From positions 89,104-153,103 of IMG/VR virus record IMGVR_UViG_3300028666_000023: a DNA stretch of 64,000 nucleotides, one strand, 5' to 3'. A program made the translations under genes and the position numbers. The number at the start of each line of letters is the position of its first letter. The stretch's first letter is position 1. Under the pieces are notes generated by a model. That model was not told the origin of the DNA and did not search any database. It worked only from the letters and a program-made list of their open reading frames with translations. This document shows positions 1 through 64,000 of this stretch, one piece after another. Source of the DNA: a virus.

Positions 1-139
1 CTGCGGTGGCCTCGTTCGCGGTGTGGATGGCACCGACGACCTTGCCTTTCAGCGAGAGGTGCAGCTTCACACCGGGCATTCCCGTTTCTTCTTTGACCTG
101 GTTGAACTCGCGGGCTTCCCCGACCAGTTGGATCTTCAT
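1..139 (-). CDS. Partial unknown protein (cut by left edge)
   Basis: Only the first 46 codons are inside the window. The N-terminus reads MKIQLVGEAREFNQVKEETG and continues open to base 1. Its ATG overlaps the stop of the upstream gene as ATGA, which fixes the start and suggests translational coupling. I do not recognise the family. Confidence 0.65.
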   Translation of the reverse strand, partial: MKIQLVGEAREFNQVKEETGMPGVKLHLSLKGKVVGAIHTANEATA

Positions 140-342
140 ACGCGTGTCACTTTCTGGAGCTTGTACTTCCTGATGGAGATGTCGGTGGAGCGGTAGGCCG
201 GGCGCTTGTCGTCCCGAAGCTCGATGGCGGTGGCGCGCGCTTGCGCAGCACTGTTGATGCCGACGCACGTGACCCATTTCTGTCGGCGCACGTCGAAGTA
301 GGAGACCTCGTAGAGGAACGGAGACGGACGTTTCTTCTTCAT
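136..342 (-). CDS. Unknown 68-aa basic protein
   Basis: Starts at MKKKRPSPFLYEV and overlaps the upstream gene by ATGA at 339-342 and the downstream gene at 136-139. A longer frame reaches position 504, but the overlap start is better supported. Strongly basic, with the pattern YEVSYFDVRRQKWVTCVGI followed by an A-rich helix. No recognised domain. Confidence 0.65.
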   Translation of the reverse strand: MKKKRPSPFLYEVSYFDVRRQKWVTCVGINSAAQARATAIELRDDKRPAYRSTDISIRKYKLQKVTRV

Positions 343-614
343 GCAGCGATGACCTTTCGTTTGATGAGCGTGATGGTCGCGTACTTCTTCCCCACCATCC
401 GCTCCAACGCTTTGAGGCATTCGTCGCAGAGCGACATGCTCCCACGACGCCCGTCCTTGCCGGGCTTGTTCTCCTTGACGATGACCGTCGGGATGTTCTT
501 GCAACGCTCCGGCGCTAGGCGCGGACCGAGTGTCATGAAACTACCCGCGCGTTTCATCGCCTGGCACCGCTTCAGATCTGGCGGCGTCAGTGGCTTGAGT
601 TTCTTCTTTGCCAT
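339..614 (-). CDS. Unknown 91-aa protein with a CxxC pair
   Basis: Lys-rich start (MAKKKLKPLTPPDLKRC), with Cys at about 17 and 38 and a CDEC pair at 63-66, giving four cysteines able to bind one zinc. It is preceded by GGAG about 9 bases before ATG. It overlaps the 3' end of the upstream gene by 74 nt in another frame, an unusually long overlap. Family not recognised. Confidence 0.65.
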   Translation of the reverse strand: MAKKKLKPLTPPDLKRCQAMKRAGSFMTLGPRLAPERCKNIPTVIVKENKPGKDGRRGSMSLCDECLKALERMVGKKYATITLIKRKVIAA

Positions 615-1050
615 GTATCCACACTCCGTAGATGCATCGACCCACGCCGCCTGTGACTTTCACCTTGCCCATCTTCTCGAGGAAGAGGATCGCGTCCGCG
701 TGGGTGCTGAGGCCGTGACCGTTGACGTCTTGGCCTTCGCGCAAACCATCGGCGTGCTGTCGCACCATGTCCATCAAGCACTCGATGGCTTCGTCGCGCT
801 GCTTGCGCACGAGGCTGCGGCAGCGGCCTTTCCCGTGCGCAGCGGTAGTACTGCCACCCGCTTCCAGATACGCGTTCTTCTCCCAGAACACGAAGCGACT
901 CGGGTGCACTTTGTCACCGAGCTTGTCCGCGCGACGGTCGGTGATCTCCGTGTTGCAATGCGGGCAACGTGACAGCAGCGCGCCCTCAACTTCCTCGAGT
1001 GCGATGCGCTCTTCGATCTCCTCAGCCGACGGATTGATTTCCTTGGGCAT
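541..1050 (-). CDS. Unknown 169-aa protein with CxxC
   Basis: Chosen start MPKEINPSAEEIEERI lies directly behind an ATAAG box and a GAGGGA ribosome site. Acidic N-terminal helix, then CPHC at 29-32, a Cys/Arg-rich middle (KGRCRSLVRKQRDEAIEC) and a charged tail. The last 25 residues are encoded in the overlap with the next gene. No known domain. Possibly a zinc-ribbon protein. Confidence 0.65.
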   Translation of the reverse strand: MPKEINPSAEEIEERIALEEVEGALLSRCPHCNTEITDRRADKLGDKVHPSRFVFWEKNAYLEAGGSTTAAHGKGRCRSLVRKQRDEAIECLMDMVRQHADGLREGQDVNGHGLSTHADAILFLEKMGKVKVTGGVGRCIYGVWIHGKEETQATDAARSEAVPGDETRG

Positions 1051-1052
1051 GT

Positions 1053-1076
1053 GTTCCCTCGCTCCCTTATTCCTCG
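1053..1076 (-). promoter_or_regulatory. ATAAG box plus ribosome site
   Basis: On the minus strand GAGGAATAAGG is followed by GAGGGA and then the ATG at 1050. It lies in the 28-nt gap after the stop of the zinc-finger gene at 1079. It is one member of the recurrent element seen across the window, and the promoter role is inferred. Confidence 0.5.
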
Positions 1077-1078
1077 GG

Positions 1079-1309
1079 TCAGAGGCGATTGAAGAAACTG
1101 TCCCAGTCGTCGCGTTCGCGCTCGACATCGGCCTGCGTTCCTCCACCGCGACAGGCGTCGCACGCGTTGAAGGTGCCATCTGGGTCGTACCCAGATCCAT
1201 GGCAGTGCGTACAGTGCTCGAGGATTTCGTCCTCGGTGGCTAGAAGAGAGGCGCGCTCGTCTTCAGTAATCTCCGAAGCCACTGGTCTTGATGGTGAGGT
1301 CGATGCCAT
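1079..1309 (-). CDS. DnaJ-like zinc-finger mini-protein 1 of tandem array
   Basis: A 76-aa protein with CTHCHGSG and CDACRGGG, two CxxCxGxG half-knuckles as found in the DnaJ cysteine-rich domain, enough to bind one zinc. It lacks a J domain and is far too short to be a co-chaperone. The Glu-rich stretch before the cysteines (ATEDEILEHC) aligns with its neighbours. It overlaps the upstream paralogue by 47 nt. The exact role is unknown; protein or RNA binding is the usual inference for such knuckles. Confidence 0.7.
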   Translation of the reverse strand: MASTSPSRPVASEITEDERASLLATEDEILEHCTHCHGSGYDPDGTFNACDACRGGGTQADVERERDDWDSFFNRL

Positions 1310-1496
1310 GAAGGTCTGGTTGCTCCACTCTGATGTAGCCCTCGCCTTTGCACTTGCGGCAGGGATCGGCGCTGCCGTCTCCGTACGAGAACCCAACGCC
1401 CTGCCCTTGGCACTGCGGACAGGTGACGAGGTCGTACTTCGGGCCCATGATCTTTTGCTCGGTCTCCCGCAGCGTGCACTTCTCGTCCTCTGTCAC
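1263..1496 (-). CDS. DnaJ-like zinc-finger mini-protein 2
   Basis: 77 aa with CPQCQGQG and CRKCKGEG spaced by about 20 residues, preceded by the family motif LRETEQKIMG. ATGA-type junction with the upstream paralogue at 1493-1496. No other domain. Clearly related to the adjacent genes by the E-x-x-E-x-x-[IV]-[ML]-G lead-in. Confidence 0.75.
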   Translation of the reverse strand: MTEDEKCTLRETEQKIMGPKYDLVTCPQCQGQGVGFSYGDGSADPCRKCKGEGYIRVEQPDLHGIDLTIKTSGFGDY

Positions 1497-1708
1497 TTGA
1501 AGTGCCTGTACCGCTGAATGTTTGGTCCACCGGCGCTGATGCGGCTAGTGACGGTGCCCTTCATATTGAAGCCGGCCTTCCACCACCACGTGTAGCCGCG
1601 ATGCTCGCAGACGGCGCAGCCAGCCTTGAGGCACCACTCGCAGTCGCGCTTCTCGTAGCCGAGGACGGTCATCTCGACGACCTCGAGCGCCTTCTGTTCT
1701 TCATCCAT
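1493..1708 (-). CDS. DnaJ-like zinc-finger mini-protein 3 (degenerate)
   Basis: 71 aa starting MDEEQKALEVVEMTVLGY. Cysteines are CEWC then CAVC with a much shorter spacing, and the Gly positions of CxxCxGxG are partly lost (CEHRGY). This is a divergent copy of the tandem family. The start is fixed by a short overlap with the next gene upstream (1701-1708). Confidence 0.7.
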   Translation of the reverse strand: MDEEQKALEVVEMTVLGYEKRDCEWCLKAGCAVCEHRGYTWWWKAGFNMKGTVTSRISAGGPNIQRYRHFK

Positions 1709-1955
1709 CGAGTTCCTCCCAATCTGGATCGACTCCGGTTCCGATGAAGTATTTGACACCGAGCTTGTCCCTCCAGAAGTAGCCGTGCCCATTACAACCG
1801 ATGCAGGCGACCCACGTCTTCACGGCGCGAGGGCTCTCGAAGAAGTAACGAGACGTTCCGTTGCAGTCGTAGCATTGGAAGCGGGTGTAGCCGAGAATTG
1901 TGAGTTCGGTCTCCTGCAGCTTCTGGCGATCGTTGCACGCTTCAATCTTCGTCAT
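1701..1955 (-). CDS. DnaJ-like zinc-finger mini-protein 4
   Basis: 84 aa with the lead-in LQETELTILGY, then CYDCNGTS and CIGCNGHGYFW. Both Cys pairs are intact and the second retains the Gly pattern. Overlaps its upstream neighbour by 14 nt. Same family as the genes on either side. Confidence 0.75.
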   Translation of the reverse strand: MTKIEACNDRQKLQETELTILGYTRFQCYDCNGTSRYFFESPRAVKTWVACIGCNGHGYFWRDKLGVKYFIGTGVDPDWEELDG

Positions 1956-2262
1956 CGATGTACGCCTCGCTTTCCCATCCCTGCGGGTCGACCCAGATCT
2001 TGCCCGAGCCGTCGCAGAGAGCGCATGGCCGATCTTCCATCACGCTGTTGTAGGTCCCGCCGCTGCCCTCGCAATCACCGCACTTGCCGACGTACCAGCC
2101 CATGACAAGACGCTCGGTCTCGATGAGGCGGCGTTCTTCTGCGAGCAGCTGGAGGAGCACGGTGATCTTGTAGAGCGCACTGTCCGCACAACGAAGACGC
2201 TCCTTCGCCAGCAGCCGACGACTCTCGTGCAGTTCTCGTAGCCGCTGGGTATCAGTCACCAC
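1942..2262 (-). CDS. DnaJ-like zinc-finger mini-protein 5 (long form)
   Basis: 106 aa from a GTG start. An N-terminal extension of about 50 residues (a probable Arg/Leu-rich helix) precedes the family lead-in LIETERLVMGW and two complete knuckles, CGDCEGSG and CALCDGSG. It overlaps the small membrane ORF upstream by 11 nt, which supports the GTG. Confidence 0.72.
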   Translation of the reverse strand: MVTDTQRLRELHESRRLLAKERLRCADSALYKITVLLQLLAEERRLIETERLVMGWYVGKCGDCEGSGGTYNSVMEDRPCALCDGSGKIWVDPQGWESEAYIDDED

Positions 2263-2350
2263 GCCACCACCGCCAACGAAAGAGGTAGTAGTACTTCACG
2301 GTGGCCACCGTGACGATGGGAACGATCACCCATAGGTAGTTGTGATTCAT
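2252..2350 (-). CDS. Small single-pass membrane protein (32 aa)
   Basis: Reads MNHNYLWVIVPIVTVATVKY then a Tyr/Trp/Arg-rich tail. One hydrophobic span (residues 6-18) and positively charged C-terminus. Support comes from GGGGAGG 8 bases upstream of ATG and an 11-nt overlap with the next gene. Function unknown; it sits inside the zinc-finger array. Confidence 0.6.
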   Translation of the reverse strand: MNHNYLWVIVPIVTVATVKYYYLFRWRWWRGD

Positions 2351-2370
2351 CGGTCGAACCTCCCCTCGTG

Positions 2371-2604
2371 TCACCGCCGCCACCGCTGCCACCGCTGCTG
2401 GGCCGGCGTGAGCCAAGTCCACCCGCGCCCCTCACACCCCTTGCATTTGCGCGCAGGTGATTTGTGCTGCGGCTTCTTAGGTTGTGAGAGTCGACGCACA
2501 CCCTTGCCCTCGCAGTCGGCGCACGGGTTCTTCACCCAGCCCATCACGAGGAGCTCGACTTCCTTGAGCTCGTTGGTCTCCTTGATTCGTTGTTTGCGAC
2601 TCAT
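2371..2604 (-). CDS. DnaJ-like zinc-finger mini-protein 6
   Basis: 77 aa, MSRKQRIKETNELKEVELLV then MGW and CADCEGKG, a basic Lys/Pro spacer, CKGCEGRGW and an Arg/Trp tail. Overlaps the upstream paralogue by ATGA. Strong family member with both knuckles intact. Confidence 0.75.
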   Translation of the reverse strand: MSRKQRIKETNELKEVELLVMGWVKNPCADCEGKGVRRLSQPKKPQHKSPARKCKGCEGRGWTWLTPAQQRWQRWRR

Positions 2605-2801
2605 TTGGTGAGCATCCTCCTCACGTGCCGCGTGACTGGTTTCATCATGATGTCGCCGTTCTGATTGAGCCACACGAGTCCACGTCCCTGACACTCGTCG
2701 CAACGGCGACGGCGGGTGAGCGGACACCGGCAAGGCACGACCCGCCAGCCCAGGGTCATCAACTCCACGGCCTCGAGGCAGCGCTGCTCGGCCTTGTTCA
2801 T
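2601..2801 (-). CDS. DnaJ-like zinc-finger mini-protein 7
   Basis: 66 aa. Lead-in LEAVELMTLGW, then an atypical first pair (CRC) and a full second knuckle CDECQGRGLVWLN. The tail is basic. It is the first-transcribed copy of the array. ATGA junction upstream at 2798-2801. Confidence 0.73.
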   Translation of the reverse strand: MNKAEQRCLEAVELMTLGWRVVPCRCPLTRRRRCDECQGRGLVWLNQNGDIMMKPVTRHVRRMLTK

Positions 2802-2986
2802 TGAGGCGTCTTGGAGAGATGGAAGCCGTGGCAGCTATCGCATGGGTAGTAGTACAACGTGACGCCGTCTCGCGCTTTGGCATTCCGAACGGCCACGAGC
2901 GCGTCACTACGCATGTCGAAGCGCTTCTTCTCTGGGAAGCGCTCGCACTCCTCGATCGGCTTCGGCCTATGCGCCTTGACGGTCAT
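2798..2986 (-). CDS. Unknown 62-aa protein with CDSC
   Basis: Starts MTVKAHRPKPIEECERF, with the ATG overlapping the upstream stop. Contains YYYPCDSCHGFHLS near the C-terminus, a pattern common in small phage proteins that resemble a treble-clef half (Cys-x2-Cys-x-Gly-Phe-His). Function unknown. Confidence 0.65.
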   Translation of the reverse strand: MTVKAHRPKPIEECERFPEKKRFDMRSDALVAVRNAKARDGVTLYYYPCDSCHGFHLSKTPQ

Positions 2987-3156
2987 GGCCGATTCACTCG
3001 ATAGCGAGCACCCGTCTCGTTCCACACGACGAAGACGGCTTCGTCGGTGCGCTTCGTATTGAAGATCTCCTGGATGGAAGTCCGCCTGGCGGGGCCGCAG
3101 TCGCGGGTTGAACCATTCGACGAAACGGCGATGAAGTTGTACATGTCTTTCTCCAT
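2983..3156 (-). CDS. Unknown 57-aa protein
   Basis: MEKDMYNFIAVSSNGSTRDC start, ending RYRVNRP. ATGA overlap with the next gene and an AGGAGGG ribosome site immediately upstream, behind an ATAAG box, so it leads the transcription unit containing the zinc-finger array. No recognised domain. Confidence 0.65.
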   Translation of the reverse strand: MEKDMYNFIAVSSNGSTRDCGPARRTSIQEIFNTKRTDEAVFVVWNETGARYRVNRP

Positions 3157-3160
3157 TGTA

Positions 3161-3184
3161 TTCCCTCCTGATTACTTATGCCTC
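3161..3184 (-). promoter_or_regulatory. ATAAG box variant plus ribosome site
   Basis: Minus strand GAGGCATAAGT then CAGGAGGGA before the ATG at 3156. The box overlaps the stop codon of the upstream gene at 3176. It differs from the consensus GGRATAAG by a C at the third position. Confidence 0.45.
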
Positions 3185-3367
3185 GTTCGGTTGGAAACCT
3201 GAGAGGTCCCTCAACGCTTCTTGCAGCTCTGTCACTGAGGCGCGCAGCTCAGAGATGTCGCCCTGCATCAGCTCCATGCACCCCGACTTCTTGTGCTTCA
3301 CGAAGTAGCCGTTCTCGTCCTCCTTGATCCAATGCCCGCAACGCTTACAGTTGTGCCCTCGCATCAC
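3176..3367 (-). CDS. Unknown 63-aa protein, zinc knuckle plus coiled coil
   Basis: MMRGHNCKRCGHWIKEDENG start (the second Met is equally possible), with CKRC at 7-10 and one more Cys near 30. The C-terminal half, SELRASVTELQEALRDL, is a predicted coiled coil. Function unknown. Confidence 0.65.
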   Translation of the reverse strand: MMRGHNCKRCGHWIKEDENGYFVKHKKSGCMELMQGDISELRASVTELQEALRDLSGFQPNEA

Positions 3368-3659
3368 GCCTCCGTTGGCTCAAGTACTTCTTCTCGGATC
3401 GCGTGAGGATCCGATGCTGTTCGAGATACGGCCTGTAGATCTCGCTCGAAGCAAGCGGCTCGTGGAGCTCGTAGTAGTTGCTGCCCTCGAGCAGCTGACG
3501 CACGCATTTGACGGCCTCGCGCGTCTCGGCGGTCTCCCTCAGCGCCCACTGCATCCACGCGCGCAGGCGTGCTCTGCGTGTGTAAGAGAACGGGCGTTCG
3601 CTGCCGCACCACGCACTCATCACGCGTGGCATGCGTCGGCGTCCTCGAAAGAAGCTCAC
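3345..3659 (-). CDS. Unknown 104-aa basic helical protein
   Basis: GTG start overlapping the upstream TGA as GTGA. N-terminus is Arg-rich (MSFFRGRRRMPRVMSAW), followed by helical segments ending RSEKKYLSQRRRDARAQL. Overlaps the next gene by 23 nt. No recognised family. Confidence 0.55.
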   Translation of the reverse strand: MSFFRGRRRMPRVMSAWCGSERPFSYTRRARLRAWMQWALRETAETREAVKCVRQLLEGSNYYELHEPLASSEIYRPYLEQHRILTRSEKKYLSQRRRDARAQL

Positions 3660-3925
3660 GCGAACCTCGTCTTTCTCCCGTACGTCATCCCCCTCCTGAA
3701 GTCGTAGCTCCGTTTGCGCTCGCAGCTGTCGTGGTGCGCGAGCGCGCCTTGGTACATGTGCGGCATGAGGCGCGCCTTGTCCCGGATGTCCTCGGGGAAC
3801 CACCAGTCGGGACAAGTACATGTCGGGCCGTTGTTTCCCATCACCTCGTTCTCGATGAGCTTGAGGTCGTCTTCGTGCTGCTCCATGGCCGCACGAGTAG
3901 CGCCGTCATTTGGCAGTTTGATCAT
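3656..3925 (-). CDS. Unknown 89-aa protein, possible outlier of the zinc-finger family
   Basis: MIKLPNDGATRAAMEQHEDD then LKLIENEVMGNNGPTCTC. The lead-in LIENEVMG matches the E-x-x-E-x-x-[IV]-[ML]-G motif of the tandem array 1 kb away, but the knuckles are reduced to CTC. Basic C-terminus (YDFRRGMTYGRKTRFA). Confidence 0.65.
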   Translation of the reverse strand: MIKLPNDGATRAAMEQHEDDLKLIENEVMGNNGPTCTCPDWWFPEDIRDKARLMPHMYQGALAHHDSCERKRSYDFRRGMTYGRKTRFA

Positions 3926-4172
3926 GGGGAACCTTTCTGAGCCAGCTCACAGCCAGCTGCTCTTTGCGCGTTCCGATCTTGCGTTGGAAGCGCGGTGCGT
4001 TGGGGCCGAGGTCGGTGCAGATGAGTGCGCAGAGGCGCACCTCGCGATCGCACCAAGTCGACACCCAGAGCTTCTCGATCTTCCACCGCGTGCTCGTCTC
4101 GGTGTTGAAGATGACGATCTCGCCGACACGAAAGCCGTCGAGCTCTTCTCGGTACTCGCGCATCAGCCCCAC
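3906..4172 (-). CDS. Unknown 88-aa protein
   Basis: MGLMREYREELDGFRVGEIV start, with a Met three residues in as an alternative. FRVGEIVIFN followed by alternating beta residues resembles a small SH3/KOW-type barrel, but this is only an impression. Overlaps its neighbours by 10-20 nt. Confidence 0.6.
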   Translation of the reverse strand: MGLMREYREELDGFRVGEIVIFNTETSTRWKIEKLWVSTWCDREVRLCALICTDLGPNAPRFQRKIGTRKEQLAVSWLRKVPHDQTAK

Positions 4173-4423
4173 CTGATGAGCGCGAGATCGTAGGCCGTCT
4201 TCCAGAGCGTCTTGTTGGAAGAGATCATCGTGCTGCCAATGAGGAAGGCCATCGTTGTATCAAGTGGCGTGGCGATGGTGCCGTCAGCGTTCTGTTTGGC
4301 CGCGCGCCGGCGCTTGAGATCTTCATCGGTGGTGAGGTGCCTAAACTCCTCGCAGAAGCGAGCGCGCCTCACCACACGTGCGAAGGCCGCAAGTGCGATG
4401 GAGCGCTTCTCGTCGTAGTCCAT
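4163..4423 (-). CDS. Unknown 86-aa helical protein
   Basis: MDYDEKRSIALAAFARVVRR start at a TGATG junction with the upstream gene. Predicted mostly helical and basic. The C-terminus ends LWKTAYDLALIRWG. No recognised domain. Confidence 0.65.
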   Translation of the reverse strand: MDYDEKRSIALAAFARVVRRARFCEEFRHLTTDEDLKRRRAAKQNADGTIATPLDTTMAFLIGSTMISSNKTLWKTAYDLALIRWG

Positions 4424-4692
4424 CAGTTGTCCTCGGGGTCGAAGACGAAGACCGCGGTCTTGGGAATGCCCTCTCTGCATTGCGCCGAGCTCGGACCGCC
4501 GGCGTCGAACCAGCAGTCGAAGCAGAGCTTCACCGGCCAGTCCTCGGTGTCGGCGAGAATGACGGGGTCGCCACAGTGGCCGCACGACCCCGCCTGCCCC
4601 CAGTGCTTCGCTCGCCACTCGTCGATGTCGTAGCTGCCCGTATTGCCGCGGCAGTACACGCAGTCGGCCGCTTGGCAGTCGCAGTTGCTCAT
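4423..4692 (-). CDS. Unknown 89-aa Cys-rich protein
   Basis: Begins MSNCDCQAADCVYCRGN, with further CGHC and CFDC pairs, giving at least two potential zinc sites. Acidic tail (VFDPEDN). The start is set by ATGA with the upstream gene. Confidence 0.68.
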   Translation of the reverse strand: MSNCDCQAADCVYCRGNTGSYDIDEWRAKHWGQAGSCGHCGDPVILADTEDWPVKLCFDCWFDAGGPSSAQCREGIPKTAVFVFDPEDN

Positions 4693-4997
4693 CGCTTCTT
4701 TCGTAGCACCGCGCGCAGCTCCTTCGCACAATCGTGCGCGGCCTTGCGCGTGCTGAAGTAGGCGAGGTCAGCGATGTAGCCTGTTTGCTTGGCGTCGTGC
4801 TCGGCCACCACGGAGTACGGGAGCTCCTCGCCAGGGTCGTCGTGGTCGACGGTGATCTTGCCCACGACAATGCGCTTCACCGGTTTGGGCGCGGGCTTCT
4901 TGCGCGGTGGGCGCAGCGCGTAGCCCATGTGCGCCGTGCAGTACTTGCTGTGGCGACCAGAGTCCTTCTGTTTCGGTGTGCAGGTGCAAACGCTCAT
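4689..4997 (-). CDS. Unknown 102-aa protein
   Basis: MSVCTCTPKQKDSGRHSKYC N-terminus with three clustered Cys and a His, then a Lys/Pro linker and a globular C-terminal half with YSVVAEHDAKQTGYIADLAY and a basic helix. Preceded by AGGAGAAC close to ATG. Confidence 0.68.
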   Translation of the reverse strand: MSVCTCTPKQKDSGRHSKYCTAHMGYALRPPRKKPAPKPVKRIVVGKITVDHDDPGEELPYSVVAEHDAKQTGYIADLAYFSTRKAAHDCAKELRAVLRKKR

Positions 4998-5006
4998 GTT
5001 GTTCTC

Positions 5007-5459
5007 CTAGGTCCGCATGACGATGACGCGATCGCGGATGAGCGCGCGGTACTCCTCGAGTTCCTTCCACGCGCAGTCGTTACAGATGGCGTCGCTCTTC
5101 TTCTCCGGTGGGTCGCCCTCCCACGACAAGAGTGTATGACAGCGCTGGCAGCACGGCGATTCTTCCCACTCCTCCATGTCGAGCGCGTCATCGACGTACT
5201 GCGGATGGCCGTAGGCCCAATCGAGCCCGAGGTTGAGGCCCTCCATGCCCGATGCTTCGGCGGCCTTGAGAGCCTTGTCGATGGCGCGATCGACGCTGAC
5301 GGAGTCGTACTCCACGACGCCGCTCGCCATGGTCTTTGCGCTCTTACCGACGAGCGTGCAGCACCACCAGACGACTCCCCTGCCCATGTCGTGCTTGCGA
5401 ATGAGCACGCGAATCTTCTTGGGATCGACGCGCAGTCGAACGTGCTTGGGAGCGAGCAT
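5007..5459 (-). CDS. Unknown 150-aa protein with C-terminal zinc ribbon
   Basis: N-terminal 100 residues are globular with no recognised fold (MLAPKHVRLRVDPKKIRVLI start). The C-terminus has CCQRCHTLLSWEG then CNDCAWKEL, a two-CxxC zinc ribbon. It abuts the upstream gene without a gap. Confidence 0.68.
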   Translation of the reverse strand: MLAPKHVRLRVDPKKIRVLIRKHDMGRGVVWWCCTLVGKSAKTMASGVVEYDSVSVDRAIDKALKAAEASGMEGLNLGLDWAYGHPQYVDDALDMEEWEESPCCQRCHTLLSWEGDPPEKKSDAICNDCAWKELEEYRALIRDRVIVMRT

Positions 5460-5687
5460 CTACTTCGCGTCTTCGGCGACGAGCTTCAACTCGATGATGT
5501 CCAAGATCTTGACCGGAGCGCCGTTGCACGTCGCCTCTTTCTTGATGAGCGCGGGCACGCGCTTCATCGCCTGGAACGCCGTGAAGGCGATGACGTTGTA
5601 CGAGGTCTCGAAAGTCGAGAGCTTCGACGCCCGCATCCAATGCTGGGTGTAGCGGCACTTCACGGTGATGCGGTAGACGTTCTTCAT
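5460..5687 (-). CDS. Unknown 75-aa protein
   Basis: MKNVYRITVKCRYTQHWMRA start behind CGGAGG and an ATAAG box. Predicted alpha/beta mini-fold with ITVKCRYTQHW and a terminal ILDIIELKLVAEDAK strand-helix. First gene of a transcription unit that follows a terminator. No family recognised. Confidence 0.68.
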   Translation of the reverse strand: MKNVYRITVKCRYTQHWMRASKLSTFETSYNVIAFTAFQAMKRVPALIKKEATCNGAPVKILDIIELKLVAEDAK

Positions 5688-5692
5688 GTAGT

Positions 5693-5717
5693 ACTTCCTC
5701 CGAATTCCTTATTCCCT
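5693..5717 (-). promoter_or_regulatory. ATAAG box plus ribosome site after a terminator
   Basis: Minus strand GGGAATAAGGAATTCGGAGG about 10 bases before the ATG at 5687, directly downstream of the terminator at 5725-5749. The terminator-box-GGAGG-ATG order is one of the clearest in the window. Confidence 0.55.
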
Positions 5718-5724
5718 GAACAGC

Positions 5725-5749
5725 TAAAAAGAGAGGAACCCCTCTCTTT
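5725..5749 (-). terminator. Intrinsic terminator
   Basis: Minus strand AAAGAGAGG-GGTT-CCTCTCTTT followed by TTAGC. It starts immediately after the stop codon of the 211-aa gene at 5749. Confidence 0.8.
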
Positions 5750-6384
5750 CAGCGTCGCCACTTCTTGTACGAGGTGCCGCCTTTGGGCTGGCGCTTACAG
5801 CGCTCCCAGATAGTGGCGCGCTTTCCCATGAACTCCCGCAGCTTCCTCGCGATGCTGAGCGTGCGCGCGGAGGCGTGCTGTGCCCAACGGCCACGTGGAA
5901 GTGGCTTGTAACTCTTGGGTTCAGACGTACCAGAAGGCAGCCACGACTCGGTCTCCGTCACGTAGTACCGCATGCCCGACGTGGAGATTTCCTGTTTGCA
6001 CTTCGAGCATGACTTCTGGCCGTTCAGCTTCTCGGCGCGGCGGATGACCGCCTCACGCCACTCGGCCTCGGTTCGGTTGCCCGGGCAATCGCGAACCGTT
6101 CGTTCGTCGATCTGCCACTGCATCTCCTTGGTTGCCCTCCGCTCCCGCAGCTCACGCATGATGAAGAGCTTCTGGGTGAGGAGGTCGTGGTAGATGTCCA
6201 CGGCGCTCGATACCTGAAGCTCGGTGAGGTCGCCGCGCTTGTGCATCTCTTCGAGGCGGGCGCGCAACGTCGGCTTGTCCCCGCGCAGCCTCTCGAGCAT
6301 CGCTTCCTCCTTGGCGATGAGCTCGTCGAGCTTCTCGTCGGGGATGGCGGGGACAATGCCGCTCGGTTCCTTAGTAGTGCCCAT
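5749..6384 (-). CDS. Unknown 211-aa helical protein with CxxC
   Basis: MGTTKEPSGIVPAIPDEKLD start, then a long charged helical region (DELIAKEEAMLERLRGD) and a lone CSKC pair around residue 130. Basic C-terminus. Preceded by GGAGGC and an ATAAG box and ended by a terminator, so it is probably monocistronic. Function unknown. Confidence 0.7.
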   Translation of the reverse strand: MGTTKEPSGIVPAIPDEKLDELIAKEEAMLERLRGDKPTLRARLEEMHKRGDLTELQVSSAVDIYHDLLTQKLFIMRELRERRATKEMQWQIDERTVRDCPGNRTEAEWREAVIRRAEKLNGQKSCSKCKQEISTSGMRYYVTETESWLPSGTSEPKSYKPLPRGRWAQHASARTLSIARKLREFMGKRATIWERCKRQPKGGTSYKKWRR

Positions 6385-6390
6385 GTTGTA

Positions 6391-6416
6391 GTGCCTCCAT
6401 TGTTCTTATTCCGCGG
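6391..6416 (-). promoter_or_regulatory. ATAAG box plus ribosome site
   Basis: Minus strand CGGAATAAGAACAATGGAGGC before ATG at 6384. It overlaps the 3' end region of the upstream membrane protein gene (stop at 6421). Confidence 0.52.
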
Positions 6417-6420
6417 GAGG

Positions 6421-6753
6421 CTACTTGCATCGGCAGACGATGTACGGCGCCATCGCGATGTTCTTGGCGTCCCCCACCGCATCCATCTTCTGCCCAGGCT
6501 CGCATCTGTGGACCGTCGGCGCGTTGTCGCCACCGTACACCCACTCGAACTTGTCTTGGCACGTCGATGCCGGCGCAGGGGGCGGATGCTGTTGTCGTTG
6601 CGTGCGCTGCTCGCTCAGGTGCTCGAGGAAGGCGACAAGTAGTCCAAGCGTCAGTCCCATGACAGCGCCTACCGCCCACATGATTCGACCGTGCCGGAGG
6701 TCTCGCGCGGTTGTGTCGATGATGGGCTTCTCGTTCTCACGATATGGTTTCAT
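6421..6753 (-). CDS. Single-pass membrane protein (110 aa)
   Basis: MKPYRENEKPIIDTTARDLR then a TM segment IMWAVGAVMGLTLGLLVAF (about 24-42). The C-terminal domain of about 65 residues has three cysteines and would be periplasmic if N-in. The N-terminal PYREN..EKP motif recurs in the 124-aa protein at 15384. Role unknown. Confidence 0.7.
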   Translation of the reverse strand: MKPYRENEKPIIDTTARDLRHGRIMWAVGAVMGLTLGLLVAFLEHLSEQRTQRQQHPPPAPASTCQDKFEWVYGGDNAPTVHRCEPGQKMDAVGDAKNIAMAPYIVCRCK

Positions 6754-6762
6754 GTTGTTCTC

Positions 6763-6948
6763 CTAGTTGAGTGATGCTGTGAGGGCCGCGCGTGCTTCAC
6801 GCAGTGCCTTCTGCCAGCGGCGGTCGTGCTTCTTACACTCGCCCGTGAGCTCCGCCGGTGGCACACAGACTGCGCAGTGCGCGGCGGTGATGCCGTCGAG
6901 AGTATCGAGGACCTGCTTCAAGGCCTCACGTGTGCTGAGGGTCTTCAC
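6763..6948 (-). CDS. Unknown 61-aa protein with CAVC
   Basis: GTG start overlapping the upstream TGA as GTGA. MKTLSTREALKQVLDTLDGI, CAVC at 25-28 and another Cys near 38, then a basic helix. No family recognised. Confidence 0.6.
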   Translation of the reverse strand: MKTLSTREALKQVLDTLDGITAAHCAVCVPPAELTGECKKHDRRWQKALREARAALTASLN

Positions 6949-7115
6949 GTCGATTGCTCCTCGGGTTCGTTGAGTCGGCGCCACTCGCGACCGGCTTCCT
7001 GCAAGAGGGCAGCGAGGTTGGCGCGGAGCTCAGGGAGATCGCGCTCGCAGCCCTTCACGAGCGTGTCGAGCTGGCGGTGCGAGATGCGGATGTCGGTGGC
7101 ATCACCTACGAACAT
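6945..7115 (-). CDS. Unknown 56-aa helical protein
   Basis: Reads MFVGDATDIRISHRQLDTLV, then an amphipathic helix to EEQST. It is 12 nt from a GGAGG. A closer ATG (7122) opens only a six-codon frame in another phase, so the real start may be regulated by that mini-ORF. Confidence 0.55.
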   Translation of the reverse strand: MFVGDATDIRISHRQLDTLVKGCERDLPELRANLAALLQEAGREWRRLNEPEEQST

Positions 7116-7126
7116 GTTCCATGGAT

Positions 7127-7150
7127 GCCTCCTACTGTTCTTATTCCTTG
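7127..7150 (-). promoter_or_regulatory. ATAAG box plus ribosome site
   Basis: Minus strand AAGGAATAAGAACAGTAGGAGGC. The box overlaps the stop of the 139-aa gene at 7141, so the unit restarts right at the gene boundary. Confidence 0.52.
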
Positions 7151-7560
7151 GTGTTGCGCTCCGTCTTTCCTACGCCGCCAGGCTCCTTCCCGGACGCGTC
7201 GGAGGGGCGGGCGGCCGCGAAGTATTGCGTGGTGAGCGCCACGATTTGACGTCCCGTTTCGACGCACGCGGGGCAAGCCGGGTGATTCGATATTAGCTCG
7301 GCATTGCAGTGCTCCACTTGAGCGCCCATGCGATGCACCTCATCGATGATGGCCTCCGCCCGCTCCGCTCTTGCCCGCCACGCCTCGGCGGATGCGAGGG
7401 CTTTCAGATCGGCGAGGAACGGGTCAGCCTCGAAGTCCGCGACGCCTTTGCCGCCAGTTTCGTGACGGCCCACGATGTAGATCATCGGCTTGCCGTGGAC
7501 TCGCGCCATCTCGATCGCTAGTTCCAAGTTTGGAATCAACTCGTCAATACCGGGCTTCAT
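7141..7560 (-). CDS. Unknown 139-aa protein with CPAC
   Basis: Starts MKPGIDELIPNLELAIEMAR. Contains PMIYIVGRHETGGKG, a helical middle and HPACPACVETGRQIVAL near 105. Possibly a small alpha/beta protein with one zinc half-site. Unknown role. Confidence 0.65.
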   Translation of the reverse strand: MKPGIDELIPNLELAIEMARVHGKPMIYIVGRHETGGKGVADFEADPFLADLKALASAEAWRARAERAEAIIDEVHRMGAQVEHCNAELISNHPACPACVETGRQIVALTTQYFAAARPSDASGKEPGGVGKTERNTKE

Positions 7561-7565
7561 CTCCT

Positions 7566-7889
7566 TCACTTGCCTTGCTCCTTCCCCGCGTCGGGCGCGT
7601 CCCGATCGCACGACCCGAGATCGTTCAGTGCGCACTCTGGGCATCGCGGCTCCGCCCCGGGCGCGTCTTGCGCGAGGGCGGTGCGAGCAATCTTGTGCGC
7701 GCCGGGTCCGGTGTCACCGTTCGCTATGCGCTCCAGCGCCGCCCGGAATCGCTCCGCGCGTGCCAGCTGCGCCCGCAGCGCGTCCCGGCATCGCGCGTCC
7801 GTGTGCGTGCACCCTGACGCGAACTTTTCCCAAAGTCGGCCATCGTCGTTCTCCAGCTCCGTCCCGCACCCGTGCTCGCAGAGTGTCAT
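7566..7889 (-). CDS. Unknown 107-aa Cys-rich protein
   Basis: Starts MTLCEHGCGTELENDDGRLW, an N-terminal CxxxC knuckle, followed by an Arg/Ala-rich helix and a second cluster CPECALNDLGSC. Four or more Cys could bind one zinc across the helical linker. Confidence 0.65.
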   Translation of the reverse strand: MTLCEHGCGTELENDDGRLWEKFASGCTHTDARCRDALRAQLARAERFRAALERIANGDTGPGAHKIARTALAQDAPGAEPRCPECALNDLGSCDRDAPDAGKEQGK

Positions 7890-7891
7890 GG

Positions 7892-8038
7892 TCACTCCTT
7901 CGGTTTGGTTGTCTTCGCGGGCCAGCTCGCTGCTCGCTTGCACACCGGGCAGTACTTCGGCGGAGTCGAGCCCATCAGCGGTCGGCCGCATTCTGGGCAG
8001 TGTGTGTATCCCATCTGCGTGTACTCGGTGCTCGTCAT
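7892..8038 (-). CDS. 48-aa zinc ribbon protein
   Basis: MTSTEYTQMGYTHCPECGRP then CPVCKRAAS. A complete minimal zinc ribbon (CPEC, about 15 residues, CPVC). Start overlaps the upstream stop by 4 nt. Function unknown. Confidence 0.68.
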   Translation of the reverse strand: MTSTEYTQMGYTHCPECGRPLMGSTPPKYCPVCKRAASWPAKTTKPKE

Positions 8039-8703
8039 AGTATTTCCTCGACGGGATACGCGCCTCGACCCACCCGCTTCAACTGCTCGCGGATACTCTT
8101 CAGCGCGATGGCCTTGTTCTTCAAGAGGGATTCTTCCACATCCGAAAATGCTCGAACGTCCGCATGTCCGAGGTGCGTGATTCGGACCCAGCAATAGTTG
8201 CCCAAGCCGCTGGTGCCCGCGAAGACGCCCGTCCCTCCCCCGATGCCGGTCTCCACCCGGATGTCCTCCTCCTCGATCTCCGGCCACTCCGGAAGCGGCT
8301 CGTCCCACTTCCGGCCGCAGTACAGACACACCTCCCAGCGAGGACCCTCTGGAGGTCCCTGCCCTAAGCGGATGTAGCTCATGTGCCCGTCGGTACGGCC
8401 GTTGGGGGTCACGCAGGGGGCGTCGTAGAACTTGCCCATGTAGAGCTGGGTGGCCCCGCAGCTGTAGCAGCGCGGGAACTTCCCGGGCTCGCGATCGATG
8501 CGGTCTTCGCACTTGCAGTGCACGCACTTCCCCGAGTGGTCCAGCGCAGCGACGTAGTGCTGAGGGGAGGGCCCGCTGTCTACGTGGGTGGGGTACCCGT
8601 GGGGCAGATGGAGCTCGTGGCCCGCGCTGGGCACGGGGAACTGCGAGGGCAGCGGGAGCTTGAGGGGACTAACGGGTCTTCGGCGCGGCTTTTTGGAGGG
8701 CAT
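8035..8703 (-). CDS. Unknown 222-aa multi-zinc-site protein
   Basis: Start MPSKKPRRRPVSPLKLPLPS is taken from the frame and position; earlier in-frame ATGs fall in the upstream gene. Three Cys pairs (CVHCKCED, CYSCGAT, CLYCGRKWDE) and a Gly-rich VETGIGGGTGVFAG segment. C-terminal helix. No known family. Confidence 0.65.
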   Translation of the reverse strand: MPSKKPRRRPVSPLKLPLPSQFPVPSAGHELHLPHGYPTHVDSGPSPQHYVAALDHSGKCVHCKCEDRIDREPGKFPRCYSCGATQLYMGKFYDAPCVTPNGRTDGHMSYIRLGQGPPEGPRWEVCLYCGRKWDEPLPEWPEIEEEDIRVETGIGGGTGVFAGTSGLGNYCWVRITHLGHADVRAFSDVEESLLKNKAIALKSIREQLKRVGRGAYPVEEIL

Positions 8704-9142
8704 CTTTGATCTCCTGAAGGTGGATGCATTCACGGCATGTCGGTGCGCGCACCTCGGCGTACGCATGCCGGATGCTCTTGCCGCAGAAGGCCTCGTACTC
8801 GTTCTTCTGTCGATGCCAGAAGTGATCGAGGCCAAGGCTGACGTTGAAGACCGGCGTGGTGGAGGGAACCGGCGATTCGGTTTGCGGCATCGTGCTCGGG
8901 AAGTCGCCCTCCACGAGTACGGTCACCTTCACCGGGAAGATCTCGTACTTCTTGGGAGAGACACTGCTGCCGAAGTACAACTTCGCGATGCTGAGCGCTT
9001 CTTCTCTGCTGCGAAGAAGCGAGCCCTTGCTGATGCGTTGTGCCGACAGATGCGATGGGCCCCAACTGCCGCCCATCTCGGTGATGAAGCCGCTGTCCAC
9101 GCGCAGAAGAAACCGCTCCTGGCTCCAGCTCTCTTTGCTCAT
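8669..9142 (-). CDS. Unknown 157-aa protein
   Basis: MSKESWSQERFLLRVDSGFI start. Contains a beta-rich middle (KKYEIFPVKVTVLVEGDFPS) and HAYAEVRAPTCRECIHLQEI near the end with CREC. Overlaps the next gene by 35 nt. Confidence 0.67.
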   Translation of the reverse strand: MSKESWSQERFLLRVDSGFITEMGGSWGPSHLSAQRISKGSLLRSREEALSIAKLYFGSSVSPKKYEIFPVKVTVLVEGDFPSTMPQTESPVPSTTPVFNVSLGLDHFWHRQKNEYEAFCGKSIRHAYAEVRAPTCRECIHLQEIKDALQKAAPKTR

Positions 9143-9379
9143 TTAGTACTCCCGCGGCTCTTCTGGCGTGTACAAGAAGCTGCTGCCCCACGGGATGGAG
9201 GGGTACGCCTGTTTGAAGAGCAGCTGCTTCATGAGGCGCTCGGCCGACTCCTTGCCCTCACGACGCTTGGAGTCCACCTCTTGGACGGCGTCCCAGTGGT
9301 CCTTGCAGAGAGGAATCTGGTCCACGGAGCCGTAGTACTTGCGCGAACACGCGATGCAGGCTTCGTCGTGGATGCTCAT
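9143..9379 (-). CDS. Unknown 78-aa protein with zinc knuckle
   Basis: MSIHDEACIACSRKYYGSVD, with CIAC, then LCKDHWDAV. The C-x2-C ... C-x2-H pattern suggests a treble clef. ATGA junction upstream. Confidence 0.68.
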   Translation of the reverse strand: MSIHDEACIACSRKYYGSVDQIPLCKDHWDAVQEVDSKRREGKESAERLMKQLLFKQAYPSIPWGSSFLYTPEEPREY

Positions 9380-9618
9380 CGGTGGATCAACCAGCTGGGC
9401 GCGGTGCCGCGCGCGTCGATGATGCGAGGTGCGATGCCGAAGACGCGGTGGCACCACTCCACGCCCTTGCCGGCCTGCATCTCGAGCTGCGCGACGGCGT
9501 CCGCCTCTTCACCGAGGAAGGGCAGACCCGCGAGTGGGATGGTCTCGTCGAGCTCGAACAAGATGGTGTCGGCGAGATCTGTTTTGCGAACCGTGACGCT
9601 CAAAACGTGGATGTTCAT
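9376..9618 (-). CDS. Unknown 80-aa protein
   Basis: MNIHVLSVTVRKTDLADTIL start, beta-rich first half and a Trp/Cys-containing core (GVEWCHRVFGIAPRII). Coupled by 4-nt overlaps to both neighbours. No family recognised. Confidence 0.67.
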   Translation of the reverse strand: MNIHVLSVTVRKTDLADTILFELDETIPLAGLPFLGEEADAVAQLEMQAGKGVEWCHRVFGIAPRIIDARGTAPSWLIHR

Positions 9619-10001
9619 GTGACCTCCGGTGGATACCGCGTGCCCCCCGTCTTCTCAGGGTCGCACTCGGCGCATGTACACGTGTTCTTGGGCACGAGCC
9701 CATGGTTGATGCCGCGCGGGTTGTTGCACGGGCACCCATCGGCGATGCGATAGTTCTTGGGCATGATGAAGCGGTCGCAGCCTCGGCAACGCTTCAAGTC
9801 CTTGAGGTGACCCTCGAGGAAGTCCGCCCACTCCTGCGCGTGGTGATTCTGCGCGTAGACGGTGCGCATCTCTTTGATGGCCTCATCTGCGCGGTGAAGG
9901 TGCTCGGCGAGTTGTTCTCCCACCGAGCCAGGACACGGCATGTGGTCTCGGTGGTCATCAGGCGTGCGGAAGTTCTCCCCGCACGTGCATGTGTCGTTCA
10001 T
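9615..10001 (-). CDS. Unknown 128-aa Cys-rich protein
   Basis: MNDTCTCGENFRTPDDHRDH at the N-terminus, a helical middle, then CRGC, CPCNN and CTCAEC clusters. At least nine cysteines. Probably a multi-zinc protein. The start overlaps the upstream stop. Confidence 0.67.
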   Translation of the reverse strand: MNDTCTCGENFRTPDDHRDHMPCPGSVGEQLAEHLHRADEAIKEMRTVYAQNHHAQEWADFLEGHLKDLKRCRGCDRFIMPKNYRIADGCPCNNPRGINHGLVPKNTCTCAECDPEKTGGTRYPPEVT

Positions 10002-10759
10002 GTCTTTTTCCTCAGGAGGTTGCGAAGCCCGTCACGTAGCGGCAGGTAATCGCGATCGTCGAGGTACGCCGAAGCTTCACCGATGCATGCCTCGACGGCC
10101 TCGTCCCATTCCTTGTCTTTGATTTCCTTCGTCTGAATGCGCTCGCCCGTGCAGCCGTTACAAGCGCACACGCAGCTGTCGTCGTTGGTGCAACCGAACG
10201 ACCAAACTTCGCAGTGCGCCACCGGGGCAGCGCCCTCGATCGCCTTGATGGTCTCTTCACCGAGTGGCTTGCGCTCCGGGCAGCCCTTGAAGTGACGGCG
10301 AGGGTCCTTGGCCTGGATGTGCGGACATGTGCAGGTGCTCGACTTGAAGGCTTCGATCTTGGCGAGCGCCGCTTTGGCCGCATCATCGGGATGCTGCGGC
10401 GCGGTCTGGCCGCAGGAGATTTCGGTGAGCGCCACTTCCGCTACACCGATGGTGCGCCCATCGATGAAGGCTTGTACTTCCTTGCCCTGCTCGAAGGCAT
10501 TGCCCTCAATCTCACCGAGCGTCTTGCCGGGGCTCTTGCCCGTGCCGTTGCAGAGCGTGCAGGGCTCGTCGGTGTACTCCTTGGGCGGGAGCTTCTCGTT
10601 GAGGCGCGCGTAGACCTCGGGCGCCGCATCCTTGAGGGCCTCGAGCTTGTCGAAGGCCTCCACGAGTGGCCAGTTGCCCGAAGTGCCTGACCACCCACCC
10701 TGCTCGTACACGAGCCGAGCTGCGGGGATGAGCGCGTCGATGATGTTCTTGTCGTTCAT
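9998..10759 (-). CDS. Unknown 253-aa protein with DnaJ-like knuckle
   Basis: ATG at 10759 follows AGGAG by 5 bases. Helical N-terminus (MNDKNIIDALIPAARLVYEQ), CTLCNGTGKSPG around 67-78 (one CxxCxGxG unit), then CTCPH and a cluster CVCACNGC. The single knuckle links it loosely to the mini-protein array at 1-3 kb. Confidence 0.68.
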   Translation of the reverse strand: MNDKNIIDALIPAARLVYEQGGWSGTSGNWPLVEAFDKLEALKDAAPEVYARLNEKLPPKEYTDEPCTLCNGTGKSPGKTLGEIEGNAFEQGKEVQAFIDGRTIGVAEVALTEISCGQTAPQHPDDAAKAALAKIEAFKSSTCTCPHIQAKDPRRHFKGCPERKPLGEETIKAIEGAAPVAHCEVWSFGCTNDDSCVCACNGCTGERIQTKEIKDKEWDEAVEACIGEASAYLDDRDYLPLRDGLRNLLRKKT

Positions 10760-10761
10760 GT

Positions 10762-11029
10762 TCAACTCCTGATGGTCTCGGTGAGCGTCGGAAGGACGGG
10801 GCGCTCGCGCGTCCCGTAGATCATGCGCAGCTTCACCTGCGTGCCGAAGGGATGCGCTTTAGAGGGGAGCATGAGGCCGGCGAGGATGACCTTCACCAGG
10901 TACGAGTCCCCGTACTTGTCCCTCAGTCGCCTGACTTCAGTCGCGAAGCCGACGATCTCCTTTGCTTGCTTGCTTGCGCATCGTTCGCAGAGAGACCGGG
11001 CTCTTTTTCTTTTTCGTCTTCATGCTCAT
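10762..11029 (-). pseudogene. Zinc-knuckle gene split by a frameshift
   Basis: ATG at 11029 (ATGA overlap with upstream gene) opens MSMKTKKKK and would stop after 30 codons at 10937. The +1 frame, entered in the AAAAAG-AAAAAG run, reads RARSLCERCASKQAKEIVGF and continues to a stop at 10762 that abuts the next gene. The joined product would be about 88 aa with CERC. This is either programmed +1 (or -2) slippage or a one-base indel in the A-run, natural or from sequencing. Confidence 0.55.
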
Positions 11030-11355
11030 CTCCGTTTGGGCCTGAGGTTGTAGCCATGCTTCTCGGCGAGCGACTTGAGCATCGCAACCTCGGTGTCGCG
11101 GTACCCGAGATGCAAGCCGCTGATGGGCGTGCCCATGTTGCCTCCAATGAGGACGGGCACGAGTTGATCTGCGTGGTGCGTCTCGATGACGTGCGCCGCA
11201 TTCACGTGGTTGAGCGCGGGCACTTCGATCATCGTCTTCGTGCCGAGCAGCATGGGCTGCGCGCATGCCTTTGCGAGGTTCTCGCCGAACGCGGGGTCTC
11301 TCATGATGGCCGAGAGCGCGTCGTTGAGAACTACTACCGTTGTGTTGTACCCCAT
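11026..11355 (-). CDS. Unknown 109-aa protein
   Basis: MGYNTTVVVLNDALSAIMRD start, alpha/beta character (QLVPVLIGGNMGTPISGLHL). Basic C-terminus KPKRR-like. ATGA junction with the downstream frameshifted gene. Function not recognised. Confidence 0.67.
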   Translation of the reverse strand: MGYNTTVVVLNDALSAIMRDPAFGENLAKACAQPMLLGTKTMIEVPALNHVNAAHVIETHHADQLVPVLIGGNMGTPISGLHLGYRDTEVAMLKSLAEKHGYNLRPKRR

Positions 11356-11835
11356 CTATTTCTTGTCCTTGTCACCGAGGAGCTTGTCGAGATCTTCTTG
11401 TGCACGCTCTTGACCGCGCTCGTGTGCGAGGTCGAGCAGCGCACCCTTGTACGCATCCTCGTAGCGCGCGTTCACCGCCTTCTTGAGCGCCTCAGGCAGC
11501 TTCTTGTCGAGGTTCTTCTCCTCCGCTTTGAGGTAGCGCTCCATGAGGACCTGCGCGCGCTTCTGAGCGGTCGCCTCGACCAGCTTGGCGATCGGCGAGT
11601 TCCACTTCACCTCCACGCGACTGAAGGCTTCGTCGATGCCCACCGCACGATCGATCGCGGAGTTCAGGAGTCGCTCGAGGCGACTGTGGACATACGAATG
11701 GATGCGGTGGTCGTCGCCGAGGTGCGCTGCAACCCATTCATGCGCCGCGGCGAGCAGAGCTCGACGGACACGCGCGGGTAGAACTTCTTCGTCCGGCTTG
11801 GCCGGCTTCTCTTTCTTTTCTTCGAACAGTCCCAT
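11356..11835 (-). CDS. Unknown 159-aa charged helical protein
   Basis: MGLFEEKKEKPAKPDEEVLP start, then almost entirely helical and Lys/Glu/Ala-rich, ending LDKLLGDKDKK. Low cysteine. Could be a scaffold-like or coiled-coil protein. No family recognised. Confidence 0.67.
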   Translation of the reverse strand: MGLFEEKKEKPAKPDEEVLPARVRRALLAAAHEWVAAHLGDDHRIHSYVHSRLERLLNSAIDRAVGIDEAFSRVEVKWNSPIAKLVEATAQKRAQVLMERYLKAEEKNLDKKLPEALKKAVNARYEDAYKGALLDLAHERGQERAQEDLDKLLGDKDKK

Positions 11836-11842
11836 GTGGACC

Positions 11843-12226
11843 TCACGGAATCGTAGGTTTCTGTTTGTGCTTCTTCGCACGCGGCGCTTCTGGAAGCGCG
11901 CGGTTCAACGTGTCTTGGTAGCGGCGGTTACGACGCGCCTGCTCTTGTAGTCGGTCCACGTCGAGGTAGACCTCGGGCGTGGTGGAGAGCGATCGCATGC
12001 GTCCCTCTTTGGGCTTCCAGTCCGGCGTGACCTTCAGCACGGGTAGATCGCTCTTGGGTGCGCGCGTCTCGAAGAACTCGGGGTGCATGAGCTCAACGAC
12101 GATGCGATGGCAGCACGTGCCCACCCAGATCTTGAGGCCATCGGGCAAGGTGAGACGAAAGACGGCAGCGCGCTTGATGCCACACGCCCAGCATGTGCTG
12201 TCGTCCTTCTCGTCCTTAGTCGGCAT
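11843..12226 (-). CDS. Unknown 127-aa protein with CWAC
   Basis: Starts MPTKDEKDDSTCWACGIKRA, then beta strands (VFRLTLPDGLKIWVG) and TCCHRIVVELM, giving a plausible zinc ribbon. The tail is basic (ARRNRRYQDTLNRALPE). Confidence 0.67.
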   Translation of the reverse strand: MPTKDEKDDSTCWACGIKRAAVFRLTLPDGLKIWVGTCCHRIVVELMHPEFFETRAPKSDLPVLKVTPDWKPKEGRMRSLSTTPEVYLDVDRLQEQARRNRRYQDTLNRALPEAPRAKKHKQKPTIP

Positions 12227-12677
12227 CGAACTTCTCTGGGGGGATCTCTGCCCAATCGCAGCCGCACGTGTAGCACTGGTAGTGCATGTGCACGCAGTCG
12301 AGATCTCCGTTTGCGGTGCATTGCGAGTCGGACTGGCGGAAGTGGGCGGAGTCCAAATCCAAGGTGTGCGGGCCGACGTGACGCCCTCGGAAACGGATGT
12401 CGTGATCACTGTGGCAACGAGGGCATTCATCCTGCGGGTTGTAGAGCCAACCCTTTTCTTCTTCGGGTTCTACCGTCGCCGGTGCTCCGGGCGAGCTGCC
12501 CGAGCGATACGGATGACCAGAGACGGGCTCCTCGGTGTCCGCATCCTCCTCTTCGAACTCTTCTTGGGCTGCTTTGCGCCCGTCCCTGAAGCCGAGCCAT
12601 CGAGAGAGTATGACGCCGGGCAGAGCGGCTACAATTCCCGCCGCCAGCTCCATCAGCTCGAACTCGAAGTTGATCAT
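12216..12677 (-). CDS. Unknown 153-aa protein, hydrophobic N-terminus and zinc ribbon
   Basis: Starts MINFEFELMELAAGIVAALP. Residues 10-24 are hydrophobic and could form a short membrane anchor. An acidic linker leads to CPRCHSDHDIRF and a second CYTCGCDW. Role unknown. Confidence 0.65.
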   Translation of the reverse strand: MINFEFELMELAAGIVAALPGVILSRWLGFRDGRKAAQEEFEEEDADTEEPVSGHPYRSGSSPGAPATVEPEEEKGWLYNPQDECPRCHSDHDIRFRGRHVGPHTLDLDSAHFRQSDSQCTANGDLDCVHMHYQCYTCGCDWAEIPPEKFDAD

Positions 12678-13045
12678 GCGTCTCTCCGATGTGCCGTTCG
12701 CAGGAAGCGGATGAACCTGTTCTTGTCGTCGAACTCGGCACTGATGAAGCCCGCCTTGTTGGTCTCGGGGTCGAGGCCCACGAGCCCATTGAGAAGACCG
12801 AGCAGACCGAGCTCGCTCCAATCGGTGCCGCGCGGCGCCGAGTCTTCAACGTAGACGGTCTGGATGCGCTCGTGCTTCGCCGTTGCCACCGAACACTTGA
12901 TGCGCTCTTCGATCAACTTGCCGATGTCCTCTTTGATGTCGATGTGCTCGTTGCAGAGCATGTTGAGCCGCGCGATGAGCTCGTCGGCCAACTCCTCATC
13001 TTGCACGGCGGGCACGGTTCGGCGCACTCGGTTGTTCTTTCCCAT
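12674..13045 (-). CDS. Unknown 123-aa protein
   Basis: Starts MGKNNRVRRTVPAVQDEELA, helical (ADELIARLNMLCNEHIDIKE), with a Leu/Gly-rich segment and a basic end. It lies in a 50-nt overlap with its upstream neighbour. Confidence 0.63.
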   Translation of the reverse strand: MGKNNRVRRTVPAVQDEELADELIARLNMLCNEHIDIKEDIGKLIEERIKCSVATAKHERIQTVYVEDSAPRGTDWSELGLLGLLNGLVGLDPETNKAGFISAEFDDKNRFIRFLRTAHRRDA

Positions 13046-13445
13046 TGTCTTCCTCCTCACGGAACCAGTTGTAGTGATCGAGCCACCGATGATGTCGCTC
13101 CATGTCGCCCTTCTTACTGGGCTCGACGATGCCCACCATTGCAAGGCCAAGGCGCGTGCCCGGTAGGCGGATGCGCTCTTGGAAGTCGTTGGCGACGGCA
13201 ACGCGTGCCATCTCCCACGTAGGCACGGAGGACAGGCGCATCAACGTCCACGCTGCATTGCATTCGCGGCAGATGGGCTCCTTCGTCTCGACGTCCATCG
13301 GACACTGCACCACCAGAGTGGATTGAAGCGGTTGCACCGTCTCGTTGCGAATCTTGCCTTGCTGCGCAAGCCGCATGCACTTGGGGCAGGGCGGAAGAAT
13401 CTCTTCTTCCAGTTGTTCTTTCACACGTTTTTCCAGGGAAGGCAT
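12996..13445 (-). CDS. Unknown 149-aa protein with two CxxC pairs
   Basis: MPSLEKRVKEQLEEEILPPC start behind TGGAGG and an ATAAG box. CPKC at 20-23 and CREC at about 59-62 form a likely zinc site, with WTLMRLSSVPTWEMARVAVA after it. First gene of a unit that follows a terminator. Confidence 0.68.
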   Translation of the reverse strand: MPSLEKRVKEQLEEEILPPCPKCMRLAQQGKIRNETVQPLQSTLVVQCPMDVETKEPICRECNAAWTLMRLSSVPTWEMARVAVANDFQERIRLPGTRLGLAMVGIVEPSKKGDMERHHRWLDHYNWFREEEDNGKEQPSAPNRARRAR

Positions 13446-13452
13446 GTATTAC

Positions 13453-13474
13453 TTCCTCCAGATTCCTTATTCCT
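13453..13474 (-). promoter_or_regulatory. ATAAG box plus ribosome site after a terminator
   Basis: Minus strand GAGGAATAAGGAATCTGGAGG, 8 bases before ATG at 13445. The terminator at 13491-13518 ends in TTTTAGCTACC just upstream. Confidence 0.55.
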
Positions 13475-13490
13475 CGCTCGAGTGGGTAGC

Positions 13491-13518
13491 TAAAAGAAAG
13501 GGCGCCGAAGCGCCCTCC
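13491..13518 (-). terminator. Intrinsic terminator
   Basis: Minus strand AGGGCGC-TTCG-GCGCCCT followed by TTCTTTTAGC. Located 2 bases after the stop of the 147-aa gene. Confidence 0.8.
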
Positions 13519-13519
13519 C

Positions 13520-13963
13520 TCACCCCACCCAAGTACGGGCGGCCGCCTCGTCGATTAGGCGAACAAAACGAGCCTGCCCATTCCCCTCAGTGGAAACGGT
13601 CAGAAAGCCCACCTCTCCCTGAAGACGGATGAGGAGTAGACGAAACGTGGTGGACTTCATCTGCAGCTCATCGGCCAGCGATGTGGTCAACTTTCCAATG
13701 GAGGGCTGCGCGCATGCGAGAAGAATCCGTACCAGGGCTTTTGCTTTTTTCTGGTACGTCCCTTCTCCAATGCGACGGTTGATGACTCGCTCACGCTTTG
13801 TGGTGTCGCTCGGTTGGCTCTGTGCCGCGGTGTACACACGCTCTAGGAGTAATCTCTCCAACAGAGCGATCACGCGCTCTTGTTGGGAAGACAACGTGTC
13901 GAGGCGTTGTAGTACCTCATCGCCAAAGGCGAAGAGGCTACCCTCACTCTTGGATTTGGGCAT
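13520..13963 (-). CDS. Putative winged-helix DNA-binding protein (147 aa)
   Basis: MPKSKSEGSLFAFGDEVLQR start at a TGATG junction with the ParB-like gene. Residues 15-45 form a predicted coiled coil. The C-terminal 80 residues (KALVRILLACAQPSIGKLTT, SLADELQMKSTTFRLLLIRL) look like a winged helix-turn-helix with a final beta wing. Likely acts with the upstream gene. The domain assignment is by pattern only. Confidence 0.6.
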   Translation of the reverse strand: MPKSKSEGSLFAFGDEVLQRLDTLSSQQERVIALLERLLLERVYTAAQSQPSDTTKRERVINRRIGEGTYQKKAKALVRILLACAQPSIGKLTTSLADELQMKSTTFRLLLIRLQGEVGFLTVSTEGNGQARFVRLIDEAAARTWVG

Positions 13964-14868
13964 CAGCTCACCCACGGAGGGTCGGGGAAGTAGATACGGC
14001 TAGTGCCGAGATCTTCGCGCAGCCGTGGGAGCATCACCTTCTTCATGCGCGTGTATGCTGGTGAGCGGGAATGGTCGCTGAGGTTTCGCGAGACCAACCA
14101 GTCTAGGTACGCGCCGTTGCTGGAAAGGGTCGAGAGAGCGCGGCCGAATTGCTGCTTGGTGAGCTCCGTCGTGCGCTCCGTATACGTATCCAGAACCATG
14201 TTCCGATAGAGCCACATGCACATGGTGAGGTTCAGGCCCGCCCAAAGCCTCGCGTACTCCGGATCGCGACCCCAGGCCGCGTGCGCCAGCCGCAAGAAGT
14301 CGATAAGGTCTTTGGCGGAGGCAGCTTGCAGTTGTGCAGCCACATGAACGGAGGCACTTCCACCCGAGACGGGGGTCTCAGCTGAAGATGCCATCCAATT
14401 ACGGAGGAGCTTACTCATGCTGATGATGGGAGAGCTTCCGTTTCGGCGAATGTGGTCGTAACCCACAAAGGGACAGTGTCGCCTAATCTCCAGCAGTACC
14501 GGCAGCGTGAGCTCCAGCGCCCTGAGCTTGTCGTCGGGTCGGATGTTCACGAGGTGCTGGTTCACCCGGAAGAATTCTTCGCCGATCTCCCCCATTGAGC
14601 TGAAGTGGACGAAGCGGACGTCTGCTCTGATCGGGGGTGATCCCGCCATCGACCAAGCCTCGAGACGGTGCTGCGCGTCCACGAGGTAAAGCACATCGTT
14701 GAGGACGCCGATGTGAATTATCCCCGGGAACTCGAGCTCGGAACGGATTTGGTCGGAAACTTCTCGCACCTTTGCGTTGTTGGTGAAGGGGCGTTGGATG
14801 GGCGGCTTCAACCAGTTGCCCACAACATCGGGGGTGAGGAGGACTTTCCTCAGCTCAGTTTTGTGCAT
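13963..14868 (-). CDS. DGQHR-domain (ParB/DndB-like) protein, 301 aa
   Basis: Contains LYLVDAQHRLEAW at 61-73, a variant of the DGQHR core shared by ParB-type nuclease and DndB-like domains, followed by a conserved VNQHLVNIRPDDKLRALE stretch typical of that family (Phe/Asn then Pro-Asp). The canonical Gly is replaced by Ala. The C-terminal 170 residues are helical. It forms a two-gene unit with the small winged-helix-type gene. Role could be DNA binding or nuclease; I cannot say which. Confidence 0.62.
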   Translation of the reverse strand: MHKTELRKVLLTPDVVGNWLKPPIQRPFTNNAKVREVSDQIRSELEFPGIIHIGVLNDVLYLVDAQHRLEAWSMAGSPPIRADVRFVHFSSMGEIGEEFFRVNQHLVNIRPDDKLRALELTLPVLLEIRRHCPFVGYDHIRRNGSSPIISMSKLLRNWMASSAETPVSGGSASVHVAAQLQAASAKDLIDFLRLAHAAWGRDPEYARLWAGLNLTMCMWLYRNMVLDTYTERTTELTKQQFGRALSTLSSNGAYLDWLVSRNLSDHSRSPAYTRMKKVMLPRLREDLGTSRIYFPDPPWVS

Positions 14869-14943
14869 GATGAATAGACTCTCGCTTGAGTAACTGCTAT
14901 CGGAATCCGAAACTCTTATTACGACGCGTTGTAGTTTTTTAGA
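14869..14943 (-). promoter_or_regulatory. Short intergenic region with degenerate ATAAG box
   Basis: Minus strand CGTAATAAGAG at 14912-14922 resembles the recurrent box but lacks an adjacent GGAGG and is about 45 nt from the ATG at 14868. A T-rich run (minus AAAAAACTACAACG) lies upstream. Promoter role is a guess. Confidence 0.3.
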
Positions 14944-15384
14944 CTACTGAGGTACTTCTTCCTCCGCGACGACGGCATCTGACTTCTCTGGATGCAACGG
15001 TCCGTACAACGTCTTGAACAACGTCATGAGCGCCTTGTCGTCGAAGCGCTCGAAGCCTTCCTTCTTGTGCTGCTCGAAGTCGCGCGAGACTGCGTACTCG
15101 AGGTTCTGTCGGCGGACGCGCTTCACGTGCTCTTCCGTCCACGGCTCGGCATGCGTGAAGTCGTAGTGGTTCGTCGTGTGGAGACCGCCGTTCTTGTCCC
15201 AGACGCGCCACGTGCGCTTGGCTTTGGGGTCCGGCTTGTTCTCCCTGCCGAGCGAGATGAGACCACCGCGTACGCTCGTCACGTACATGACGCCATCGAT
15301 GCGCTCTTTCCTGTCGCGGCCCAGATAGGCGCGCGAGAGAATTGCGAACTTGTCGCCCACCTTGGGTAGTTTCTCTTCTGCCAT
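14944..15384 (-). CDS. Unknown 146-aa protein
   Basis: Starts MAEEKLPKVGDKFAILSRAY. Residues 5-70 have a beta-barrel look (YVTSVRGGLISLGRENK, WRVWDKNGGLHTTNHYDF). Helical C-terminus ending in an acidic tail. No Cys. Confidence 0.66.
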   Translation of the reverse strand: MAEEKLPKVGDKFAILSRAYLGRDRKERIDGVMYVTSVRGGLISLGRENKPDPKAKRTWRVWDKNGGLHTTNHYDFTHAEPWTEEHVKRVRRQNLEYAVSRDFEQHKKEGFERFDDKALMTLFKTLYGPLHPEKSDAVVAEEEVPQ

Positions 15385-15758
15385 TACGGATGATCTCCTC
15401 CACACAGAGTGCAGCGGTCGCGCAGCTCAGAAATGCTGTGGCGCGCTCCATGCGCGTAGCCGCCGAGCCCGCGCAGGCATTTCGAACAATCCCACCACTC
15501 GCACTCGTCGTAGCTGGGACAGCCCGCGGTGTCGGTAGGATGGGGCTCGGTGCACTTCTCCACTCGAAGCCACGGACCCCACTCGCCATAGTCGCCGTGC
15601 GGCGCATGCGGACCGGGAGGGAGCCAGTGGCGCTCCCAGTGTCCTCCAAGGCGCTTGCGCGCGAAACGAAAGAAGCGAAGGCGCCACAGCAGGCCCTTCA
15701 TCCAAACAGTGACGCTGTTCGGCTTCTCGAGAGCGTTCTCTCGATACGGAGACGTCAT
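15384..15758 (-). CDS. Unknown 124-aa Cys/Trp-rich protein
   Basis: MTSPYRENALEKPNSVTVWM start. Its PYREN..EKP lead-in matches the membrane protein at 6421. Two zinc-like clusters, CPSYDECEWWDCSKC and CTLCGGDHP. Shares one base with the following start (ATG/TGA). Confidence 0.65.
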   Translation of the reverse strand: MTSPYRENALEKPNSVTVWMKGLLWRLRFFRFARKRLGGHWERHWLPPGPHAPHGDYGEWGPWLRVEKCTEPHPTDTAGCPSYDECEWWDCSKCLRGLGGYAHGARHSISELRDRCTLCGGDHP

Positions 15759-16276
15759 GGTGCCTCGTTGTTGTTCTTTCCGATGAGCCTGAGCGGCTCG
15801 AAGTTGTAGATGTAGACGGCGTACTCCTTCAAGACGCCATCCAGCAGCTTCACGATCTTCGGCCACTCCCCACCTGCCAGTCCCGAGCCGAGCTTCGGCG
15901 CATGGATGGACGGAGGCTGAGGGAACGCGCCCGCGAGCTGCTTCACGGAGCGTAGACAACACGCGAGCGCCTCGTACGAGAGAGGCACTGGGTTGTCGTC
16001 GGACTTGTAGCCCTTCTGCGCAAGCATGTTCACGACGATGTGCTGGTCATCGACGCGCACGGGTTGGATGTTCCCGAGCTTGAACTCGCCGCCGTACATG
16101 TCCGCGCCGGTGCGATGCCACTCCCGGTAGGAGTGTTCGGCCCTCGGCCAGCGGCGGGAGAGGCTTCCTACAAAACCACGGCCCCATCCCCCGACGTCGT
16201 TGACCACATGTATGATCAAGCGCTCCGTACTTCCGTATTCAGGTTGTGTTGCATCCCCTGTCACGTAGATGATCAT
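15755..16276 (-). CDS. Macro-domain protein (ADP-ribose-binding), 173 aa
   Basis: Full-length single macro domain. MIIYVTGDAT is the first strand with the adenine-contacting GD, VVNDVGGWGRGF (24-35) is the substrate loop, and PKLGSGLAGGEW is the second phosphate loop. Macro domains bind or hydrolyse ADP-ribose derivatives such as Appr-1''-phosphate or protein-linked ADP-ribose. In a phage this may process tRNA-splicing by-products or counter ADP-ribosylation or NAD-derived signalling defence. Which activity applies cannot be told from sequence. Its first 38 nt are overlapped by the HNH gene. Confidence 0.85.
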   Translation of the reverse strand: MIIYVTGDATQPEYGSTERLIIHVVNDVGGWGRGFVGSLSRRWPRAEHSYREWHRTGADMYGGEFKLGNIQPVRVDDQHIVVNMLAQKGYKSDDNPVPLSYEALACCLRSVKQLAGAFPQPPSIHAPKLGSGLAGGEWPKIVKLLDGVLKEYAVYIYNFEPLRLIGKNNNEAP

Positions 16277-16859
16277 CAGCCTCCACCACTCTCCTGCACC
16301 ACATCACGAAGTCCTCCACGCTAGAAGTGTGCTTCATGACGTTGATGCGTTTGTGCACCCACTGCACATTTCCTTCAACGTAGCCTTTACTTGATTCAAT
16401 ACGATCGATCGAAGCAGTGGTCAGGGAGTTCTTTGCGTTCACCCCAAAGACCAGCGGCACACCTGAAAGGGCGCACTTCCTTTCCTGCTTCTCGAAGAGG
16501 GACCAGGCGTACTCCATGGTGATGCTGAATTCGATGCCGCGTTCTTTGGCACCGGCTTGGTAGCCCCGCCAAAAATGTGATCGGATCTCCTTGTATCCCT
16601 TGAAGCCCTTGTTCTTCTCACCGGTCGTCTTCTCGTAGCGAGCCTTGCTGCAACCACACGAGCGTGTAGCGCCACTTAGCAAGGAACCGATGCGAATGTC
16701 CTTGCTCTTGCCGCAGTCGCAAGAGCATGCCGCCACATAGATCCAGGTACCCGGCTTCGCCGCAGGGACGTGGAGGAGCTCCTTTACCGCCAAGAGCCCG
16801 AACCGCCGACCAATCAGATGCGTCGGTGGACGAGCACTACTTCCGCCTTTTCCTGCCAT
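16239..16859 (-). CDS. HNH homing-type endonuclease, 206 aa
   Basis: The N-terminal 60 residues form a Cys-rich module (FGLLAVKELL, then CSCDCGKSKDIRIGSLLSGA, TRSCGC) shared with the endonuclease at 37275. The C-terminal nuclease has CALSGVPLVF and TASIDRIESSKGYVEGNVQW followed by VHKRINVMKH, typical of phage HNH enzymes. The third motif matches the DRxxxxxGYxxxNxxxVxxxxNxxK family. Flanked upstream by a hairpin and overlapping the macro gene, as expected of a mobile insertion. Confidence 0.85.
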   Translation of the reverse strand: MAGKGGSSARPPTHLIGRRFGLLAVKELLHVPAAKPGTWIYVAACSCDCGKSKDIRIGSLLSGATRSCGCSKARYEKTTGEKNKGFKGYKEIRSHFWRGYQAGAKERGIEFSITMEYAWSLFEKQERKCALSGVPLVFGVNAKNSLTTASIDRIESSKGYVEGNVQWVHKRINVMKHTSSVEDFVMWCRRVVEADDHLRDRGCNTT

Positions 16860-16874
16860 GCATTCACATTAGCA

Positions 16875-16902
16875 GGAACCCAGGTGGGCGTCACCTGGGT
16901 TC
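16875..16902 (-). terminator. Strong hairpin between gene and HNH start
   Basis: GAACCCAGGTG-ACGC-CCACCTGGGTTC on the minus strand, spanning the stop of the 169-aa gene (16891) and ending 15 nt before the HNH ATG. No U-tract, so it may insulate or attenuate HNH expression rather than terminate fully. Confidence 0.5.
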
Positions 16903-17400
16903 GGCCTTCCGCTTTACTCGTCCGCGCATCTTTCGAAGCTGCTCTTCCACCCAGTCGATGGTGCTCATCGACACGACCTCGTCACAGTTGGCGATGAGGA
17001 GACCGCCGCCAAAGGCATCGTGCTGCGGCTTGCTGCAGGTGTTGGCCCACTCGAACGCGAAGCACTCCTCAGGGTCCTTCTTGAAGTGCTTGTAGTACGC
17101 CTGAACGATGCGCCCGACGAGATGCGGGTCGCCGTTCTCTTCGAAGGCCTCGAACCACACCTCGGTCTCACGAACCACCCAGGTGCAGAAGACCTGCGCC
17201 TCGCTGCCGTCGTAGACCTCACATGCGAGCTTGCCCATTGCTGTCTTGGGCTCGCCCTTCTCGTTGAAGTCGTGGTTCTCGGTGGAGTAATCGCTGAGGA
17301 CGAGCGCGTTCACGCAGGTGCAGAGGGCATCAACCCACTTCACCTGCTCTGGCGAGTCCACAACGAGCGCCGTACTGAATTGCGTGTAGTAGTCAGCCAT
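16891..17400 (-). CDS. Unknown 169-aa protein
   Basis: MADYYTQFSTALVVDSPEQV start. Pattern YYTQFS, W..A, VCEVYDGSEAQVFCTWVVRE and a central acidic helix suggest an alpha/beta fold similar in outline to small phage proteins of unknown function. Ends basic (RGRVKRKAEPR). Confidence 0.68.
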   Translation of the reverse strand: MADYYTQFSTALVVDSPEQVKWVDALCTCVNALVLSDYSTENHDFNEKGEPKTAMGKLACEVYDGSEAQVFCTWVVRETEVWFEAFEENGDPHLVGRIVQAYYKHFKKDPEECFAFEWANTCSKPQHDAFGGGLLIANCDEVVSMSTIDWVEEQLRKMRGRVKRKAEPR

Positions 17401-17412
17401 GTGGTGCCTCGC

Positions 17413-17796
17413 TCAGGTGAACTGCTCGAATTCCGTGCAGAGCTTTGCCCAATCGACTGCGTCCCAGTCGAAGGTCATAGCGGCCGTCTTCTGTGAGCGC
17501 ACGTAGGACTCCTGACCCGCCTTGCTGAGAAGAGCGCGGAGGTCGTGTGGAATGAACGCGTCGCCGGGCTGGCCTGCACTTCGCGTGGGTGCCTGCACGC
17601 AAAGCACCGTGAGGAGCGGGAGCCCTGCTGCGTGGCAGATGTCGCGGATGTAGCAGAGCTGGTTGAGCCCGAGGCCGATGGGCGCGATGTTGAGCGCTTT
17701 GCCGACCTCGCCGTACGTGCACGTGCGCCACTCGCGCGCGCACTTGGTCAAGAACTTGTAGACCGGGTCTGTCTTCGCTGGCTTCTTCTTGGGCAT
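17413..17796 (-). CDS. Unknown 127-aa protein
   Basis: MPKKKPAKTDPVYKFLTKCA start with AGGAGAAC upstream. The middle, CTYGEVGKALNIAPIGLGLN then YIRDICHAAGLPLLTVLCVQ, resembles the O6-alkylguanine transferase-like or restriction-associated TYGEVA helix-turn-helix (residues 25-65), which I offer only as a weak similarity. C-terminus is acidic. Confidence 0.66.
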   Translation of the reverse strand: MPKKKPAKTDPVYKFLTKCAREWRTCTYGEVGKALNIAPIGLGLNQLCYIRDICHAAGLPLLTVLCVQAPTRSAGQPGDAFIPHDLRALLSKAGQESYVRSQKTAAMTFDWDAVDWAKLCTEFEQFT

Positions 17797-17805
17797 GTTG
17801 TTCTC

Positions 17806-18042
17806 CTAGTAGTGGATGCCCGCTCGCTCCTTGAGGAGACGGACGAACGAGATGAGTGCGTCGATGACGCAGCGTTGCTGCACGGCCTGCTTCTCGAGCC
17901 GCTCGACTTCCTTGCTCGCTTCTTCAAGGTCGGAAGCCAGCGTCAGATTCGCGCGGCGGGAATCCTGGGCTTGCTTGTACCAGTCGTCCGTGAGCTTCTT
18001 CTGTCTCTTGAGCTCAGTTCGCAACGACGTTTGTTTGGCCAT
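17806..18042 (-). CDS. Unknown 78-aa coiled-coil protein
   Basis: MAKQTSLRTELKRQKKLTDD then a continuous heptad-type helix to VQQRCVIDALISFVRLLKER. Preceded by GGAGGAAC and an ATAAG box. Function unknown. Confidence 0.68.
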   Translation of the reverse strand: MAKQTSLRTELKRQKKLTDDWYKQAQDSRRANLTLASDLEEASKEVERLEKQAVQQRCVIDALISFVRLLKERAGIHY

Positions 18043-18045
18043 GTA

Positions 18046-18070
18046 GTTCCTCCAATTTTCTTATTCCCAG
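18046..18070 (-). promoter_or_regulatory. ATAAG box plus ribosome site
   Basis: Minus strand GGGAATAAGAAAATTGGAGGA before ATG at 18042. The box overlaps the stop codon of the 94-aa gene (18061). Confidence 0.53.
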
Positions 18071-18345
18071 TCCTCGGGTTCTTCCCACTCCTGCGGCGGA
18101 TGCTCTGGATGACGAGGGTCGTCCGGAGGAACCAGCATGACGGTGAGGGTCAACCACATGGGCAGCCCAAAAGGCAGCTCGTAGACGCGAGCCATGTTGC
18201 CTGATGCGATCATGACGTGACACCGCACAACGCGGACGCGGTCGACGTCTAGACGCTCTAGAATCAGCCACACCGTCTCACCGTCATTCAAGTACTGCGG
18301 CGCGCACCACTTCGGATGTGCAGACAGCGTGAGCTCAAAGCTCAT
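18061..18345 (-). CDS. Unknown 94-aa protein
   Basis: MSFELTLSAHPKWCAPQYLN start. Beta-rich (VWLILERLDVDRVRVVRCHV) with an acidic Pro/Trp tail PEHPPQEWEEPEDWE. ATGA overlap with the HAD gene. Confidence 0.66.
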   Translation of the reverse strand: MSFELTLSAHPKWCAPQYLNDGETVWLILERLDVDRVRVVRCHVMIASGNMARVYELPFGLPMWLTLTVMLVPPDDPRHPEHPPQEWEEPEDWE

Positions 18346-18917
18346 CGTCGTTTGTTCTTCTTCGGGATGATGAGTGACTTCTTCTTGTGCCTGAACGGCA
18401 CTTCGAAGAGCTTGATGGCTGCCTCCACGTGCTCGTCGAGCAGGCCCGTGTGGAGGCTGGTGTAGATGACGCGCTCGTCCACCTCACCGCCGACGTGGGT
18501 GTCGTCGAAGATGATGAACGACTCGACGGGGTTCGACTTGTCTCCGAAGGCAGCCCACGTATCAAGCCAAGAAGCGATCTCCTCACCACGCTCGACGCTC
18601 TGACTGAACTTGGTGCGGATGTCCGTGGGCGTAGCGCCGATGACCTTGCCGGTGAAGCCATGCTTGCGAAGGAACCCGTGGATGCGCGGCCAAGGGTGCG
18701 CGTGGCGCCACGAGGAGCTGATGACGACGCTCGCGCCCGTTCGTTGCACGAGCGCCTCGAGACGCGCGACCCGGGAGGGCGAAAGCATGTCCTCCCAGGT
18801 CTCGTTGTCCTTGATGCTGAAGAGTTTGCCATCGGCCTTGGTCCGCGACTTCCTCTCCTCAACGAGGAAGTCGTGGTAGTTCAGCACCCCATCGATGTCG
18901 AGGAAGATGATCTTCAT
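18342..18917 (-). CDS. HAD-fold protein of the RNA-repair-associated type, 191 aa
   Basis: IIFLDIDGVLN at 3-13 supplies both HAD aspartates (D7, D9), ISSSWR at 66-71 supplies motif II Ser and the Arg typical of the HAD-SAK (Swiss-army-knife RNA repair) subgroup, and FIIFDDTH near 130 supplies the acidic motif. Family members are thought to act as phosphatases on nucleic-acid ends or nucleotides. Single-domain here. Coupled by ATGA to both neighbours. Confidence 0.8.
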   Translation of the reverse strand: MKIIFLDIDGVLNYHDFLVEERKSRTKADGKLFSIKDNETWEDMLSPSRVARLEALVQRTGASVVISSSWRHAHPWPRIHGFLRKHGFTGKVIGATPTDIRTKFSQSVERGEEIASWLDTWAAFGDKSNPVESFIIFDDTHVGGEVDERVIYTSLHTGLLDEHVEAAIKLFEVPFRHKKKSLIIPKKNKRR

Positions 18918-19156
18918 GCCTTCTTCGCCGCTGCTTCGAGTGCCCTGATGCGCTCGCGCTCCGCCTTCATCGTGTTGAAGAGATCTTCGAATCCCTCGTA
19001 GGTCATGACGAAGAGCGGCGCGGCCTCATCTTCATCAGAGGTGAACGCGATCGTGTCCGCAGCTGCGTCGTACTCGAGGTGCGTGTCGTCGTTGATGTCG
19101 ATCGTGCACGCGCGCTCGACCTTGTAAAAGCTCTTCTTCCGCTCTTCAGCCGCCAT
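18914..19156 (-). CDS. Unknown 80-aa acidic protein
   Basis: MAAEERKKSFYKVERACTID, then acidic strands (DINDDTHLEYDAAADTIAFT) and a terminal helix ERERIRALEAAAKKA. No recognised family. Confidence 0.66.
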   Translation of the reverse strand: MAAEERKKSFYKVERACTIDINDDTHLEYDAAADTIAFTSDEDEAAPLFVMTYEGFEDLFNTMKAERERIRALEAAAKKA

Positions 19157-19159
19157 AGC

Positions 19160-19369
19160 TCACTCCTTCACTTTCGCCTTCAAAGCTTTCCGATGTTCCT
19201 CGAGGACCCACTGCACGTCCTCGACCGTGTAGAGCGCACGTCCTTCGGATGCTGCGCGCTCTCTGACTGCGTGCAGCGTCTTGCAAAGGCTGCACGCGAT
19301 GCCGTCGAGGCTGTCGAACTCGACCGCGCCGCAGAGCGTCGTGTGGTCCTCTCGTCGTTGGTGCTTCAT
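19160..19369 (-). CDS. Unknown 69-aa protein with CSLC
   Basis: MKHQRREDHTTLCGAVEFDS, with CSLC at about 26-29 and a basic helical C-terminus. Preceded by a GGAG three codons upstream. Function unknown. Confidence 0.66.
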   Translation of the reverse strand: MKHQRREDHTTLCGAVEFDSLDGIACSLCKTLHAVRERAASEGRALYTVEDVQWVLEEHRKALKAKVKE

Positions 19370-19370
19370 G

Positions 19371-19835
19371 TCAGCCCTCCTCGAGAAAAGGTGGTAGTCC
19401 GATCTCTGGGTCTTCGTCGTCTACTTCCGGCAGCTTTGCGTTGCCGACAACGGGGACACCGCCGAACTGGATGCGAGAGACCACCCAGTACAAGATGCCC
19501 GTCTTTGTGAGCCCCCTCTTGCGCGTCTTCTTGTACTGCGCCAGCGTGACGTCGTCGATGGTACCGTTCCCATCCGCCATCTTGCGGAGCTCGCGCTTGA
19601 TGACGATCACCGAGCCCGGGCACTCAACGGCCTCGCTCGTCCCCTTGGCGCCTGCCTTGATGTGGTCGGGATGGCTCGGATCCGTGAGGTGGCAGGACTG
19701 CGCGCTCCCGCCGCCCCGTATCTGATTCCACAACCGGCGCAGGTTCGCCTTCGTGTAGAAGCTGCCAAAGTGGCGCTTGCCCTGATTCGCCGTACGCCAC
19801 GGGCATTGGGCGCAAGGTTTCTTCAATTCAGCCAT
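19371..19835 (-). CDS. DUF6283-like protein, 154 aa
   Basis: Starts MAELKKPCAQCPWRTANQGK. The CAQCPWR signature, a downstream SCHLTD and VECPGSV match the pattern I associate with DUF6283, small zinc- or iron-binding phage and bacterial proteins of unknown function. The C-terminal 60 residues are basic then acidic. Confidence 0.7.
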   Translation of the reverse strand: MAELKKPCAQCPWRTANQGKRHFGSFYTKANLRRLWNQIRGGGSAQSCHLTDPSHPDHIKAGAKGTSEAVECPGSVIVIKRELRKMADGNGTIDDVTLAQYKKTRKRGLTKTGILYWVVSRIQFGGVPVVGNAKLPEVDDEDPEIGLPPFLEEG

Positions 19836-20280
19836 CGTCTTCCTCCTCGCCGTAGTGGCTGCACCACTCGTAGTGACCAGTTTCCTTGCTGCCCTCGCAC
19901 TCGTCGCAGAGGTCACCCGCCGCGATGCGGCGCTTGCGCTCCTCCGCCTCCTTCTTCAGACGCGCGCTCTCTTTGTCGTAGAACTCCTGCGTCTGCATCC
20001 CATCGCTCGTCTGGTAGAGCGGCTGCTTGCACATCTCACGGATGTCGTCTGTGTGAACCACGCGTCGTACGAAACGCTCTACATCCGTGCTCAAGACAGC
20101 GAGCGTGGTGCGCTTGTCGTTCAAGTAGCGCTCTCGCGCCTTGACGTCATCCTCGTCGTAGAGCCCCGCCTGCGCGAGGTAGCGCGTATACCCCTTGCAC
20201 TCGGGGGCCCACCACAAGATGAAGTCGCCCTTCGTGCCGGTGAGCGAGATGATGTAGTACTGCTTCTTGACGCCGCTCAT
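19828..20280 (-). CDS. Unknown 150-aa protein
   Basis: MSGVKKQYYIISLTGTKGDF start. The N-terminal half, IISLTGTKGDFILWWAPECK, resembles a small beta domain. The C-terminal zinc knuckle is CDECEGSKETGHYEWCSHYG (C-x2-C ... C-x2-H). Acidic end. Confidence 0.67.
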   Translation of the reverse strand: MSGVKKQYYIISLTGTKGDFILWWAPECKGYTRYLAQAGLYDEDDVKARERYLNDKRTTLAVLSTDVERFVRRVVHTDDIREMCKQPLYQTSDGMQTQEFYDKESARLKKEAEERKRRIAAGDLCDECEGSKETGHYEWCSHYGEEEDDG

Positions 20281-20552
20281 GGGACGACGTTCTGGCCGGC
20301 GAGTACCACGCCGAGGATGCGGATGGCGGCGTCGCGATCGGCGAGCAGGATTCGGCACTCGTCCTCGCACGCCTTGAGCTTGCCCTCGAGCGCACCGACC
20401 GACATCTGCAGCTTGAGGAGCATCGCCTGCGCATCGTCGATGCGGCGGAGGAGATCGTCCTCCTTGAACATCCGATCGACTTCGGCCTGCGTCTTCGGCA
20501 GGTTCTTGAGCTCGGGATTCGGGTCGAAGCGCTTCTTCTTTTTCTTGGGCAT
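20277..20552 (-). CDS. Unknown 91-aa coiled-coil protein
   Basis: MPKKKKKRFDPNPELKNLPK then a heptad helix (DDLLRRIDDAQAMLLKLQMS, LEGKLKACEDECRILLADRD). Behind TGGAGGC, an ATAAG box and a terminator, so it starts a unit. Confidence 0.68.
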   Translation of the reverse strand: MPKKKKKRFDPNPELKNLPKTQAEVDRMFKEDDLLRRIDDAQAMLLKLQMSVGALEGKLKACEDECRILLADRDAAIRILGVVLAGQNVVP

Positions 20553-20557
20553 GGTTT

Positions 20558-20580
20558 GGCCTCCAGATTCCTTATTCCGG
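20558..20580 (-). promoter_or_regulatory. ATAAG box plus ribosome site after a terminator
   Basis: Minus strand CCGGAATAAGGAATCTGGAGG, 8 bases before ATG at 20552, following the terminator at 20584-20611. Confidence 0.55.
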
Positions 20581-20583
20581 AGG

Positions 20584-20611
20584 CAAGAAAAAAGTACGGA
20601 ACCCCGTACTT
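20584..20611 (-). terminator. Intrinsic terminator
   Basis: Minus strand AAGTACGG-GGTT-CCGTACTT followed by TTTTCTTGCC, just after the stop of the 420-aa gene. Confidence 0.82.
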
Positions 20612-20619
20612 CTCCCCCA

Positions 20620-21882
20620 CTACTGCAGCTGCGAGAGGATGGTGCTCACATCCACACCGAAGCGCGCAGCGATGGACAGTAGCTCCGGGTAACCTGTGAG
20701 GTCGCCCTTCGAGACTTTGCGGACCGCCGCTCCCCACTGAAGCAGGAGCTCCTTCACTACCACGGGCGGTTCGTTGGTCTTTGCCTCGTTCCTCTGACTC
20801 TCGAGAGTGATGATCTTCCGATTGAGGGAAGCCACGTTCTCTTCGGCGGCGTCGAGCTCCGCCTGTACTGCCTCGAGCTCACGATGCACGCTTGTGAGAG
20901 CGCCCTCGAACTCGTTGCGCTTGGAGATCTGCAGGCGTTCGTTGGCGAGTGCTTTGTCCTTCTCGACACGTTCGGCCTGCAGCTGCTCGTTCAAGCGCAG
21001 CACGTGATTATCTCGCTCTCGCAAAGACGAGGAGAGCTTGGCATTCTCCTTTGAGAACGACTCCGTGGCTTCCCGGAGTGCCTCCGTTGAGAACCGTAGC
21101 TTCTCGTTGAGGTCAGCGACTTCTAGCTTGTAGATCTCGAGGTCCTCGGATAGGTCGGGCGGCGGTGCAGACGCAGGTGCTTCCGAGGAAGGGGGCGGTG
21201 CTTCAACAGACACCTCTTCCTGCTCTGGCTCCTCGTCCTCGAGCTCCTCCTCGTCCTCCGCAGCTTCGAGCGGGGAAAGAGAACGCGCCGGGAGTTGTTT
21301 CCCCCAGCCACCCTTCGCATCCAAGTGGTAGGCGGGCTTGCCGGCCCGCTTGGCCATGATGGATGCCGTCTTCGCGTGGGTGGAGCCCGTGCTCGTGGGG
21401 AAGATGAGGACGATATCGCAGTCCGAGAGATCGACGCTGCTCGTGCGATTCAGGTTCACCTCACGGACGACTTGAACGTTGAAATGGCGCTCCAACCGCG
21501 CGCGCCGACGATCCCAAAAGTGGTGAGCCCAGTGCTGGAAAACGATTGCGCGAAGTGGGCGCGTAGCTACACTCGGACGAGAGGGCTCCGCTGGCTTCGC
21601 CGTTCGCGCCGTCAGCCAGTGTATGAACTCCACCGCTCCGGGCTCCTCACCGAGCACACGTAGCTTCTCGAGGTCGCACGCGACGAAGGCGCCGCTGTCG
21701 TCGCTCTTGAGCACACCGTAGTCGCAGAGACTCTGTAGATCTCGGAAGTACGTGTCGCGTGACGCCGACCCTGCGATGCCGTCACGTAGATCTGGTACCG
21801 TGATCGGGTCACTTGGATGAGCCACAAAGAAGTTTGCGACAGAACTTACACGCTCAGCTCGTTCATTGTTTGAGACACGCAT
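20620..21882 (-). CDS. Putative DNA-binding, DUF2325-like, coiled-coil protein, 420 aa
   Basis: Residues 1-80 look like a winged helix (ITVPDLRDGIAGSASRDTYF, RDLQSLCDYGVLKSDDSGAF). Residues 110-190 contain CDIVLIFPTSTGSTHAKTAS and KRAGKPAYHLD, a Rossmann-like element resembling DUF2325. Residues 205-245 are acidic and Pro-rich. Residues 250-360 are a long coiled coil. The C-terminus (EQW..VSKGDLTGYPELLSI) may be another small domain. Monocistronic, SD GGAGGAG. Possibly a phage regulator or segregation-like protein. Confidence 0.6.
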   Translation of the reverse strand: MRVSNNERAERVSSVANFFVAHPSDPITVPDLRDGIAGSASRDTYFRDLQSLCDYGVLKSDDSGAFVACDLEKLRVLGEEPGAVEFIHWLTARTAKPAEPSRPSVATRPLRAIVFQHWAHHFWDRRRARLERHFNVQVVREVNLNRTSSVDLSDCDIVLIFPTSTGSTHAKTASIMAKRAGKPAYHLDAKGGWGKQLPARSLSPLEAAEDEEELEDEEPEQEEVSVEAPPPSSEAPASAPPPDLSEDLEIYKLEVADLNEKLRFSTEALREATESFSKENAKLSSSLRERDNHVLRLNEQLQAERVEKDKALANERLQISKRNEFEGALTSVHRELEAVQAELDAAEENVASLNRKIITLESQRNEAKTNEPPVVVKELLLQWGAAVRKVSKGDLTGYPELLSIAARFGVDVSTILSQLQ

Positions 21883-21891
21883 GATCTCCTC

Positions 21892-22134
21892 CTAGAGTTT
21901 CGTACCGCACCACGGGCAATAGTTGATCAAGTACACCGACGAACCACCGTCGTGTATGAGAATCCCGAACCGCTTGATGGTCTCGTTGTAGTCGAGCACC
22001 AAGTCAGGGCATTCGTGACGAGCCTCGTGCTCATCACATGTTCGTTTGAACTCGTCGCGCATCCGTCCGCAGCACGGATTACTCGGAGCGATCTTCCTCT
22101 TGGGATCCCTGGGGAACGTCGCCTTCTTCGGCAT
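21892..22134 (-). CDS. DUF6980-like zinc protein, 80 aa
   Basis: Starts MPKKATFPRDPKRKIAPSNP. CCGRMRD, CDEH, HECPD and the terminal FGILIHDGGSSVYLINYCPW then CGTKL form the signature of DUF6980, a small zinc-binding family widespread in phages and bacteria with unknown function. Confidence 0.78.
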   Translation of the reverse strand: MPKKATFPRDPKRKIAPSNPCCGRMRDEFKRTCDEHEARHECPDLVLDYNETIKRFGILIHDGGSSVYLINYCPWCGTKL

Positions 22135-22408
22135 GGCGCATCTCCAATTCTTCTTTGCTGAGCGAGACGTGGATGCCACCGTCGTCCAAGAGCTTCACCT
22201 CGGCCGGCGTTCCATCCTTCGCGAGCCTGTCTTGCAGCTTGCGGTTGAAGAGCTCGTTCTTGCGCCGCTGCGCGCGGTTCAACTTCGGCTTGGCGACCGC
22301 GGCAGACCGTTGCGCGGCGGCCTGTCGCTCCATGAAGACCTGCTGCGCTCGACGTTGGTCGAGGTGCGCATCCGCGCGAGCGAGGGCAGAGCGAAGGTAC
22401 GATTTCAT
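22079..22408 (-). CDS. Unknown 109-aa basic protein
   Basis: MKSYLRSALARADAHLDQRR, strongly basic helix (LNRAQRRKNELFNRKLQDRL), then an acidic tail. Overlaps the next gene by 56 nt. Confidence 0.63.
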   Translation of the reverse strand: MKSYLRSALARADAHLDQRRAQQVFMERQAAAQRSAAVAKPKLNRAQRRKNELFNRKLQDRLAKDGTPAEVKLLDDGGIHVSLSKEELEMRHAEEGDVPQGSQEEDRSE

Positions 22409-22414
22409 GGTCTC

Positions 22415-22651
22415 TCATTTCTTGACGTTGTAGTTCTGCTTCTCATATTTACGGCGGTACACCGCGCTGCGCAACGGAAGAGCATTCGCTCGGAACTTTG
22501 CTTCGGCGATGATGCGTCCCTGGGTCTCCATGGGGAGATGTTGTAGTGCGAGCTCGATGATGCGCTCCGCAGACACCACAACGTCGATCACCTTGTCTGC
22601 CGCGGCGGCCCCCTTCTCTGTGAGGCCGAGGTCTTTCCAACAGGGTTTCAT
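22415..22651 (-). CDS. Unknown 78-aa helical protein
   Basis: MKPCWKDLGLTEKGAAAADK start from the ATGA overlap. KVIDVVVSAERIIELALQHL then a basic C-terminus. No Cys pair. Confidence 0.65.
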   Translation of the reverse strand: MKPCWKDLGLTEKGAAAADKVIDVVVSAERIIELALQHLPMETQGRIIAEAKFRANALPLRSAVYRRKYEKQNYNVKK

Positions 22652-22863
22652 CGGAGCGTGATGTCCTTCCTCGTGCACTTCGAGTGCTTGCCCACGGTCA
22701 CGCGCGCATGGCCGAGGCCGTGCACGTTCTGGGAGGCGGTGGACTCGAGGTCGCAGTTGTTCTTGCCGCAGATGAGGCAAGTGAGGAAGTGATCGTCGGT
22801 CGGTTTGAAGATGAAGACGACTGTCTCCTCTTCCACGGGTCGGCTGCTCTCAGGGGGTGCCAT
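22648..22863 (-). CDS. Unknown 71-aa protein with CLIC
   Basis: MAPPESSRPVEEETVVFIFK start. CLICGKNNC at about 29-37 and a terminal KHSKCTRK give a plausible zinc site. Overlaps upstream gene by 14 nt. Confidence 0.64.
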   Translation of the reverse strand: MAPPESSRPVEEETVVFIFKPTDDHFLTCLICGKNNCDLESTASQNVHGLGHARVTVGKHSKCTRKDITLR

Positions 22864-23251
22864 GTTCTTCTCCCTCGGTCGGTTCGCGCGGCAGGCCGAT
22901 CGCATCCCACGCTTCGTCGGGAACGAACGCCACCCGCTTCTTCAGGATGTCGATGAGGAGCTCGGGCGGAGTGATGATATCGCGAAGAGCTTCGTCCTTC
23001 ACCACGCACCAGCCGCCGGTGCGCGTGGGATCGTCGCCGCTCTCCGTGTTGTCCGCGACGGAGATGAGGATGATGCCACGCTGCATCCACTTCTTGCACT
23101 CGTCGCAGGGCTGGTGATCGAGGACTGCCTGGCGAGGTGCTTCTGCGTCGTTCGGGAGGCGGCCCAGAAGAGCAACCTCGCCGGTCTCACGCATGCAGAA
23201 GAAGCAGACGGGAAGAGTCGGGTTCACACCGTATCTTCGACTGAGAATCAT
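22850..23251 (-). CDS. Unknown 133-aa protein with two CxxC pairs
   Basis: Starts MILSRRYGVNPTLPVCFFCM. CFFC at 16-19 and CDECKKWMQRGIILISV at about 50, then WCVVKDEALRDII. The pattern resembles small phage zinc proteins with a Rossmann-like second half. Unknown role. Confidence 0.67.
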   Translation of the reverse strand: MILSRRYGVNPTLPVCFFCMRETGEVALLGRLPNDAEAPRQAVLDHQPCDECKKWMQRGIILISVADNTESGDDPTRTGGWCVVKDEALRDIITPPELLIDILKKRVAFVPDEAWDAIGLPREPTEGEEHGTP

Positions 23252-23481
23252 TCCGCCGTCCAGAGTGCGGGGTGGCGTTCGAACATCTCCGAGAGCTCTT
23301 GGAGCCACTCGTTGACCTTCTGCATCTGCATGGCGCGGTAGTCGAGGTCGCGATTTGTGGCCTGGCGCTTGTACGCGTCGGCGATGGAGTTGAGGAGCGT
23401 GCGGCGGCGCGTCTGCAGCGCTTGGTACTGGTCCGCTGCGTCGGTCAGTTTCTGAATCGTGCCTTCGTGGTCGTGGGCCAT
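23248..23481 (-). CDS. Unknown 77-aa helical protein
   Basis: MAHDHEGTIQKLTDAADQYQ, all helical and charged, ending SEMFERHPALWTAE. Behind TGGAGGC and an ATAAG box. Overlaps the next gene by 4 nt. Confidence 0.68.
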   Translation of the reverse strand: MAHDHEGTIQKLTDAADQYQALQTRRRTLLNSIADAYKRQATNRDLDYRAMQMQKVNEWLQELSEMFERHPALWTAE

Positions 23482-23483
23482 GG

Positions 23484-23507
23484 AGCCTCCAAGACCCTTA
23501 TTCCGCG
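23484..23507 (-). promoter_or_regulatory. ATAAG box plus ribosome site
   Basis: Minus strand CGGAATAAGGGTCTTGGAGGC before ATG at 23481. It lies in the 30-nt gap after the stop of the 89-aa gene at 23512. Confidence 0.53.
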
Positions 23508-23511
23508 GGAG

Positions 23512-23781
23512 TTACTTGTCGTTCTCGTCCGGTCGGACGGCCTTCATCTCGCGCTGGGTGTCGATGCGTGCGAGCTCGGGGTAGAGCACGTAGAGGCCGG
23601 GGACCTTGAAGCGGGAGATCTTGCCTTCGCCCCGCTTGGGCAGGTCGTTGCAGCCCGGGCACTTCTCCGCGCCCTTCCACATCTGCGGGTACGGGCAGAG
23701 CGGACAGTCGACCGCAGGAAACTTCTGAGATGCTGAGCTCACCGCCACCTCCGGCGCATCGGACCGCCGCCCACGATACAT
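23512..23781 (-). CDS. Unknown 89-aa protein with two CxxC pairs
   Basis: MYRGRRSDAPEVAVSSASQK then CPLCPYPQMWKGAEKCPGCN, a compact zinc ribbon, and a beta-rich C-terminus. Overlaps the upstream gene by 43 nt. Start uncertain. Confidence 0.6.
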   Translation of the reverse strand: MYRGRRSDAPEVAVSSASQKFPAVDCPLCPYPQMWKGAEKCPGCNDLPKRGEGKISRFKVPGLYVLYPELARIDTQREMKAVRPDENDK

Positions 23782-24041
23782 GGCGCCGGAGCAGCGCGGC
23801 GCTCCGCGCGCGGCGCCTCAGGTTGCGCTTCCTCTGTGCACGCGACCTCGAGCCGCCATCCCTGACGCGCGCGCGGACCGTCGTCCTCAGGCACGTTGAC
23901 AGGCCACGCCGTAGCGATCGGCGAGTTGTAGGGAATCACGAGCACGCTCTGGGTGCCTCCCCACTGCTGGAACATGCAGATGCACGTCCCACCGCCGCAG
24001 GTGCACGCTCGGCTGTAGTTGGTGAGGGTGCCCGGGACCAT
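23739..24041 (-). CDS. Unknown 100-aa protein
   Basis: MVPGTLTNYSRACTCGGGTC, four Cys within 12 residues (CTCGGGTCIC), then QSVLVIPYNSPIATAW and a basic Arg-rich tail. One-base overlap with the gene at 24041. No family. Confidence 0.6.
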   Translation of the reverse strand: MVPGTLTNYSRACTCGGGTCICMFQQWGGTQSVLVIPYNSPIATAWPVNVPEDDGPRARQGWRLEVACTEEAQPEAPRAERRAAPAPCIVGGGPMRRRWR

Positions 24042-24292
24042 CAGCGGCCGGCGGGAACAGACTTCGGAGCGCCGCCCTGGAGCTTCTTCAAGTAGGCGGA
24101 TGCGATGTCGTCGACCTCGGAGCGACCGGCCTTGCCGACAGCCTTCGCGGCGCCCGCGCCGGTGCTGCTGATGGACTTGCCGAAGCTACCGCTGCGCGTG
24201 AGCGCGGCCGCTGCATCGCCAATGCGATCGAACCAGCCCGCGTTCTTGATCTGCTCGAGCTCGTCTTTGAAGGCTTCAGCCATGACGTTCAT
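24041..24292 (-). CDS. Small virion-type protein with DELxxI motif, 83 aa
   Basis: MNVMAEAFKDELEQIKNAGW start. The F-x-DEL-x-x-I lead-in matches N-termini of four proteins at 46-49 kb (consensus FxDELxKIA), suggesting a shared targeting or processing signal. The rest is Ala/Gly/Ser-rich. Directly upstream in transcription order is the 1066-aa structural gene. Confidence 0.66.
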   Translation of the reverse strand: MNVMAEAFKDELEQIKNAGWFDRIGDAAAALTRSGSFGKSISSTGAGAAKAVGKAGRSEVDDIASAYLKKLQGGAPKSVPAGR

Positions 24293-27200
24293 GCATTTCC
24301 TCCAGCGCCCTGCGACCCTGTAGTTGTACCAAAGTTCGAGGGAGTGCCGAAGTCGACGGGTGGCGCAACCTGCTCACCCTGGAGCTGCTCGTTGACGCCG
24401 TTCGCTGCGTACTCGAAGTCGGGGGACTGCGTCTGACCGAGGAGGCGGCCCGTCGTCACCTCGCTGCGATTGAACTTCCGGATGGGCAGGTCGTTCATCG
24501 CAACGCTGCGTGAAGCTTGCTGGAAGGTGCCGGCGTAGCTCGCTTCGTCGATCGTGAGGCCGAAGAAGGCGGAGAACTGCCCGCTCACGAGGATGTCGAC
24601 GGCGCGATCGCAGCCCTTCTCGATGAAGCTCTGGATGAGCGTGTCGACCTGAGGCACCTTCTGGGTCTCGGTCGAGTAGAGCGTGAGCGTCTCTTCGATG
24701 GTGCCCGAGGTGGGCTGCGCCGTTGCAGCTGCACCGCCGATGGAGAGCACGCCGTACAGCTGGTTCAAGATCTGAGCGGCGTCGTTCACCTGCGACACCG
24801 TCGGCGCATCGTTTACGAGCAGCGGGTTGATCTTCCGGTTCATGTCCGAGAAGAACGTGCTCGAGTTCACCGTGTTCGCGAGCCACGTGTTGATCTCCGC
24901 CTGGAAGCTCCCGTAGTCCTCGAGCTTGCCCACGCGGAGGCGGCCGAATGGCGGCACGATGTTCATCGCGAAGTCCACGTTGAGCCCGTTGGGGAAGGGC
25001 GAGTCCAGCTTGATGAGCAGGTTCGCGGAGTCGACCGTCGTGATGCCGTAGCTCGCGTCGGGCGCGTTGTACTGCGTCGAGTAGTACTGGAGGAGGTCGC
25101 CTGCCTGCAGCGCGCGCGGTACCTGCGGGAGCTTGAACCAGTTGCTGGTTCCCACCGCACTGCCCGGAGGGGACGAGAAGAACAGTGGGCCGCAGTTGCC
25201 GTCGATCGTGATGGAGCTCGCGACCTCCGCAAGGAGCGAAGAGAACACGATGTGCATCTGTCCGTAGCTCGCGGTGGGCGTGCTGCTGGGGATGAAGACA
25301 GGCAGGTTCGACTGCAGCACCACATCGAGCGGCGTGCTGCCTCCGCTCAGCACGTAGTACGTGCCGATGTTCGGACCGGTGAGGATGTCGACGGAGTCGT
25401 ACTTCGCGCCAGCGAGCGGGGCGCCGAGGTCCGCAGCCACACCCGGCGTTGCCGTGCCTGCTAGGGTGCCGGTTGCCACGATGACGTCGCCTGCGTTGAG
25501 CTGCACGCCCGTGGGTGCCGCGCCGTTGACCGTGGTCACGGAGTAGTAGCTGATCGTGGGCCCGTCGCGGAGGGCGATGACGTCGCCGACGTTCACAACA
25601 CCGGGCACTTGAAGCCCCTGCACGGTGAAGGTCAGCGTGGTTGTGACGAATGTGGTGTTGCCCGTCATCCGCACGCGCGTGAGCGTGATCTCATTTTGAG
25701 ACGTCGAGTACGCCGAGAGACTGTCCTCCCCTGCAGTGGCGACGAACGTCGCAACGGCGGAGTACCCCACGGCCTTGCTCGTGATGTCCGCAGCCACTTC
25801 GTCCGCCGTCGACCGGCGACAGACGCTGATCTGCCCGTTCGCGAAGCCCAACGTCGCGAGGCAGTTCTTGCTCGGACCATCGTCCCCGTAGACCTGCAGC
25901 GAAACCTCGGGCGCGAGCTGGGTGGTGGGATCGGTGCAGCGCAGTCGGAACTTCTGGGGAGAAGAACCGAACGCCTCGGCAACCACACCGGCGGGAAGCA
26001 CCGGATTCGTGAGGGACGCAAGGAAGGCCGCCGAGAGTGGGTTGTTCGCACCCGCCGCGCTCTGCCCATTCGTGAAACCGACCAAGGTGTTCGACGAACC
26101 GTTGCCCATCAAGAGCGTCGCGTTGGGGCCGTTGTTCACCGACGTGAGCTCGAGGTTCACACCCGAGAGCGTCGCGACCGCGTCGTGCGCAGAACCCGTG
26201 TGCGTAACCGCGTTGATCTGCGAGAGCAACGCGGCGCTGTTCGCCGGCGAGGAGAAGTGCACGGTGTACGTCACCGCGCCGTCGACCGTGATGATGAACG
26301 TCTTGCCGTTGAGGGAGCCACCACCACCGTAGAGGCCTCCCACCGTGACGTCTGTCGAGCCCGTGAGCGACGCGCTGCTGGGCACCGATGACGGGGGGAA
26401 TACAACAAGGAACGGCGACCCGTTCACCCTGAACTTGAAGGTGTTGTTGTTCGGGATGCCACCACCGGACTGGATCGGCTGCGTTCCGTCACCGAAGACG
26501 AAGAACGATTCGTCGAGACCGGAGTCGAGCTCGGCGAGCGGGGAGGGCGCGAGCGTGATGCTGACCGGGGAGCCGCCGTCGAGCGTGGCCGTCAGCGTGT
26601 CGTTCGTGCCCGTGATGACGCCGAAGGCACCTCCGTGGTCGGAGGTGAGCACGGCCGGGTTCGCGGGGTGCGTCGCGTCGGCGAAGGAGAAGCCCGTGCC
26701 CGTGATGGACAAGAACTCGCTCGGCTTCTGAAAGCTGCCGAAGGTCGCGACGATGCCGAGAGAGGCTAAAAGATTGAGGACCGTCTGCCGCACCTGCTCG
26801 AGGCGCTGCGTGGGGGTGAGGGCATTCATCGTCGTGGCCGACTGGCCGACGAGGGTCTGCGCGTTGCCGATGACGCTCGAGGCCACGACGCTGGGGAGGT
26901 TCAAGCTGTTGAAGTCGGCGATCGCAGCTGCGAGCTGCGTGACCGCGGTGACGAGGTCGGTGTGCGCCGACTGGAGCTGCGTGACGAGCGCGGGGATGGC
27001 GGCCTGGGCCTCCTGCGGCGTCTGCACGATCTCCCCGCCGTCCTTCACCGTCTGCCCAGGGCCACTGAGGAACGCCGAGACGTTCGACGAGAAGCGCTGG
27101 TAGGCCGGTAGCGAAGTGATGTCCGCGAAGGAGGCCTCACGCGCAGCGGCCGCGCTCTGGAGCTCCTGCAGCGCCGCCTGTGCGTTGAAGAGCGTCGAGA

Positions 27201-27489
27201 CGTCTTGGATAGGCAGGACGCGCCGCCCGCAGGCAGCCACGGCGTCGAGGAGCTGGATGACGAGCAGCTCCTCGGAGGTGACGAGGTCAAGAGCGCGCGC
27301 TGCGCCGAGCGCCACCACGTAGAACGGAGAGTTCGGGTAGAGGAGGAAGACTCCACCCGCCGCCTGCTGGATGTCGTTGAACGAGATGTCGACCCGCCGA
27401 ACACCGAGCGCGTCGATCGGACGAGCGATGGTCGACTGGACGAGCGACGTTACGACGCTCTGAATCTCATCGTCCGAGAAGCCGGTCAT
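24289..27489 (-). CDS. Large virion protein, 1066 aa
   Basis: The largest gene of this block. The N-terminal 230 residues are helical (DDEIQSVVTSLVQSTIARPI start). From about 250 to 800 the sequence is Ser/Thr/Gly-rich and beta-type (GTGFSFADATHPANPAVLTS, GGGSLNGKTFIITVDG), suggesting repeated Ig-like or carbohydrate-binding-like domains. The C-terminal part returns to helices. Probably a tail or capsid-decoration protein. Composition and neighbours support this, not homology. Confidence 0.65.
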   Translation of the reverse strand: MTGFSDDEIQSVVTSLVQSTIARPIDALGVRRVDISFNDIQQAAGGVFLLYPNSPFYVVALGAARALDLVTSEELLVIQLLDAVAACGRRVLPIQDVSTLFNAQAALQELQSAAAAREASFADITSLPAYQRFSSNVSAFLSGPGQTVKDGGEIVQTPQEAQAAIPALVTQLQSAHTDLVTAVTQLAAAIADFNSLNLPSVVASSVIGNAQTLVGQSATTMNALTPTQRLEQVRQTVLNLLASLGIVATFGSFQKPSEFLSITGTGFSFADATHPANPAVLTSDHGGAFGVITGTNDTLTATLDGGSPVSITLAPSPLAELDSGLDESFFVFGDGTQPIQSGGGIPNNNTFKFRVNGSPFLVVFPPSSVPSSASLTGSTDVTVGGLYGGGGSLNGKTFIITVDGAVTYTVHFSSPANSAALLSQINAVTHTGSAHDAVATLSGVNLELTSVNNGPNATLLMGNGSSNTLVGFTNGQSAAGANNPLSAAFLASLTNPVLPAGVVAEAFGSSPQKFRLRCTDPTTQLAPEVSLQVYGDDGPSKNCLATLGFANGQISVCRRSTADEVAADITSKAVGYSAVATFVATAGEDSLSAYSTSQNEITLTRVRMTGNTTFVTTTLTFTVQGLQVPGVVNVGDVIALRDGPTISYYSVTTVNGAAPTGVQLNAGDVIVATGTLAGTATPGVAADLGAPLAGAKYDSVDILTGPNIGTYYVLSGGSTPLDVVLQSNLPVFIPSSTPTASYGQMHIVFSSLLAEVASSITIDGNCGPLFFSSPPGSAVGTSNWFKLPQVPRALQAGDLLQYYSTQYNAPDASYGITTVDSANLLIKLDSPFPNGLNVDFAMNIVPPFGRLRVGKLEDYGSFQAEINTWLANTVNSSTFFSDMNRKINPLLVNDAPTVSQVNDAAQILNQLYGVLSIGGAAATAQPTSGTIEETLTLYSTETQKVPQVDTLIQSFIEKGCDRAVDILVSGQFSAFFGLTIDEASYAGTFQQASRSVAMNDLPIRKFNRSEVTTGRLLGQTQSPDFEYAANGVNEQLQGEQVAPPVDFGTPSNFGTTTGSQGAGGNA

Positions 27490-27962
27490 TCGATTCGAAT
27501 GTACCGCGCCATCGCATCCAGACCAAGGATTTGCTGTTCCGTCCCAGCCACGTTGAGCATCTCGAGCTCCTGCGTGTTGCCCGTCGCCTCACAAAGACGC
27601 CGATTGAGGAGAAGCGTCTTGTCGATGACGTACTCCTTGCCGCGGTCCATGAGACCGAAGCTGACCTCACCGCGCTGGGAGATCTGGAACCTGTAGATCT
27701 TCGTCTCCTGGAAGCGGTCGAGGGTGATGAAGGCATGCTCCTTGAGCCAGCACCACTGCTCGAAGGTGCCAATGAGCGGGATGATGAACCCGGACGGCCA
27801 GTAGTCTCCGCGAGTCGGCAAGTAGTAGAGGCTCTGCTCGCGATCGCGCTTCATGCACGCGTCGAACATGAGCCGTTCAGGAAGTAAAAGATGCTCGCGT
27901 TCGAGCTCCTCGAAGAGGGCGTCACGGGCACGCCCTCTTCGATTCAGCAGCTCTCTCATCAT
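27486..27962 (-). CDS. Unknown 158-aa protein in virion block
   Basis: MMRELLNRRGRARDALFEEL start. FIIPLIGTFEQWCWLKEHAF then beta-rich FQISQRGEVSFGL suggests a compact alpha/beta fold. ATGA overlaps both sides. Possibly a structural or assembly accessory. Confidence 0.65.
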   Translation of the reverse strand: MMRELLNRRGRARDALFEELEREHLLLPERLMFDACMKRDREQSLYYLPTRGDYWPSGFIIPLIGTFEQWCWLKEHAFITLDRFQETKIYRFQISQRGEVSFGLMDRGKEYVIDKTLLLNRRLCEATGNTQELEMLNVAGTEQQILGLDAMARYIRIE

Positions 27963-28219
27963 GCGGACTTCTCGATCGCTCTTTCGGGCGGCGTGCAGCG
28001 GACCACGATCTTGTAGTCCGCCCACGCCATGATGAGGAACTCCACCAACGTCGGCGTCTGCAAGGGATCGCCCTGCCATGCTTTCTTCAAGTAGGTCAGG
28101 CATCCCTCGAAGTCAGTGTTCTTGGGCCAGTTGGGGTTGTTGAACGCCTCGGTGGCGAGGCGCCCAACACCATCCCATCGATGTACTTGCGTCTTCACCC
28201 AGTCGCTGAATTGAACCAT
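27959..28219 (-). CDS. YozE/SAM-like small protein, 86 aa
   Basis: MVQFSDWVKTQVHRWDGVGR, then LATEAFNNPNWP and FEGCLTYLKKAWQG. This pattern (short aromatic start, R-x-D-x-x-G-x-L-A, then D-x-x-x-x-x-Y-L) resembles the YozE SAM-like fold family found in Firmicutes and phages. Function unknown. Confidence 0.55.
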   Translation of the reverse strand: MVQFSDWVKTQVHRWDGVGRLATEAFNNPNWPKNTDFEGCLTYLKKAWQGDPLQTPTLVEFLIMAWADYKIVVRCTPPERAIEKSA

Positions 28220-28221
28220 GT

Positions 28222-28246
28222 TGCCTCCATAGTTCTTATGCCTGGG
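28222..28246 (-). promoter_or_regulatory. ATAAG box variant plus ribosome site
   Basis: Minus strand CAGGCATAAGAACTATGGAGGC before ATG at 28219. The third base of the box is C, as at 3174. Confidence 0.5.
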
Positions 28247-28258
28247 TGAGGTTGTACT

Positions 28259-28975
28259 TTACGAGATTCGGCCTTCGAGAATCGATTTCTCGAGCGGCGT
28301 CAGATCCCACTGCGCGACGACCGTAAAGATCGACTCGTGCACGTGCCTGAGGAGGAACGGGTCGCCGGGCGCCTCGTGCTTCCACTCCGGATCCCAGAGG
28401 ATGGCGTAGTCGCCCTTGTCGATGTCGTCCGGGCGGAGGTGCGCCGGAACCGCGGGCACGAGAGCGGTGGCGGTCGAGAGCTCCGGGAAGTTGTTGTTCT
28501 TGCGCCACACCGCGTTGGTGAGCTCGGAAGCCGCGTCACCCAGCAGCTGCAGCGGGATCGAGAAATGCTCCTCACGGAAGGCGCCGCGGTTGTACTGCCA
28601 AGACAACCAGCGATCTTCGGAGAAGACGAGGCGGTCGTGTTGCGTGCTGATGCGTGCGATCTTCCACTTCGGCCTGGCGATCGCGATGGCCGGAAGACGA
28701 TTGGCCCTCTGCAGCCCTGCCTTCGGTATGACCGAGTTGATGTTGAGGATGCGCTCGCCGCGCGCCATGGCGCGGAACGAGTGATACAGCTGCTCGTCCT
28801 CCTTCTCAATCTGCGACTTCTGCGATCGCGCAGCACGGAGGTCGCGACCGGCGTCGAGGATTCTCTTGCGTGCTTCCGCTTTCCGCTTCTCGCGCGCGTC
28901 GAGCACCTTCTTGTGGTAGTCGCGCTGGTGGATGAGAGCGATACGCGGATCCATTTGGTGTGTCTGAACGTCCAT
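28259..28975 (-). CDS. Unknown 238-aa protein
   Basis: MDVQTHQMDPRIALIHQRDY start (Met 8 is an alternative). A charged coiled-coil segment (EARKRILDAGRDLRAARSQK) precedes a Trp/Arg-rich globular domain, KWKIARISTQHDRLVFSEDR. Ends SILEGRIS. No family recognised. Confidence 0.68.
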   Translation of the reverse strand: MDVQTHQMDPRIALIHQRDYHKKVLDAREKRKAEARKRILDAGRDLRAARSQKSQIEKEDEQLYHSFRAMARGERILNINSVIPKAGLQRANRLPAIAIARPKWKIARISTQHDRLVFSEDRWLSWQYNRGAFREEHFSIPLQLLGDAASELTNAVWRKNNNFPELSTATALVPAVPAHLRPDDIDKGDYAILWDPEWKHEAPGDPFLLRHVHESIFTVVAQWDLTPLEKSILEGRIS

Positions 28976-28984
28976 CTGTTCCTC

Positions 28985-29191
28985 CTAGTTCGGTGGCTTC
29001 ACGTCGCTAGACTCGAGGCTGACATCCCAGCCCTCCGTCTCGAGTTTCTTGGTCACGGTGGAGATGAAGTTGTTCTCGTACTCCACTTGCTTGTCCTCGT
29101 CGAAGTCGTCCCACTCGATGGGGAACTCCTTCTGAATTGTGAGGGTAAGAGAAAGGCGCGCGGTCTGCTTGGGCTTCTTCTTGGCCGCCAT
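28985..29191 (-). CDS. Unknown 68-aa protein
   Basis: MAAKKKPKQTARLSLTLTIQ start from a TGATG junction. LTLTIQKEFPIEWDDF and a C-terminal amphipathic end, EGWDVSLESSDVKPPN. No family. Confidence 0.65.
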   Translation of the reverse strand: MAAKKKPKQTARLSLTLTIQKEFPIEWDDFDEDKQVEYENNFISTVTKKLETEGWDVSLESSDVKPPN

Positions 29192-29433
29192 CACGCACCC
29201 TCTGCCGCCATCCGCCACGCCGTGAGGAAGGCGAGCACGTAGCCGTTGTCGAACGCGTCGAAGCGCTTGATGCGATCGCCGTCTGAGTTCACGGGTACTA
29301 CGAATACGCGCCACCCACGGCCCCTGACGCGGCGCATGCTCACCTTGATGTAGAGCGCCTCGTTCTCCCGCAGCTCTTTGGTGACGCCGCGCGCATCGCT
29401 CTCTGCCTTGTAGTACTCCTCGAAGCTCTCCAT
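29191..29433 (-). CDS. Unknown 80-aa protein
   Basis: MESFEEYYKAESDARGVTKE then beta-rich VRGRGWRVFVVPVNSDGDRI and a helical end. No Cys. Packed between one-base overlaps. Confidence 0.65.
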   Translation of the reverse strand: MESFEEYYKAESDARGVTKELRENEALYIKVSMRRVRGRGWRVFVVPVNSDGDRIKRFDAFDNGYVLAFLTAWRMAAEGA

Positions 29434-29637
29434 CTAATCCTCCACGTAGTAGTTCCCTTCGTCGTTCGGGCAAGAGCGGTTCAACTCGGCGAGGCAGTGC
29501 TTCACCGCCTTATCGTCCCGCCCTGTGACCTCAGTGGTGTGGTCGCAGCGCATGCATTCCGCGCGCGTCCCATCGACCGGCTTGCCGTTCCGGTCCTTCA
29601 CCTTCACCTCGAGAATCGTGCAACGAACTCGCGCCAT
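29434..29637 (-). CDS. Unknown 67-aa zinc protein
   Basis: MARVRCTILEVKVKDRNGKP, CMRCDHTTEV at about 28 and HCLAELNRSCPN at about 47: C-x2-C-x-H ... H-C ... C. This is a zinc-ribbon of the pattern seen in several small phage proteins. Unknown role. Confidence 0.68.
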   Translation of the reverse strand: MARVRCTILEVKVKDRNGKPVDGTRAECMRCDHTTEVTGRDDKAVKHCLAELNRSCPNDEGNYYVED

Positions 29638-29835
29638 CTAGCCCTTCTTCTCTGCCTTCACGAGATCCCATCGCCAGTTGCGGGTGACTTCCTGGTCCAC
29701 GAGACAGAGGATCTCTCCGCATCCCTGGCACTGCACCTCTGAGCCCACATGGAGCTCGAAGTCGTTGCCCACGTTCCATTCATGCTTGCACTTTGGACAA
29801 CAGATCTCCGGTGCGGTCGACAGCTGTGACATCAT
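29638..29835 (-). CDS. Unknown 65-aa zinc ribbon
   Basis: MMSQLSTAPEICCPKCKHEW, then ELHVGSEVQCQGCGEILCL: CPKC and CQGC separated by about 20 residues, a classical zinc ribbon. Start overlaps the upstream small membrane ORF. Confidence 0.68.
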   Translation of the reverse strand: MMSQLSTAPEICCPKCKHEWNVGNDFELHVGSEVQCQGCGEILCLVDQEVTRNWRWDLVKAEKKG

Positions 29836-29921
29836 TTCCTCCTTGCGCTTCGCCGATAGTCGACGAAGTAGATATAGCCCAACGTCCCAAAGACGAGGGC
29901 GATTGAGATGAACGCGTCCAT
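29832..29921 (-). CDS. Small membrane protein, 29 aa
   Basis: MDAFISIALVFGTLGYIYFV then a basic tail YRRSARRK. One hydrophobic helix with inside-positive C-terminus. It is bracketed by ATGA and TGATG overlaps, which is the main support. Function unknown. Confidence 0.55.
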   Translation of the reverse strand: MDAFISIALVFGTLGYIYFVDYRRSARRK

Positions 29922-30319
29922 CAAGCGGCCTCGTCGTCCTGGAACTTGCACCAGCAGCTGTCGCACCAGTCGTTCTCGATGCCATCGCCATCGAGGTAAC
30001 AGCCGAAGTCCCACGGCACTTCTTCCCAGCACTTCATGCAGCGGAAGACGTTCGTGGGGATCGCGTACATCTTGGGGTCGGCCAGAGCGATGTAGCGCGC
30101 GTCTCGGCCGCGCGGGAAGACAAGCGCCTCTCCAGCCGCTCGAGTCCAGCCTCCGCGCTTCACGAAATGGTGTCCGGGCGGACCGCCGGGCGCACCGCCT
30201 CGTACGACGATCCACCCGCGATCTTCCTGAGGACACGGCAACAGATACGCGTAGCGGTCGAGCAGCCCCTCGAACAGCTGTGACTTGTAGCGGTCATCGA
30301 AGAACTGGAGACGGCTCAT
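29921..30319 (-). CDS. Unknown 132-aa zinc protein
   Basis: MSRLQFFDDRYKSQLFEGLL start. Central Gly/Pro-rich RGGAPGGPPGHHFVKRGGWT, then CMKCWEEVPWDFGC and CDSCWCKF, a C-terminal zinc ribbon. Unknown role. Confidence 0.67.
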   Translation of the reverse strand: MSRLQFFDDRYKSQLFEGLLDRYAYLLPCPQEDRGWIVVRGGAPGGPPGHHFVKRGGWTRAAGEALVFPRGRDARYIALADPKMYAIPTNVFRCMKCWEEVPWDFGCYLDGDGIENDWCDSCWCKFQDDEAA

Positions 30320-30603
30320 CGCTTCGACAACCGCAGGATGTTCGGGACGTAGCCCACCTTCTTCGCGTGGCGCGCCATCGCGCGCGAGCGCGCCTGGTAC
30401 CCCTGCGTGTAGCCATCTGCGTAGTCCTGCAGGTCCTTGTGGTCCGGCCGCATCGCGTGGCAGCCGGCGCCGTCCATGAAGCCGCGGCGAAAGAGCTGGC
30501 TACGTTCCCACGGGGTCCACTCTCTTTCTTTTCCGTCGGGGCCTTTCGGCTTTCGGCCGTATGGAGATTGAGGCGGGTTCGACTTTGCTTTCTTCTTGGG
30601 CAT
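30316..30603 (-). CDS. Unknown 95-aa basic protein
   Basis: MPKKKAKSNPPQSPYGRKPK, then RRGFMDGAGCHAMRPDHKDL and a DYADGYTQGYQARSRAMA helix. The FxxGxxDGxxxxxxPxxxxx...YxxGYxxG pattern resembles a small family of phage proteins of unknown function. SD AGGAG upstream. Confidence 0.65.
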   Translation of the reverse strand: MPKKKAKSNPPQSPYGRKPKGPDGKEREWTPWERSQLFRRGFMDGAGCHAMRPDHKDLQDYADGYTQGYQARSRAMARHAKKVGYVPNILRLSKR

Positions 30604-30700
30604 GTTCTTTCTCCTGAGGTTTGACCTCGTCGTGCATGGTGAGGATGCGCCGCTTGCGCAGGCGAGCGACGCGCGGGTTCTCGAAGTCATCCATGGTCAC
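30500..30700 (-). CDS. Unknown 66-aa basic protein overlapping its neighbour
   Basis: MTMDDFENPRVARLRKRRIL start overlaps the upstream stop (30697) by ATGA. Its last 104 nt are read in another frame by the 95-aa gene. Extremely basic and possibly disordered. The long overlap lowers confidence. Confidence 0.45.
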   Translation of the reverse strand: MTMDDFENPRVARLRKRRILTMHDEVKPQEKEHAQEESKVEPASISIRPKAERPRRKRKRVDPVGT

Positions 30701-31149
30701 CGTCCTTCCGGCGGAGTCAGCCGTGGGTCGTACATCGCCACCTCGACGTGCTCGAGGGCGAAGTCCTGGGCGAGGCGGGTGCGGAAGAGGACCTGCGCCT
30801 GCTTGTCCGCACGCTGCATCGGCGTCATGTACGCATAGCGACGCCGCACATACTCATCGACGGGCGAGCGATTGAAGACGAAGTCGCCGAGCGCATCTCG
30901 TAAGATCTGCACCACGATCTGCGGTGTGTCTAGCGAGTCGAACTTCTTGGCGAACGAGAAGACCGGAATGATGAAGTAGCGCTCTGATTCGAGCGTGGGC
31001 TCATGCTCTTCGTTCTTGACGAAGGCGAGCGTCTCTTTGATGTCCCCTAGCCGTTCGAGTCCGATGGACTCTCCCGATTCGATCGCCGCAACCATCAGGG
31101 ACAGTGTGGTTTCGGCGATGTGAAGCCTATCGCGTTGTGTTCGATTCAT
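30697..31149 (-). CDS. Unknown 150-aa protein
   Basis: MNRTQRDRLHIAETTLSLMV start, helical, with a beta strand FIIPVFSFAKKF and a basic C-terminus. Behind a box flanked by a perfect inverted repeat (see the regulatory entry). No family recognised. Confidence 0.67.
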   Translation of the reverse strand: MNRTQRDRLHIAETTLSLMVAAIESGESIGLERLGDIKETLAFVKNEEHEPTLESERYFIIPVFSFAKKFDSLDTPQIVVQILRDALGDFVFNRSPVDEYVRRRYAYMTPMQRADKQAQVLFRTRLAQDFALEHVEVAMYDPRLTPPEGR

Positions 31150-31151
31150 GT

Positions 31152-31187
31152 TGTTCTCCGTACTTCTTATTCCGAGCACGGAGAACT
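31152..31187 (-). promoter_or_regulatory. ATAAG box inside an inverted repeat
   Basis: Minus strand GTTCTCCGT-(16 nt)-ACGGAGAAC: the 9-bp arms lie at 31178-31186 and 31153-31161, and the loop carries CGGAATAAGAAG. The proximal arm contains the ribosome site GGAG for the ATG at 31149, so the RNA hairpin would hide it. This differs from other box sites and could be a regulatory version. Confidence 0.5.
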
Positions 31188-31193
31188 AGTGTC

Positions 31194-31517
31194 CTACGCG
31201 CCGGGATCTTTGGGTGACTCCTCTATGGGTCGCTGTACCGCGAGCTTGTTCGTCTCGATGTGAACTGCTGCGTGCAAGATGCCGAGCATCTCGAAGCGCT
31301 TGTAGTCCGACGGCGCCAGGCCGAAGGACACACCGTCAGCCGCCTTGGCGATGAGTACGAGCGACTCAACCTCACCGTTCCGCACCTTTTGCTCGAACTG
31401 CTTCAGCAGCGTCAGCATCTCGAACTTGCGGTGGTTCTCCGCCATGTGATCGGCGAGAGAGGGGACACTGTTGTCTACGACTACCCGCAGGTTCGGGTTC
31501 TTCTCTTTGTCGTCCAT
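31194..31517 (-). CDS. Unknown 107-aa protein
   Basis: MDDKEKNPNLRVVVDNSVPS start. Helical middle (ENHRKFEMLTLLKQFEQKVR), then ESLVLIAKAADGVSFGLAPS, alpha/beta in outline. No Cys. Lies in front of the helicase gene in map order but downstream in transcription. Confidence 0.66.
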   Translation of the reverse strand: MDDKEKNPNLRVVVDNSVPSLADHMAENHRKFEMLTLLKQFEQKVRNGEVESLVLIAKAADGVSFGLAPSDYKRFEMLGILHAAVHIETNKLAVQRPIEESPKDPGA

Positions 31518-31522
31518 GGTTT

Positions 31523-32899
31523 CTATCTCAGCACGACGAGGTACTTCCGGCATCTGGAAACGGCGGTGTACGCCCAGCGCCGATAGAAGTCGGGGTCGTC
31601 GAAGCGATCCCACGGGTAGTCGTCCACGAGGATGACGTACTCGAACTCGCTGCCCTGCGCCTTGTGCACCGTGAGCGCGTAGCCAAAGTCGACCAGAAGA
31701 CCGAGCTGCTCCCAGCTGAAGGCCTTGTGACCCGAGAGCTCGCGGAAGGTGACGAGGTCCTTGAGCACGCGCTCTTGCCCGAACTGGTAGCGACTGACCG
31801 GGCCAGAGAAGTGGACGCGCTCGTCGCGGAAGTCGAGCTCCCCGTGGTAGTGGACGGGGTTCGTCTGATAGAGATTGCCCACCTCCCCGCGCATGCCGTT
31901 GAAGAGGCGCGTGTATGAGTTGCGCAAGCAGATGATCTGGTCGCCGATGCGCGGGTTCGGCGTAGCCCCCTGCTCGAAGCCCCAACGGATTTCCCTTGCG
32001 AGGTTGTTGAGCACGACGCGCGTCTTGTTCGAGAAGCAGAGAAGCGCGAGGTCGTCGATCTTGAAGCCGGGCGTTTGGTAGAGCGACTGCAGCACCTCGA
32101 AGAGCTGCTCCTTCGCGAGGAACTGCACCTCCGGCGTGTTCGCGTAGTTCGGAGGGAAGCGGCCGGTCGTGCGGACCTCCTCGGAGAGCGAGAGCACGGG
32201 ACTGCCCTTCGCCTGACGGTGGATGTGCTCGAGGGTGAGGTCCGGCTTGAGCATCAGGTTGAACTGCCCCTCGACTGGCGGGAGTTGGCCGTGGTCGCCG
32301 ACAGCGAGGATGGGAATCCTGTACTCCATGAAGTCGGACAAGATCTGCTCGCTGACCATCGAACCCTCATCGATGATGATGAGATCGAAGTGGAGCTCGT
32401 ACTTCTTGTCCCATCGCAAGATCGTCCCGGTCTTCTTGTCCGTGACAGGCTCGTACATCAGCCGATGGATCGTGGAGATCTCGTGGCTGTCGAAGAGAAC
32501 ATTCTGCTGCGCGAACTTCTGGCGGAGTACGCTGACCGCCTTACCCGTGAGCGAGCAGAAGGCGATGCGCTTGTTCTCGTAGTGCTCAGCGATGGCTCCG
32601 AGCATCGTTGTCTTGCCGGTGCCGGCGTAGCCGCCGACGGTCAAGATCTCCGGCTCTTCAGGGTCCATCGAATCGAACCAGTCCACGATGCAACCGAAGA
32701 CGTTGCGCTGCTCGTCGGACAAGCTGTTCTCGGTGAGCCGCCCACCCATCTGTTGTTCGACGGCGCGAAGTGCCTCCTCCTCGCTCAACATGTCGAACGT
32801 CTCGTTCAACGAGATGGCAGAGACGCTGGCCTTGGGCTTCCCGTTCAGCGTTCCGTTCTTGATGTAGAAGTCTTGCTTGGTCCCCGCGTACTGTTCCAT
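31523..32899 (-). CDS. SF1B DNA helicase (RecD2/Dda-like), 458 aa
   Basis: Walker A GGYAGTGKTT at 89-98, motif Ia region, Walker B LIIIDEGSM at about 173-181, motif III GDHGQLPPVEG at 201-211 and C-terminal UvrD_C_2-type FGYALTVHKAQGSEFEYVIL near 410. The N-terminal 60 residues are not conserved in this family. Predicted ATP-dependent 5'-3' helicase for replication or recombination. Length fits phage RecD2/Dda-like helicases, which lack RecD2's long N-terminus. Confidence 0.88.
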   Translation of the reverse strand: MEQYAGTKQDFYIKNGTLNGKPKASVSAISLNETFDMLSEEEALRAVEQQMGGRLTENSLSDEQRNVFGCIVDWFDSMDPEEPEILTVGGYAGTGKTTMLGAIAEHYENKRIAFCSLTGKAVSVLRQKFAQQNVLFDSHEISTIHRLMYEPVTDKKTGTILRWDKKYELHFDLIIIDEGSMVSEQILSDFMEYRIPILAVGDHGQLPPVEGQFNLMLKPDLTLEHIHRQAKGSPVLSLSEEVRTTGRFPPNYANTPEVQFLAKEQLFEVLQSLYQTPGFKIDDLALLCFSNKTRVVLNNLAREIRWGFEQGATPNPRIGDQIICLRNSYTRLFNGMRGEVGNLYQTNPVHYHGELDFRDERVHFSGPVSRYQFGQERVLKDLVTFRELSGHKAFSWEQLGLLVDFGYALTVHKAQGSEFEYVILVDDYPWDRFDDPDFYRRWAYTAVSRCRKYLVVLR

Positions 32900-33525
32900 G
32901 GATTCTTTTCTCGTTTCCTACTTCGTACGATCCATCCGTAGCAACGTTTGCAGAACCCGCGCGCGAAGTGGGGTGCTTGAGACGTGCCGCACTCGTGACA
33001 GCAGACGGGCTTCTCGCCGATGCCCCATACACCGACGTCCGTCTTCTTACTGCTGCGTTTGTATATGCGCTTGTCTCTGGGGAGCTGCGCGAGGAACGCG
33101 AGGATAGTCGCTTGCTCCTCAGGTCGCACGATGAACTGGTTCGGGTGCTTACGCTGGCGCGGGTCGATGCGGACAGAGTGGCGGAGCTTGATCCCCAGAT
33201 GCTCGATGGCGTTCTCCACCATGGGACGCGATCGCTTGGTGAGAAGCACGAAGCGCGCGAGGCTCATGTAGTCCGGGAGCTTGAGCTTGCGCGCGCGTGC
33301 GTGCTCGCGCACCGACATCGGACTGCGATTGAGCTCGCGCGCGATGTCTTCTATGTCGATGACGGCCCAACTAGCCGCAAGGAAGCGTTCCTCCCGCTCC
33401 TCCCACGTGCGGTGTGGGCCCGCTTTGCGTGGGTGATCATCAGGTGCCGGACTGTCGATTCCGGGCGGAAGATCTTCTTGCCGATGTAGAAGACGTGGAA
33501 GCTCGAGTTGTACTCGACTCCCCAC
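32845..33525 (-). CDS. HTH plus zinc-ribbon protein with unclear start
   Basis: Clear features are TWEEREERFLAASWAVIDIE with EDIARELNRSPMSVREHARA, a Myb/SANT- or sigma-type helix-turn-helix, and CCHECGTSQAPHFARGFCKR with CYGWIV, a C-terminal zinc ribbon. The frame is open to 33555, but no good ATG lies between the upstream gene and the HTH. The GTG at 33525 is arbitrary. It overlaps both neighbours. Possibly a homing-enzyme-like DNA-binding protein or a gene with a frameshifted start. Confidence 0.5.
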   Translation of the reverse strand: MGSRVQLELPRLLHRQEDLPPGIDSPAPDDHPRKAGPHRTWEEREERFLAASWAVIDIEDIARELNRSPMSVREHARARKLKLPDYMSLARFVLLTKRSRPMVENAIEHLGIKLRHSVRIDPRQRKHPNQFIVRPEEQATILAFLAQLPRDKRIYKRSSKKTDVGVWGIGEKPVCCHECGTSQAPHFARGFCKRCYGWIVRSRKREKNPWNSTRGPSKTSTSRTER

Positions 33526-33743
33526 TCCATCAGCTGCTCTTTGCTTGGGTCGCATGGGATCGAAAGGCTCATCGTGAGGATGTCTTCATCCGGGATGGAC
33601 CGGATGCGCTTCGCCTTGATGTCGTCGACCGCGAAGCCGTTGATGAAGGAGAAGAAGTCGCGCGCGTCATGCGGCGTCTCGGCAACCACCCAGAAGTCGG
33701 AGTCGCCGTTGTCGGTGGTGCACCAGTAGAGACCGAGGCTCAT
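33351..33743 (-). CDS. Unknown 130-aa protein
   Basis: MSLGLYWCTTDNGDSDFWVV, AETPHDARDFFSFINGF and GVEYNSSFHVFYIGKKIFRP: a pattern of a small alpha/beta protein found in phages (WCTTDxxxDDWF). Its last 30 residues (arginine-rich) overlap the next gene and may not be the native end. Confidence 0.62.
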   Translation of the reverse strand: MSLGLYWCTTDNGDSDFWVVAETPHDARDFFSFINGFAVDDIKAKRIRSIPDEDILTMSLSIPCDPSKEQLMEWGVEYNSSFHVFYIGKKIFRPESTVRHLMITHAKRAHTARGRSGRNASLRLVGPSST

Positions 33744-34141
33744 GCTTTCCTGCAGGACTGAATCATCTCGAAGAACCAGTCTAGGAAACCGGGCGGCAGG
33801 TTGTCACTCTGCTGCGCGACTTCGTCGTAGAGCTCCTCGAGGGCGTCGACCACGCGCGGCGGCAGGCGCGGGAAGTGCTCCGGTGCGTAGTCGTTGAGCG
33901 CGGTCACCAACCGAATGGCGCGCTCGTTGTAGACGCTGCGGTCGATGCCCGCGCCTTCAAGGACTTCGGGCACCGACTGCACGAGGAACCACGCCGCGTT
34001 GGCGACGTTGGCAGCGAGTCGGTAGCTACGAAGAAGGCGCTTCACCTGAGCGCCGGTGAGCGCGACCTCTTCATCAGACAGTTGCTCGAGGGCTCGAATC
34101 TCTGCCTCGGGCGTGAAGCTCGTTTGTGCTTTTCTAGCCAT
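33740..34141 (-). CDS. Unknown 133-aa helical protein
   Basis: Starts MARKAQTSFTPEAEIRALEQ. Mostly helical, with YRLAANVANAAWFLVQSVPE and a Pro/Leu-rich end. ATGA junction downstream. No family. Confidence 0.66.
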   Translation of the reverse strand: MARKAQTSFTPEAEIRALEQLSDEEVALTGAQVKRLLRSYRLAANVANAAWFLVQSVPEVLEGAGIDRSVYNERAIRLVTALNDYAPEHFPRLPPRVVDALEELYDEVAQQSDNLPPGFLDWFFEMIQSCRKA

Positions 34142-34631
34142 GCTTTCCTCTATCCCAACAGGGTCGATGCCAAGCAACCTCGCGGTGACTGTCGTTGAGG
34201 TCGATGACCACGAGCGAGTTCACTGGAAGAACGCGCCCGCATCCGCTGCAAGTTGCCGGCTCGTTGAGCACACGGTGCTGCGGGTAGTGTTGGTCTGAGG
34301 CGACCTCGTGCTCCGGAACCTGCACGCCGAACATGTCGTTGATGGCCTGCCGCATCTGGTCGGCCGATAGGCCCTCTCCCTCCATGTTCATCACCTGTAC
34401 GCGGATGTGCCGACGCGAGGACTTCGCCTCCTTCGTGCGCTTGAACGGTGCCTGCGGCGGCTTCGGTGGGGGAGGTGGTGGGGTAGGCGCTGAAGCTGGG
34501 GCGTCGAGGAGGTTGTGCTTGGCGATCAGCTTCACTGCTTCCATGGCCGCAGTCCTCGCCTCCTCCACCGATGCTCCGGAGGAGAGGGCGAGGGCCATCA
34601 GTCGCCGCGCACGCTCGTGCGGAGAGCTCAC
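34134..34631 (-). CDS. DUF2786-like protein with zinc knuckle, 165 aa
   Basis: N-terminus ERARRLMALALSSGASVEEA then RTAAMEAVKLIAKHNLL matches the helical DUF2786 pattern (K-x-x-x-L-L-A-L-A ... A-x-x-L-I-x-K-x-x-L). A Pro-rich linker leads to a C-terminal globular part with CSGCGRVLPVNSLVVIDL. Role unknown. Confidence 0.6.
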   Translation of the reverse strand: MSSPHERARRLMALALSSGASVEEARTAAMEAVKLIAKHNLLDAPASAPTPPPPPPKPPQAPFKRTKEAKSSRRHIRVQVMNMEGEGLSADQMRQAINDMFGVQVPEHEVASDQHYPQHRVLNEPATCSGCGRVLPVNSLVVIDLNDSHREVAWHRPCWDRGKHG

Positions 34632-35164
34632 TGCAGCTGCAGTGCGACGTACCGCTTGATCTGCTCGACGACTTCCGTGAGAAGACGCGGCGTGCCGCAG
34701 TTGGGTGCGTCGCAGCGCTCGGTGTGCGCTTTGAGCTCGGACTCGAGCTCGGGAACGATCTGGCGCAGTGCCTCGCTCTCGTACTCCTTGAAGACCGCGC
34801 CGGCCACCTTGGCGACCTGCTCCTTGTACGTGTCGACGTTCGAAGCGTCCGGCATGTGCCCGATGATCTTGCCGAGCAGCGCCTGCGTCTCGCGACTCAG
34901 GTGCGGGAACTCGGCCGGCGTGCGGCCCGCGAGCGCTTGCATGAGTCCCTGGATGGGATTGACGCGCTCTTCGGAGTGCTTCTGCGCCATGACCGCGATG
35001 CCCTGCTTGTGGAGATCGGTGCTCACGTTGTAGCCGGCCTCGAGCAGGTCGTTCATGTGCTTCTCGACCTCGAGACCGAACTTGCGGAAGTCCTTCTGGT
35101 ACGGCACCGCGATCACGCGGAACCGCTTCTCACTCTTTGCGCTCGTCTTCTTTGCCTTCGTCAT
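34628..35164 (-). CDS. Unknown 178-aa protein
   Basis: MTKAKKTSAKSEKRFRVIAV, PYQKDFRKFGLEVEKHMNDL, then a helical bundle ending VEQIKRYVALQLQ. An isolated Cys pair (CDAPNC) is in the tail. Overlaps the holin candidate by 35 nt. Confidence 0.65.
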   Translation of the reverse strand: MTKAKKTSAKSEKRFRVIAVPYQKDFRKFGLEVEKHMNDLLEAGYNVSTDLHKQGIAVMAQKHSEERVNPIQGLMQALAGRTPAEFPHLSRETQALLGKIIGHMPDASNVDTYKEQVAKVAGAVFKEYESEALRQIVPELESELKAHTERCDAPNCGTPRLLTEVVEQIKRYVALQLQ

Positions 35165-35339
35165 GATCTCTCTCCCTAGTACCAAACCACTCACGTACTG
35201 CCCACAAGGAACAGGACAGGGTGGGTAAGTGCGCCACCGGGATCAACCACCCCGACGGCTTCAACAACAAGAACATCAGCACGTCGATGGCCACCCCAAC
35301 GAGCAACCATTCGATCGCACTCTTTCGCTGTGCTGTCAC
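35130..35339 (-). CDS. Two-TM small protein, holin candidate, 69 aa
   Basis: GTG start overlapping the upstream TGA as GTGA. MTAQRKSAIEWLLVGVAIDV continues as a first hydrophobic span, then a short loop PSG, a second span (WLIPVAHLPTLSCSLWAV) and a highly charged C-terminus (ERDHDEGKEDERKE). This two-span, short, charged-tail design resembles class II holins. No endolysin is evident nearby, so the call is tentative. Confidence 0.5.
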   Translation of the reverse strand: MTAQRKSAIEWLLVGVAIDVLMFLLLKPSGWLIPVAHLPTLSCSLWAVREWFGTRERDHDEGKEDERKE

Positions 35340-35680
35340 GACTTCTTCTCCGGAAACCCGAAGTAGAGCAGCGCGCCTTGAACCGTCATCGGCTTCTTCG
35401 CGCGCTGCCACACGCTCTTCAGCGGTGGGTACGCTTCTAGATCTTCTTCCCTGAAGTGGGCCGCTTCCCCACTAACACCGATGCTGTCACGGATGACGTT
35501 GTAGATGACGAGCAACCCATCCGTGCATGGGGCGATGAACGGAGCTGGGTTCGAGGTGAACGCAGCTAGCCGCTCTTTCGCGAGGTCGTCGAAGAACTTC
35601 CGGCCGATCTCCAATCGTTCCGGTTCCTCGGTGGTCCCGGTCCCCATGACGACGACCGACAGGGTCTTCTCCATGGTCAT
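35336..35680 (-). CDS. Unknown 114-aa protein
   Basis: MTMEKTLSVVVMGTGTTEEP, then FFDDLAKERLAAFTSNPAPF and DGLLVIYNVIRDSIGVSGEA. Alpha/beta outline. Behind a box and GGGAGT. No family recognised. Confidence 0.66.
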   Translation of the reverse strand: MTMEKTLSVVVMGTGTTEEPERLEIGRKFFDDLAKERLAAFTSNPAPFIAPCTDGLLVIYNVIRDSIGVSGEAAHFREEDLEAYPPLKSVWQRAKKPMTVQGALLYFGFPEKKS

Positions 35681-35685
35681 GTTGT

Positions 35686-35707
35686 ACTCCCAGGAGTCTT
35701 ATTGCCT
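35686..35707 (-). promoter_or_regulatory. ATAAG box variant plus ribosome site
   Basis: Minus strand TAGGCAATAAGACTCCTGGGAG before ATG at 35680. The box core is GGCAATAAGA, and the ribosome site is GGGAG rather than GGAGG. Confidence 0.5.
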
Positions 35708-36377
35708 AACGGCCAAAGTTGTTTCCCGGGGGTTCATCTTCGCTGACCTCTGCCTGTACCGCCTCGTAGTCGACGAGGTTCTCGGGCAGGGAGAAGACGT
35801 CCTCACTGCTCGACGAGGAGAAGACCTCACGGCGACGGTACTCGGCAGGGCGACCGACGGAGAGAACGTTCTTCGGCGTGAGCCGCTTGATGTGCGTGCG
35901 CACGAGCGCGACGTCGAGTCCGAGCGAATCGCAGATGCCCACGAAGCTCGTGACGTACTTCCCCTGCTGCTCCCGCTCCTTCCACTCCGGTGTGCCCGGC
36001 TCCTCGGTGAAGAGCCAGTGGAAGGCAGCCTCCGCCATGGTCTTGTGGAGAAGGCGCGCGCTGCTTCGGTAGAGGACCCAGTCGTAGGCTGCACGACGCA
36101 CGATCTCGAGCAGCAACGCCTTGCAGCCGTTGATCTCCTGGAGCAAGAGCTCCTCTTCGTCTTGCGTGCGGCGCTTCGGACGTACGAGGACCGGCTCGCC
36201 GAGTAGCTTCTTCGGAGGCGCGGGGAAGCGAAGAACAATACCCGTGCGCGTCTTCCGCTTGGTCTCGGTGACCTCTTCAGCGCGCGCGAAGGCCGAGCGA
36301 AGGTCTTCGATGGAGGGCCGCTGCGTCCGCTTTGCTGCGCGCCGCAAAGCCAGATGAAGTACAGCGGCGAGGGGCAT
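35706..36377 (-). CDS. Unknown 223-aa protein
   Basis: MPLAAVLHLALRRAAKRTQR start. Central helical domain (LLQEINGCKALLLEIVRRAA). Near 145, KYVTSFVGICDSLGLDVALV then RTHIKRLTPKNVLS resembles the FSFxxICxxLGLDxxxxRxxIxRL element common in small regulatory proteins of delta-proteobacteria-like genomes, a possible DNA-binding helix pair. Serine-rich linker and acidic tail. Confidence 0.6.
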   Translation of the reverse strand: MPLAAVLHLALRRAAKRTQRPSIEDLRSAFARAEEVTETKRKTRTGIVLRFPAPPKKLLGEPVLVRPKRRTQDEEELLLQEINGCKALLLEIVRRAAYDWVLYRSSARLLHKTMAEAAFHWLFTEEPGTPEWKEREQQGKYVTSFVGICDSLGLDVALVRTHIKRLTPKNVLSVGRPAEYRRREVFSSSSSEDVFSLPENLVDYEAVQAEVSEDEPPGNNFGR

Positions 36378-36378
36378 G

Positions 36379-37275
36379 TCAGGTGATGACGGTGACGAGC
36401 TGCGGAGAGCCCGCCAGCCCAGGGTCGGGGATGTGGACGATCGAGTTGTCCATGCGCTTCACCAGGATGTTCGCGGTCCCAGGTGTGAGTCCCAAGATCG
36501 TGACATTCAACGACGAGGGCTGCACGCCCAAGACGGTCGTATCGTCACTTGTATACTGAACGTCCTCGATGTCAACGCCGAGGTTCTCCCCATCGCTCGC
36601 TGTCACCGTGGGAACCAGGGTGAGCGACTCGCCGACGTGGAGCGTATACGGGCCCGGCGGGTCGTAGACGACGCTCGCGGGGATGGGGAAGATCAAGTCG
36701 ACGATGTTGCAGTTCGGCAGGTCCGGCACATCGATGTGCCGAGTGATCTCCTCTTCGCCCTCCACCGTGCAGTCGTACTGCGCGTTGCGGAACAGGTTCA
36801 CCCGCACGTAGCCGTTCTTGTCGGTGCGCACGATGACGCGCTCTTTCAGAACAGCAGCGCCCTCCACCCACACCGGGTTGAACTTCGGCATGAAGTGGAT
36901 CTCCGTGCCTGGGGCAGGAGAACCATCACCGCTGCGGAAGAAGCCGAACGCGGTGCAGAGGCGTGAGTCGATGGGCACCGGCGGCGTCACCAGCGTGCCA
37001 GGCACATCGAACGTGTTCGAGGCCGGTGGAACGGGAGCCGAGAGCACGGTGAAGGTCAGCGGGTTCGGGAACGTGACCGAGAACTTGAAGAAGCGCGCCT
37101 GGTAGGGCGACGCTGCGGAGTCGAGCAAGAAGCCGACATGCCCGTTCGTGTCGGTCGTCGCGAGGCCGTAGGTGGTGAGGCCATCAGCCGACAAGATCTT
37201 CACCGTCACGCCGGAGATGGGGTTCTTCTGCGGGGTTGTGTCCTCGACGTAGAAGTCGACCGCTTCGCTGGACAT
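36379..37275 (-). CDS. Virion protein with carboxypeptidase-regulatory/Ig-like fold, 298 aa
   Basis: Starts MSSEAVDFYVEDTTPQKNPI. Beta-rich throughout. The pattern GVTVKILSADGLTTYGLATT then DTNGHVGFLL is the signature of a CarboxypepD_reg-like / Ig domain, and a second such unit lies near 90-190 (ERVIVRTDKNGYVRVNLF). The C-terminal Big-type strand is LTPGTANILVKR. A tail fibre or decoration protein is likely. Separated from its partner at 37859 by an endonuclease gene. Confidence 0.65.
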   Translation of the reverse strand: MSSEAVDFYVEDTTPQKNPISGVTVKILSADGLTTYGLATTDTNGHVGFLLDSAASPYQARFFKFSVTFPNPLTFTVLSAPVPPASNTFDVPGTLVTPPVPIDSRLCTAFGFFRSGDGSPAPGTEIHFMPKFNPVWVEGAAVLKERVIVRTDKNGYVRVNLFRNAQYDCTVEGEEEITRHIDVPDLPNCNIVDLIFPIPASVVYDPPGPYTLHVGESLTLVPTVTASDGENLGVDIEDVQYTSDDTTVLGVQPSSLNVTILGLTPGTANILVKRMDNSIVHIPDPGLAGSPQLVTVIT

Positions 37276-37859
37276 CAGGCCACTTCCTTTCCAGAACTGA
37301 AGGCATTGGTGTGGAGATCCAAGTAGTCCGCCATCGCGCGCAAGAGAGCGGAGGACTCCCTCATCAAACCCAGTGCCGTGTTGCACTTTCGGCAGAGCAG
37401 CGCGCGCAGGTAATTAGTCCCCGGTAGATGGTCGACGGCTAAGAGGGGGATCTTGCCATTTCGCAGGTCTGTCTCGGGATTCTTGCAGATCGCACAGACG
37501 CCATCCTGTGCTTCGAACTGCGCAACGTAGTCCCTCAAGGAAATACCGAATGTCTTTCGAAGGTAGAGGTCTTTCAGATGACCCGCATGCGCTTCCGTGT
37601 AGTGCTTGGCACAAAAGCCTTTCGCAGCGTGCTTGCGCGTACAACCAGGTGTCTCGCAGAAACGATCCTTGGTGGGATTCTGAGCGCACCCACAAGACTT
37701 TGTAAGGCCGCGCTTCAGACTCGTGCTTCGCACTTCTGTGCGCTTCCCGCACGTGCAGAGACACTGCCAAACACTCTTCCCAGCAGCGTCGCTGCCCGTG
37801 AGTCGTTCTACGCGCAGATGACCGAAGGTTTGACCGGTAAGTTCTAGACGCCTGGTCAT
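37275..37859 (-). CDS. Recombination endonuclease VII-like homing endonuclease, 194 aa
   Basis: The N-terminal module (LTGQTFGHLRVERL, CLCTCGKRTEVRS, SCGC) is shared with the HNH gene at 16239. It then has CETPGCTRKHAAKGFCAKHY and a C-terminal EndoVII domain CAICKNPETDLRNGKIPLLA, VDHLPGTNYLRALLCRKCNT, ALGLMRESS. The DH-x-x-x-x ... C-x-x-C-N pattern is diagnostic. Its TGATG-type junctions to virion genes on both sides show a precise insertion. Confidence 0.88.
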   Translation of the reverse strand: MTRRLELTGQTFGHLRVERLTGSDAAGKSVWQCLCTCGKRTEVRSTSLKRGLTKSCGCAQNPTKDRFCETPGCTRKHAAKGFCAKHYTEAHAGHLKDLYLRKTFGISLRDYVAQFEAQDGVCAICKNPETDLRNGKIPLLAVDHLPGTNYLRALLCRKCNTALGLMRESSALLRAMADYLDLHTNAFSSGKEVA

Positions 37860-38869
37860 TAGATGGACCTTCGAACCGCGAAGTCTATGTTCTGCTCTTG
37901 AACGCGGAACACGTCGTTCGTCCCGACAGAGGGGTCGAGGAGGTTGATCGACGTGATGCTCGTGTCGGTGGGGACGACGACGTCGCGCACGAGGTCGGTG
38001 CCGCCAACGGCGACGGTGATCTCCTGTCCGCGCGGCAGAAGAATCTCCGCGTGTCCATTCACATCGGTGAGGAGCAGCGTGTTCCCGCCGGCGACAGTCC
38101 GCCCTTCGACGAGAGCGCCGCTGAACTTCATGCCGATCAAGATCTCCTGCCCGTTGAGTGCCGCGCCCGATGCCCCAACGAGGTCGACGTAGCAGCGCAC
38201 GAGATTGGCCGAGGAGATACCGACGATGGAGATCGCCTGCGACGGAAGGGAGAAGTCGCTGACGAGACGCGAGGCGGAGTTGAAGAAGCGCGTCTTGTAG
38301 TAGAATTGGGGCGAGCCGTTCGGATCGATGACGCTGTAGAGCTCCTTGCCGGAGACCAGCAGCACGCGCGCATCAACACCGAAGGCGATGGAGCCAGGCT
38401 CGGTGGTGGCAAAGCCGAGGATAGGAGCAGCCTCCCCGCCGACGCAGCGAAGCATCGCGATCTCCCCGACCTGCGCGGTCTGCACGACAACCTGCCCGCT
38501 CGCTACGTAGCTAGAAAGAAGCTGGTTCGATTGCGCGGCAATCTGCGTGGCGACCTGCGCGAGGGTCAGCGGGTCAGCCCCGGTGAACGTGATGTCCACC
38601 GGGTACTTCTCGTCGATGAGGAAGTGCAGGTCCGTCCCGACGATCGTGACGAACGCGCCGGTCTGAGGTGGGGACGGTGCGGTGGTGGGTGCTCCGACAG
38701 GCAGCGTCGCCGGAGCCCACGCGTCTCCATTGAGGGACGTGTAGGGCCCGTCGGCGGTCGTCTGCGATCGCCACACCTCGAGACGATCGAACATCCCCTG
38801 CCAGGCAGTGAGGGGAATGAAGAAGTCGAGCTTGATGCTCTGCCTCGTAACAAGCGTCGACTGCGTCAT
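37859..38869 (-). CDS. Virion protein, 336 aa
   Basis: MTQSTLVTRQSIKLDFFIPL start. Beta-rich, with FDRLEVWRSQTTADGPYTSL and an insertion of VDITFTGADPLTLAQVATQI resembling a short jelly-roll or adhesin-type unit. It ends in a DVNGHAEILLPRGQEITVAV Ig-like domain, matching the neighbour at 36379. Likely tail structural. Confidence 0.65.
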   Translation of the reverse strand: MTQSTLVTRQSIKLDFFIPLTAWQGMFDRLEVWRSQTTADGPYTSLNGDAWAPATLPVGAPTTAPSPPQTGAFVTIVGTDLHFLIDEKYPVDITFTGADPLTLAQVATQIAAQSNQLLSSYVASGQVVVQTAQVGEIAMLRCVGGEAAPILGFATTEPGSIAFGVDARVLLVSGKELYSVIDPNGSPQFYYKTRFFNSASRLVSDFSLPSQAISIVGISSANLVRCYVDLVGASGAALNGQEILIGMKFSGALVEGRTVAGGNTLLLTDVNGHAEILLPRGQEITVAVGGTDLVRDVVVPTDTSITSINLLDPSVGTNDVFRVQEQNIDFAVRRSI

Positions 38870-38872
38870 GAG

Positions 38873-39202
38873 TCAGTTCTCGCTGGGGATGGGGGGAGGA
38901 ATCGGGAGAGCTGTCGTTGCGTCGGCGGCCTTGCGAAGCAAGCGGCCGGTCTTGTCGATGGCAGCCGGGGTGATCGGAAAGCCGTACTTCTTGTCGAGCG
39001 ACTTGCGGAACTCGATCGCGGCGAACGTCGCTTCCTGCGTGGCATTTGCGAGCTCTTGGACCTGCTGCTGCGCGAGCTGCTGTTGCAGACGGAGGTTCTG
39101 CAACCGCATGTGGTGGTTCTCCATCTGGAGGCGATCGACCTCCTCGATGAACTCCGCTTTCGTGAAGTCCTGCTCGCCGTTGGTTGTGGTTTCTTCAGCC
39201 AT
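38873..39202 (-). CDS. Unknown 109-aa coiled-coil protein
   Basis: Starts MAEETTTNGEQDFTKAEFIE. The chosen Met has AGGAG 5-9 bases upstream. A Gln-rich coiled coil (RLQNLRLQQQLAQQQVQELA) precedes a Pro-rich tail. Could be a virion or assembly accessory. Confidence 0.66.
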   Translation of the reverse strand: MAEETTTNGEQDFTKAEFIEEVDRLQMENHHMRLQNLRLQQQLAQQQVQELANATQEATFAAIEFRKSLDKKYGFPITPAAIDKTGRLLRKAADATTALPIPPPIPSEN

Positions 39203-39216
39203 TGTCTTCTCCTGGT

Positions 39217-39438
39217 TCAACTTCCGGTGAGGAAGTCGTTGATTGAAGCTACTACCAGATCGGAGGAGGCATCGACAGTTGCTTGCGCGAGCCTCTCCGA
39301 CCCAGTCCTACCCTTCAGGATGGCCTTCGCCGACGAGACTCGGTTGTTGAGCTCGTCGGTCCGCGACTTCCCCCAGTCCTGCGCCGCCTGCGACAGCTTG
39401 TCGAGACGTGCGTCGCGGTCTGCTTGGGAAGTCGCCAT
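39217..39438 (-). CDS. Unknown 73-aa protein
   Basis: MATSQADRDARLDKLSQAAQ start. Helical, with WGKSRTDELNNRVSSAKAIL. Preceded by a 25-nt gap with an unremarkable ribosome site. No family. Confidence 0.62.
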   Translation of the reverse strand: MATSQADRDARLDKLSQAAQDWGKSRTDELNNRVSSAKAILKGRTGSERLAQATVDASSDLVVASINDFLTGS

Positions 39439-39463
39439 GGCCACCAGTGTAGCGCCTTCTGGG

Positions 39464-40630
39464 CTACGCCTTCAACGCGTTAGAGAGCAGGTCTCCGGCC
39501 GCGCGCTGAAGCTCCGCTTTCCGGTCGCTGTCGTCCGTTTCGGTGGCCAGAAGCGCCACCACCGAGCTCGCCCAGTACGCGGAGGGCTGCGGGGTATTGT
39601 CCTTGTCGAAGGTGATGGGCGGCAGGTCGATGATGCCCGTCTTCGATGTGGTCATGATGGACTCCATCCACTCGAGCTCCACCTTCGAAAGGAGCCTGCC
39701 GAGGTTCGTCTTGAGGCGCGGCCAAGGGATCTGCTCTTCGTGGGCGAGCTGCATCGCCTTCACCAATCGTTCGACGGTCTTCGCGGAGAAGCCGGCGGTC
39801 ACGGCGTCTGCGATCGCCGACTGCTGCGCGGTGACTTCCTTGCGTGCGGTGTCATCGGAGATCTCGAGGTCGCTGTCCTGAATGATGGAGCCGAGGTGCA
39901 CGCGGTTGACCGACTCGTCGAGCACCGAGCTCGAGCCGGACGCGACACGCCACACGGTCTGGCAAACGGTGAGGCGGCCCTTGCCGAAATCGCTGTTTGA
40001 CCACTCGGTGCCGATGCAGATGAACTCCCCGGGGAAGGGCTCGTGCACCTGCGGCATGATGCACTTCAAGTACGAGCGGACCGCCGTGTTACCGGCCTCG
40101 ACGGGTTGTGCCCCCTGCGCACGGCACACCTCGACGAACGCGTTGAGCAACGGCGCGCTTGCCAAGAAGCGATTGAAGCGGCGCGAGAGGAACCCTCGGA
40201 GCTCGTTGTCGACGATGCGATGGAGAAAGCGCGGTGCCTCGCCACCCGTCGACTTGAACGGCGTGTTGTAGAAGAGACGATTGAGGCTGTCGCCCAGCAG
40301 CCCAAGGCGCCACGGTTCGGGAACGTTGAGCATGTTCGCGTACGTCATCGGCAGCTTCACCTTCTCGCAGAGCTGACCGAAGGCGTGCGGGTGAAGCTTG
40401 ACGAAGCTGAAGCTGCCGTCCGAGTTCTTGTACTGGAGGAGCAGCTCGTTGTTCCTGAAGATCGGATCGAGGGAAAACTCCATTGCCTCTTTGGTCGGGG
40501 GGACGAGCCTGTCCTGGATGACGGTCTTCTTCACCGCCTCGAGGAGGTCCTTCTCTTCTTTGCGGCCCACTTCAATGCGCGCAGCGACCTTGCGTTCGGC
40601 CGCGGTCTTCTTCTCGTGCAGTTCGTACAT
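39464..40630 (-). CDS. DUF932-like protein, 388 aa
   Basis: Contains VDNELRGFLSRRFNRFLASA followed by PLLNAFVEVC and later ECICIGTEWSNSDFGKGRLT, matching the LRAFLSxRFRRxxN and neighbouring strands of DUF932 (phage/plasmid-like) proteins. N-terminal 50 residues are a charged helix. C-terminal helical. Many phages carry one copy; the role is unknown, possibly recombination-related. Confidence 0.72.
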   Translation of the reverse strand: MYELHEKKTAAERKVAARIEVGRKEEKDLLEAVKKTVIQDRLVPPTKEAMEFSLDPIFRNNELLLQYKNSDGSFSFVKLHPHAFGQLCEKVKLPMTYANMLNVPEPWRLGLLGDSLNRLFYNTPFKSTGGEAPRFLHRIVDNELRGFLSRRFNRFLASAPLLNAFVEVCRAQGAQPVEAGNTAVRSYLKCIMPQVHEPFPGEFICIGTEWSNSDFGKGRLTVCQTVWRVASGSSSVLDESVNRVHLGSIIQDSDLEISDDTARKEVTAQQSAIADAVTAGFSAKTVERLVKAMQLAHEEQIPWPRLKTNLGRLLSKVELEWMESIMTTSKTGIIDLPPITFDKDNTPQPSAYWASSVVALLATETDDSDRKAELQRAAGDLLSNALKA

Positions 40631-40896
40631 CAGGCCTTGCTCCGATCTTCTCCGTCGATGGCTTCCATCTCGGCCTCGATCGCCGACCGCGCGATGCGGA
40701 TAGCCTGCTCGAGGTCCTTCAGCTCGCGCAGAATCCAGTCACCGTTCATCTCGCTGCCCGGCGGAAGGGTTGGATTCCTAGAAGCGAGTCCCCAACGCTG
40801 CGTCTTGCCGACAGCAGCCATGACCTCACCGCACTCCTCGACGAGGTAGCCGAGCTTCGTTGCTGTCGTATGCGGGTAGTACTTTGTTATGTCCAT
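40630..40896 (-). CDS. MazG-like NTP pyrophosphohydrolase, 88 aa
   Basis: KLGYLVEECGEVMAAVGKTQ (E20, E21, E24) and ILRELKDLEQAIRIARSAIE (E58, D61) supply the metal-binding Glu/Asp set of all-alpha NTP pyrophosphatases. Such enzymes hydrolyse (d)NTPs to monophosphates and some phages use MazG to alter nucleotide or ppGpp pools. Directly behind the terminator that ends the tmRNA/HNH unit, so it starts a new unit without an ATAAG box. Confidence 0.8.
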   Translation of the reverse strand: MDITKYYPHTTATKLGYLVEECGEVMAAVGKTQRWGLASRNPTLPPGSEMNGDWILRELKDLEQAIRIARSAIEAEMEAIDGEDRSKA

Positions 40897-40912
40897 GCCA
40901 TCTCCTCAGATG

Positions 40913-40950
40913 CAAAAAAGAAGGCGCGCCGATCGCTCGACGCGCCTTCA
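40913..40950 (-). terminator. Intrinsic terminator after the tmRNA-HNH unit
   Basis: Minus strand GAAGGCGCG-(10)-GCGCGCCTTC followed by TTTTTT. The 110 nt between it and the HNH stop (40951-41060) hold only tiny, weak ORFs. Confidence 0.85.
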
Positions 40951-41060
40951 TGAAAGATCCGCACCGCCGCCCGGCTTCATCGGATGGGTCCCAAGTCACC
41001 CTGTCCTCTGCCGAGCAGCGGCACTTCCCGTTCGTCGGAGGCGCACCTCCTTCACGGGCT

Positions 41061-41420
41061 TCATCTGTACAGCGCGTTCACCTCTCGGTGCGCCTTGCGG
41101 CACGCATCACAACGGCACTTCCAACGCGGGCTGGTGTACCGTGTGTTGACGCCATGAGGAGGCGCTGCTTCCTGACTCGTCTTCTCCTGATGGCAGTCGT
41201 GGCAAAGAATTTGGCACTTGGCCAGTTCCTTTGCTCTGCGTTTCGGAGACCACGACCACACCTTATGATCAATCTTCGTTGCGCGATTGACGTGGTCGAC
41301 CTCGAGACGATCAGAGGAACCACACTGCTTGCAGACCTTGCCTCGTAAGAAGTCGGCTCGGTTCTTCGCAACCCACTCGCGCTGATACGTCCGCTGTCTT
41401 TCTGGATCTTTGTATCCCAT
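41061..41420 (-). CDS. HNH endonuclease overlapping the tmRNA 3' end, 119 aa
   Basis: MGYKDPERQRTYQREWVAKN start. CKQCGSSDRLEVDHVNRATK and CQILCHDCHQEKTSQE form the HNH/zinc core of the small phage HNH family, which usually begins exactly at this MGYKDPEKQR-type sequence. The A of the ATG is the A of the tmRNA CCA end. There is no Shine-Dalgarno in front (only CCGGGTCCACC), so translation may be poor or use a downstream start. A second zinc site, CRCDACRKAH, lies at the end. Confidence 0.8.
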   Translation of the reverse strand: MGYKDPERQRTYQREWVAKNRADFLRGKVCKQCGSSDRLEVDHVNRATKIDHKVWSWSPKRRAKELAKCQILCHDCHQEKTSQEAAPPHGVNTRYTSPRWKCRCDACRKAHREVNALYR

Positions 41421-41764
41421 GGTGGACCCGGCGGGTACTGCCCCCGCGTCCGACAAGTGCCCAACAACATCCTCTGTCACGTGCGTAGTCGCTGTATCCC
41501 CAGCGACTGAGTCCCGTCGATTCGGCAACGGCACCTACTCTTCTTCGATTCCTCACTGCTGATGGCGAAGTACATCAGTCAGCCAGCTCTGTGGGTTGGC
41601 ACCGGCTTCGCTACTAGAGCACCTTGCTAGCCGATGGCTCAGGCCGCTTGCGCGACGAGGGCGGTTGCGTTGTCGTTCGCAACTGACGTTGCCCGTTTGA
41701 ATGGACCGGGCGCCACTGCACGCAGATGTCGTCTTCTTCTAGCCGTCGAATCTATTTCGGGCCC
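41420..41764 (-). ncRNA. ssrA: Phage-encoded tmRNA (ssrA), 345 nt, unusual T-loop
   Basis: The 5' end GGGCCCG pairs with 3' CGGGTCC as seven base pairs including the G3-U70 wobble that identifies alanyl-tRNA synthetase substrates, followed by ACCA. The D-arm region is AAATAGATTCGACGG, close to the bacterial consensus ATTCTGGATTCGACGG. Tag ORF: 41639-41680 gives ANDNATALVAQAA then TGA, typical of proteobacterial tags beginning ANDN. The T-arm is GCGGG-GGCAGTA-CCCGC; the usual loop is TTCRANY (TTCAACT in E. coli), so the loop is aberrant at five of seven positions. Pseudoknot-rich middle fits tmRNA. Role: rescue of stalled ribosomes with tagging of nascent proteins. Confidence 0.93.
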
Positions 41765-41769
41765 TTACT

Positions 41770-41943
41770 TCAAACCACTCGTGGTTCTATCTTCTTCCTC
41801 CTCTTGTCACAAGGACAACCGTTGTTCTCCTTTCTGTTGATGCCGCACTCCTCGCAGAACGGTCCGTTGGGGAGCTGTCCGTGGCAATCGCAGTGGAAGT
41901 CCTCCGCGCCACACTGGGAACAGTAGAGCGGCTCGTCGCTCAC
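41770..41943 (-). CDS. Unknown 57-aa zinc protein
   Basis: GTG start overlapping the upstream TGA as GTGA. MSDEPLYCSQCGAEDFHCDC, then CEECGINRKENNGCPC: five or more CxxC/CxC pairs in 57 residues. Its stop is 6 nt upstream of the tmRNA 5' end. Confidence 0.66.
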   Translation of the reverse strand: MSDEPLYCSQCGAEDFHCDCHGQLPNGPFCEECGINRKENNGCPCDKRRKKIEPRVV

Positions 41944-42227
41944 TTGCGCACCCGGCGCCGGCCCTTCATGTTGCCGAGCGCGAGGAGGAACATCTTCGCG
42001 ACGAACTGGCAGTGCCGCTTGCCTTCTTTGCGGTCGTCGGTTTCCGCCAGGGTGAAGTACTGGACGCCGACACGGAAGAAGGTCTTGTACGTCACGCGAC
42101 GACCCCACTTGAAGGTCTCCACGTAGACGGCCCACGTCTTCTGTTTCTTCTGCACCTGCTTGGCCGCGCGCGTGGCACTCGCAAGCCGTTCGAGCTCATG
42201 TTCGATCGGCGATGTGACCTTCTTCAT
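41940..42227 (-). CDS. Unknown 95-aa basic protein
   Basis: MKKVTSPIEHELERLASATR start. Tyr/Arg-rich middle (WAVYVETFKWGRRVTYKTFF, RVGVQYFTLA) and basic C-terminus GNMKGRRRVRK. Follows the sigma-like gene with a one-base overlap. Unknown. Confidence 0.66.
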   Translation of the reverse strand: MKKVTSPIEHELERLASATRAAKQVQKKQKTWAVYVETFKWGRRVTYKTFFRVGVQYFTLAETDDRKEGKRHCQFVAKMFLLALGNMKGRRRVRK

Positions 42228-43051
42228 CAGTCTTCTTCTTCGTGGTCGTACCCCATGAACCTCTTCAGAGTGCCGAGCATCTGCGTCTTCATGTGGGAGA
42301 TCTGTTGATCGGTCTTCTTCATCTTCTTTGCGAGCAGGCCCGTCGATGTGATCTGGGGATGGTCGTTCGTTCCGAAGACGTGGTTGAAGAGCGTGTGCAT
42401 CTCGGGCTTCTGGGGGAAGAGATCGTGCAGCGACTTCGACGCCACAGCGATCTGCTCGTCCTCGAAGCTCGGGAAGTGGTCGTCCATCCCCTCGAGCGAG
42501 CTCGCCGGAACGTCACGACGTTGTGCCTTCAACACGGTGTCGATTCGCTTGGCAGAGATGTTCTGGAACTCTTGTTCCCCGCTCGACTGCAGATGTGACG
42601 CGATCTCCGTGCTCGTCGGCTCGCGCCCGTACTGCTCGGTGAGCTCCTCCTTCGCCACGTTGATGGGCGTGATGAGCGCAGCCTGGCCCGCGGGGATGTA
42701 GGCCATGTTCTGGTTCTTGAGGTTGTACCGCTGCGCCTTGCGGAGGCGGTAGTTCACGTGCGTGTTGAGAGACGCGCCCTTGTTCGGGTCGTACGTCTCG
42801 AGCGCGTTGATGAAGTGCTTCTGGAGCTCTCCCTTGAATGCGCTCTCCGGCGCCGCGTGCGGCGCGCGGTAGTGCCGCATGCGCATCTGCATGAGCGGCT
42901 CGTACGCTTTGAGCAGGGGCTCGAGGTGCTCGGGCTTGCGCGTCTTGTACCAGCGCTTCCAGAGATCGAGCTCCTGCTCCTTTCGGTCAGCCTTCGCGGC
43001 TTCCTTCGCTTGGAGGTGAACCTCCAACGGATTCGGTTTGCGCGCTGCCAT
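42227..43051 (-). CDS. Putative sigma-70-like factor, 274 aa
   Basis: Residues 44-115 (LKAYEPLMQMRMRHYRAPHA, HFINALETYDPNKGASLNTH, VNYRLRKAQRY) resemble sigma region 2, with the YDPxKGxxxxTHxxYxxR hallmark. GREPTSTEIASHL at 142-154 matches the GREPTxxEIAxxL of region 3. TGLLAKKMKKTDQQISHMKT then MLGTLKRFMGY fits the region 4 HTH outline. So it is probably a phage RNA-polymerase specificity factor, and it could direct the ATAAG-box units. Start MAARKPNPLEVHLQAKEAAK is set by the in-frame Met within a 65-nt overlap. Confidence 0.68.
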   Translation of the reverse strand: MAARKPNPLEVHLQAKEAAKADRKEQELDLWKRWYKTRKPEHLEPLLKAYEPLMQMRMRHYRAPHAAPESAFKGELQKHFINALETYDPNKGASLNTHVNYRLRKAQRYNLKNQNMAYIPAGQAALITPINVAKEELTEQYGREPTSTEIASHLQSSGEQEFQNISAKRIDTVLKAQRRDVPASSLEGMDDHFPSFEDEQIAVASKSLHDLFPQKPEMHTLFNHVFGTNDHPQITSTGLLAKKMKKTDQQISHMKTQMLGTLKRFMGYDHEEED

Positions 43052-43472
43052 CTTCGTTCCCTTCCAGTTTGAGATAGATCGAGTCGTGGATTTGGTGCTC
43101 GATACTAACTTTCTTGCCGAGTATCTGAAGAGTGTCCGCCAACGGCCCCGACTGCAGAAGGAAGCCGGAGATGCTCCCCGACAATGCGGACTTCTCAACC
43201 GCCTTCTGGAAAGCCTCCATGTGTGCGTGCTTCTGCAACTCCTCGAGCACCTCCGTCGCCCCCACACCGCGTGCGATCGCGAGCTTGAGGACCGTGCTCT
43301 GCGACAGGAGTCCACGCATAGCGAGCTTCTGGTACGGAGCGATGTCGAAGGGGAGCGGGCGCAGGATGGCGAGCTCCGTCGCCGCGAGCTCCTCGAGCTC
43401 CTTCTGTTGTTTGTTCCAGGTCGCGTAGTCCTTGGCGTTCTTCAAAGCCCAGCGAACGGTGTGCTTCTTCAT
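42987..43472 (-). CDS. Unknown 161-aa protein
   Basis: MKKHTVRWALKNAKDYATWN start, coiled-coil-like (KQQKELEELAATELAILRPL), then QSTVLKLAIARGVGATEVLE, a helical region. Overlaps the sigma gene by 65 nt. No family. Confidence 0.62.
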   Translation of the reverse strand: MKKHTVRWALKNAKDYATWNKQQKELEELAATELAILRPLPFDIAPYQKLAMRGLLSQSTVLKLAIARGVGATEVLEELQKHAHMEAFQKAVEKSALSGSISGFLLQSGPLADTLQILGKKVSIEHQIHDSIYLKLEGNEDGSAQTESVGGSPPSEGSREG

Positions 43473-43795
43473 TGGTTGATCTTTGCAGCTACCAGATAGG
43501 ACCCGGGCCCTGTTGCCTTGATGCGGTACGTTCCGTCTTTGCCCTTGGTGCCCGTGATGAGCACCGTGTCTCCGGGGCCCAGACTCTGGTCGACCCCAAG
43601 CAAATCGAACTCACCCTCGCGGTTCGGACCGTCCAACATCTCCCACTCGACCGTGGGCTTGCCGATGACGATGTTCTCGATCTTGGCGAGCTCACGAGCG
43701 GTGCGCTTCCAGCGCTCGCGTTCGATCCAGCGCTTCCAGCGACGTTCTTCTTTCTCTTCGCGTCGCTGCTGTGCGGCGCGACGAGATGCTGCCAT
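43469..43795 (-). CDS. Unknown 108-aa protein
   Basis: MAASRRAAQQRREEKEERRW, a highly charged helix, then SLGPGDTVLITGTKGKDGTY and RIKATGPGSYLVAAKI, a small beta-barrel (SH3-like) C-terminus. ATGA coupling on both sides. Confidence 0.66.
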   Translation of the reverse strand: MAASRRAAQQRREEKEERRWKRWIERERWKRTARELAKIENIVIGKPTVEWEMLDGPNREGEFDLLGVDQSLGPGDTVLITGTKGKDGTYRIKATGPGSYLVAAKINQ

Positions 43796-44223
43796 CAGAC
43801 GAAGCCGATGGTCTTCATGACCTTGTCGGTCAGCGTCTCGTCGGCGGCCGTCTTCTCTCGTCCACGCTGAAGCATCGGCGAGTGCGGGTGCCCTTCGCGC
43901 GCGTTGGCGAAGAACTCGGACATCTCTTTCTGCTCGGCGGGCGCGGTGGTCTTCGGGCTGTCGAAGAGGCGATCGATCATCTCGCCGCGGCCGTTGTGCG
44001 CCTCGCGTTCGACAGCGGTGCCGTGGACAGCCGCATCATCGTTCTTGCTGACTGGCGGCTTGTCTCCCCATTTCGCGTCGAGCGTGCCCGGCTTGCGCCC
44101 CTCGGGCGGAGGATAGACGTCGCCGCGGCCCTTGTTGCTCTGGTCCTCGTTGTTCTCGATGCGACCATCGTCCGAAGCCGTCTTCGCGCGGATCAAGTCC
44201 AGTGCCGTCATCATGCCTCCCAT
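43795..44223 (-). CDS. Unknown 142-aa protein
   Basis: MGGMMTALDLIRAKTASDDG start. GGGAGG lies 7 bases upstream of this ATG, which decides it over the later Met. Acidic/disordered middle (NNEDQSNKGRGDVYPPPEGR). Likely virion-associated by position. Confidence 0.62.
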   Translation of the reverse strand: MGGMMTALDLIRAKTASDDGRIENNEDQSNKGRGDVYPPPEGRKPGTLDAKWGDKPPVSKNDDAAVHGTAVEREAHNGRGEMIDRLFDSPKTTAPAEQKEMSEFFANAREGHPHSPMLQRGREKTAADETLTDKVMKTIGFV

Positions 44224-44224
44224 T

Positions 44225-44587
44225 CTAGCGCCTCCCGAGACCGGCACCAAGCGAACCGAGCAGCAGCTTCAACCGCCCGAGTTCTTCGTCAGCCTTGATG
44301 CGCCGGGCAACCTCGAGCTTCAGCGCTTGCTTCGTCACTTCGTGCTCGGCCTTTTCCTTGTGATAGTCGTCGCGCAGCACGGTCAGCACTTCACCCTGGA
44401 AGTCCTCCTCGCCGTAGATGCGGAAGCCGGCCTTCAGCTTCTTCTCGATCTTCTCCCACAGCTCCTCGTTCGCGTACTGCCCGTGCAGCTGACACTCGAC
44501 CTGGAAGGTGCCGTCCTCGAGCTGCCGCGAATGACTCGCCGAAAGAGCGAACGAGATGCTCGGAACCTTCTCTTCTGAATCAACCAA
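44225..44587 (-). CDS. Unknown 120-aa protein
   Basis: TTG start preceded by AGGAGG with 6-nt spacing, overlapping the upstream stop. MVDSEEKVPSISFALSASHS then beta-rich QVECQLHGQYANEELWEKIE. Two-part alpha/beta protein ending in a coiled coil (DYHKEKAEHEVTKQALKLEV). No family. Confidence 0.6.
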   Translation of the reverse strand: MVDSEEKVPSISFALSASHSRQLEDGTFQVECQLHGQYANEELWEKIEKKLKAGFRIYGEEDFQGEVLTVLRDDYHKEKAEHEVTKQALKLEVARRIKADEELGRLKLLLGSLGAGLGRR

Positions 44588-45143
44588 AGACCACCTCCTC
44601 GATGGAGATTTCCCCCACCACGATTCCAACTGCGCGCGAGACGCCCTCGAAGCCATGACCCTTTGAGGCGCACTCCTTCTGCGCGAATTCGAAGAACGCT
44701 TCGGCCGCGCGCTCGGCGAAGGTTTTCACGACGTCGGCGCGCTCGCTGAGCATGCCATCGTTGAAGAGCTCGAAGCAGAGAGCGAGATCGAGAGCCTTCT
44801 GCGCACGTTGCACGTGCCCCGTCTGCGCGTTGTCCGACCAACCCCTCAAGATCTGCTGCTCGGCAGTCTGCAGCGTGAGCATCTCATGCTCTTGGCGGAG
44901 GTCGGCGATCGTTTGTTTCAACGAGCGTTGTTGTGCTGGACGGCCGAGCACAGCGTTCGCCGTTGTAGCGACGGCGAGCGCCATGCGCACGCCGGTCTTG
45001 CGGACGATGAACTCCTCGGCGCTGCCGGTGTTGAGCCACTTCGTTGCGAACTCGCGGATGACACCGCTCGTTGTGTCAGAGTGCATACCGAAGTCGGCAT
45101 CATTGAGTAGCAAAAGAGAGAGCTTGCAGGTGAATGGACACAC
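44580..45143 (-). CDS. Unknown 187-aa protein
   Basis: GTG start directly behind CGGAGGAAACC and an ATAAG box. MCPFTCKLSLLLLNDADFGM then a helical body (RMALAVATTANAVLGRPAQQ) rich in Gln. First gene of a long virion operon. Unknown. Confidence 0.64.
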   Translation of the reverse strand: MCPFTCKLSLLLLNDADFGMHSDTTSGVIREFATKWLNTGSAEEFIVRKTGVRMALAVATTANAVLGRPAQQRSLKQTIADLRQEHEMLTLQTAEQQILRGWSDNAQTGHVQRAQKALDLALCFELFNDGMLSERADVVKTFAERAAEAFFEFAQKECASKGHGFEGVSRAVGIVVGEISIEEVVFG

Positions 45144-45145
45144 GG

Positions 45146-45172
45146 TTTCCTCCGTGGTTCTTATTCCTCGGA
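45146..45172 (-). promoter_or_regulatory. ATAAG box plus ribosome site
   Basis: Minus strand GAGGAATAAGAACCACGGAGGA before the GTG at 45143. The box overlaps the stop of the 105-aa gene at 45161. Confidence 0.55.
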
Positions 45173-45478
45173 GGTCTTCCTGGTAGCCCAACCGACAAAC
45201 TGCACGTAGTCGTGGAAAGTACAACCGGTGCCAGGGCACACGTAGCTCGGTGAGAGCGTGCCGTCGGGCGAAACCGAATGGATCTTCCTGGAGATGCGGC
45301 ACGTGTGCCCGAGGGGGCACGTCGAGAAGGCCAAGTCTTCTCCGCAGACGCGCGCCCAGCGCTCGTCCCCGGTCTTGGCGAGGACCTCTTCATACGTCGG
45401 CGCGTAGTCCCACGTCTTCGGTGTCGGCAGCACCCCATGGTCGGGGATGCGCTGGTCGCCGCGCGTGAACTCGATCAC
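45161..45478 (-). CDS. Unknown 105-aa protein
   Basis: MIEFTRGDQRIPDHGVLPTP start. Trp/Cys-containing core FSTCPLGHTCRISRKIHSVS and a CPGTGCTFH near the end. A pair of CxxxxC loops may bind metal. Coupled by ATGA to the virion gene upstream. Confidence 0.66.
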   Translation of the reverse strand: MIEFTRGDQRIPDHGVLPTPKTWDYAPTYEEVLAKTGDERWARVCGEDLAFSTCPLGHTCRISRKIHSVSPDGTLSPSYVCPGTGCTFHDYVQFVGWATRKTSEE

Positions 45479-46425
45479 GTCAGGTCTTGCGGCGCGCGCC
45501 CACCGATGCTGCCCTTGAACGCACCGGCGATGCCCGAGCCGAAGTGCGGGCCCTTGGGCTTCGCAATCTGCGCGATCGACGGCCCCGGTCCAGAGAGCTT
45601 CGGTGCACCGACAGACTTCGCTGCCGAGGGTGCACCGCCGAGCGTCGGGCTCACGCCCATGATGCCGCCCGCGGCGCCCATCTTCTCACGCAGCGTCGCG
45701 ACGAACTTCGCCATCTCCTCGACGGGCATCGAGTACTTCGACTTCTTGAAGTCGCTCTGGTTGTACGTGACGTAGTCCGGCAGCATGTCGCCGTCCTTCT
45801 CCTTGGACTTCTTCGCCACGGGCGCAGGGTCGAACGCGAGATCGAGGTCGCTGCGCTTCTGGATGGGGCTCTGTAGGTCCGGAGCTGCGAACGAGGGGAT
45901 GTCGCTCGCCATCATGAAGTTCCCGCGCGTGGGCGCGCCGGCCGCTTGCTTGCGCTTCTGCACCACCGACTGGAGGTTCGGCGCAAGGAACCCGGGCGCG
46001 GAGCTCGCCTGCGAAGGGATGCTCGGGTTGAGGGGGTAGGAGTACTGGCTCGTCGTGAACGCGTGCTTCGCGATCGGCGCGACCTTGTCGATGAGCTTCT
46101 CGAGCCCGCGCTTGCCCGCGAGGTACGCCGGCGTGAGACCGGGAATCGGCACCCCCTGCATCGGGATGATCTCCGGGTTCTTGATGCCCACGGAGGCCAC
46201 GCTCTTCAGCGCACCGGCGATGCGCGGCGTGAACGTCTTGTCGGCCGCGCGATCGACCGCCGCCTGCGCGGGGCCCTGCAGCTTGCCGAACGCGTTCTCG
46301 ACTCCGTGCTGAAGACCCGCGAGCTCGTCGGGCGAACGCTTGCGCATCAGCAGCCGCGGCGTGTTGGGCACGTCAGTGGCGCCGAGGCGCACGAGCCGTT
46401 CGATGAGCGCGTCCTTCTCCATCAC
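45475..46425 (-). CDS. Virion-associated protein, 316 aa
   Basis: MMEKDALIERLVRLGATDVP start. A repeated FxAPxLQSxxQKRxxxxxAP element occurs (FLAPNLQSVVQKRKQAAGAP; FAAPDLQSPIQKRSDLDLAF), a short internal repeat about 40 residues apart. C-terminal Gly/Ser/Pro-rich. Sits among tail genes. Likely structural or capsid-internal. Confidence 0.6.
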   Translation of the reverse strand: MMEKDALIERLVRLGATDVPNTPRLLMRKRSPDELAGLQHGVENAFGKLQGPAQAAVDRAADKTFTPRIAGALKSVASVGIKNPEIIPMQGVPIPGLTPAYLAGKRGLEKLIDKVAPIAKHAFTTSQYSYPLNPSIPSQASSAPGFLAPNLQSVVQKRKQAAGAPTRGNFMMASDIPSFAAPDLQSPIQKRSDLDLAFDPAPVAKKSKEKDGDMLPDYVTYNQSDFKKSKYSMPVEEMAKFVATLREKMGAAGGIMGVSPTLGGAPSAAKSVGAPKLSGPGPSIAQIAKPKGPHFGSGIAGAFKGSIGGRAPQDLT

Positions 46426-47054
46426 TTCTTCTTTTTCATGGCGGCGTCATGCTCGCCCTCGCGCTTGCCCACGTGATAGAGCGCCGCGCCGGAGGCGATG
46501 CCGCCCACGCCGCGCGCGATCTCGCGCGTGTCTCCATGCGCGACGCCCGACCCTGCCTCAATCGCCGGGCCGATGCGGTGCTTCAGAAAACCGTGCACGC
46601 CCTGAAGGCCATGCTCGAGTGCGCTCCGCGCCACATCTTTCGCATCCGCGCCCTTGCTCAAACCGGAGGACATCGGGGAGTCGGTCATGGCGCCGGGGGA
46701 CGGGGCGTACTCGCCGACGTGCTCCTGGTTCATGAACTTCTTGAGCTTGCCATACTCGGCCTTGCGATCGAGCTGCCGCGCGACGAGCGGGATGGCACCC
46801 ATTCCGATAGCGCCGCCGACCGCCCCCGCGAGCGCGCCGCGCCGCGTGGGGAGTGCGCCATGCTCGAGGGCGTTGCCGAGGAGCCTGGTCCCAGCGCCCG
46901 CGGCAGCACCGAGCGCGCCGTAGCGACCGACCTGCCCGAGCGTCGGCTTGCTCTGGTCGATCGCATCGAGCTTCTCGAGGGAGCGGTGGGCCTCCTCAGC
47001 GCTGACCGCGCCAAGCTTCTCGAGCTCGTCGAAGAACGCGTCGATCGGCAGCAT
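46422..47054 (-). CDS. Virion protein with FxDELxKL motif, 210 aa
   Basis: MLPIDAFFDELEKLGAVSAE start carries the FxDELxKIA-type lead-in shared by its neighbours. The middle is strongly Ala/Gly-rich and hydrophobic (GALGAAAGAGTRLLGNALEH, LAGAVGGAIGMGAIPLVARQ), suggesting membrane-associated or internal virion segments. Ends MKKKK. Confidence 0.66.
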   Translation of the reverse strand: MLPIDAFFDELEKLGAVSAEEAHRSLEKLDAIDQSKPTLGQVGRYGALGAAAGAGTRLLGNALEHGALPTRRGALAGAVGGAIGMGAIPLVARQLDRKAEYGKLKKFMNQEHVGEYAPSPGAMTDSPMSSGLSKGADAKDVARSALEHGLQGVHGFLKHRIGPAIEAGSGVAHGDTREIARGVGGIASGAALYHVGKREGEHDAAMKKKK

Positions 47055-47617
47055 CAGTGGCCTCCGGCGAGACCGCCGAGCGCGGGGGCCGCGAGCACAC
47101 CGAGACCCGCGATCTCCGACAGCGGCTTGGCCGCGTGCGGCAGCACCTGACGCTTCTTCACGCCCTCGGAGCTGTAGTCGCCGTGGAGGCCCGCGCGCAG
47201 ATGCGCCTGCGCCTCGTCGAGGCTCGGGGCCGCGAGGATGCCGAGCCCGGCGAGCTCCGCCTTGTGCGCGCCCGCGCCTTGCGCGAGCGGCGCGAGGGAC
47301 TTCATGAGCCCACCGACGCCGGCCTCCTTGATCGCCTCAGCGAAGGCTGCCTTGTCGAGCATGTCGGGGTACTTCTGTTTGATCTTCGCGCGCACGGCGG
47401 CGAGGTCGGCCGAGTCGTGGTGCATCTTCGCGAAGCCGAGCGCGGAGCGCGCGTGCTGGCGATCGGGGATGGGGTACGCCTCCTCACCCGTGTTCGACTT
47501 CTTCGCCTTCACCGCGAAGTCCTTGCCGGGGAGCTTGTCGCGCGCGCTCTCGGTGAGCTCGCCCGCGATCTTGGAGAGCTCGTCGCGGCAGGACTGGATG
47601 CTGGTCAAATCGAACAT
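47054..47617 (-). CDS. Virion protein, DELxKIA motif, DUF6582-like, 187 aa
   Basis: MFDLTSIQSCRDELSKIAGE start carries the shared motif. Residues 25-90 (LPGKDFAVKAKKSNTGEEAY, PIPDRQHARSALGF) match the pattern of DUF6582, a small domain frequent in phage virion proteins. C-terminal Ala/Gly-rich repeats resemble the preceding gene. Confidence 0.68.
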   Translation of the reverse strand: MFDLTSIQSCRDELSKIAGELTESARDKLPGKDFAVKAKKSNTGEEAYPIPDRQHARSALGFAKMHHDSADLAAVRAKIKQKYPDMLDKAAFAEAIKEAGVGGLMKSLAPLAQGAGAHKAELAGLGILAAPSLDEAQAHLRAGLHGDYSSEGVKKRQVLPHAAKPLSEIAGLGVLAAPALGGLAGGH

Positions 47618-47624
47618 GACTTCC

Positions 47625-48863
47625 TCACCTGAAGAACTTGCCGACACGTGCGAGCATACCAGGAGCCTTGGCCGCGACCGAGTGTTCTGCGGATTGCAGT
47701 GCTCCGCCGACGGCGCCGCCGAGTGAGGGGGCCTTCTTCATCAAGTTGAAAGGCGCCGCGGTCCCCATGGACTGAACGGTGTGCGCGGTAGTTCCAGACG
47801 CCGCGAGCGCAGGTCGAGCAGCGGGCAGCGCTGCACGTTGGGGGACAGCCGTTCGAACGTCGTCTACGCCACCCCCGCCGAGATGTTGTGCCGGTGGTGC
47901 CGTGGTCGGCGCGGCCTTCTGGATGTTCATCTGCGGGTTGAACACCTCCTTGCGGAGAGCTCCGACGTTCGCGTTCTGGCCGGGGTCGGCGCCGAACCGG
48001 CTGTCGCCCTTCGGTGCGTACGTGTGCAGCGAATCCAGCGCGTGGTTCGCCTGCCCTTCCGTGTGCGGCAAGAAGTCGAGCACCTTCGGACCTTGGGGGG
48101 AGTTCACGACGTTCCCCCAGTTGGTGCCGAGACTCCCTGAGGAGTTTCGGATCTTGGTGGTGTCCATCATGTGGTGGCCCTGCGCCTCCATCGGATTGAC
48201 CACCGTCTCGTTGACCTTGTTGACCGCGCCCATGTACTGGTCGCGAGGGTTGCTGTAGACCGCGCGCCCGTTGGCCTCGGCCTTCTGGCCGCGCAGGTCG
48301 GAGATGCCGGGCACGTACTCGTGGAAGGACGTCGAGCGTTGTAGTCCCCCTGCACCATGTGTCTCGTGACCGTACATCGCAGGCACCATGCTCTTCGCCT
48401 CGGGCGAGAGAGAGCGCGCTTGGTCGGTCATCTGCTGTTTGTGCTCGAGGAGCTTCGGCGTGAACTCCCCCTGAGACACGGGGCTGTCGGGTTTGTACAA
48501 CTTGCGCGCGACGTAGCCACTCTGGTTCACCTCACCCGTCGAGGGCACTGCCTTGCGTCCCATCATCAGGTCGACGCCGGCTTCCGCTCCACCAGGAGAG
48601 ATGTCCTTCAGCTGACGCGGCTTGAGTCCGAGGTCGCCGTAGCCCTTGGCGATCTGGTCGGCTCCTGCTTGGTTGCCCGCTGCATTCGCCGCCTGCCACT
48701 CCTTCACCGCGCGCGTCGCTGCGATCTTCGACCCAGGCGCCATCTTGATGGTCGCCATGCGCGGCGCGAGCGTCGTCAGCGCGTTGTTCGGACGGAGCTC
48801 CCCGGGTGTGGCGATCTTCGCGAGCTCGCTCTCGAAGGCGCTCTTGATGCTGTCGAGGTTCAT
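47625..48863 (-). CDS. Virion protein with DELxKIA motif and kinase-like signature, 412 aa
   Basis: MNLDSIKSAFESELAKIATP start carries the shared motif. Further on, SGYVARKLYKPDSPVSQGEF resembles a kinase N-lobe VAxK strand, STSFHEYVPG a hinge, and NWGNVVNSPQGPKVLDFLPH a catalytic-loop Asn plus D-F pair. Canonical HxD and DFG residues are not intact, so at best it is a degenerate kinase/phosphotransferase fold. The C-terminal third is Ala/Pro-rich. The call rests on pattern only. Confidence 0.6.
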   Translation of the reverse strand: MNLDSIKSAFESELAKIATPGELRPNNALTTLAPRMATIKMAPGSKIAATRAVKEWQAANAAGNQAGADQIAKGYGDLGLKPRQLKDISPGGAEAGVDLMMGRKAVPSTGEVNQSGYVARKLYKPDSPVSQGEFTPKLLEHKQQMTDQARSLSPEAKSMVPAMYGHETHGAGGLQRSTSFHEYVPGISDLRGQKAEANGRAVYSNPRDQYMGAVNKVNETVVNPMEAQGHHMMDTTKIRNSSGSLGTNWGNVVNSPQGPKVLDFLPHTEGQANHALDSLHTYAPKGDSRFGADPGQNANVGALRKEVFNPQMNIQKAAPTTAPPAQHLGGGGVDDVRTAVPQRAALPAARPALAASGTTAHTVQSMGTAAPFNLMKKAPSLGGAVGGALQSAEHSVAAKAPGMLARVGKFFR

Positions 48864-49375
48864 GCGTGCCCGCTCGGGTGGTTCATGGCACCGATGTCGC
48901 TCGAGTGTTGCCCGAGACCGGTGACCGTCGTTGCGTTCTCTCGCTGGTCGTATCGATCGACGGTGTTCACGTCGTCCAGGCTCGGGACGTCACCCTTCTT
49001 GCGTGGCTTTTTTGCTTCCGCAAACCCAGGTGTCTCACCGCCAGGGATGGGCCCGGGTCCCTCCGCGTAGACGCTGCCCTGCAGGGAACCATACTTCTGC
49101 TCGAGGGGAATCATCTCCCCCCGCGTGGGCCCGTCCCCCGAATGCTTCTTCGCTTTGGCGGCGCCGGGGTCGTCCACGCTGCCCGCCGCGGTGTCCTGGG
49201 GGTTTCCCTGAGAATCCGCCCCCTTGTAGAGCTCGCCGCGCTTGTCCTTGTCCAACAGCTTGTCCACTGAAATGGGACGGCGCCCCTCCCGCGACTTCGT
49301 AATATCCATGTGGCTCTCCGCGAAGGCGATCTTCGAAAGCTCGTCGTAGAACGCGGAGAGAACTTTGCCGTCCAC
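48860..49375 (-). CDS. Virion protein, DELxKIA motif, 171 aa
   Basis: GTG start chosen because MDGKVLSAFYDELSKIAFAE puts the shared motif about ten residues in, as in its paralogues. The upstream ATG at 49420 would add 15 residues and would share a CATG with a plus-strand gene. The rest is charged, Gly/Pro-rich and probably flexible. Confidence 0.62.
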   Translation of the reverse strand: MDGKVLSAFYDELSKIAFAESHMDITKSREGRRPISVDKLLDKDKRGELYKGADSQGNPQDTAAGSVDDPGAAKAKKHSGDGPTRGEMIPLEQKYGSLQGSVYAEGPGPIPGGETPGFAEAKKPRKKGDVPSLDDVNTVDRYDQRENATTVTGLGQHSSDIGAMNHPSGHA

Positions 49376-49418
49376 GACTGGAGTGTACCGCGGGCACGGA
49401 ACGTGCGGAAGAGCGGAC

Positions 49419-49622
49419 ATGCTCATCGTCGGACTCCTCGCCCTCATCATCTGCGTCGTCGGTCTGATCTTCTATCTCGCGTTCAATGCGATGTCGCGCG
49501 CGGCGTGGGTAGAAGTCTTCCGCATCATGTTCGCGATGGGGCTGCTCGCCTTTCTCATCGGCTCAGGGATGCAGAGCTGTTCCGTCGGAACAACCGGCGC
49601 GACCACCACAATCCACCACTAG
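49419..49622 (+). CDS. Two-TM membrane protein on the plus strand, 67 aa
   Basis: MLIVGLLALIICVVGLIFYL then AWVEVFRIMFAMGLLAFLIG, two hydrophobic spans, and a Ser/Thr/Cys tail. It is the only plus-strand coding candidate inside the long minus block. ATG overlaps the opposite gene's possible ATG at CATG, and the 3' end overlaps the baseplate-like gene by 4 nt. Could be a small phage envelope or inner-membrane protein. Weak ribosome site GGAAG. Confidence 0.55.
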   Translation: MLIVGLLALIICVVGLIFYLAFNAMSRAAWVEVFRIMFAMGLLAFLIGSGMQSCSVGTTGATTTIHH

Positions 49623-52600
49623 CCGAGAACGGCTCGAGCGGTCTGCAGCTGCGCGACAAATTGAAGAACAGCGCGCTGCTTGCGCTCGCGTGTGTCGCCG
49701 CGTTGCGCCGCCGTGCTCCCGCGTTGGATGCCCGTGATGTTCGTGATGTCCGGGTTCACGAGCCCGAAGAGGTCGTTGTAGGGACCGAACGCGCGCGAGT
49801 GGAATCCCTCGATGCCCTTCACGACGTTGATGCCGTCGGCGTCGAGTGCGAGATCGCTGGAACCGAACATGTCGTACATGCTGGCGATGGGGCGCCACGT
49901 GTAGTTCCGGATGAACTCGTCCACGTCGAAGCCGTTCGCGCGGATGTACGAGTACGTCTGAACTAGGAATTCAACCGCGTCTTGGATCGACGAGCCGTTG
50001 TCGAGCGCGAGGAGTCCGGCCTCGAGCCCGCGCGGGTCGTCGGCGTCGACCGCCTGTTGTACTTTCTGCAGCGCCTGCTCCGCGGTGTCGTACGAGACGC
50101 CGACTGACCCGCCGTTGGTGCCGGAGACCTGCTGCTGGTCGGTGATGGAGCCGGTGAAGAAGAACTCCTGGTACGCCTTGCCGATGAGCGAGGGGTGCCA
50201 GATGTCGCCGTACCAACCCGGGCGGATGTACTCCTCCGCGGGCAGGTCCACCTTCTGTTTCGTGTAGCGCGGCACGGACTCGGTGACGCGGAACGCGCGG
50301 AACTGCACCACGGTGGTGGGGTTGCCGAGGAGCGTCACGACGTCCGGTCCGTACGAAGAGGCGGGCAGGGAGAGACCGACGGGGACGTTGATCTTCGACG
50401 CCGTCGTCCCCGCGATCGGCGGACCCTGATAGTACGGCAGCTTCTGCCCGGTGGTGACGTCCTGCGCCTTGTACGCCGAGGTCGTCTCCTGCACCGCGGT
50501 GATGGTGCCGAGGTTCGGTCCGAGGCTGCCGATGGTCGGCGGGTTGATCGCCGAGACGACGGTGACGCGCGAGGCATCGGTGGACGCGCGCTTCTGCACT
50601 GTCTGGTCCGGGCGGATGACGCCGAGGAATTCAACGCTCTCTTCGTACTGCCGCGCGTAGCTGCAGTTGAGGTTCGTCGAGCCACCGCTCTGGCTGACGG
50701 AGTGCTCGACCTCGGTGAAGTTGGCGAGGAAGTGCGTGCCCATCAGGGCGTGCATCTCTTCGGGAGCGACGTCACCCGTTGCGCCGGCGGCCTGGTTGAT
50801 CAACTGCTGGCGAAGCGCGAGCGCCTCCGCGTTGACGTACTTGTCGATGACGAGGCCGGGGAAGCCGGGGGCGATGTACGGATTGAACTTTCCCGTGACC
50901 TGCATCGTGCGCGCGGCGAAGCGGTACTTGAAGTAGAGGAAGTTGCAGGAGCGCTGCGCCAAGCCGATCTTGGGCGGCCCGCCACCGTCGACTGAGCCCG
51001 AACGTGCGGCGAAGATGTTGAGCTCCCCCATCTTCTCGAAGACGGGCAGGATGCCGGTGAAGAGCTCGTGGTCGAGGAGGTCGTTCGACAGGATGGCCTG
51101 GAGCTCACGGCTCCCGCTCTTCAGCGTGAAGCCTTTCGGCGCGAAGTAGAACTGGTCGAAGAGCTCGTCCTCGCCGAAGAACTCGTCGTTCGTCTTGAGG
51201 AGCAACCGTGTGGGCTCTGTGAGGAACGCGCGCGAGTACTGCATGTCCCGGTAGTTCTCGGGGAACATGACGTTGCAGCGTGGCGGCGCGGAGAACCAGA
51301 CGTCGGGGCGGAAGATCTGCGAGTTGAGCCGCGCCGGCTGCGTCACCTTCGCCGAGGACACGACGATGAAGCCAGCAGCGAGCTGGAGCTGTGCGGCTGC
51401 GTTGTTGAGCGGCGTGGTGATAGACGCGATGATCGACGCCGACGCACCCGGCTGCCACTTCTTCGCGGCGGCCTGCGCCTGATCGAGCGAGGTCGACGCC
51501 GAGGCGTAGTACGACTTCGCCTGCTGCACCTGCGGCTGCGTGATGCGCGTGGCGGTGTCCCGGCAGGTCGCGCGCATGTTCGAGATGATCGTCTGCAGCG
51601 TCGCCGCGCCGAGCAAGCTCACCCCCGCTTGATCGGGCTGCGTGTTGAGGAGCTTCTGCGCGTTGTCGATCGACTGCAGGAGGCCGTCCGCCGTCGTTGC
51701 GATGAACGCGTTCTGTGGATCGGAGCGCACGCTCTTGCGCGTCACGCCGGACGGAGTGTTCCCCGTGCCCGGCACGTACCGCGGGCAGCACTGTGCGTAG
51801 GTCTCGTGGAAGATGATGCCCATCAGCGCGTTGATGGACTGCCGGATGGAGACCTGCTGCCCGAGGCCGCCGAGCGTGCGTCCGAGGAGGGAGTCGTAGC
51901 CGGCGGCGAGGAGGCGGAATGCAGTGGGGTCAGCCTCGTACGCGGTGATCATCTGCGTAATGTGCAGCTTGAGCTCCGCGATGGAGAAGAAGATGTTCTC
52001 GCCGGCGAACTGCTTGCCCTCGAAGTAGCTCCCGCCGATCGCCTCGAGCACATGCACGATGCCGCCGAGCAGGCCCTTGAGGTTCGGGTATTGCACCGAG
52101 GGGGTCTGGAAGATGCGCAAAATCGCCGAGCCCTCGTCCTCGAGGAAGTCGGTGAAGAGGTTCGTCGAGCCGCCGGAGAACATCGCCTTGAGGCCCGGCC
52201 CGAAGAGGTCGGTGTTGTTCCACTGGTAGGCGTAGTCCCAGTAGTTCGACCAGTCCATGCACTGCAGGACGAGCGAGCGTTGTGACGCGCTCTTCGTCCA
52301 CTGGAAGCCAACCATCTCGCCGCCGAAGAGGAGCTTGTAGTGGTCGTTCTCGATGTCCTGCAGGACGTTCTTGTCCCCAACATCGCCCGACGAACCGTTC
52401 ACGATCGTAGTCGAGCCCTGCTGACCCTGCTGGTAGTCAGACGGCGACTGGTTCGTGTTGCTGTTCGTGGCCGTTTTCGTGACTGGAAACGGAGAGGCGG
52501 CTTCGGCGAAGTCGTAGAAGTAGAGATGGACGAGCGTGCGCGGCAGGAGCTTCGTACCCTCGGGCAGCGGCGGGAGCTGGATGGAGCACGCCGCTGGCGC

Positions 52601-52696
52601 GTTCGGCGTGACCTGCACGGTCGCGGCGATGACGGGGACCTCCACGCCCTCGAGAAAGAGTCGAAGGCGCAGCCTCTGTGCGTACCCACCAGCCAC
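49619..52696 (-). CDS. Large tail/baseplate protein, 1025 aa
   Basis: The N-terminus RLRLRLFLEGVEVPVIAATV and VTPNAPAACSIQLPP, YKLLFGGEMVGFQWTKSASQ, RSLVLQCMDWSNYWDYAYQW is the barrel-like start typical of baseplate-hub/VgrG-like phage proteins. Helical regions near 350-420 are followed by beta-rich C-terminal domains. Probably a baseplate hub or spike-adjacent component. The assignment rests on the N-terminal pattern and neighbours. Confidence 0.65.
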   Translation of the reverse strand: MAGGYAQRLRLRLFLEGVEVPVIAATVQVTPNAPAACSIQLPPLPEGTKLLPRTLVHLYFYDFAEAASPFPVTKTATNSNTNQSPSDYQQGQQGSTTIVNGSSGDVGDKNVLQDIENDHYKLLFGGEMVGFQWTKSASQRSLVLQCMDWSNYWDYAYQWNNTDLFGPGLKAMFSGGSTNLFTDFLEDEGSAILRIFQTPSVQYPNLKGLLGGIVHVLEAIGGSYFEGKQFAGENIFFSIAELKLHITQMITAYEADPTAFRLLAAGYDSLLGRTLGGLGQQVSIRQSINALMGIIFHETYAQCCPRYVPGTGNTPSGVTRKSVRSDPQNAFIATTADGLLQSIDNAQKLLNTQPDQAGVSLLGAATLQTIISNMRATCRDTATRITQPQVQQAKSYYASASTSLDQAQAAAKKWQPGASASIIASITTPLNNAAAQLQLAAGFIVVSSAKVTQPARLNSQIFRPDVWFSAPPRCNVMFPENYRDMQYSRAFLTEPTRLLLKTNDEFFGEDELFDQFYFAPKGFTLKSGSRELQAILSNDLLDHELFTGILPVFEKMGELNIFAARSGSVDGGGPPKIGLAQRSCNFLYFKYRFAARTMQVTGKFNPYIAPGFPGLVIDKYVNAEALALRQQLINQAAGATGDVAPEEMHALMGTHFLANFTEVEHSVSQSGGSTNLNCSYARQYEESVEFLGVIRPDQTVQKRASTDASRVTVVSAINPPTIGSLGPNLGTITAVQETTSAYKAQDVTTGQKLPYYQGPPIAGTTASKINVPVGLSLPASSYGPDVVTLLGNPTTVVQFRAFRVTESVPRYTKQKVDLPAEEYIRPGWYGDIWHPSLIGKAYQEFFFTGSITDQQQVSGTNGGSVGVSYDTAEQALQKVQQAVDADDPRGLEAGLLALDNGSSIQDAVEFLVQTYSYIRANGFDVDEFIRNYTWRPIASMYDMFGSSDLALDADGINVVKGIEGFHSRAFGPYNDLFGLVNPDITNITGIQRGSTAAQRGDTRERKQRAVLQFVAQLQTARAVLG

Positions 52697-54426
52697 TAGA
52701 TTGTGACTCCCGTGGTGTTGGTCTGGCTGACGTTGCCGTCGGGCCCGATGAAGAAGTCGTGCGAGTCGGTGATCGGCGTGAAGGGCGTCAGCGTGCCCGA
52801 CACGATGGCCATGGAGAAGAGCGTGGGCGAACCGCCGACGTTGATCGACGCGCCCGCACCCGAGCTGGCGTACCCACCGCTCGTCGAGAAGCCGCTTGCA
52901 CCCGCCTGGAAGTTCGGGCCGCCGATGTACTGCTGCAGCACGGGTAGTCCGGTGCCGCCGCTGGAGCTCGCGACCGCAGCCGCGCCGACGCCGTTCGATT
53001 GCACACCACCCGGGCTCGCGCCGACGGTAACGGGGGAGCCAACCTCGGAGGAGTAGCCGCCGGGGATGCCGCCGCCGGCACCCTGCCCGCCGATGACGCC
53101 GCCGGAGACGGGAACGCCGTTGCCGTAGACCGGCGCGCCTGCCGAGGCGCTCACCCCCACGGCCGCGTTCTGCTGCGCCTGCGCTTGGATCGACGAGGTG
53201 AAGGACGGCGAGCCGGTGAAGCTGCCAGTGAAGCCGAGGCCGCCGTTGATGCCGCCGAACGAGTTCGAGGAGAAGCCCGACACGCCGAAGCTCGCGCCAA
53301 GTCCAATGCCCCCGAAGAGGCCGAAGGGCACGAACGCTCCGAAGAAGGGGAGCATACCGAGGTCGCCGAAGGTCAGCGGGTCGTTGATGTCCGCGCCGAA
53401 GAAGTCCGCCTGCTGCACGAGCGTCTGCTGCAGGTCGGTCACCTCCGAGTTGATGTCCGTCGGGCTGTACGTCGGCGCCGTCGGGGGCAGGAGCGCGGTG
53501 TACTCGTCCACGTTGTCGGAGATGAGGCCACGCAACGGAAGGGTCCGTCCCTGTCCCGTCTGCACCGCCTCGGCAGCGTTCTGCAGGATCTCATCGATGC
53601 TCGGGTTGCCTGTCGAAGTGACGCCCTGTTGGAGAGCCTGCGTGAGGCTTGAGGCGCCACCGAAGCCGCTCGCCTGCTGCGCGGCACCCTGCTGGGCTTG
53701 CTGAAGGGCGGCGGCCTCTTGAAGAGAGGCGTTGCCGGCGGCGCTGATGATCGCCTGCCCCGCCGTCGAGATGTCCGCGGTCGTGAGCGAGACATCCGCA
53801 GGCAGGTTCACGCTCGCGCGCACGGGGAATTCCGGCGCACCAACGAAGCTGAGGTTCTGGTAGTTCGTGATGTAGAGGCGGAACGACAGGTTCACGCTGA
53901 GCGGATTCATCGAATCCTTCTCCGCCTGCGCGAGGAGCATGTACCCCTCCACAACCGTGTCGTCGTAGAACAAGTACGTGCGCGCTCCGCGCTCGACACT
54001 CTTCGTACCGCGGAAGAACGTGTTGTAGTTCTCCCAGAACTCCGCCTCCCAGTTGAAGTCGTTCGAGTTCACGAGCACCGCGGTCACGTCGATGAAGCGG
54101 GGCGACTCACCAAAGAAGAAGATGTACGGCTCGCCGAACGTCTCCACGATCTGGTGCTTCTCCATCCGTGCTTCCTTCACGGCCTGCAGGATGAAGTTCG
54201 AGTACTGCGTGGTCTCGCCGTTCTGAGAGCCCGAGTCGATCAGCTTCAGCTCCGTGCCGTCGGACTGCACCACCTTGATGATGGCGTACGTGTCCTCTTT
54301 GATCTCGAGACCGCGCAGCGGTCGGCGCGCACGGTCCGTGCCCGCACGACGTGCAACCCCGTTCCCAGACTGGTTGTTGAAGACCTGGGTGAACGCGTCG
54401 GTAGAGAGCTCGATGAAGACGCTCAT
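52696..54426 (-). CDS. Tail/baseplate protein, 576 aa
   Basis: The N-terminal 200 residues (YSNFILQAVKEARMEKHQIV, FGEPYIFFFGESPRFIDVTA, FNWEAEFWENYNTFFRGTKS, ARTYLFYDDTVVEGYMLLAQ) match the fold of phage baseplate/tail-tip proteins seen in many large contractile phages. The middle and C-terminus (residues 200-576) are Gly/Ser/Ala-rich and low-complexity, unusual for a baseplate protein. Confidence 0.68.
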   Translation of the reverse strand: MSVFIELSTDAFTQVFNNQSGNGVARRAGTDRARRPLRGLEIKEDTYAIIKVVQSDGTELKLIDSGSQNGETTQYSNFILQAVKEARMEKHQIVETFGEPYIFFFGESPRFIDVTAVLVNSNDFNWEAEFWENYNTFFRGTKSVERGARTYLFYDDTVVEGYMLLAQAEKDSMNPLSVNLSFRLYITNYQNLSFVGAPEFPVRASVNLPADVSLTTADISTAGQAIISAAGNASLQEAAALQQAQQGAAQQASGFGGASSLTQALQQGVTSTGNPSIDEILQNAAEAVQTGQGRTLPLRGLISDNVDEYTALLPPTAPTYSPTDINSEVTDLQQTLVQQADFFGADINDPLTFGDLGMLPFFGAFVPFGLFGGIGLGASFGVSGFSSNSFGGINGGLGFTGSFTGSPSFTSSIQAQAQQNAAVGVSASAGAPVYGNGVPVSGGVIGGQGAGGGIPGGYSSEVGSPVTVGASPGGVQSNGVGAAAVASSSGGTGLPVLQQYIGGPNFQAGASGFSTSGGYASSGAGASINVGGSPTLFSMAIVSGTLTPFTPITDSHDFFIGPDGNVSQTNTTGVTI

Positions 54427-54698
54427 TAGATCACCAGGTTGCTCTTGATGAGGACGTCGCGAAAGTTGCGCGCGGGCGTGAGGCCCGCGAAGGGCTCACC
54501 CTGCTGAAGGGCGAACGCCTCCGCCTTCACGAGGTTGGCGTGGCAGTCGTCGATGGTGATCTTGTCGCGCAGCGTGAGCGTGTAGAGGCGGCCGTTCTTC
54601 CGAATGACCGTCTTCACCTCGGTGCGGCAGGGAGTACAACCCGGCGGGAGACCGAAGGGCACCGCACCCTCGACGAACAGAAGAGACTTGGCGCTCAT
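54426..54698 (-). CDS. Unknown 90-aa tail-block protein
   Basis: MSAKSLLFVEGAVPFGLPPG, CTPCRTEVKTVIRKNGRLYT then FRDVLIKSNLVI. Small, basic, a CTPC pair. Sits between tape measure and baseplate genes with ATGA overlaps, so it is likely a structural accessory. Confidence 0.65.
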   Translation of the reverse strand: MSAKSLLFVEGAVPFGLPPGCTPCRTEVKTVIRKNGRLYTLTLRDKITIDDCHANLVKAEAFALQQGEPFAGLTPARNFRDVLIKSNLVI

Positions 54699-57600
54699 TT
54701 CTTCTTGGTCTCCGGGTCGGCTTCGTTGAGTCGCTTGATCTCGTCTGAGGTGGCACCGGTGTGCTTCGCAATGAGCTCCAACATCGAGTTGGCCTTGTGC
54801 GTGAGCTTCACCTGCTCGGCACCGAAGGGGTCTCGCGCTTCTGCTTCCGCCTTCGAGACTTCTTCCTTGTGCTTCTTGACGCCCTCGTCCTCTTGCAGGC
54901 CCTTCATCGCCTGCGCCAGCTTCATATTGCTACCACTCTTGAAGGCGTCCTGGATGTTTTTGATGGTCTTGGGATCGGTGACGCCGGCCATCGCTGCGAG
55001 GCCGTTCTCGTCCATCGCTGCGAGCTCCTTCCCGGAGAGCCCCAAGCCGAGCTCCTGGTTGAGGACGCCCTTCAGGCCACCGCGGCGCTCGCGCTTCAAC
55101 CGTCCGGCCATGCCCGCGGTAAACAGAAGGTCTTGCCCCTGCGCTGTGCCGGCGAGCTTGCCGCCGTACTGGAGCGCTTCCTTCTCGGAGAGCAGGCCGA
55201 TCGCGTTAGATTGGTCCTGCATGAGGGACTGCGCGCGCTCGAGATCTCCAGACTTCTCCGCCTCCGCGATCGCGGCGGCGCGCTGCATCACGGAGAACTT
55301 GCCACCGTCGCCGGTCAGCTTGTGGCTCACGGCGTCGTAGACACCAGAGTTCACCATGCGCTTGACGTCAGCAGCGCCTTGGACGCGGAAGCGACGGCGC
55401 GCTTCTTCTTGGTCGCGCTTCTGCTGCGCATCGACGTTCCCCGCCATCAACCCCAGCATCGGACGGCCCGCTTCGACCTGACGCTTCTCGAGATCGGTCA
55501 TCTTCTTGGTGTCGCCGCCGGTGCGCTCCAAGATCTCCATCGCGTCCGAGCCCTGCAACATGCGCTTGTACTCTTGGAAGTTCGTTCCCTTCTCGCCGAC
55601 GTCGAGGGCTGCCTGCTGGACGCGATCGCGCGCGTTGGCGCGCTCGGCAGGATCGGCGCTGAGAAGGCCCGATGCCATGTCGCGGAACTCCTTCCCCTTG
55701 TAGAAGTCGCCCGCTGCCTGCTCCGTCTGGTACGAGCCCGTGAGCTTGCCGACCAAGTCCACCGCCGCGGTGCGCGCGTGCTCTGCTGCCGACTTGCTCC
55801 CGCCGAACTTCAGCAGGCCAAGGGGTCCGAGAAGACCTGCGGTGAGGCTCGAGGCGTACGAACCGGCCATCCCAGCGGCCACCTTCTCACCACGCGAGCG
55901 ACTGTCGCGCACGCCCATCGCCTTCGCCCACGCACGGTTCTCTTCCGTGACGCTGGAGAAGCCACCCGGCGCCGCGGTCCCCGGAAGACCGCCCGGCGCG
56001 TTGTAGTTTGCGAGGAGACCAGACCCTTCACCCACGCCAGCGGCGCGTTCGACTTGCCCGATGATGGCTGCCTTCTCTTCGGGGCTGTGCGCTGCGCGGA
56101 GCCGCGCGGCCGTGATGGGGTCGGACTGCTCGAGGGCAGCTTGGATCGACACCACGCGGGAGTCGCCTGAGCCGCCGACGCCGAAGACGTAGGCGCTTCG
56201 GATCTTGTCGCGCGTCGCCGCGCTCATGGTGAACGAGCCACTCGTCTCGTACGCGGACCGCGCGGTGGCGATCGACTGCAGCTTGTCCTGCATCTGCTGC
56301 GAGTTCATCCCGCGGAGGTCGAAGCCCGCGCGCTGCATCTGGGAGACGCCACTCTCGCCGGCGACGACCCATGAGAGACCGCGCCCGACGGCGCCAGGTA
56401 CGTCGCCACCGGAGAACAGGGATCCTCCGCGGCCGTTCCAGCCTGCCATGACGTTGTCTCCGAAGTCCCCGGAGACGCCACGGCGCATCTGACGCGCGAA
56501 GTCCAGCCCTTGCGCCCGTCCGCCGAGACCGAAACCTCCGCCCGAACCAGCGAAGCGGCTGCGTCCGCCACCGCCGAGACCGAGGTTGGCCGCGCCGTGC
56601 TTGCCGGCGGCACCACCGACCTGCATCTGCCGCATGGAATCGTCGAGGTCTTTCGAGAACGTCTCGACGTACGTCCCGAAGAGGTCATTCATGAAGCTGT
56701 CGATCGCTTCGGAGCCCGAGTTGAAGACGTCCTGGCCGACCTTCTGCAGCTTGCCGTTCACGATCTCGCGCGCCTGCTCGTAGCGCTGCTTGATGCCGGA
56801 CACGCCCTGCATCTTGCGCTGCTGCGCGAGGCCCTGGAAGTAGTTGTCCTGGCGCTCGGAGGACTGCATCTCGCGCATGATGGCGGGCATGTTGTTCGCC
56901 ATCTTCACCGCGGCATCCATTTCGTCGCGGCCCATCCCGAGCTGACGCTGCGCGAAGAGCATCGAGCGATCGTCCATCTCGTTGATGTTGATGCCCTTGC
57001 TCGCCGCCCACTCGTTGAGCTGGATGGCAGGGAGGAATGCGCCGAAGCGCGCCATCGCCGCGCCGCGTAGACGACCCTCGTTGCGGATGAAGTTCGCGCG
57101 GTTCACCGGCGCACCGGCGCCCGTGACGTGCGATCGATCGGCCCCCATCGTCTCCTGGATGCCCATCCCACCGGCCAAGATCTGCTGCACCGCCGATTCG
57201 TCGAGGGTGCCGTTCTTCCCCGCCATGGAGGCTAGCGCGCGCCGACCGCGCCCGCTCTGGAGCCAGCTCCCCGCGCGCTGCATCTGACTCGAGGCGAAGG
57301 CCTGACGTCCCTCGGCACCCGTGAGACCGGTCGCGTTGTAGATGTCCTCCTCTGAAAGGACGCCCATCTGCTGCGCGGTGCCGATCTGACCGATGGTGCG
57401 GATGCCCGCCATCGCTCCTTGGCTTCCGAGGCCTCCGATGGAGCGGGAGATCTGGGAGCCGATGCTCGCCGCGCCCGTCACTTCGCTCATGGCGAGGTTG
57501 CCGGACACGCTCGCCGATCGAACTGCGTTCGTGAACCGCCCCACGTGGTTCATCCCGAAGACGCCGGACTGCTTCGCGGCCGCGGCGAACTCCATCGCCC

Positions 57601-58273
57601 CCTCGAGTGTGGTCCCGAGGTCCTTCGCCATGGTCTTCAGCGTGCCGACCATGTCCTTGAAGCGGCGGGTGAACTCCTGGACGTCGCGCACCCCCTGGGC
57701 GAGGCCCATCGTCGACATCTTGCCAGCGAGCTGCGTGAGCTCGCCCATGGAGGTGATCTCCCCTCCCGGACCGAACTGCTCGGTCATGCCGCGCATCATG
57801 CCGCCGATTTGGCTCATGTCACCGCGCCCGAAACCGCTCCCACCGTGCTGGTTCCTGAACGAGTACGACCCCCGGAGGGTCTGATTCAGGTCCATTTGCT
57901 GCCCCATGCCCTGATACATCTGCTGGCCGGCGTAGTGGATGCCTGCTCCCGCTGCCATCAGAGGGAGAGCAACCGCTCCACCCGCTGCAACCGCGCCGCC
58001 GAGGCCTGCGCCCGCGCCGAAGGCACCCAAGCCAGCCCTCAAACCGAGGGACATGGGGTCCAAACCGAGCATGCCCATCGCGCCGGAGAGCATCGGAGCG
58101 CCCACCGAGCTCGCGCGGTTGGCCGCCCCGCTCATCATCGCGTCTGCGCCGGCCCCGTTCTGCCCGCCGTAAACACCCCCCTGCCCGATGGCAGACGAGT
58201 AGGCCATGCGATTCATCGATGCCTGAGTGAACGCGCCGTTCATCTGCGCGATCTCGGCGGAGGACATCGGCAT
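54695..58273 (-). CDS. Tape-measure-like protein, 1192 aa
   Basis: Long, Ala/Gly/Met/Gln-rich, mostly helical, with an N-terminal hydrophobic patch (AFGAGAGLGGAVAAGGAVAL, PLMAAGAGI) near 90-125. This is the typical architecture of a tail-length tape measure, between baseplate genes and next to the minus-to-plus switch. A 9-bp hairpin overlaps its ATG. Starts MPMSSAEIAQMNGAFTQASM, with an in-frame Met two codons later. Confidence 0.78.
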   Translation of the reverse strand: MPMSSAEIAQMNGAFTQASMNRMAYSSAIGQGGVYGGQNGAGADAMMSGAANRASSVGAPMLSGAMGMLGLDPMSLGLRAGLGAFGAGAGLGGAVAAGGAVALPLMAAGAGIHYAGQQMYQGMGQQMDLNQTLRGSYSFRNQHGGSGFGRGDMSQIGGMMRGMTEQFGPGGEITSMGELTQLAGKMSTMGLAQGVRDVQEFTRRFKDMVGTLKTMAKDLGTTLEGAMEFAAAAKQSGVFGMNHVGRFTNAVRSASVSGNLAMSEVTGAASIGSQISRSIGGLGSQGAMAGIRTIGQIGTAQQMGVLSEEDIYNATGLTGAEGRQAFASSQMQRAGSWLQSGRGRRALASMAGKNGTLDESAVQQILAGGMGIQETMGADRSHVTGAGAPVNRANFIRNEGRLRGAAMARFGAFLPAIQLNEWAASKGININEMDDRSMLFAQRQLGMGRDEMDAAVKMANNMPAIMREMQSSERQDNYFQGLAQQRKMQGVSGIKQRYEQAREIVNGKLQKVGQDVFNSGSEAIDSFMNDLFGTYVETFSKDLDDSMRQMQVGGAAGKHGAANLGLGGGGRSRFAGSGGGFGLGGRAQGLDFARQMRRGVSGDFGDNVMAGWNGRGGSLFSGGDVPGAVGRGLSWVVAGESGVSQMQRAGFDLRGMNSQQMQDKLQSIATARSAYETSGSFTMSAATRDKIRSAYVFGVGGSGDSRVVSIQAALEQSDPITAARLRAAHSPEEKAAIIGQVERAAGVGEGSGLLANYNAPGGLPGTAAPGGFSSVTEENRAWAKAMGVRDSRSRGEKVAAGMAGSYASSLTAGLLGPLGLLKFGGSKSAAEHARTAAVDLVGKLTGSYQTEQAAGDFYKGKEFRDMASGLLSADPAERANARDRVQQAALDVGEKGTNFQEYKRMLQGSDAMEILERTGGDTKKMTDLEKRQVEAGRPMLGLMAGNVDAQQKRDQEEARRRFRVQGAADVKRMVNSGVYDAVSHKLTGDGGKFSVMQRAAAIAEAEKSGDLERAQSLMQDQSNAIGLLSEKEALQYGGKLAGTAQGQDLLFTAGMAGRLKRERRGGLKGVLNQELGLGLSGKELAAMDENGLAAMAGVTDPKTIKNIQDAFKSGSNMKLAQAMKGLQEDEGVKKHKEEVSKAEAEARDPFGAEQVKLTHKANSMLELIAKHTGATSDEIKRLNEADPETKKK

Positions 58274-58294
58274 GGGGTGAAAACCTCACCCCAT
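58272..58294. promoter_or_regulatory. Hairpin covering the tape-measure start codon
   Basis: ATGGGGTGA-AAACC-TCACCCCAT, a 9-bp stem. In the minus transcript its 3' arm contains the A and U of the tape-measure ATG, so the structure could limit initiation. It can also form in a plus transcript. Confidence 0.45.
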
Positions 58295-58341
58295 ACTAGA
58301 GGCCAAAAGTAGCCTCCGCAAAGGCAAATTTAGGGCCCTTG

Positions 58342-58363
58342 GAGGGATAAGGATCTTGGAGGC
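58342..58363 (+). promoter_or_regulatory. ATAAG box plus ribosome site
   Basis: GAGGGATAAGGATCTTGGAGGC before ATG at 58370. This is the first plus-strand unit and sits opposite the minus-strand tape-measure start. Confidence 0.58.
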
Positions 58364-58369
58364 ATTACA

Positions 58370-58657
58370 ATGAACAACATGAACTCTTCTGAGGGTCCCA
58401 AGAGCGGCGTCTTCATGGCCGCGAAAGAGCTCTTCTCCCTGCCCATCCCGGACGAGGACTACGGCAAGGAGTTCCCCCTCGACGCGACCATCCCGTCGCG
58501 ATGCAGCTGCTGCGACAAGAAGTACAACAACGACGAGTTCCTCGCGCTCCCGGTCCCCAAGGGCTCCGAAGGCGCGTGGTTCTACCCCGCCGCCGAGGTC
58601 GAGTTCGCGATCCGCGAATGCACCTGCGGCAACAGGCTCGCCCGCCGGGTGGTCTGA
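58370..58657 (+). CDS. Unknown 95-aa zinc protein
   Basis: MNNMNSSEGPKSGVFMAAKE start behind a box. CSCCDKKYNNDEFLALPVPK and a CTCGNRLARR near the end give a four-plus-Cys zinc site. Monocistronic between box and terminator. Role unknown. Confidence 0.7.
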   Translation: MNNMNSSEGPKSGVFMAAKELFSLPIPDEDYGKEFPLDATIPSRCSCCDKKYNNDEFLALPVPKGSEGAWFYPAAEVEFAIRECTCGNRLARRVV

Positions 58658-58663
58658 GGGAGA

Positions 58664-58690
58664 AGTAGGGGTGAAGGACCCCTACTTTTT
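58664..58690 (+). terminator. Intrinsic terminator
   Basis: AGTAGGGG-TGAAGGA-CCCCTACT followed by TTTT and TTTTAGCCTCC, 7 nt after the stop of the 95-aa gene. Confidence 0.85.
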
Positions 58691-58721
58691 AGCCTCCAAA
58701 CAGGCAACTTTCCCATCCCAG

Positions 58722-58743
58722 TAGGGATAAGACCTTTGGAGGC
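58722..58743 (+). promoter_or_regulatory. ATAAG box plus ribosome site after a terminator
   Basis: TAGGGATAAGACCTTTGGAGGC before ATG at 58751, following the terminator at 58664. Consensus form of the recurring element. Confidence 0.6.
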
Positions 58744-58750
58744 AACCAAC

Positions 58751-59317
58751 ATGAACTTCAAATCAACAGCACTTGTACTCTTCGGCATTCTCATCGCCTG
58801 CGGAAGCAGCGCCGTCGGGGGTACCGACGACGCCAAAGCAGACAACCAGTGCACCTGCACCGGCGAAAAGGGAGCTCAAGGAGCGCCTGGTCTCGACGGC
58901 GCACAAGGCCCGGCGGGTGCGCCCGGCGCGGCAGGACCCGAGGGACCCCAAGGTCCGCAGGGACTTCAAGGAGCCGAGGGCCCGCAAGGGGTTCAAGGAC
59001 CCCAAGGCGCGCAGGGTGCGGCCGGGAAGGACGGCACCATCACTTCGAAGACCGCGCTCTACGCCGTGCAGAGCAGCGTGACCGTCCCCGCCAACAGCGG
59101 TGCGACGGTGAAGGCTGCGTGCAGCGACGCCAACGACATCCTTCTCAGCGGCAGCTGCTGGGGAGGTGGTTCGCTGGGGCAGAACCCGGTGGCCCAGAGC
59201 TACCCGGAGAACGTCGCGACGACGTCGCTCACGGCCGACTGGTACTGCGACGGCGTCAACGCGAGCTCGTCGAGCTTCCAGCTCACCGCCACGGCTGTCT
59301 GCGTGTCGGTCCCCTGA
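58751..59317 (+). CDS. Collagen-like lipoprotein, 188 aa
   Basis: [20 protein letters not shown] carries a signal peptide with lipobox LIAC (Cys 17). Residues 38-94 form 19 uninterrupted Gly-X-Y triplets, rich in Gln, Pro and Ala, able to form a collagen-like triple helix. The C-terminal 90 residues are beta-rich with pairs of cysteines ([21 protein letters not shown]). A phage-encoded surface lipoprotein of this type could change host receptor access or serve as a moron. Alone in its transcript. Confidence 0.82.
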
Positions 59318-59324
59318 AGGGGAG

Positions 59325-59354
59325 ACAAGAAGGGGAGGAGCCCTTCTTGTTTTA
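59325..59354 (+). terminator. Intrinsic terminator
   Basis: ACAAGAAGGG-GAGGAG-CCCTTCTTGT followed by TTTAGC, 8 nt after the lipoprotein stop. Confidence 0.85.
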
Positions 59355-59380
59355 GCTACCAGCAAATTCGCCTGTGTCTC

Positions 59381-59402
59381 CAGGGATAAGAGCTTTGGAG
59401 GC
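59381..59402 (+). promoter_or_regulatory. ATAAG box plus ribosome site after a terminator
   Basis: CAGGGATAAGAGCTTTGGAGGC before ATG at 59409. Confidence 0.6.
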
Positions 59403-59408
59403 TTCAAC

Positions 59409-59576
59409 ATGGAAAAGCAACGCCGAATGGACATCTTGCAAGTGATGAAGGAAGAAGAGTCGCGCGGAGGGATGCCGTATCATCAGACCAGGATGTGCCT
59501 GTCTGACGAGCTACCCGAGGGAGACTTCTTCGAGCTGCCACGTCGGTGGGTCGACCCGCCGAAGGAGAAGAAGTGA
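59409..59576 (+). CDS. Unknown 55-aa protein
   Basis: MEKQRRMDILQVMKEEESRG start. Helical N-terminus and a Pro/Trp/Lys tail. Translationally coupled to the next gene by TGATG. No family. Confidence 0.66.
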   Translation: MEKQRRMDILQVMKEEESRGGMPYHQTRMCLSDELPEGDFFELPRRWVDPPKEKK

Positions 59577-59824
59577 TGCGATTCAGGGACCAACTGAAGG
59601 ATGACTTGATGCGACTGCCCGAGATCGAGAAGGCGATCAAGGAGTCGGCGCGTCACATCCTGCTGGTAAAGACGTTGGCCGATGCCGACCCCGCCGCGCC
59701 GAAGGGTGTGCGCGAGGGCCTCGAGGAGAACCTCGAAGAGCACCGTCGGCAGCTCGCGGACATCCGTGAGATCCGCCGGCAGCTCCCCGAGAAGTACCTC
59801 GTAGGCAGCGGCGGCGACGCATGA
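59576..59824 (+). CDS. Unknown 82-aa helical protein
   Basis: MRFRDQLKDDLMRLPEIEKA, all helical. LEENLEEHRRQLADIREIRR resembles a coiled coil. Ends VGSGGDA. Coupled to the upstream gene by TGATG. Confidence 0.67.
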   Translation: MRFRDQLKDDLMRLPEIEKAIKESARHILLVKTLADADPAAPKGVREGLEENLEEHRRQLADIREIRRQLPEKYLVGSGGDA

Positions 59825-59826
59825 AG

Positions 59827-59854
59827 TGGGGGTCCTCCGGGACCCCTTCTTTTT
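59827..59854 (+). terminator. Intrinsic terminator
   Basis: GGGGTCC-TCC-GGGACCCC followed by TTCTTTTTAGCCTCC, 5 nt after the stop of the 82-aa gene. Confidence 0.85.
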
Positions 59855-59886
59855 AGCCTCCCATCCCGTAATTCCAGGCCTCCCGG

Positions 59887-59910
59887 CAGGAATAAGAAGG
59901 ATGAAGGAGG
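59887..59910 (+). promoter_or_regulatory. ATAAG box plus ribosome site after a terminator
   Basis: CAGGAATAAGAAGGATGAAGGAGG before ATG at 59917. Here the third base is A, as on most minus-strand copies, whereas the other plus copies have G. Confidence 0.58.
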
Positions 59911-59916
59911 CTACGT

Positions 59917-60216
59917 ATGTCAGACATCATCAAAGGCGAGACACTCGCCAAGGGTCAGGTTGTTCTCATCCCGGTTGAAGTTCCCATGGCGTCAGGCCGG
60001 GTACTCGCAGGGTTCGTGTTCATCGCATCGCTCGGCATCCTGGGCGCGGCGGTGGCATACAATGCCGGTCGCGAGGACGGGCAGAACGAAGAGCGTCGCA
60101 TCTTCGAGCGCGAGCTGCAGGCGCGCATGAAAGCAGTCGAGGAGAAAGCCGACGCTCGGGTGGAAGAAATCCGCCGCGAGCGCGGCAGTCCTAGGCAGCA
60201 CGAGGCGCGGACGTGA
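59917..60216 (+). CDS. Single-TM coiled-coil membrane protein, 99 aa
   Basis: MSDIIKGETLAKGQVVLIPV start, TM span VLAGFVFIASLGILGAAVAY at about 29-48, then a charged coiled coil (EERRIFERELQARMKAVEEK). N-in topology would put the coil in the periplasm, as in an inner-membrane spanin, but no lipoprotein partner is next to it. GTGA coupling to the next gene. Confidence 0.67.
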   Translation: MSDIIKGETLAKGQVVLIPVEVPMASGRVLAGFVFIASLGILGAAVAYNAGREDGQNEERRIFERELQARMKAVEEKADARVEEIRRERGSPRQHEART

Positions 60217-60488
60217 TCTTCATGGTCCTCGCCGCCGGCGCCCTCGTGGGCGTGGTGACGAAGCTGGCGGCACCGGTGCGAAAGCTCCGGGCCGCCACGG
60301 ACATGATGGCGGGGTTGAAACGAGGGGAGATGAAGCAGCCGATGCGTCTCGAGCTGCTGCTGTCCCTCGAGCAGTTCGACCGCCTCATGGGCGATCGCGA
60401 GGTGGAGCTCGCGTTCATCGAGATGTCCGCTCTCAGACGGACGGGCGCAGTACCGGTCTGCCACGAGTGTGGCGGAGCCTGCGTGTGA
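60213..60488 (+). CDS. Unknown 91-aa membrane-associated zinc protein
   Basis: GTG start overlapping the upstream TGA. MIFMVLAAGALVGVVTKLAA, a short hydrophobic N-terminus, then an amphipathic helix and CHECGGACV at the C-terminus. Might act with the upstream membrane protein. Confidence 0.62.
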   Translation: MIFMVLAAGALVGVVTKLAAPVRKLRAATDMMAGLKRGEMKQPMRLELLLSLEQFDRLMGDREVELAFIEMSALRRTGAVPVCHECGGACV

Positions 60489-60730
60489 AACACGCGCGGG
60501 ATCGAGGAACAAGAAAGATGTGGGGGTTCTACGGAGGCAACGTGGAAGGAAAAGAACCGTCTCTCAAGCATTCACTTTTCAACGAGCTGCGGGAGGTCGG
60601 TCTGTCGCTGGAAACACCGGAGGCAGACACCCCGAGGCAGCAAAAACGCCACGGAAACAGGGATAAGAACACTGGAAGGAAAGTAGTTGTGCTTCCAACC
60701 AGGGAAAACAAACAGGAGGAATCAGTCATC
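60489..60730 (+). promoter_or_regulatory. 242-nt region with an ATAAG box
   Basis: GGGATAAGAACACTGGAAGG lies at 60660-60679, and a second GGAGG at 60717 precedes the ATG at 60731. The downstream reading frame stays open back to about 60467, and GGAGGCAAC-GTG at 60533-60543 could start a longer form. The shorter form was chosen because of the box. Nothing else convincing is seen. Confidence 0.45.
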
Positions 60731-61018
60731 ATGAACCAGCCCAGCACGAACGAGAACCAGCCGACGTCGACCTCGAGCATCGAGACGGCAGCGGCCAGGA
60801 TCGGTGAGTCCCTGCAATCGGACATGACCCACGCGGTGCGCGAGATGCACACCCTGCGGCGTCGATTCGAAGAGCAGCACTCGCTGAAAGCGGAGTTGAT
60901 CCGCGGTGGCGCCATGTTCGCCTTGATCACCGGTGCGGTGGTCGCGGGCGGCTTGGTCGTCAACAAAGTCATCACGCGCGGTCAGCCGGACTTCCCCGCC
61001 GGCAAACCGACGAAGTGA
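60731..61018 (+). CDS. Single-TM protein, 95 aa
   Basis: MNQPSTNENQPTSTSSIETA start, a charged helical region (REMHTLRRRFEEQHSLKAEL), then TM segment GGAMFALITGAVVAGGLVVN and a basic tail. Could be tail-anchored. Start uncertain as the same frame is open upstream. Confidence 0.6.
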   Translation: MNQPSTNENQPTSTSSIETAAARIGESLQSDMTHAVREMHTLRRRFEEQHSLKAELIRGGAMFALITGAVVAGGLVVNKVITRGQPDFPAGKPTK

Positions 61019-61025
61019 CGGACAA

Positions 61026-61056
61026 GAAAGAGGCCGCTTCGCGGCGTGCCTCTTTC
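61026..61056 (+). terminator. Intrinsic terminator (weak U-tract)
   Basis: GAAAGAGGC-CGCTTCGCGGCGT-GCCTCTTTC, 8 nt after the stop. Stem is good, the U-tract is only the end of the stem. Confidence 0.65.
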
Positions 61057-61315
61057 ACTACATCCGGAGGCTCATCCAGAAGAACTACGTGAGAGCCATG
61101 CCATCACGCCTCCAGGCCTCTGACTCTCACTTCGCGCGCGCCCAGCCCCCTCAGTTTTCCACCCGGCTCCTTCCCGTGGTCTTTCCTGAGGGGGTCGGGC
61201 GCGTTTTTAGCTACCGGGCTGGGTCAGATGTTGTTGTCAAGATCGTCATGTTCTTTTTACTTGCAGTACTGATCCCCCGACCGTACTTTTACCTCAAGAA
61301 GAAAGGAGCCCGCCC
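61057..61315 (+). other. Structured 259-nt intergenic region
   Basis: Contains GTGAGAG...CTCTCAC arms at about 61089 and 61123, then a long-armed terminator at 61137-61208: CGCGCCC(AG)CCCCCTCAG against CTGAGGGGGTCGGGCGCG with a 31-nt loop and TTTTTAG. A TTGTCA-like element lies at 61234 but no good -10. The rest before the ATG at 61316 is unassigned. Confidence 0.55.
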
Positions 61316-61600
61316 ATGTCTCTCGATCCCGTTCTGTTCGACATCCCCCAGTTCGAGACTGCCAACGAGGCGGTCCTCTTCTGCTACGAGAAGATGCGCG
61401 AGTTCGACATGAAGTCGGAGATGAACCGCATCCGCGGCATGCTCCCCATCAACAAGCCGAGTCTCGCGCGCGCCGTTCTGCGCGAGCTGCTCTTGATGCG
61501 TCCGACCATCAAGCTGCGCGTCGTCGCCACGTACATGGACGTCGCGATCGGGGCGCTTCAACACGCTCTGTCGCAGCCGGTCTTCCTCGCCGCGAGCTGA
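61316..61600 (+). CDS. Unknown 94-aa protein
   Basis: MSLDPVLFDIPQFETANEAV start after AAGGAGCC. Helical (LRELLLMRPTIKLRVVATYM). Lies downstream of the terminator at 61208 with no ATAAG box, so its promoter is unknown. No family. Confidence 0.65.
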   Translation: MSLDPVLFDIPQFETANEAVLFCYEKMREFDMKSEMNRIRGMLPINKPSLARAVLRELLLMRPTIKLRVVATYMDVAIGALQHALSQPVFLAAS

Positions 61601-61642
61601 AACAGCCGCGTGCCGTGTCAGTAGCAAACCGGACAGCCTCCA

Positions 61643-61663
61643 AGGGATAAGAGTCTTGGAGAG
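61643..61663 (+). promoter_or_regulatory. ATAAG box plus ribosome site
   Basis: AAGGGATAAGAGTCTTGGAGAGG. The SD-spaced ATG (61669) is not the start of the gene at 61692 but opens a 64-codon frame in another phase. Confidence 0.53.
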
Positions 61664-61691
61664 GATTGATGCCTCTCCAGGAGGCTGCGAC

Positions 61692-62345
61692 ATGCATTGT
61701 TTCGAGCTTGGTCAGACAGTTCAGAAGGGACTGCTGCTTCAACGCGATCCACACGCGTACATCACTACGCCCGAAGGGAGTTGCGCAACTCTCGTTCTGG
61801 CGAAGGACATCAGCGACCCTGCGGACCGCATCCCGAAGTACATCCAGTCCCCCCTACGTCTGAAGTTCGCCGAGATGGAGATCGGCAACGGCGTGATCGT
61901 CCTGAAGAGGGACTACCGTAGGCACCAGCGCCATCGGCACAAGGTGTCCGCGCTCGTGCGTGTGCATACGGCTGGAGGTGCGGGTGGGGTCGCGCGGCTC
62001 CTCGCGAGCTCATTCGACGAGATCGTGCTGGGCAGGAGTCCGAGGGAAGAAGTGGGCAGGAACTACCACAAGTTCCCGCCAGCGGGCGTCCACCCGTTCT
62101 GCGACAACGAGCATCTGAAGAAGGTGCGTGAAGGAGTGGAGATTCTGGACGTGCTTATGCTTATGCAGCCTGGCGCAGGGTTCCGCATTCATCGAACTGG
62201 AGATTTGAAGGACCAGTTCGGGGAGAGCGAGAGCGCGCAGATTGCAGTTCGATGGTCTGGGTACTCGATGACGGCGCGTGGTTACGACGACCGGATTCCT
62301 GTGCTCAATCCCTTGCCGGAGGCGCTGCCGGTGGCAGCAGAATGA
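61692..62345 (+). CDS. Unknown 217-aa protein
   Basis: Starts MHCFELGQTVQKGLLLQRDP behind AGGAGG-CTGCGAC. Alpha/beta, with PRLKFAEMEIGNGVIVLKRD then RHQRHRHKVSALVRV, a basic middle. The C-terminus (LLQPGAGFRIHRTGDLKDQF) could be DNA-binding. No family recognised. Ended by the strong terminator at 62351. Confidence 0.66.
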   Translation: MHCFELGQTVQKGLLLQRDPHAYITTPEGSCATLVLAKDISDPADRIPKYIQSPLRLKFAEMEIGNGVIVLKRDYRRHQRHRHKVSALVRVHTAGGAGGVARLLASSFDEIVLGRSPREEVGRNYHKFPPAGVHPFCDNEHLKKVREGVEILDVLMLMQPGAGFRIHRTGDLKDQFGESESAQIAVRWSGYSMTARGYDDRIPVLNPLPEALPVAAE

Positions 62346-62716
62346 TTTTGGGAAGCGGCCTTACTCGAGGAGGCCGCTTCCTTTTTCTTAGCCTCTCTCG
62401 GCTTGCGCTCGGGAGAGAGCCCGTCGATCTTCTTGCCGATCTGCTCGAGGAGCGCGCTGATGGTGCGCCTGCACGGCTCACAGAGGTCGACGAACTCCAC
62501 CTTGCGCGGTACGGCGGGGATGTGGTTCCCAGTTCCGATCGAACCCTCCTCGAGGATGAGCGCAGTGAAGGCGGGAGTCGGTATCGTGCCGGTCCACGTC
62601 TGCGGTTGGAGGTTCGTCACTCCACCGGCGACGGAGAAGCTCGGCTCGAAGATGGGCTTCTCCTCCACGCGCTTGCAGCGATCGCAGTGCACCTTCCGAA
62701 CGTCTTGAGTCGTCAT
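62282..62716 (-). CDS. Unknown 144-aa zinc protein
   Basis: MTTQDVRKVHCDRCKRVEEK start: CDRC, then CEPCRRTISALLEQ, a zinc-ribbon, with a Lys/Ala/Ser-rich tail. The last 64 nt overlap the convergent plus-strand gene and run through the terminator hairpin, which is unusual. Confidence 0.65.
   Translation of the reverse strand: MTTQDVRKVHCDRCKRVEEKPIFEPSFSVAGGVTNLQPQTWTGTIPTPAFTALILEEGSIGTGNHIPAVPRKVEFVDLCEPCRRTISALLEQIGKKIDGLSPERKPREAKKKEAASSSKAASQNHSAATGSASGKGLSTGIRSS
62351..62386 (+). terminator. Intrinsic terminator
   Basis: GGAAGCGGCC-TTACTCGAGGA-GGCCGCTTCC then TTTTT. The hairpin lies inside the coding region of the minus-strand gene ending at 62282. Confidence 0.85.
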
Positions 62717-62892
62717 GTTCCTTCTCCTTCCACTCCTGGAACCTTCGTTCTGTTCTTCTCGTGCATGAGGAAGTAACAGAAGGTCTTTACGATCGCGCGC
62801 TCCGGGCGCACGATGGGACCGTTGCCCCTCTGCTGGAACCAGGAGTCGAACTCTGCGATGAGTGAGTTGATCTTCTCTTCTTCTGTCGTCAT
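62713..62892 (-). CDS. Unknown 59-aa protein
   Basis: Starts MTTEEEKINSLIAEFDSWFQ. ATG shares the palindromic CATG (62890-62893) with the divergent GNAT gene. ATGA coupling downstream. The ending KVPGVEGEGT is acidic/Gly-rich. No family. Confidence 0.6.
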   Translation of the reverse strand: MTTEEEKINSLIAEFDSWFQQRGNGPIVRPERAIVKTFCYFLMHEKNRTKVPGVEGEGT

Positions 62893-63298
62893 GGACTCCT
62901 CGATTCGAAAGGCCTCAGCGGCCGACCTCGAGCGCCTCGTGGAACTCGAGGGGATGTTGTTCGACAACGCCCTCAGCGAGCGCCGCTTCGAGCTCGAGAT
63001 GTCGCTCGGCGCCTGCTACGTGATCGGCACACCCGTCGTCGCTTACGCGCTCGTGCGCCCCGACGGTCCCGCGCTCCTCGACCTGATGCGCCTCGGCGTT
63101 CTGCCGACGCGACAGGGAGAAGGACTGGGGAAGAGACTCCTGCAGCATGTCCTCGCGCTCGGGAAGTCGGTCGTGCTCACCGTGCTCAAAGAGAACGCGC
63201 GGGCGCGCGCTCTCTACAAGGCACACGGGTTCAAGACCGTGGGCGTGTTACCCTCGGGGGTCGCGCTGGTGCAGCTTTGTCCATCGGCGAACGGGTGA
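62891..63298 (+). CDS. GNAT family N-acetyltransferase, 135 aa
   Basis: MDSSIRKASAADLERLVELE start. Motif A LPTRQGEGLGKRLLQHVLAL (71-90) provides the acetyl-CoA pyrophosphate loop, and KENARARALYKAHGFKTVGV (100-119) the motif B. RimI-type layout. Substrate unknown: protein or small-molecule amines. It is plus-strand, isolated within minus genes, sharing CATG with the divergent gene and overlapping the next gene by 68 nt. Confidence 0.85.
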   Translation: MDSSIRKASAADLERLVELEGMLFDNALSERRFELEMSLGACYVIGTPVVAYALVRPDGPALLDLMRLGVLPTRQGEGLGKRLLQHVLALGKSVVLTVLKENARARALYKAHGFKTVGVLPSGVALVQLCPSANG

Positions 63299-63464
63299 AC
63301 TGCGCGCCGCAGCCCTGGCACTGGTGGACTTCTTTGCCGTTGGGAAGACGGACGGGGATCGCGAGGCGCTGACACTTCATGCAGCGGATGCGGGCGACAC
63401 CGCCCTCCTGCTGCTTGGTGATGACGTTGCCCTTGGCGTCGCGCGTGCCGCGGATGATTTTCAT
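63231..63464 (-). CDS. Zinc ribbon protein, 77 aa
   Basis: MKIIRGTRDAKGNVITKQQE then CMKCQRLAIPVRLPNGKEVH and CQGCGAQFT, a full zinc ribbon of the kind found in transcription or DNA-repair accessory proteins. The C-terminal 22 residues overlap the convergent GNAT gene. Confidence 0.68.
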   Translation of the reverse strand: MKIIRGTRDAKGNVITKQQEGGVARIRCMKCQRLAIPVRLPNGKEVHQCQGCGAQFTRSPMDKAAPARPPRVTRPRS

Positions 63465-63853
63465 GGCCCATCGCCTCCGAAGATGACCGGTGCGTCCTCG
63501 TCGGGCGACACGATGGTCTTTGTGGGGGGAGTCGGGGCGGCGGCTTGCTCTTCCTTCGCGCCGAGCTCCTTCAAGTACTGCTGCAAGTAGTAGCCGAAGT
63601 CGACCCGGCCGTCCTTGGATTCGACGAGGCCGTGACCGTGGCTGTGCAGCGTCGAGATGACCTCCTCGAGGACGTTCACCTTGATCTCCAACACCTTCAT
63701 GGTGTCCGAGAAGATCTGCGTGTTCTTGTCGAGCGCAGACTCGAGCTTGCTGACTCGCCTACTCAGCGCCTCGATCTGGAGATCCTGATTGGTCTTGCGA
63801 GACCTTCTTTCGGCGCCGACGGCGCCGCGGTTCTTTTTCTTGCTCTCCGGCAT
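63461..63853 (-). CDS. Coiled-coil protein, 130 aa
   Basis: MPESKKKNRGAVGAERRSRK, then heptads (LQIEALSRRVSKLESALDKN, KVLEIKVNVLEEVISTLHSH). The C-terminal FGYYLQQYLKELGAKEEQAA and Pro/Thr/acidic tail. Possibly a virion or assembly protein. ATGA coupled. Confidence 0.66.
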   Translation of the reverse strand: MPESKKKNRGAVGAERRSRKTNQDLQIEALSRRVSKLESALDKNTQIFSDTMKVLEIKVNVLEEVISTLHSHGHGLVESKDGRVDFGYYLQQYLKELGAKEEQAAAPTPPTKTIVSPDEDAPVIFGGDGP

Positions 63854-64000
63854 TCTCCTGGTTCTCCGCTTTGTGTTCGAGGAAAGGTGGCTTCAACTGG
63901 GATGTCTCCACCCAGTGGAAGCGCTCCAACTGCCCGCGGAGAGATGCCTCCCACGCCTGCAGCTGCTCGAGCCTTTCCCTCAACGAGTCCTGCGTAACCT
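63759..64000 (-). CDS. Partial unknown coiled-coil/basic protein (right edge)
   Basis: The frame is open to the window edge (or starts at a TTG at 63983). RLEQLQAWEASLRGQLERFH then a very Arg-rich PRRRRRRKKVSQDQSGS. It overlaps the next gene's start by 95 nt, so the C-terminal end is less certain. Confidence 0.5.
   Translation of the reverse strand, partial: VTQDSLRERLEQLQAWEASLRGQLERFHWVETSQLKPPFLEHKAENQENAGEQEKEPRRRRRRKKVSQDQSGSPDRGAE

Follow-up and report, generated by a model that had tools for sequence, protein, structure and literature searches.

A recurrent box upstream of small genes

We analyzed a 64-kb window, meaning the whole stretch of DNA presented here, which forms part of a 194-kb phage record. 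As listed in Table 1, the motif GGRATAAGR lies upstream of genes on both strands of the window, which also encodes a divergent sigma-70-family factor. There were 16 exact copies of the motif, compared with a mean of 0.51 expected from 100 dinucleotide shuffles and a maximum of 3 in any shuffle. All 19 sites noted in a first-pass annotation exist, the other three having one mismatch each (GGCATAAGT at 3182, GGCATAAGA at 28242, and GCAATAAGA at 35705). The recurrence is therefore real, but the minus-strand positions given by that annotation were about 10-20 bases too low, because they referred to the distal edge of the composite.

No other upstream word in this genome ranks above the box. When scanned with a weight matrix (PWM) trained on relatives only, the genome contained 28 sites above 14 bits, compared with 1 in the reversed sequence, and nearly all of these sites were 23-32 nt ahead of a start codon. 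The whole genome contained 19 exact pattern matches, and in 17 of them 5 nt separated the box from GGAG. Start codons fell 23-32 nt from the start of the box, with two exceptions: the likeliest ATG for site 60660 is 71 nt downstream, and the ATG at +25 from site 61644 opens just 64 codons. The box at 45159-45167 (minus strand) heads a tightly packed run of co-directional genes, the last of which encodes the sigma factor. The motif had initially been described as phage-wide, which is too strong given that the majority of box sites in the 194-kb record are inside this window and that none was found in front of the record's identified structural genes.

Table 1. Box sites, associated start codons, and related features of the window (PWM, weight matrix score).
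Feature	Position	Strand	Details
Box GGAATAAGG	1065-1073	-	Exact; ATG 1050, 169-aa gene; start distance 23
Variant box GGCATAAGT	3174-3182	-	ATG 3156, 57-aa gene; relatives-only PWM 16.3
Box GGAATAAGG	5707-5715	-	Exact; preceded by terminator-like T-run; ATG 5687, 75 aa
Box GGAATAAGA	6404-6412	-	Exact; anti-SD GCCTCC directly upstream; ATG 6384, 211 aa
Box GGAATAAGA	7139-7147	-	Exact; ATG 7115, 56 aa
Box GGAATAAGG	13465-13473	-	Exact; preceded by T-run; ATG 13445, 149 aa
Box GGAATAAGA	18059-18067	-	Exact; ATG 18042, 78 aa
Box GGAATAAGG	20570-20578	-	Exact; T-run before; anti-SD GCCTCC adjoins; ATG 20552, 91 aa
Box GGAATAAGG	23496-23504	-	Exact; ATG 23481, 77 aa
Variant box GGCATAAGA	28234-28242	-	ATG 28219, 86 aa; PWM 24.1
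Box GGAATAAGA	31165-31173	-	Exact; upstream TTCTCC matches SD GGAGAA; ATG 31149, 150 aa
Variant box GCAATAAGA	35697-35705	-	ATG 35680, 114 aa; PWM 12.5
Divergent sigma-70-family factor, 274 aa	42227-43051	-	Homology, profiles, predicted fold
Box GGAATAAGA	45159-45167	-	Exact; first gene GTG 45143, 187 aa
-35-like block (GCAAAT region) for box 58344	58324-58330	+	Family alignment
Box GGGATAAGG	58344-58352	+	Exact; ATG 58370, 95 aa; PWM 29.1
Predicted start site for box 58344	58358	+	Box position 15, first G of GGAGG
Box GGGATAAGA	58724-58732	+	Exact; T-run before; ATG 58751, 188-aa collagen-like protein
Box GGGATAAGA	59383-59391	+	Exact; T-run before; ATG 59409, 55 aa
Box GGAATAAGA	59889-59897	+	Exact; terminator 59828-59847 before; ATG 59917, 99 aa
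Box GGGATAAGA	60660-60668	+	Exact; likeliest ATG 60731, 95 aa, longer leader; top PWM score 32.9
Box GGGATAAGA	61644-61652	+	Exact; ATG 61669 (64 aa) or 61692 (217 aa)

A -35-like block and a start-site signature

We aligned 98 sites taken from this 194-kb phage together with relatives that are uncultivated. Because the pattern used to recover the relatives' sites contained GGAG, their proximity to the SD is partly built in. Although no matching -35 block had been noticed initially, this larger alignment contained one resembling it: GCAANT, separated from the box by about 13 nt. Adenine made up 65% and 74% of bases at -18 and -17, and AA was present at -18 in 44 of the relatives' 79 sites, compared with 3.5 expected. 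The signal was weak in this genome alone (AA at -18 in 6 of 19 sites) and weaker on minus-strand sites. The -35-like slot covers the bases 14-20 nt before box position 1 at every site, and it is clearest on the plus strand.

A pyrimidine-purine (YR) step is the usual signature of a transcription start site. Such a step occupied box positions 14/15 in 37 of 40 unconstrained sites, defined as those whose ribosome site does not force it, compared with 0-9 at neighbouring offsets. Under the same position-15 rule, predicted start sites on the minus strand are at box position 1 minus 14. We also considered whether box positions 13-15 might be an NTG start codon, but 22% of sites have C instead of T at position 14, and the idea was rejected.

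The motif varies by lineage around the same core. A de novo search returned GGTATAAG in G024, GTCATAAG in G034, and GGTATAAG in Salmonella phage Arash, with the YR step kept at 7 of 9, 7 of 7, and 30 sites, respectively. No exact GGRATAAG with GGAG nearby was found in Arash, a distant cultured relative, which kept the YR step even though its SD is further away. The distance from box to YR step is fixed, whereas that from box to SD varies (0, 2, or 3 nt in relatives and 8-25 nt in Arash), which leaves the suggestion of an RNA processing or translation signal unsupported.

A phage sigma factor and a single-chain RNA polymerase

In a promoter class read by a phage sigma factor, genes are preceded by conserved -10 and -35-type blocks a fixed distance apart, with a start-site signature at the expected distance. 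The product of the sigma gene in Table 1 supplies the corresponding phage-encoded protein. It shares 38% identity with its relatives' sigma factors (E 1e-50), matches the sigma factor family PHROG 351 (4.8e-6) and Sigma70_r3 (4.3e-5), and contains regions 2, 3, and 4. Its AF2 model has a pLDDT of 89 and has fold matches to sigma factors in the PDB. Of 39 related records, 29 encode a homolog. The sigma gene itself is directly preceded by the box or a variant in G007, G008, G014, G018, and G021. Similarly, a box in Arash heads gp9-gp10, where gp10 is the sigma factor. No sigma homolog was detected in G001 and G004, which have boxes and may be incomplete records. We also considered 32845-33555 as a sigma gene on the basis of a weak region-4 match (E 0.05), but rejected it, the real homolog being at 42227-43051.

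Outside the window, the genome has a gene for a fused beta-beta' RNA polymerase of 2162 aa, in which domains of both subunits, NADFDGD, and an alignable clamp-helix region were recognized. The fused polymerase is present in 37 of the 39 records. The first-pass annotation overlooked the -35 block, the sigma gene, and this polymerase. Window proteins of 1192, 1025, 576, and 1066 aa had no matches as polymerase candidates, although a pair among these four resembles gp6 and gp8 of the Arash virion. Homologs of beta, beta', and sigma are present and abundant in Arash virions (PMC10585845). The Arash virion proteome holds many enzymes, which are possibly carry-over.

Virion RNA polymerases of the cellular type are also known from the phiKZ/AR9 jumbo phages and from P23-45, although theirs are split into several proteins or fused to a tail tape, whereas beta-beta' is one chain here; among the relatives of this phage, it is the distant Arash whose virions contain the polymerase. 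Moreover, the literature credits phiKZ-type jumbo phages, with their split beta/beta', with no sigma homologs (PMC7824862, PMC13282480), in contrast to the recognizable sigma gene found here.

Terminators and anti-SD sequences

By eye, terminator-like T-runs precede about one-third of sites in this genome; in the family set they precede 13 of 98 sites, compared with a 4% background. The upstream word TAGCTA/AGCTAC, considered as a second promoter class, belongs to terminator edges. Anti-SD sequences (CCTCC) were upstream of 10 of the 19 sites in this phage, compared with 6% at other starts. This feature was clear only here and weak in relatives (9 of 79), so a hairpin operator with the box in its loop was rejected in general and kept only as a local addition. 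In this phage, the sequence suggests that upstream anti-SDs may silence read-through RNA. There is precedent in the leaders of T4 genes e, soc, and 49, where RNA started at the promoter does not have the 5' arm of the hairpin that hides the SD (PMC3014915).

Interpretation of the box and its alternatives

We consider it likely, with a probability of roughly three in four, that the box serves as the -10 element in a class of phage-specific promoters read by the sigma factor encoded in the window, most probably on the phage's fused polymerase. The -35-like block, the start-site-like YR step, and the phage sigma favor the promoter class that had been proposed at the outset. At the sequence level, the evidence comprises these features, the motif itself, the polymerase gene, and conservation across the family; from there we infer that sigma recognizes the box and works with the phage core, where transcripts start, when the genes are expressed, and that the virion delivers the enzyme.

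The principal alternative, which we regard as unlikely but deserving of weight, keeps the same promoters and sigma but has them redirect the host RNA polymerase, as do T4 gp55 and the phiEco32 sigma, leaving the phage polymerase for other genes. Phage sigmas acting on a host core are the common case (PMC4331800), and the host-like region 2/3/4 architecture fits. Weak sigma70-like sites occur in Arash, mostly on the strand carrying its box genes; therefore, the host polymerase may act first there. Against this stand a complete fused polymerase that is near-universal in the family and the Arash virions holding polymerase together with sigma (PMC10585845).

Host sigma70 promoters consist of TTGACA-N16-18-TATAAT, with T at -7. 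The box has G at -7, and no sigma70-like promoter matching at 10 or more of 12 positions was found in this genome, leaving none from which the host could make the first sigma, a further point against redirection of the host polymerase. Our host search matched just two metagenome-assembled contigs, labeled Deltaproteobacteria and Methanoregulaceae, which are possibly binning errors.

Known phage sigma systems resemble this one in part. In phiEco32 and Salmonella phage 7-11, a phage sigma reads phage-specific promoters that are short, well conserved, and few in number, some of them in front of the gene for sigma (PMC4331800). Those systems differ in their core motif (TGATGT in 7-11) and in the proposed action of sigma and anti-sigma on host polymerase, and the available text reports no start-at-SD layout. 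T4 late promoters (TATAAATA, sigma gp55) likewise have the -10 directly upstream of the ribosome site (PMC3014915). However, T4 uses the host core and a small gp55-type sigma at -10-only promoters of late genes, whereas the boxes described here have a -35-like block and mostly precede small accessory genes, and the phage sigma is of an unrelated type with regions 2, 3, and 4.

It is improbable that the promoters serve an alternative host sigma, such as one resembling sigma28. The two-block spacing resembles the sigma28 layout, and G011 and G012 have extra FliA-like sigma genes, but the motif varies by phage lineage along with the divergent phage sigma, and several relatives have a box in front of the gene for that sigma.

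We give very little credence to a start-associated translation element bound as RNA by protein or ribosome, as with the SAS of Cluster K mycobacteriophages. In this phage the box does lie next to the SD and the start codon, and SAS (GGGATAGGAGCCC) is similar in look, being short, G-rich, close to the start codon, and likewise confined to non-structural genes (PMC3203893). Yet the 13-bp SAS contains the SD and is 3-9 bp from the start codon, with no -35 or start-site signature reported, whereas the box is separate from an SD whose spacing varies in the family. The fixed distances to the -35-like block and YR step, the remote SD in Arash, and the T-runs also argue against translation. Equally remote is a transcription-factor operator or RNase processing site next to the ribosome site, for while the box is a single conserved 9-base element in a loop-like position between anti-SD and SD at several sites of this phage, it has no dyad symmetry, its bipartite conservation and YR step fit initiation, and the hairpin is not kept in relatives.

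A model for box-dependent expression

Under the phage sigma and polymerase reading, GCAANT would act as the -35, followed after about 13 nt by GGRATAAGR as -14 to -6 and, 4-5 nt later, by a YR start at position 15. The sigma-70-family factor would read these promoters while docked, most probably, on the phage's own single-chain beta-beta' polymerase. Predicted mRNAs would begin at the SD or 1-3 nt before it, with leaders of about 9-18 nt; the earlier estimate of 15-20 nt was close but slightly long. Each box would activate a single small accessory gene or a few in a row. In many family members the sigma gene would be activated as well, creating positive feedback. In read-through RNA of this phage, the anti-SD upstream of the box would pair with the SD, and translation would therefore come mainly from box-started RNA.

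We tentatively extend this model, at somewhat less than even odds, to a large family of uncultivated ~190-kb phages having a complete, self-sufficient holoenzyme. The one-chain beta-beta' and its own sigma-70-family factor would be delivered in the virion and read -35/-10 promoters whose mRNAs start at the SD, with upstream anti-SDs silencing read-through. Recent reviews describe jumbo phages with a cellular-type multisubunit polymerase and no sigma, and sigma-encoding phages with no polymerase. This family has both, plus a defined promoter set, so that two proteins and short templates would suffice for a direct test of how a phage polymerase finds its promoters. With the promoter set, early or middle genes could also be called in uncultivated phage contigs, of which there are hundreds.

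Occurrence and anatomy of the box

We counted 16 occurrences of GGRATAAGR in the 64-kb window; dinucleotide shuffles averaged 0.51. All nineteen sites named in the first-pass annotation are present, three with one mismatch; its minus-strand coordinates were approximately 10-20 bases too low. No upstream word in this genome is more enriched than the box. Most start codons are located 23-29 nt beyond the first base of the box. Few boxes of the 193,844-base record lie outside the window (positions 89104-153103). The window's first 25 kb had no close DNA match among sequenced phages.

Coordinates of boxes outside the window and of genes discussed in the text (G000, whole phage record)
Feature	Location	Strand	Remarks
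Boxes outside window	G000 4744, 5245, 13599	plus	
Boxes outside window	G000 73842, 77337	minus	
Single-chain fused beta-beta' RNA polymerase	G000 7048-13536, outside window	minus	2162 aa; loci L001, L261
Sigma homolog	window 42227-43051	minus	274 aa; 38% identity, E 1e-50 to relatives' protein
Collagen-repeat protein, box-controlled	window 58751-59317	plus	lipoprotein-like start; three family members have it; L172, L209

Searches of IMG/VR returned 239 relatives via the capsid protein and 49 via the DNA polymerase. The pattern GGRATAAGN{3,9}GGAG was present in 23 records among 38 long relatives searched, at up to 10 per record, versus 0-1 matches per record for the reversed pattern. We aligned 98 distinct sites, 19 from this genome and 79 from relatives, which revealed three conserved parts: a GCAANT block, the box, and a pyrimidine-purine pair occupying box positions 14 and 15 (the YR step, a candidate RNA start). 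The block, missed in the first-pass annotation, lies 14-20 nt 5' of the box, with A in 65% of sites at -18 and 74% at -17. AA at -18 occurred in 44/79 relatives' sites (3.5 expected) and, as a weaker signal, in 6/19 of this genome's own (0.8 expected).

The YR step was evaluated at the 40 sites whose ribosome site (SD) begins at or past position 16, where it cannot dictate the purine at 15. The step was found at 14/15 in 37 of these, versus 0-9 at alternative offsets. Setting GATAAG (box positions 3-8) as -12 to -7 places position 15 at +1, the usual bacterial start position. From the start step to the ribosome site the gap is 0, 2 or 3 nt at most sites. A translation signal, the other reading initially proposed, would hold a constant distance to the ribosome site; that distance varies while the distance to the YR step is constant, which argues against a translation element.

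With a weight matrix built only from relatives, 28 sites of this genome scored more than 14 bits, versus 1 in the reversed sequence; the scan recovered variant boxes GGCATAAGA, GGCATAAGT and GCAATAAGA ahead of start codons. Sigma70-like promoters scoring at least 10/12 numbered zero across the 194 kb of this phage. We place the probability that the box is a promoter class at about 90%. Separately, TAGCTA/AGCTAC occurs at terminator edges, several between convergent genes (G000 5808, 17767, 40254, 86466 and 102590; window 59353 and 61208).

Upstream anti-SD sequences

CCTCC lies within 40 nt 5' of the box at 10/19 own sites; among the remaining SD-ATG starts the share is 6% (binomial 5e-8). Predicted SD pairing was 0.85 in read-through RNA, 0.67 with the upstream sequence shuffled, and 0.60 for RNA starting at box position 15. 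Based on these folding predictions, the anti-SD could possibly act as a lock on read-through RNA, the same SD-hiding device as in T4 gene e (PMC3014915). The signal is weak in relatives (9/79 sites), and the arrangement is therefore local to this phage.

Sigma factor and RNA polymerase

In Pfam searches of relatives, a protein of ~255 aa gave a weak match to sigma regions 2/4; its homolog in this phage is also supported as a sigma by a region 3 model and a PHROG sigma model. A profile search over solved structures returned sigma factors, and the homolog's AlphaFold2 model (mean pLDDT 89) matched sigma chains at probability 1.00, with low whole-chain TM-scores, as expected if the domain arrangement differs. 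The homolog was found in 29/39 records. A box stands immediately 5' of the sigma gene in three relatives (G007, G008 and G014), variant boxes GGCATAAGG and GGCATAACC precede it in G018 and G021, and in this phage the box at 45167 heads a closely packed gene run in which sigma is last. Judged from sequence, this arrangement looks like positive feedback. It is quite likely that the phage sigma reads the box promoters. Some relatives have a second sigma, RpoD-like in G013 (L211) and FliA-like in G012 (L212) and G011 (L213).

The phage polymerase contains a beta domain (RNA_pol_Rpb2_6, 1.5e-59) and beta' domains (Rpb1_2, 4.9e-26; Rpb1_5, 7.8e-15) with an NADFDGD motif. Its beta' half aligns to cellular beta' across the clamp-helix segment DLN-x-LY...K, the chief sigma dock of bacterial polymerase. 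Homologs (~2150 aa; L262-L290) occur in 37/39 records, as one chain in most. Service of the box promoters by this polymerase, rather than by the host core, seems somewhat probable. Three polymerase frames, in G015 (L288, 3259 aa), G019 (L284, 2493 aa) and G030 (L286, 2477 aa), are longer because they contain in-frame inserts of ~1 kb, likely inteins, at query residues ~395, 795, 1420 and 1884. The box at G000 13599 lies ~60-85 bp from the start of the polymerase gene and faces the other way, toward what may be a small target gene; a diverging box has the same location in G002/G025, G004, G006, G010 and G021.

Comparison with Arash

The distant cultured Salmonella phage Arash splits its polymerase between gp206 (beta and the beginning of beta') and gp216, and its sigma is gp10. 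De novo search gave GGTATAAG as the top enriched upstream word in Arash and as the word in the related record G024, and GTCATAAG in G034. Across 30 aligned Arash GGTATAAG sites, position 14 is T in 90% and position 15 a purine in 100%, with the ribosome site 8-25 nt further downstream. The YR step is retained at 7/7 start-linked sites in G034, where the -35 slot holds a run rich in A, and at 7/9 sites in G024. This retention despite the distant Arash ribosome site implies that box and start step move as a unit, and the ribosome site independently. All but one of the 30 YR-bearing Arash sites lie on the strand holding most non-structural genes; the exception stands ahead of gp9-gp10, the pair that includes sigma.

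A second sigma is encoded in Arash by gp196. A second upstream word, TAAACTAAAAT, is enriched ahead of its structural genes (plus-strand genes; L259, L260 and L293) and may be a late promoter. Arash Sigma70-like sites scoring at least 10/12 (16-18 nt spacers) barely exceed the reversed control (19 vs 15); 16/19 are on the minus strand (e.g., 100665, 120466 and 54379).

Genes served and relation to published systems

Box-downstream proteins are small and mostly unique (71/82 singletons within the set), with exceptions that include an HTH regulator gene (genome 5274) and the collagen-repeat protein. This fits an accessory role, early or middle in infection, for the box-controlled genes, and not a structural one. 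The sigma gene lies near virion-protein genes in both this phage and Arash. In the Arash particle proteome, gp206 was the most detected protein and gp216 and gp10 were also found, enzymes that its authors considered possible carry-over (PMC10585845). We tentatively suggest that the transcription apparatus might be delivered by the virion and transcribe the first genes.

Arash was annotated in 2023 with both polymerase and sigma, without promoter analysis, and the word "promoter" is absent from the text (PMC10585845). Jumbo phages bearing a polymerase have been described as lacking sigma (PMC7824862; PMC13282480). In contrast, this family combines polymerase, sigma and box, unlike published jumbo-phage systems, even though every single part is of a known kind.

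Follow-up and report, generated by a model that had tools for sequence, protein, structure and literature searches.

The array and its setting

The DNA analyzed here, called the window, is a stretch of 64,000 nucleotides (G000:C1:89104-153103) of an IMG/VR virus record of 193,844 bp. The record was surveyed as stretches, with the final 844 bases covered by the genome search only; it encodes a DnaB-type helicase and a family A DNA polymerase, which are replication genes of a phage. A comparison of the first 25 kb of the window with 50,697 phage records revealed no close nucleotide match, and a search of the window for tRNA genes gave none. A preliminary description had reported seven consecutive, mostly overlapping genes at positions 1079-2801, with a 32-aa membrane ORF among them. 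All seven are present as intact ORFs of 66-106 codons on the minus strand and are numbered g1 to g7 in the order of transcription.

2601..2801, minus strand: g1, 66 aa; lead-in LEAVELMTLGW; Cys pairs C-R-C and C-D-E-C-QGRG
2371..2604, minus strand: g2, 77 aa; two CxxCxGxG knuckles
2252..2350, minus strand: 32-aa ORF inside the array, between g2 and g3; hydrophobic, putative membrane protein
1942..2262, minus strand: g3, 106 aa; GTG start, N-terminal extension, two knuckles, acidic tail
1701..1955, minus strand: g4, 84 aa; paralog
1493..1708, minus strand: g5, 71 aa; short loop between the Cys pairs (CEWCLKAGCAVC); basic tail
1263..1496, minus strand: g6, 77 aa; GTG start; two full CxxCxGxG knuckles
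1079..1309, minus strand: g7, about 76 aa; most diverged paralog; ORF open from 1396, start codon uncertain
541..1050, minus strand: gene next downstream of the array; N-terminus with one CxxC
4423-4731, 3176-3367 and 9615-10001, minus strand: examples of other small Cys-rich ORFs of the region

The reported overlaps between successive genes were confirmed and amount to 4, 14, 8, 4 and 47 nt. The hydrophobic 32-aa ORF was also found where it had been placed; it is separated from g2 by a gap of 20 nt, overlaps g3 by 11 nt and is preceded by the purine-rich, ribosome-site-like sequence GAGGGGAGG. The GC3 of six array genes (0.71-0.83) is close to that of long trusted genes (0.82-0.90), so the array genes look coding; g7, with 0.62, is the weakest by this measure.

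The minus strand of window positions 1-14000 forms an accessory region with many small Cys-rich ORFs that have no assigned function. Cysteine accounts for 3.1% of the residues in the small ORFs of this region versus 1.6-2.4% elsewhere, and no other part of the phage matches the one around the array in the Cys content of its small ORFs. None of ten small proteins tested from window positions 1-14000 had a Pfam match above cut-off, known defence models gave no match, and scans for promoters and terminators returned nothing beyond expectation.

Relationship among the seven genes

As judged from their sequences, the seven genes are true paralogs. A profile of the seven members matched the array alone in the 193.8-kb record with E values from 5e-28 to 6e-16 (g1 scored 1.4e-19 against the family model), and the next-best match, at 69.9 kb, had an E value of 0.11. 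Eight ORFs with a CxxCxGxG motif were observed, versus a mean of 0.11 and a maximum of 1 in 200 rounds of residue-shuffled phage ORFs. The proposal of repeated duplication with divergence had been tied to mutual similarity outside the Cys motifs, and such similarity is present both in masked alignments and in models of the lead-in alone. Cys-masked pairwise alignments gave Z-scores of about 5-8 for g1-g5, g2-g3, g2-g4, g4-g5 and g6-g7, while g6-g3 and g6-g4 reached about 4. Leave-one-out HMMs of the full proteins placed six of the seven members at rank 1 of 334 targets and g7 at rank 2. Using the lead-in only, which contains no Cys motif, six of the seven again ranked first of 334 (E 1e-5 to 2e-3); g7 did not reach rank 1 on the lead-in and is joined to the family via g6. 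The masked alignments and lead-in-only models thus rule out chance or Cys-only similarity, and together with the family profiles they support duplication with divergence. Recent duplication or an assembly artefact as the sole cause is likewise ruled out, since the proteins are only about 30% identical (mean column identity about 31%) and the residual direct DNA repeats are short (64-85%), lying mostly over the lead-in and the first knuckle.

Two further relatives had been suggested within the window. ORF 3656, thought to keep only the lead-in, scored E 0.07-0.75, about decoy level, which leaves its membership unsupported. The ORF at 9998 does carry the single knuckle ascribed to it, yet it ranked only 37th (E 6.5) and thus lacks a family score; its membership is unsupported as well. 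The N-terminus of the gene at 541-1050 is similar to g7 at a borderline level (Z about 5; rank 9, E 0.09); this gene is a possible remote relative, outside the member count. Elsewhere in the record, a protein encoded on the minus strand at G000:C1:69422-70135 (L005) contains one CxxCxGxG and one CxxC pair. It was the top decoy for the array profile, with E values of about 1e-4 to 1e-3 in most runs, and is possibly a distant relative of the array outside it.

Metal site, predicted fold and known relatives

The lead-in follows the consensus L-x-x-[TV]-E-x-x-[ITV]-[LM]-G-[WYP], in which L and E are invariant; G-[WYP] occurs in six members and is missing from g7. The motif as first written, E-x-x-E-x-x-[IV]-[ML]-G-[WYP], needs correction, as its first E is not conserved and only the second is invariant. 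The count of one or two CxxCxGxG units is corrected too: every member has two Cys pairs, with a CxC in g1. All four cysteines are conserved in 7/7 members, whereas the loops between the pairs and the C-terminal tails are strongly divergent. This conservation at about 31% mean column identity indicates that the metal site was kept by selection, and speaks for continued folding of every copy around a metal, probably zinc as in the homologs; one zinc site is predicted per member. The net charges of the tails from g1 to g7 are +4, +4, -6, -3, +6, -2 and -3, a spread pointing to divergent partner surfaces.

An AlphaFold2 model of g2, computed from an eight-sequence alignment (mean pLDDT 83.8), consists of a helix at residues 3-20, the knuckle strands and a second helix at 67-76. 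The AlphaFold model of g6 is of low confidence (pLDDT 65) and shows a helix at 3-16 and strands, with no C-terminal helix. According to these models the N-terminal helix is predicted to pack beside a four-Cys zinc beta-knuckle. Foldseek matched DnaJA2, anti-TRAP, BSD2 and lambda Q in the PDB, all with E > 0.05, and also many single small phage proteins. These matches are dominated by the knuckle, which is found as well in chaperones, an antiterminator, UvrA and polymerase inserts; a fold common to so many types of protein does not settle the function. In HMO-2011-type phages two CxxCxGxG motifs lie within the DNA polymerase (PMC9038755), so the knuckle unit is also found inserted as a module into other phage proteins.

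The likeness to the DnaJ Cys-rich domain consists of the CxxCxGxG units and the zinc beta-hairpin. PF00684 (DnaJ_CXXCXGXG) was the most widely shared Pfam match, found in 5/7 members (best 2.5e-5) but below cut-off in all, and a profile search of solved structures matched the DnaJ Cys-rich domain with E 6e-5. DnaJ, however, has four CxxCxGxG repeats and two zinc ions, whereas the array members have two Cys pairs, and they lack both the J domain and the substrate-binding domains of DnaJ. In agreement with the preliminary description, no member contains HPD and no J-domain match appeared up to E 10.

Anti-TRAP (RtpA) of Bacillus is likewise a tiny protein with one zinc site formed by two CxxC pairs. 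It comprises a short N-terminal helix, the zinc motif and a trimer-forming C-terminal helix, and acts as a protein inhibitor in trimeric or dodecameric form (PMC11255114). The order helix-knuckle-helix is also seen in the g2 model, whereas the g6 model lacks the C-terminal helix. NF058604 RtpA matched 4/7 members (best E 2.1e-6), the profile of PDB 3lcz gave E 6e-4, and the Foldseek match to 3ld0 had a probability of 0.92 with a non-significant E value; the best member against PF15777 was g6 with E 3e-4 and 21.2 bits, under the cut-off of 32. Anti-TRAP differs in its length of 53 aa, in a shorter lead-in without L-x-x-[TV]-E..G-[WY], and in being described as a single gene. No TRAP gene was found in the one record searched for this phage. 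On the tests made, the array proteins are neither DnaJ nor anti-TRAP.

With the lambda Q antiterminator the members share a two-knuckle zinc unit of about 40-60 aligned residues (PDB 7ubj profile, 50-60 residues, E 0.0036; phrog_127 'antitermination Q-like' versus g2, 3.5e-4). Lambda Q is a 207-aa factor that binds DNA and RNA polymerase, and the array members (66-106 aa) lack the remainder of it. Two phage families without assigned function each match some members only: phrog_12902 matches g3 (E 4.5e-6), including part of the lead-in, and phrog_9961 matches g6 (1.7e-5).

Single relatives occur in the Straboviridae (T4-like) as proteins of 64-68 aa with a G-W before the first knuckle and two CxxCxGxG units. 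These proteins, of which the one at the CPTMiller_00175 site of Citrobacter phage Miller is an example, are single copy, with 183 places in 183 records. Using hhalign, the Straboviridae proteins matched the array family with a probability of 96.4% and E 1.2e-9. The Miller protein itself scored E 7.5e-9 against the array HMM, with no score over its upstream helix sequence. On sequence grounds, namely size, G-W and knuckles, the array is a member of these phage two-knuckle mini-proteins of about 65-80 aa; outside the knuckle the case for common ancestry with the Straboviridae type is weak. A protein of viral contig L069 matched the array HMM with E 5e-12, and this contig was the only convincing one of three matched by the DNA pattern of lead-in plus knuckle.

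Searches of viral and genome contigs with single proteins and with three proteins gave no close relatives, and three queries against an annotated phage set gave no record with more than one place. By the family model, the array is absent from 29 related records, which were reached via a structural gene or the DNA polymerase and may be fragments; five of them contained knuckle-level matches only. One of these matches, at 850-1776 on the minus strand of L064 (G019), is by eye a ThyX-like protein (flavin thymidylate synthase) with two CxxCxG-type knuckles near its N-terminus. Synteny was uninformative, because the flanking genes are not kept. We found no account of such an array in the literature, subscription papers being mostly outside the search. 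The kind of protein is already known; what is new is the seven-fold expansion, which, as far as these searches reach, looks confined to this lineage.

Possible role of the array and further features of the record

Our preferred reading, held tentatively and at slightly less than an even chance, is that the array encodes single-zinc protein-binding adaptors with an anti-TRAP-like action, diversified by tandem duplication. One phage accessory gene, coding for a single-zinc, two-knuckle mini-protein comparable in kind to half of a DnaJ Cys-rich domain, would have been tandemly expanded in this lineage. The zinc knuckle would serve as a rigid scaffold, and each copy may bind a different partner through the knuckle surface, the loop and the tail. 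The partner would most likely be a protein of the host or of the phage with a part in regulation or assembly, and it would be blocked or bridged in the way anti-TRAP keeps TRAP off RNA. Duplication and the divergence of tail charge (from +6 to -6) could thereby produce a panel of binders, possibly homo- or hetero-oligomers. The same analogy lends plausibility to the earlier suggestion that the products may act as a multimer or target host proteins. A bolder version, which we consider unlikely, is that of a binder library built by copying one zinc scaffold seven times, with a separate regulatory protein of host or phage as the new target of each copy; if true, a locus of 1.7 kb would give coordinated multi-target takeover or counter-defence.

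The same proteins could instead be holdases or assembly chaperones, with knuckles that bind phage proteins in the unfolded state or during assembly and need neither J domain nor Hsp70 step. The DnaJ zinc region and plant BSD2, which carries a two-zinc DnaJ-type domain, would be the models, DnaJA2 and BSD2 are the best Foldseek matches, and PF00684 is the Pfam model shared most widely. We regard this as rather improbable: one zinc site is predicted where two would be expected, the substrate-binding beta domains are absent, and a generalist would not need seven diverged copies. Marginally less credit still goes to transcription or nucleic-acid regulators, with RNA polymerase or nucleic acid as the ligand of their knuckles. 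Lambda Q has a similar two-knuckle unit, phrog_127 matches g2, and the phage encodes its own large fused beta-beta' RNA polymerase. The alignment is, however, limited to the knuckle and its near surroundings, several members are acidic, and relatives that bear the polymerase lack the array, which is therefore not a core part of the polymerase machine.

Overlapping genes suggest coupled translation, the tail charges are complementary and anti-TRAP forms trimers and dodecamers, all of which would suit seven subunits of one hetero-oligomer, a ring or shell acting as a single complex. Intramolecular packing explains the conservation of the lead-in equally well, and we think such a complex improbable. 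Least probable is the chance retention of drifting duplicates that have little function or none. The absence of the array among the 29 records and the weak coding signal of g7 would fit drift, but seven frames have stayed open, each with its four cysteines in spite of the low overall identity, and six genes have a coding-like GC3.

Small zinc-knuckle proteins are scattered in phages as single genes with no assigned function. The array separates constrained parts, the lead-in helix and the metal site, from free parts, the loop and the tails, and offers one locus for measuring how scaffold targets diversify. Should every copy have a partner of its own, it would be a compact natural case of a small phage scaffold turned into several binders.

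The fused beta-beta' RNA polymerase mentioned above comprises 2162 aa and is encoded outside the window on the minus strand (G000:C1:7051-13536, L002). Its domains are Rpb2_6 of beta (E 1.5e-59), followed by Rpb1_2 and Rpb1_5 of beta-prime. It is kept in 16/17 related phage records tested, in 13 of them at full length with 53-66% identity. The only fused phage polymerases described in PMC7481178 are those of the crAssphage type, which are highly divergent, and this clade therefore merits separate attention. Tandem duplication seems to be common in this phage: three similar tandem ORFs of about 263-277 aa lie at G000:C1:82563-85043 (L006, minus strand), and at about 50,400-58,300 (L004, minus strand) there is a series of long proteins of 567-722 aa, probably structural, whose N-termini follow a similar pattern.
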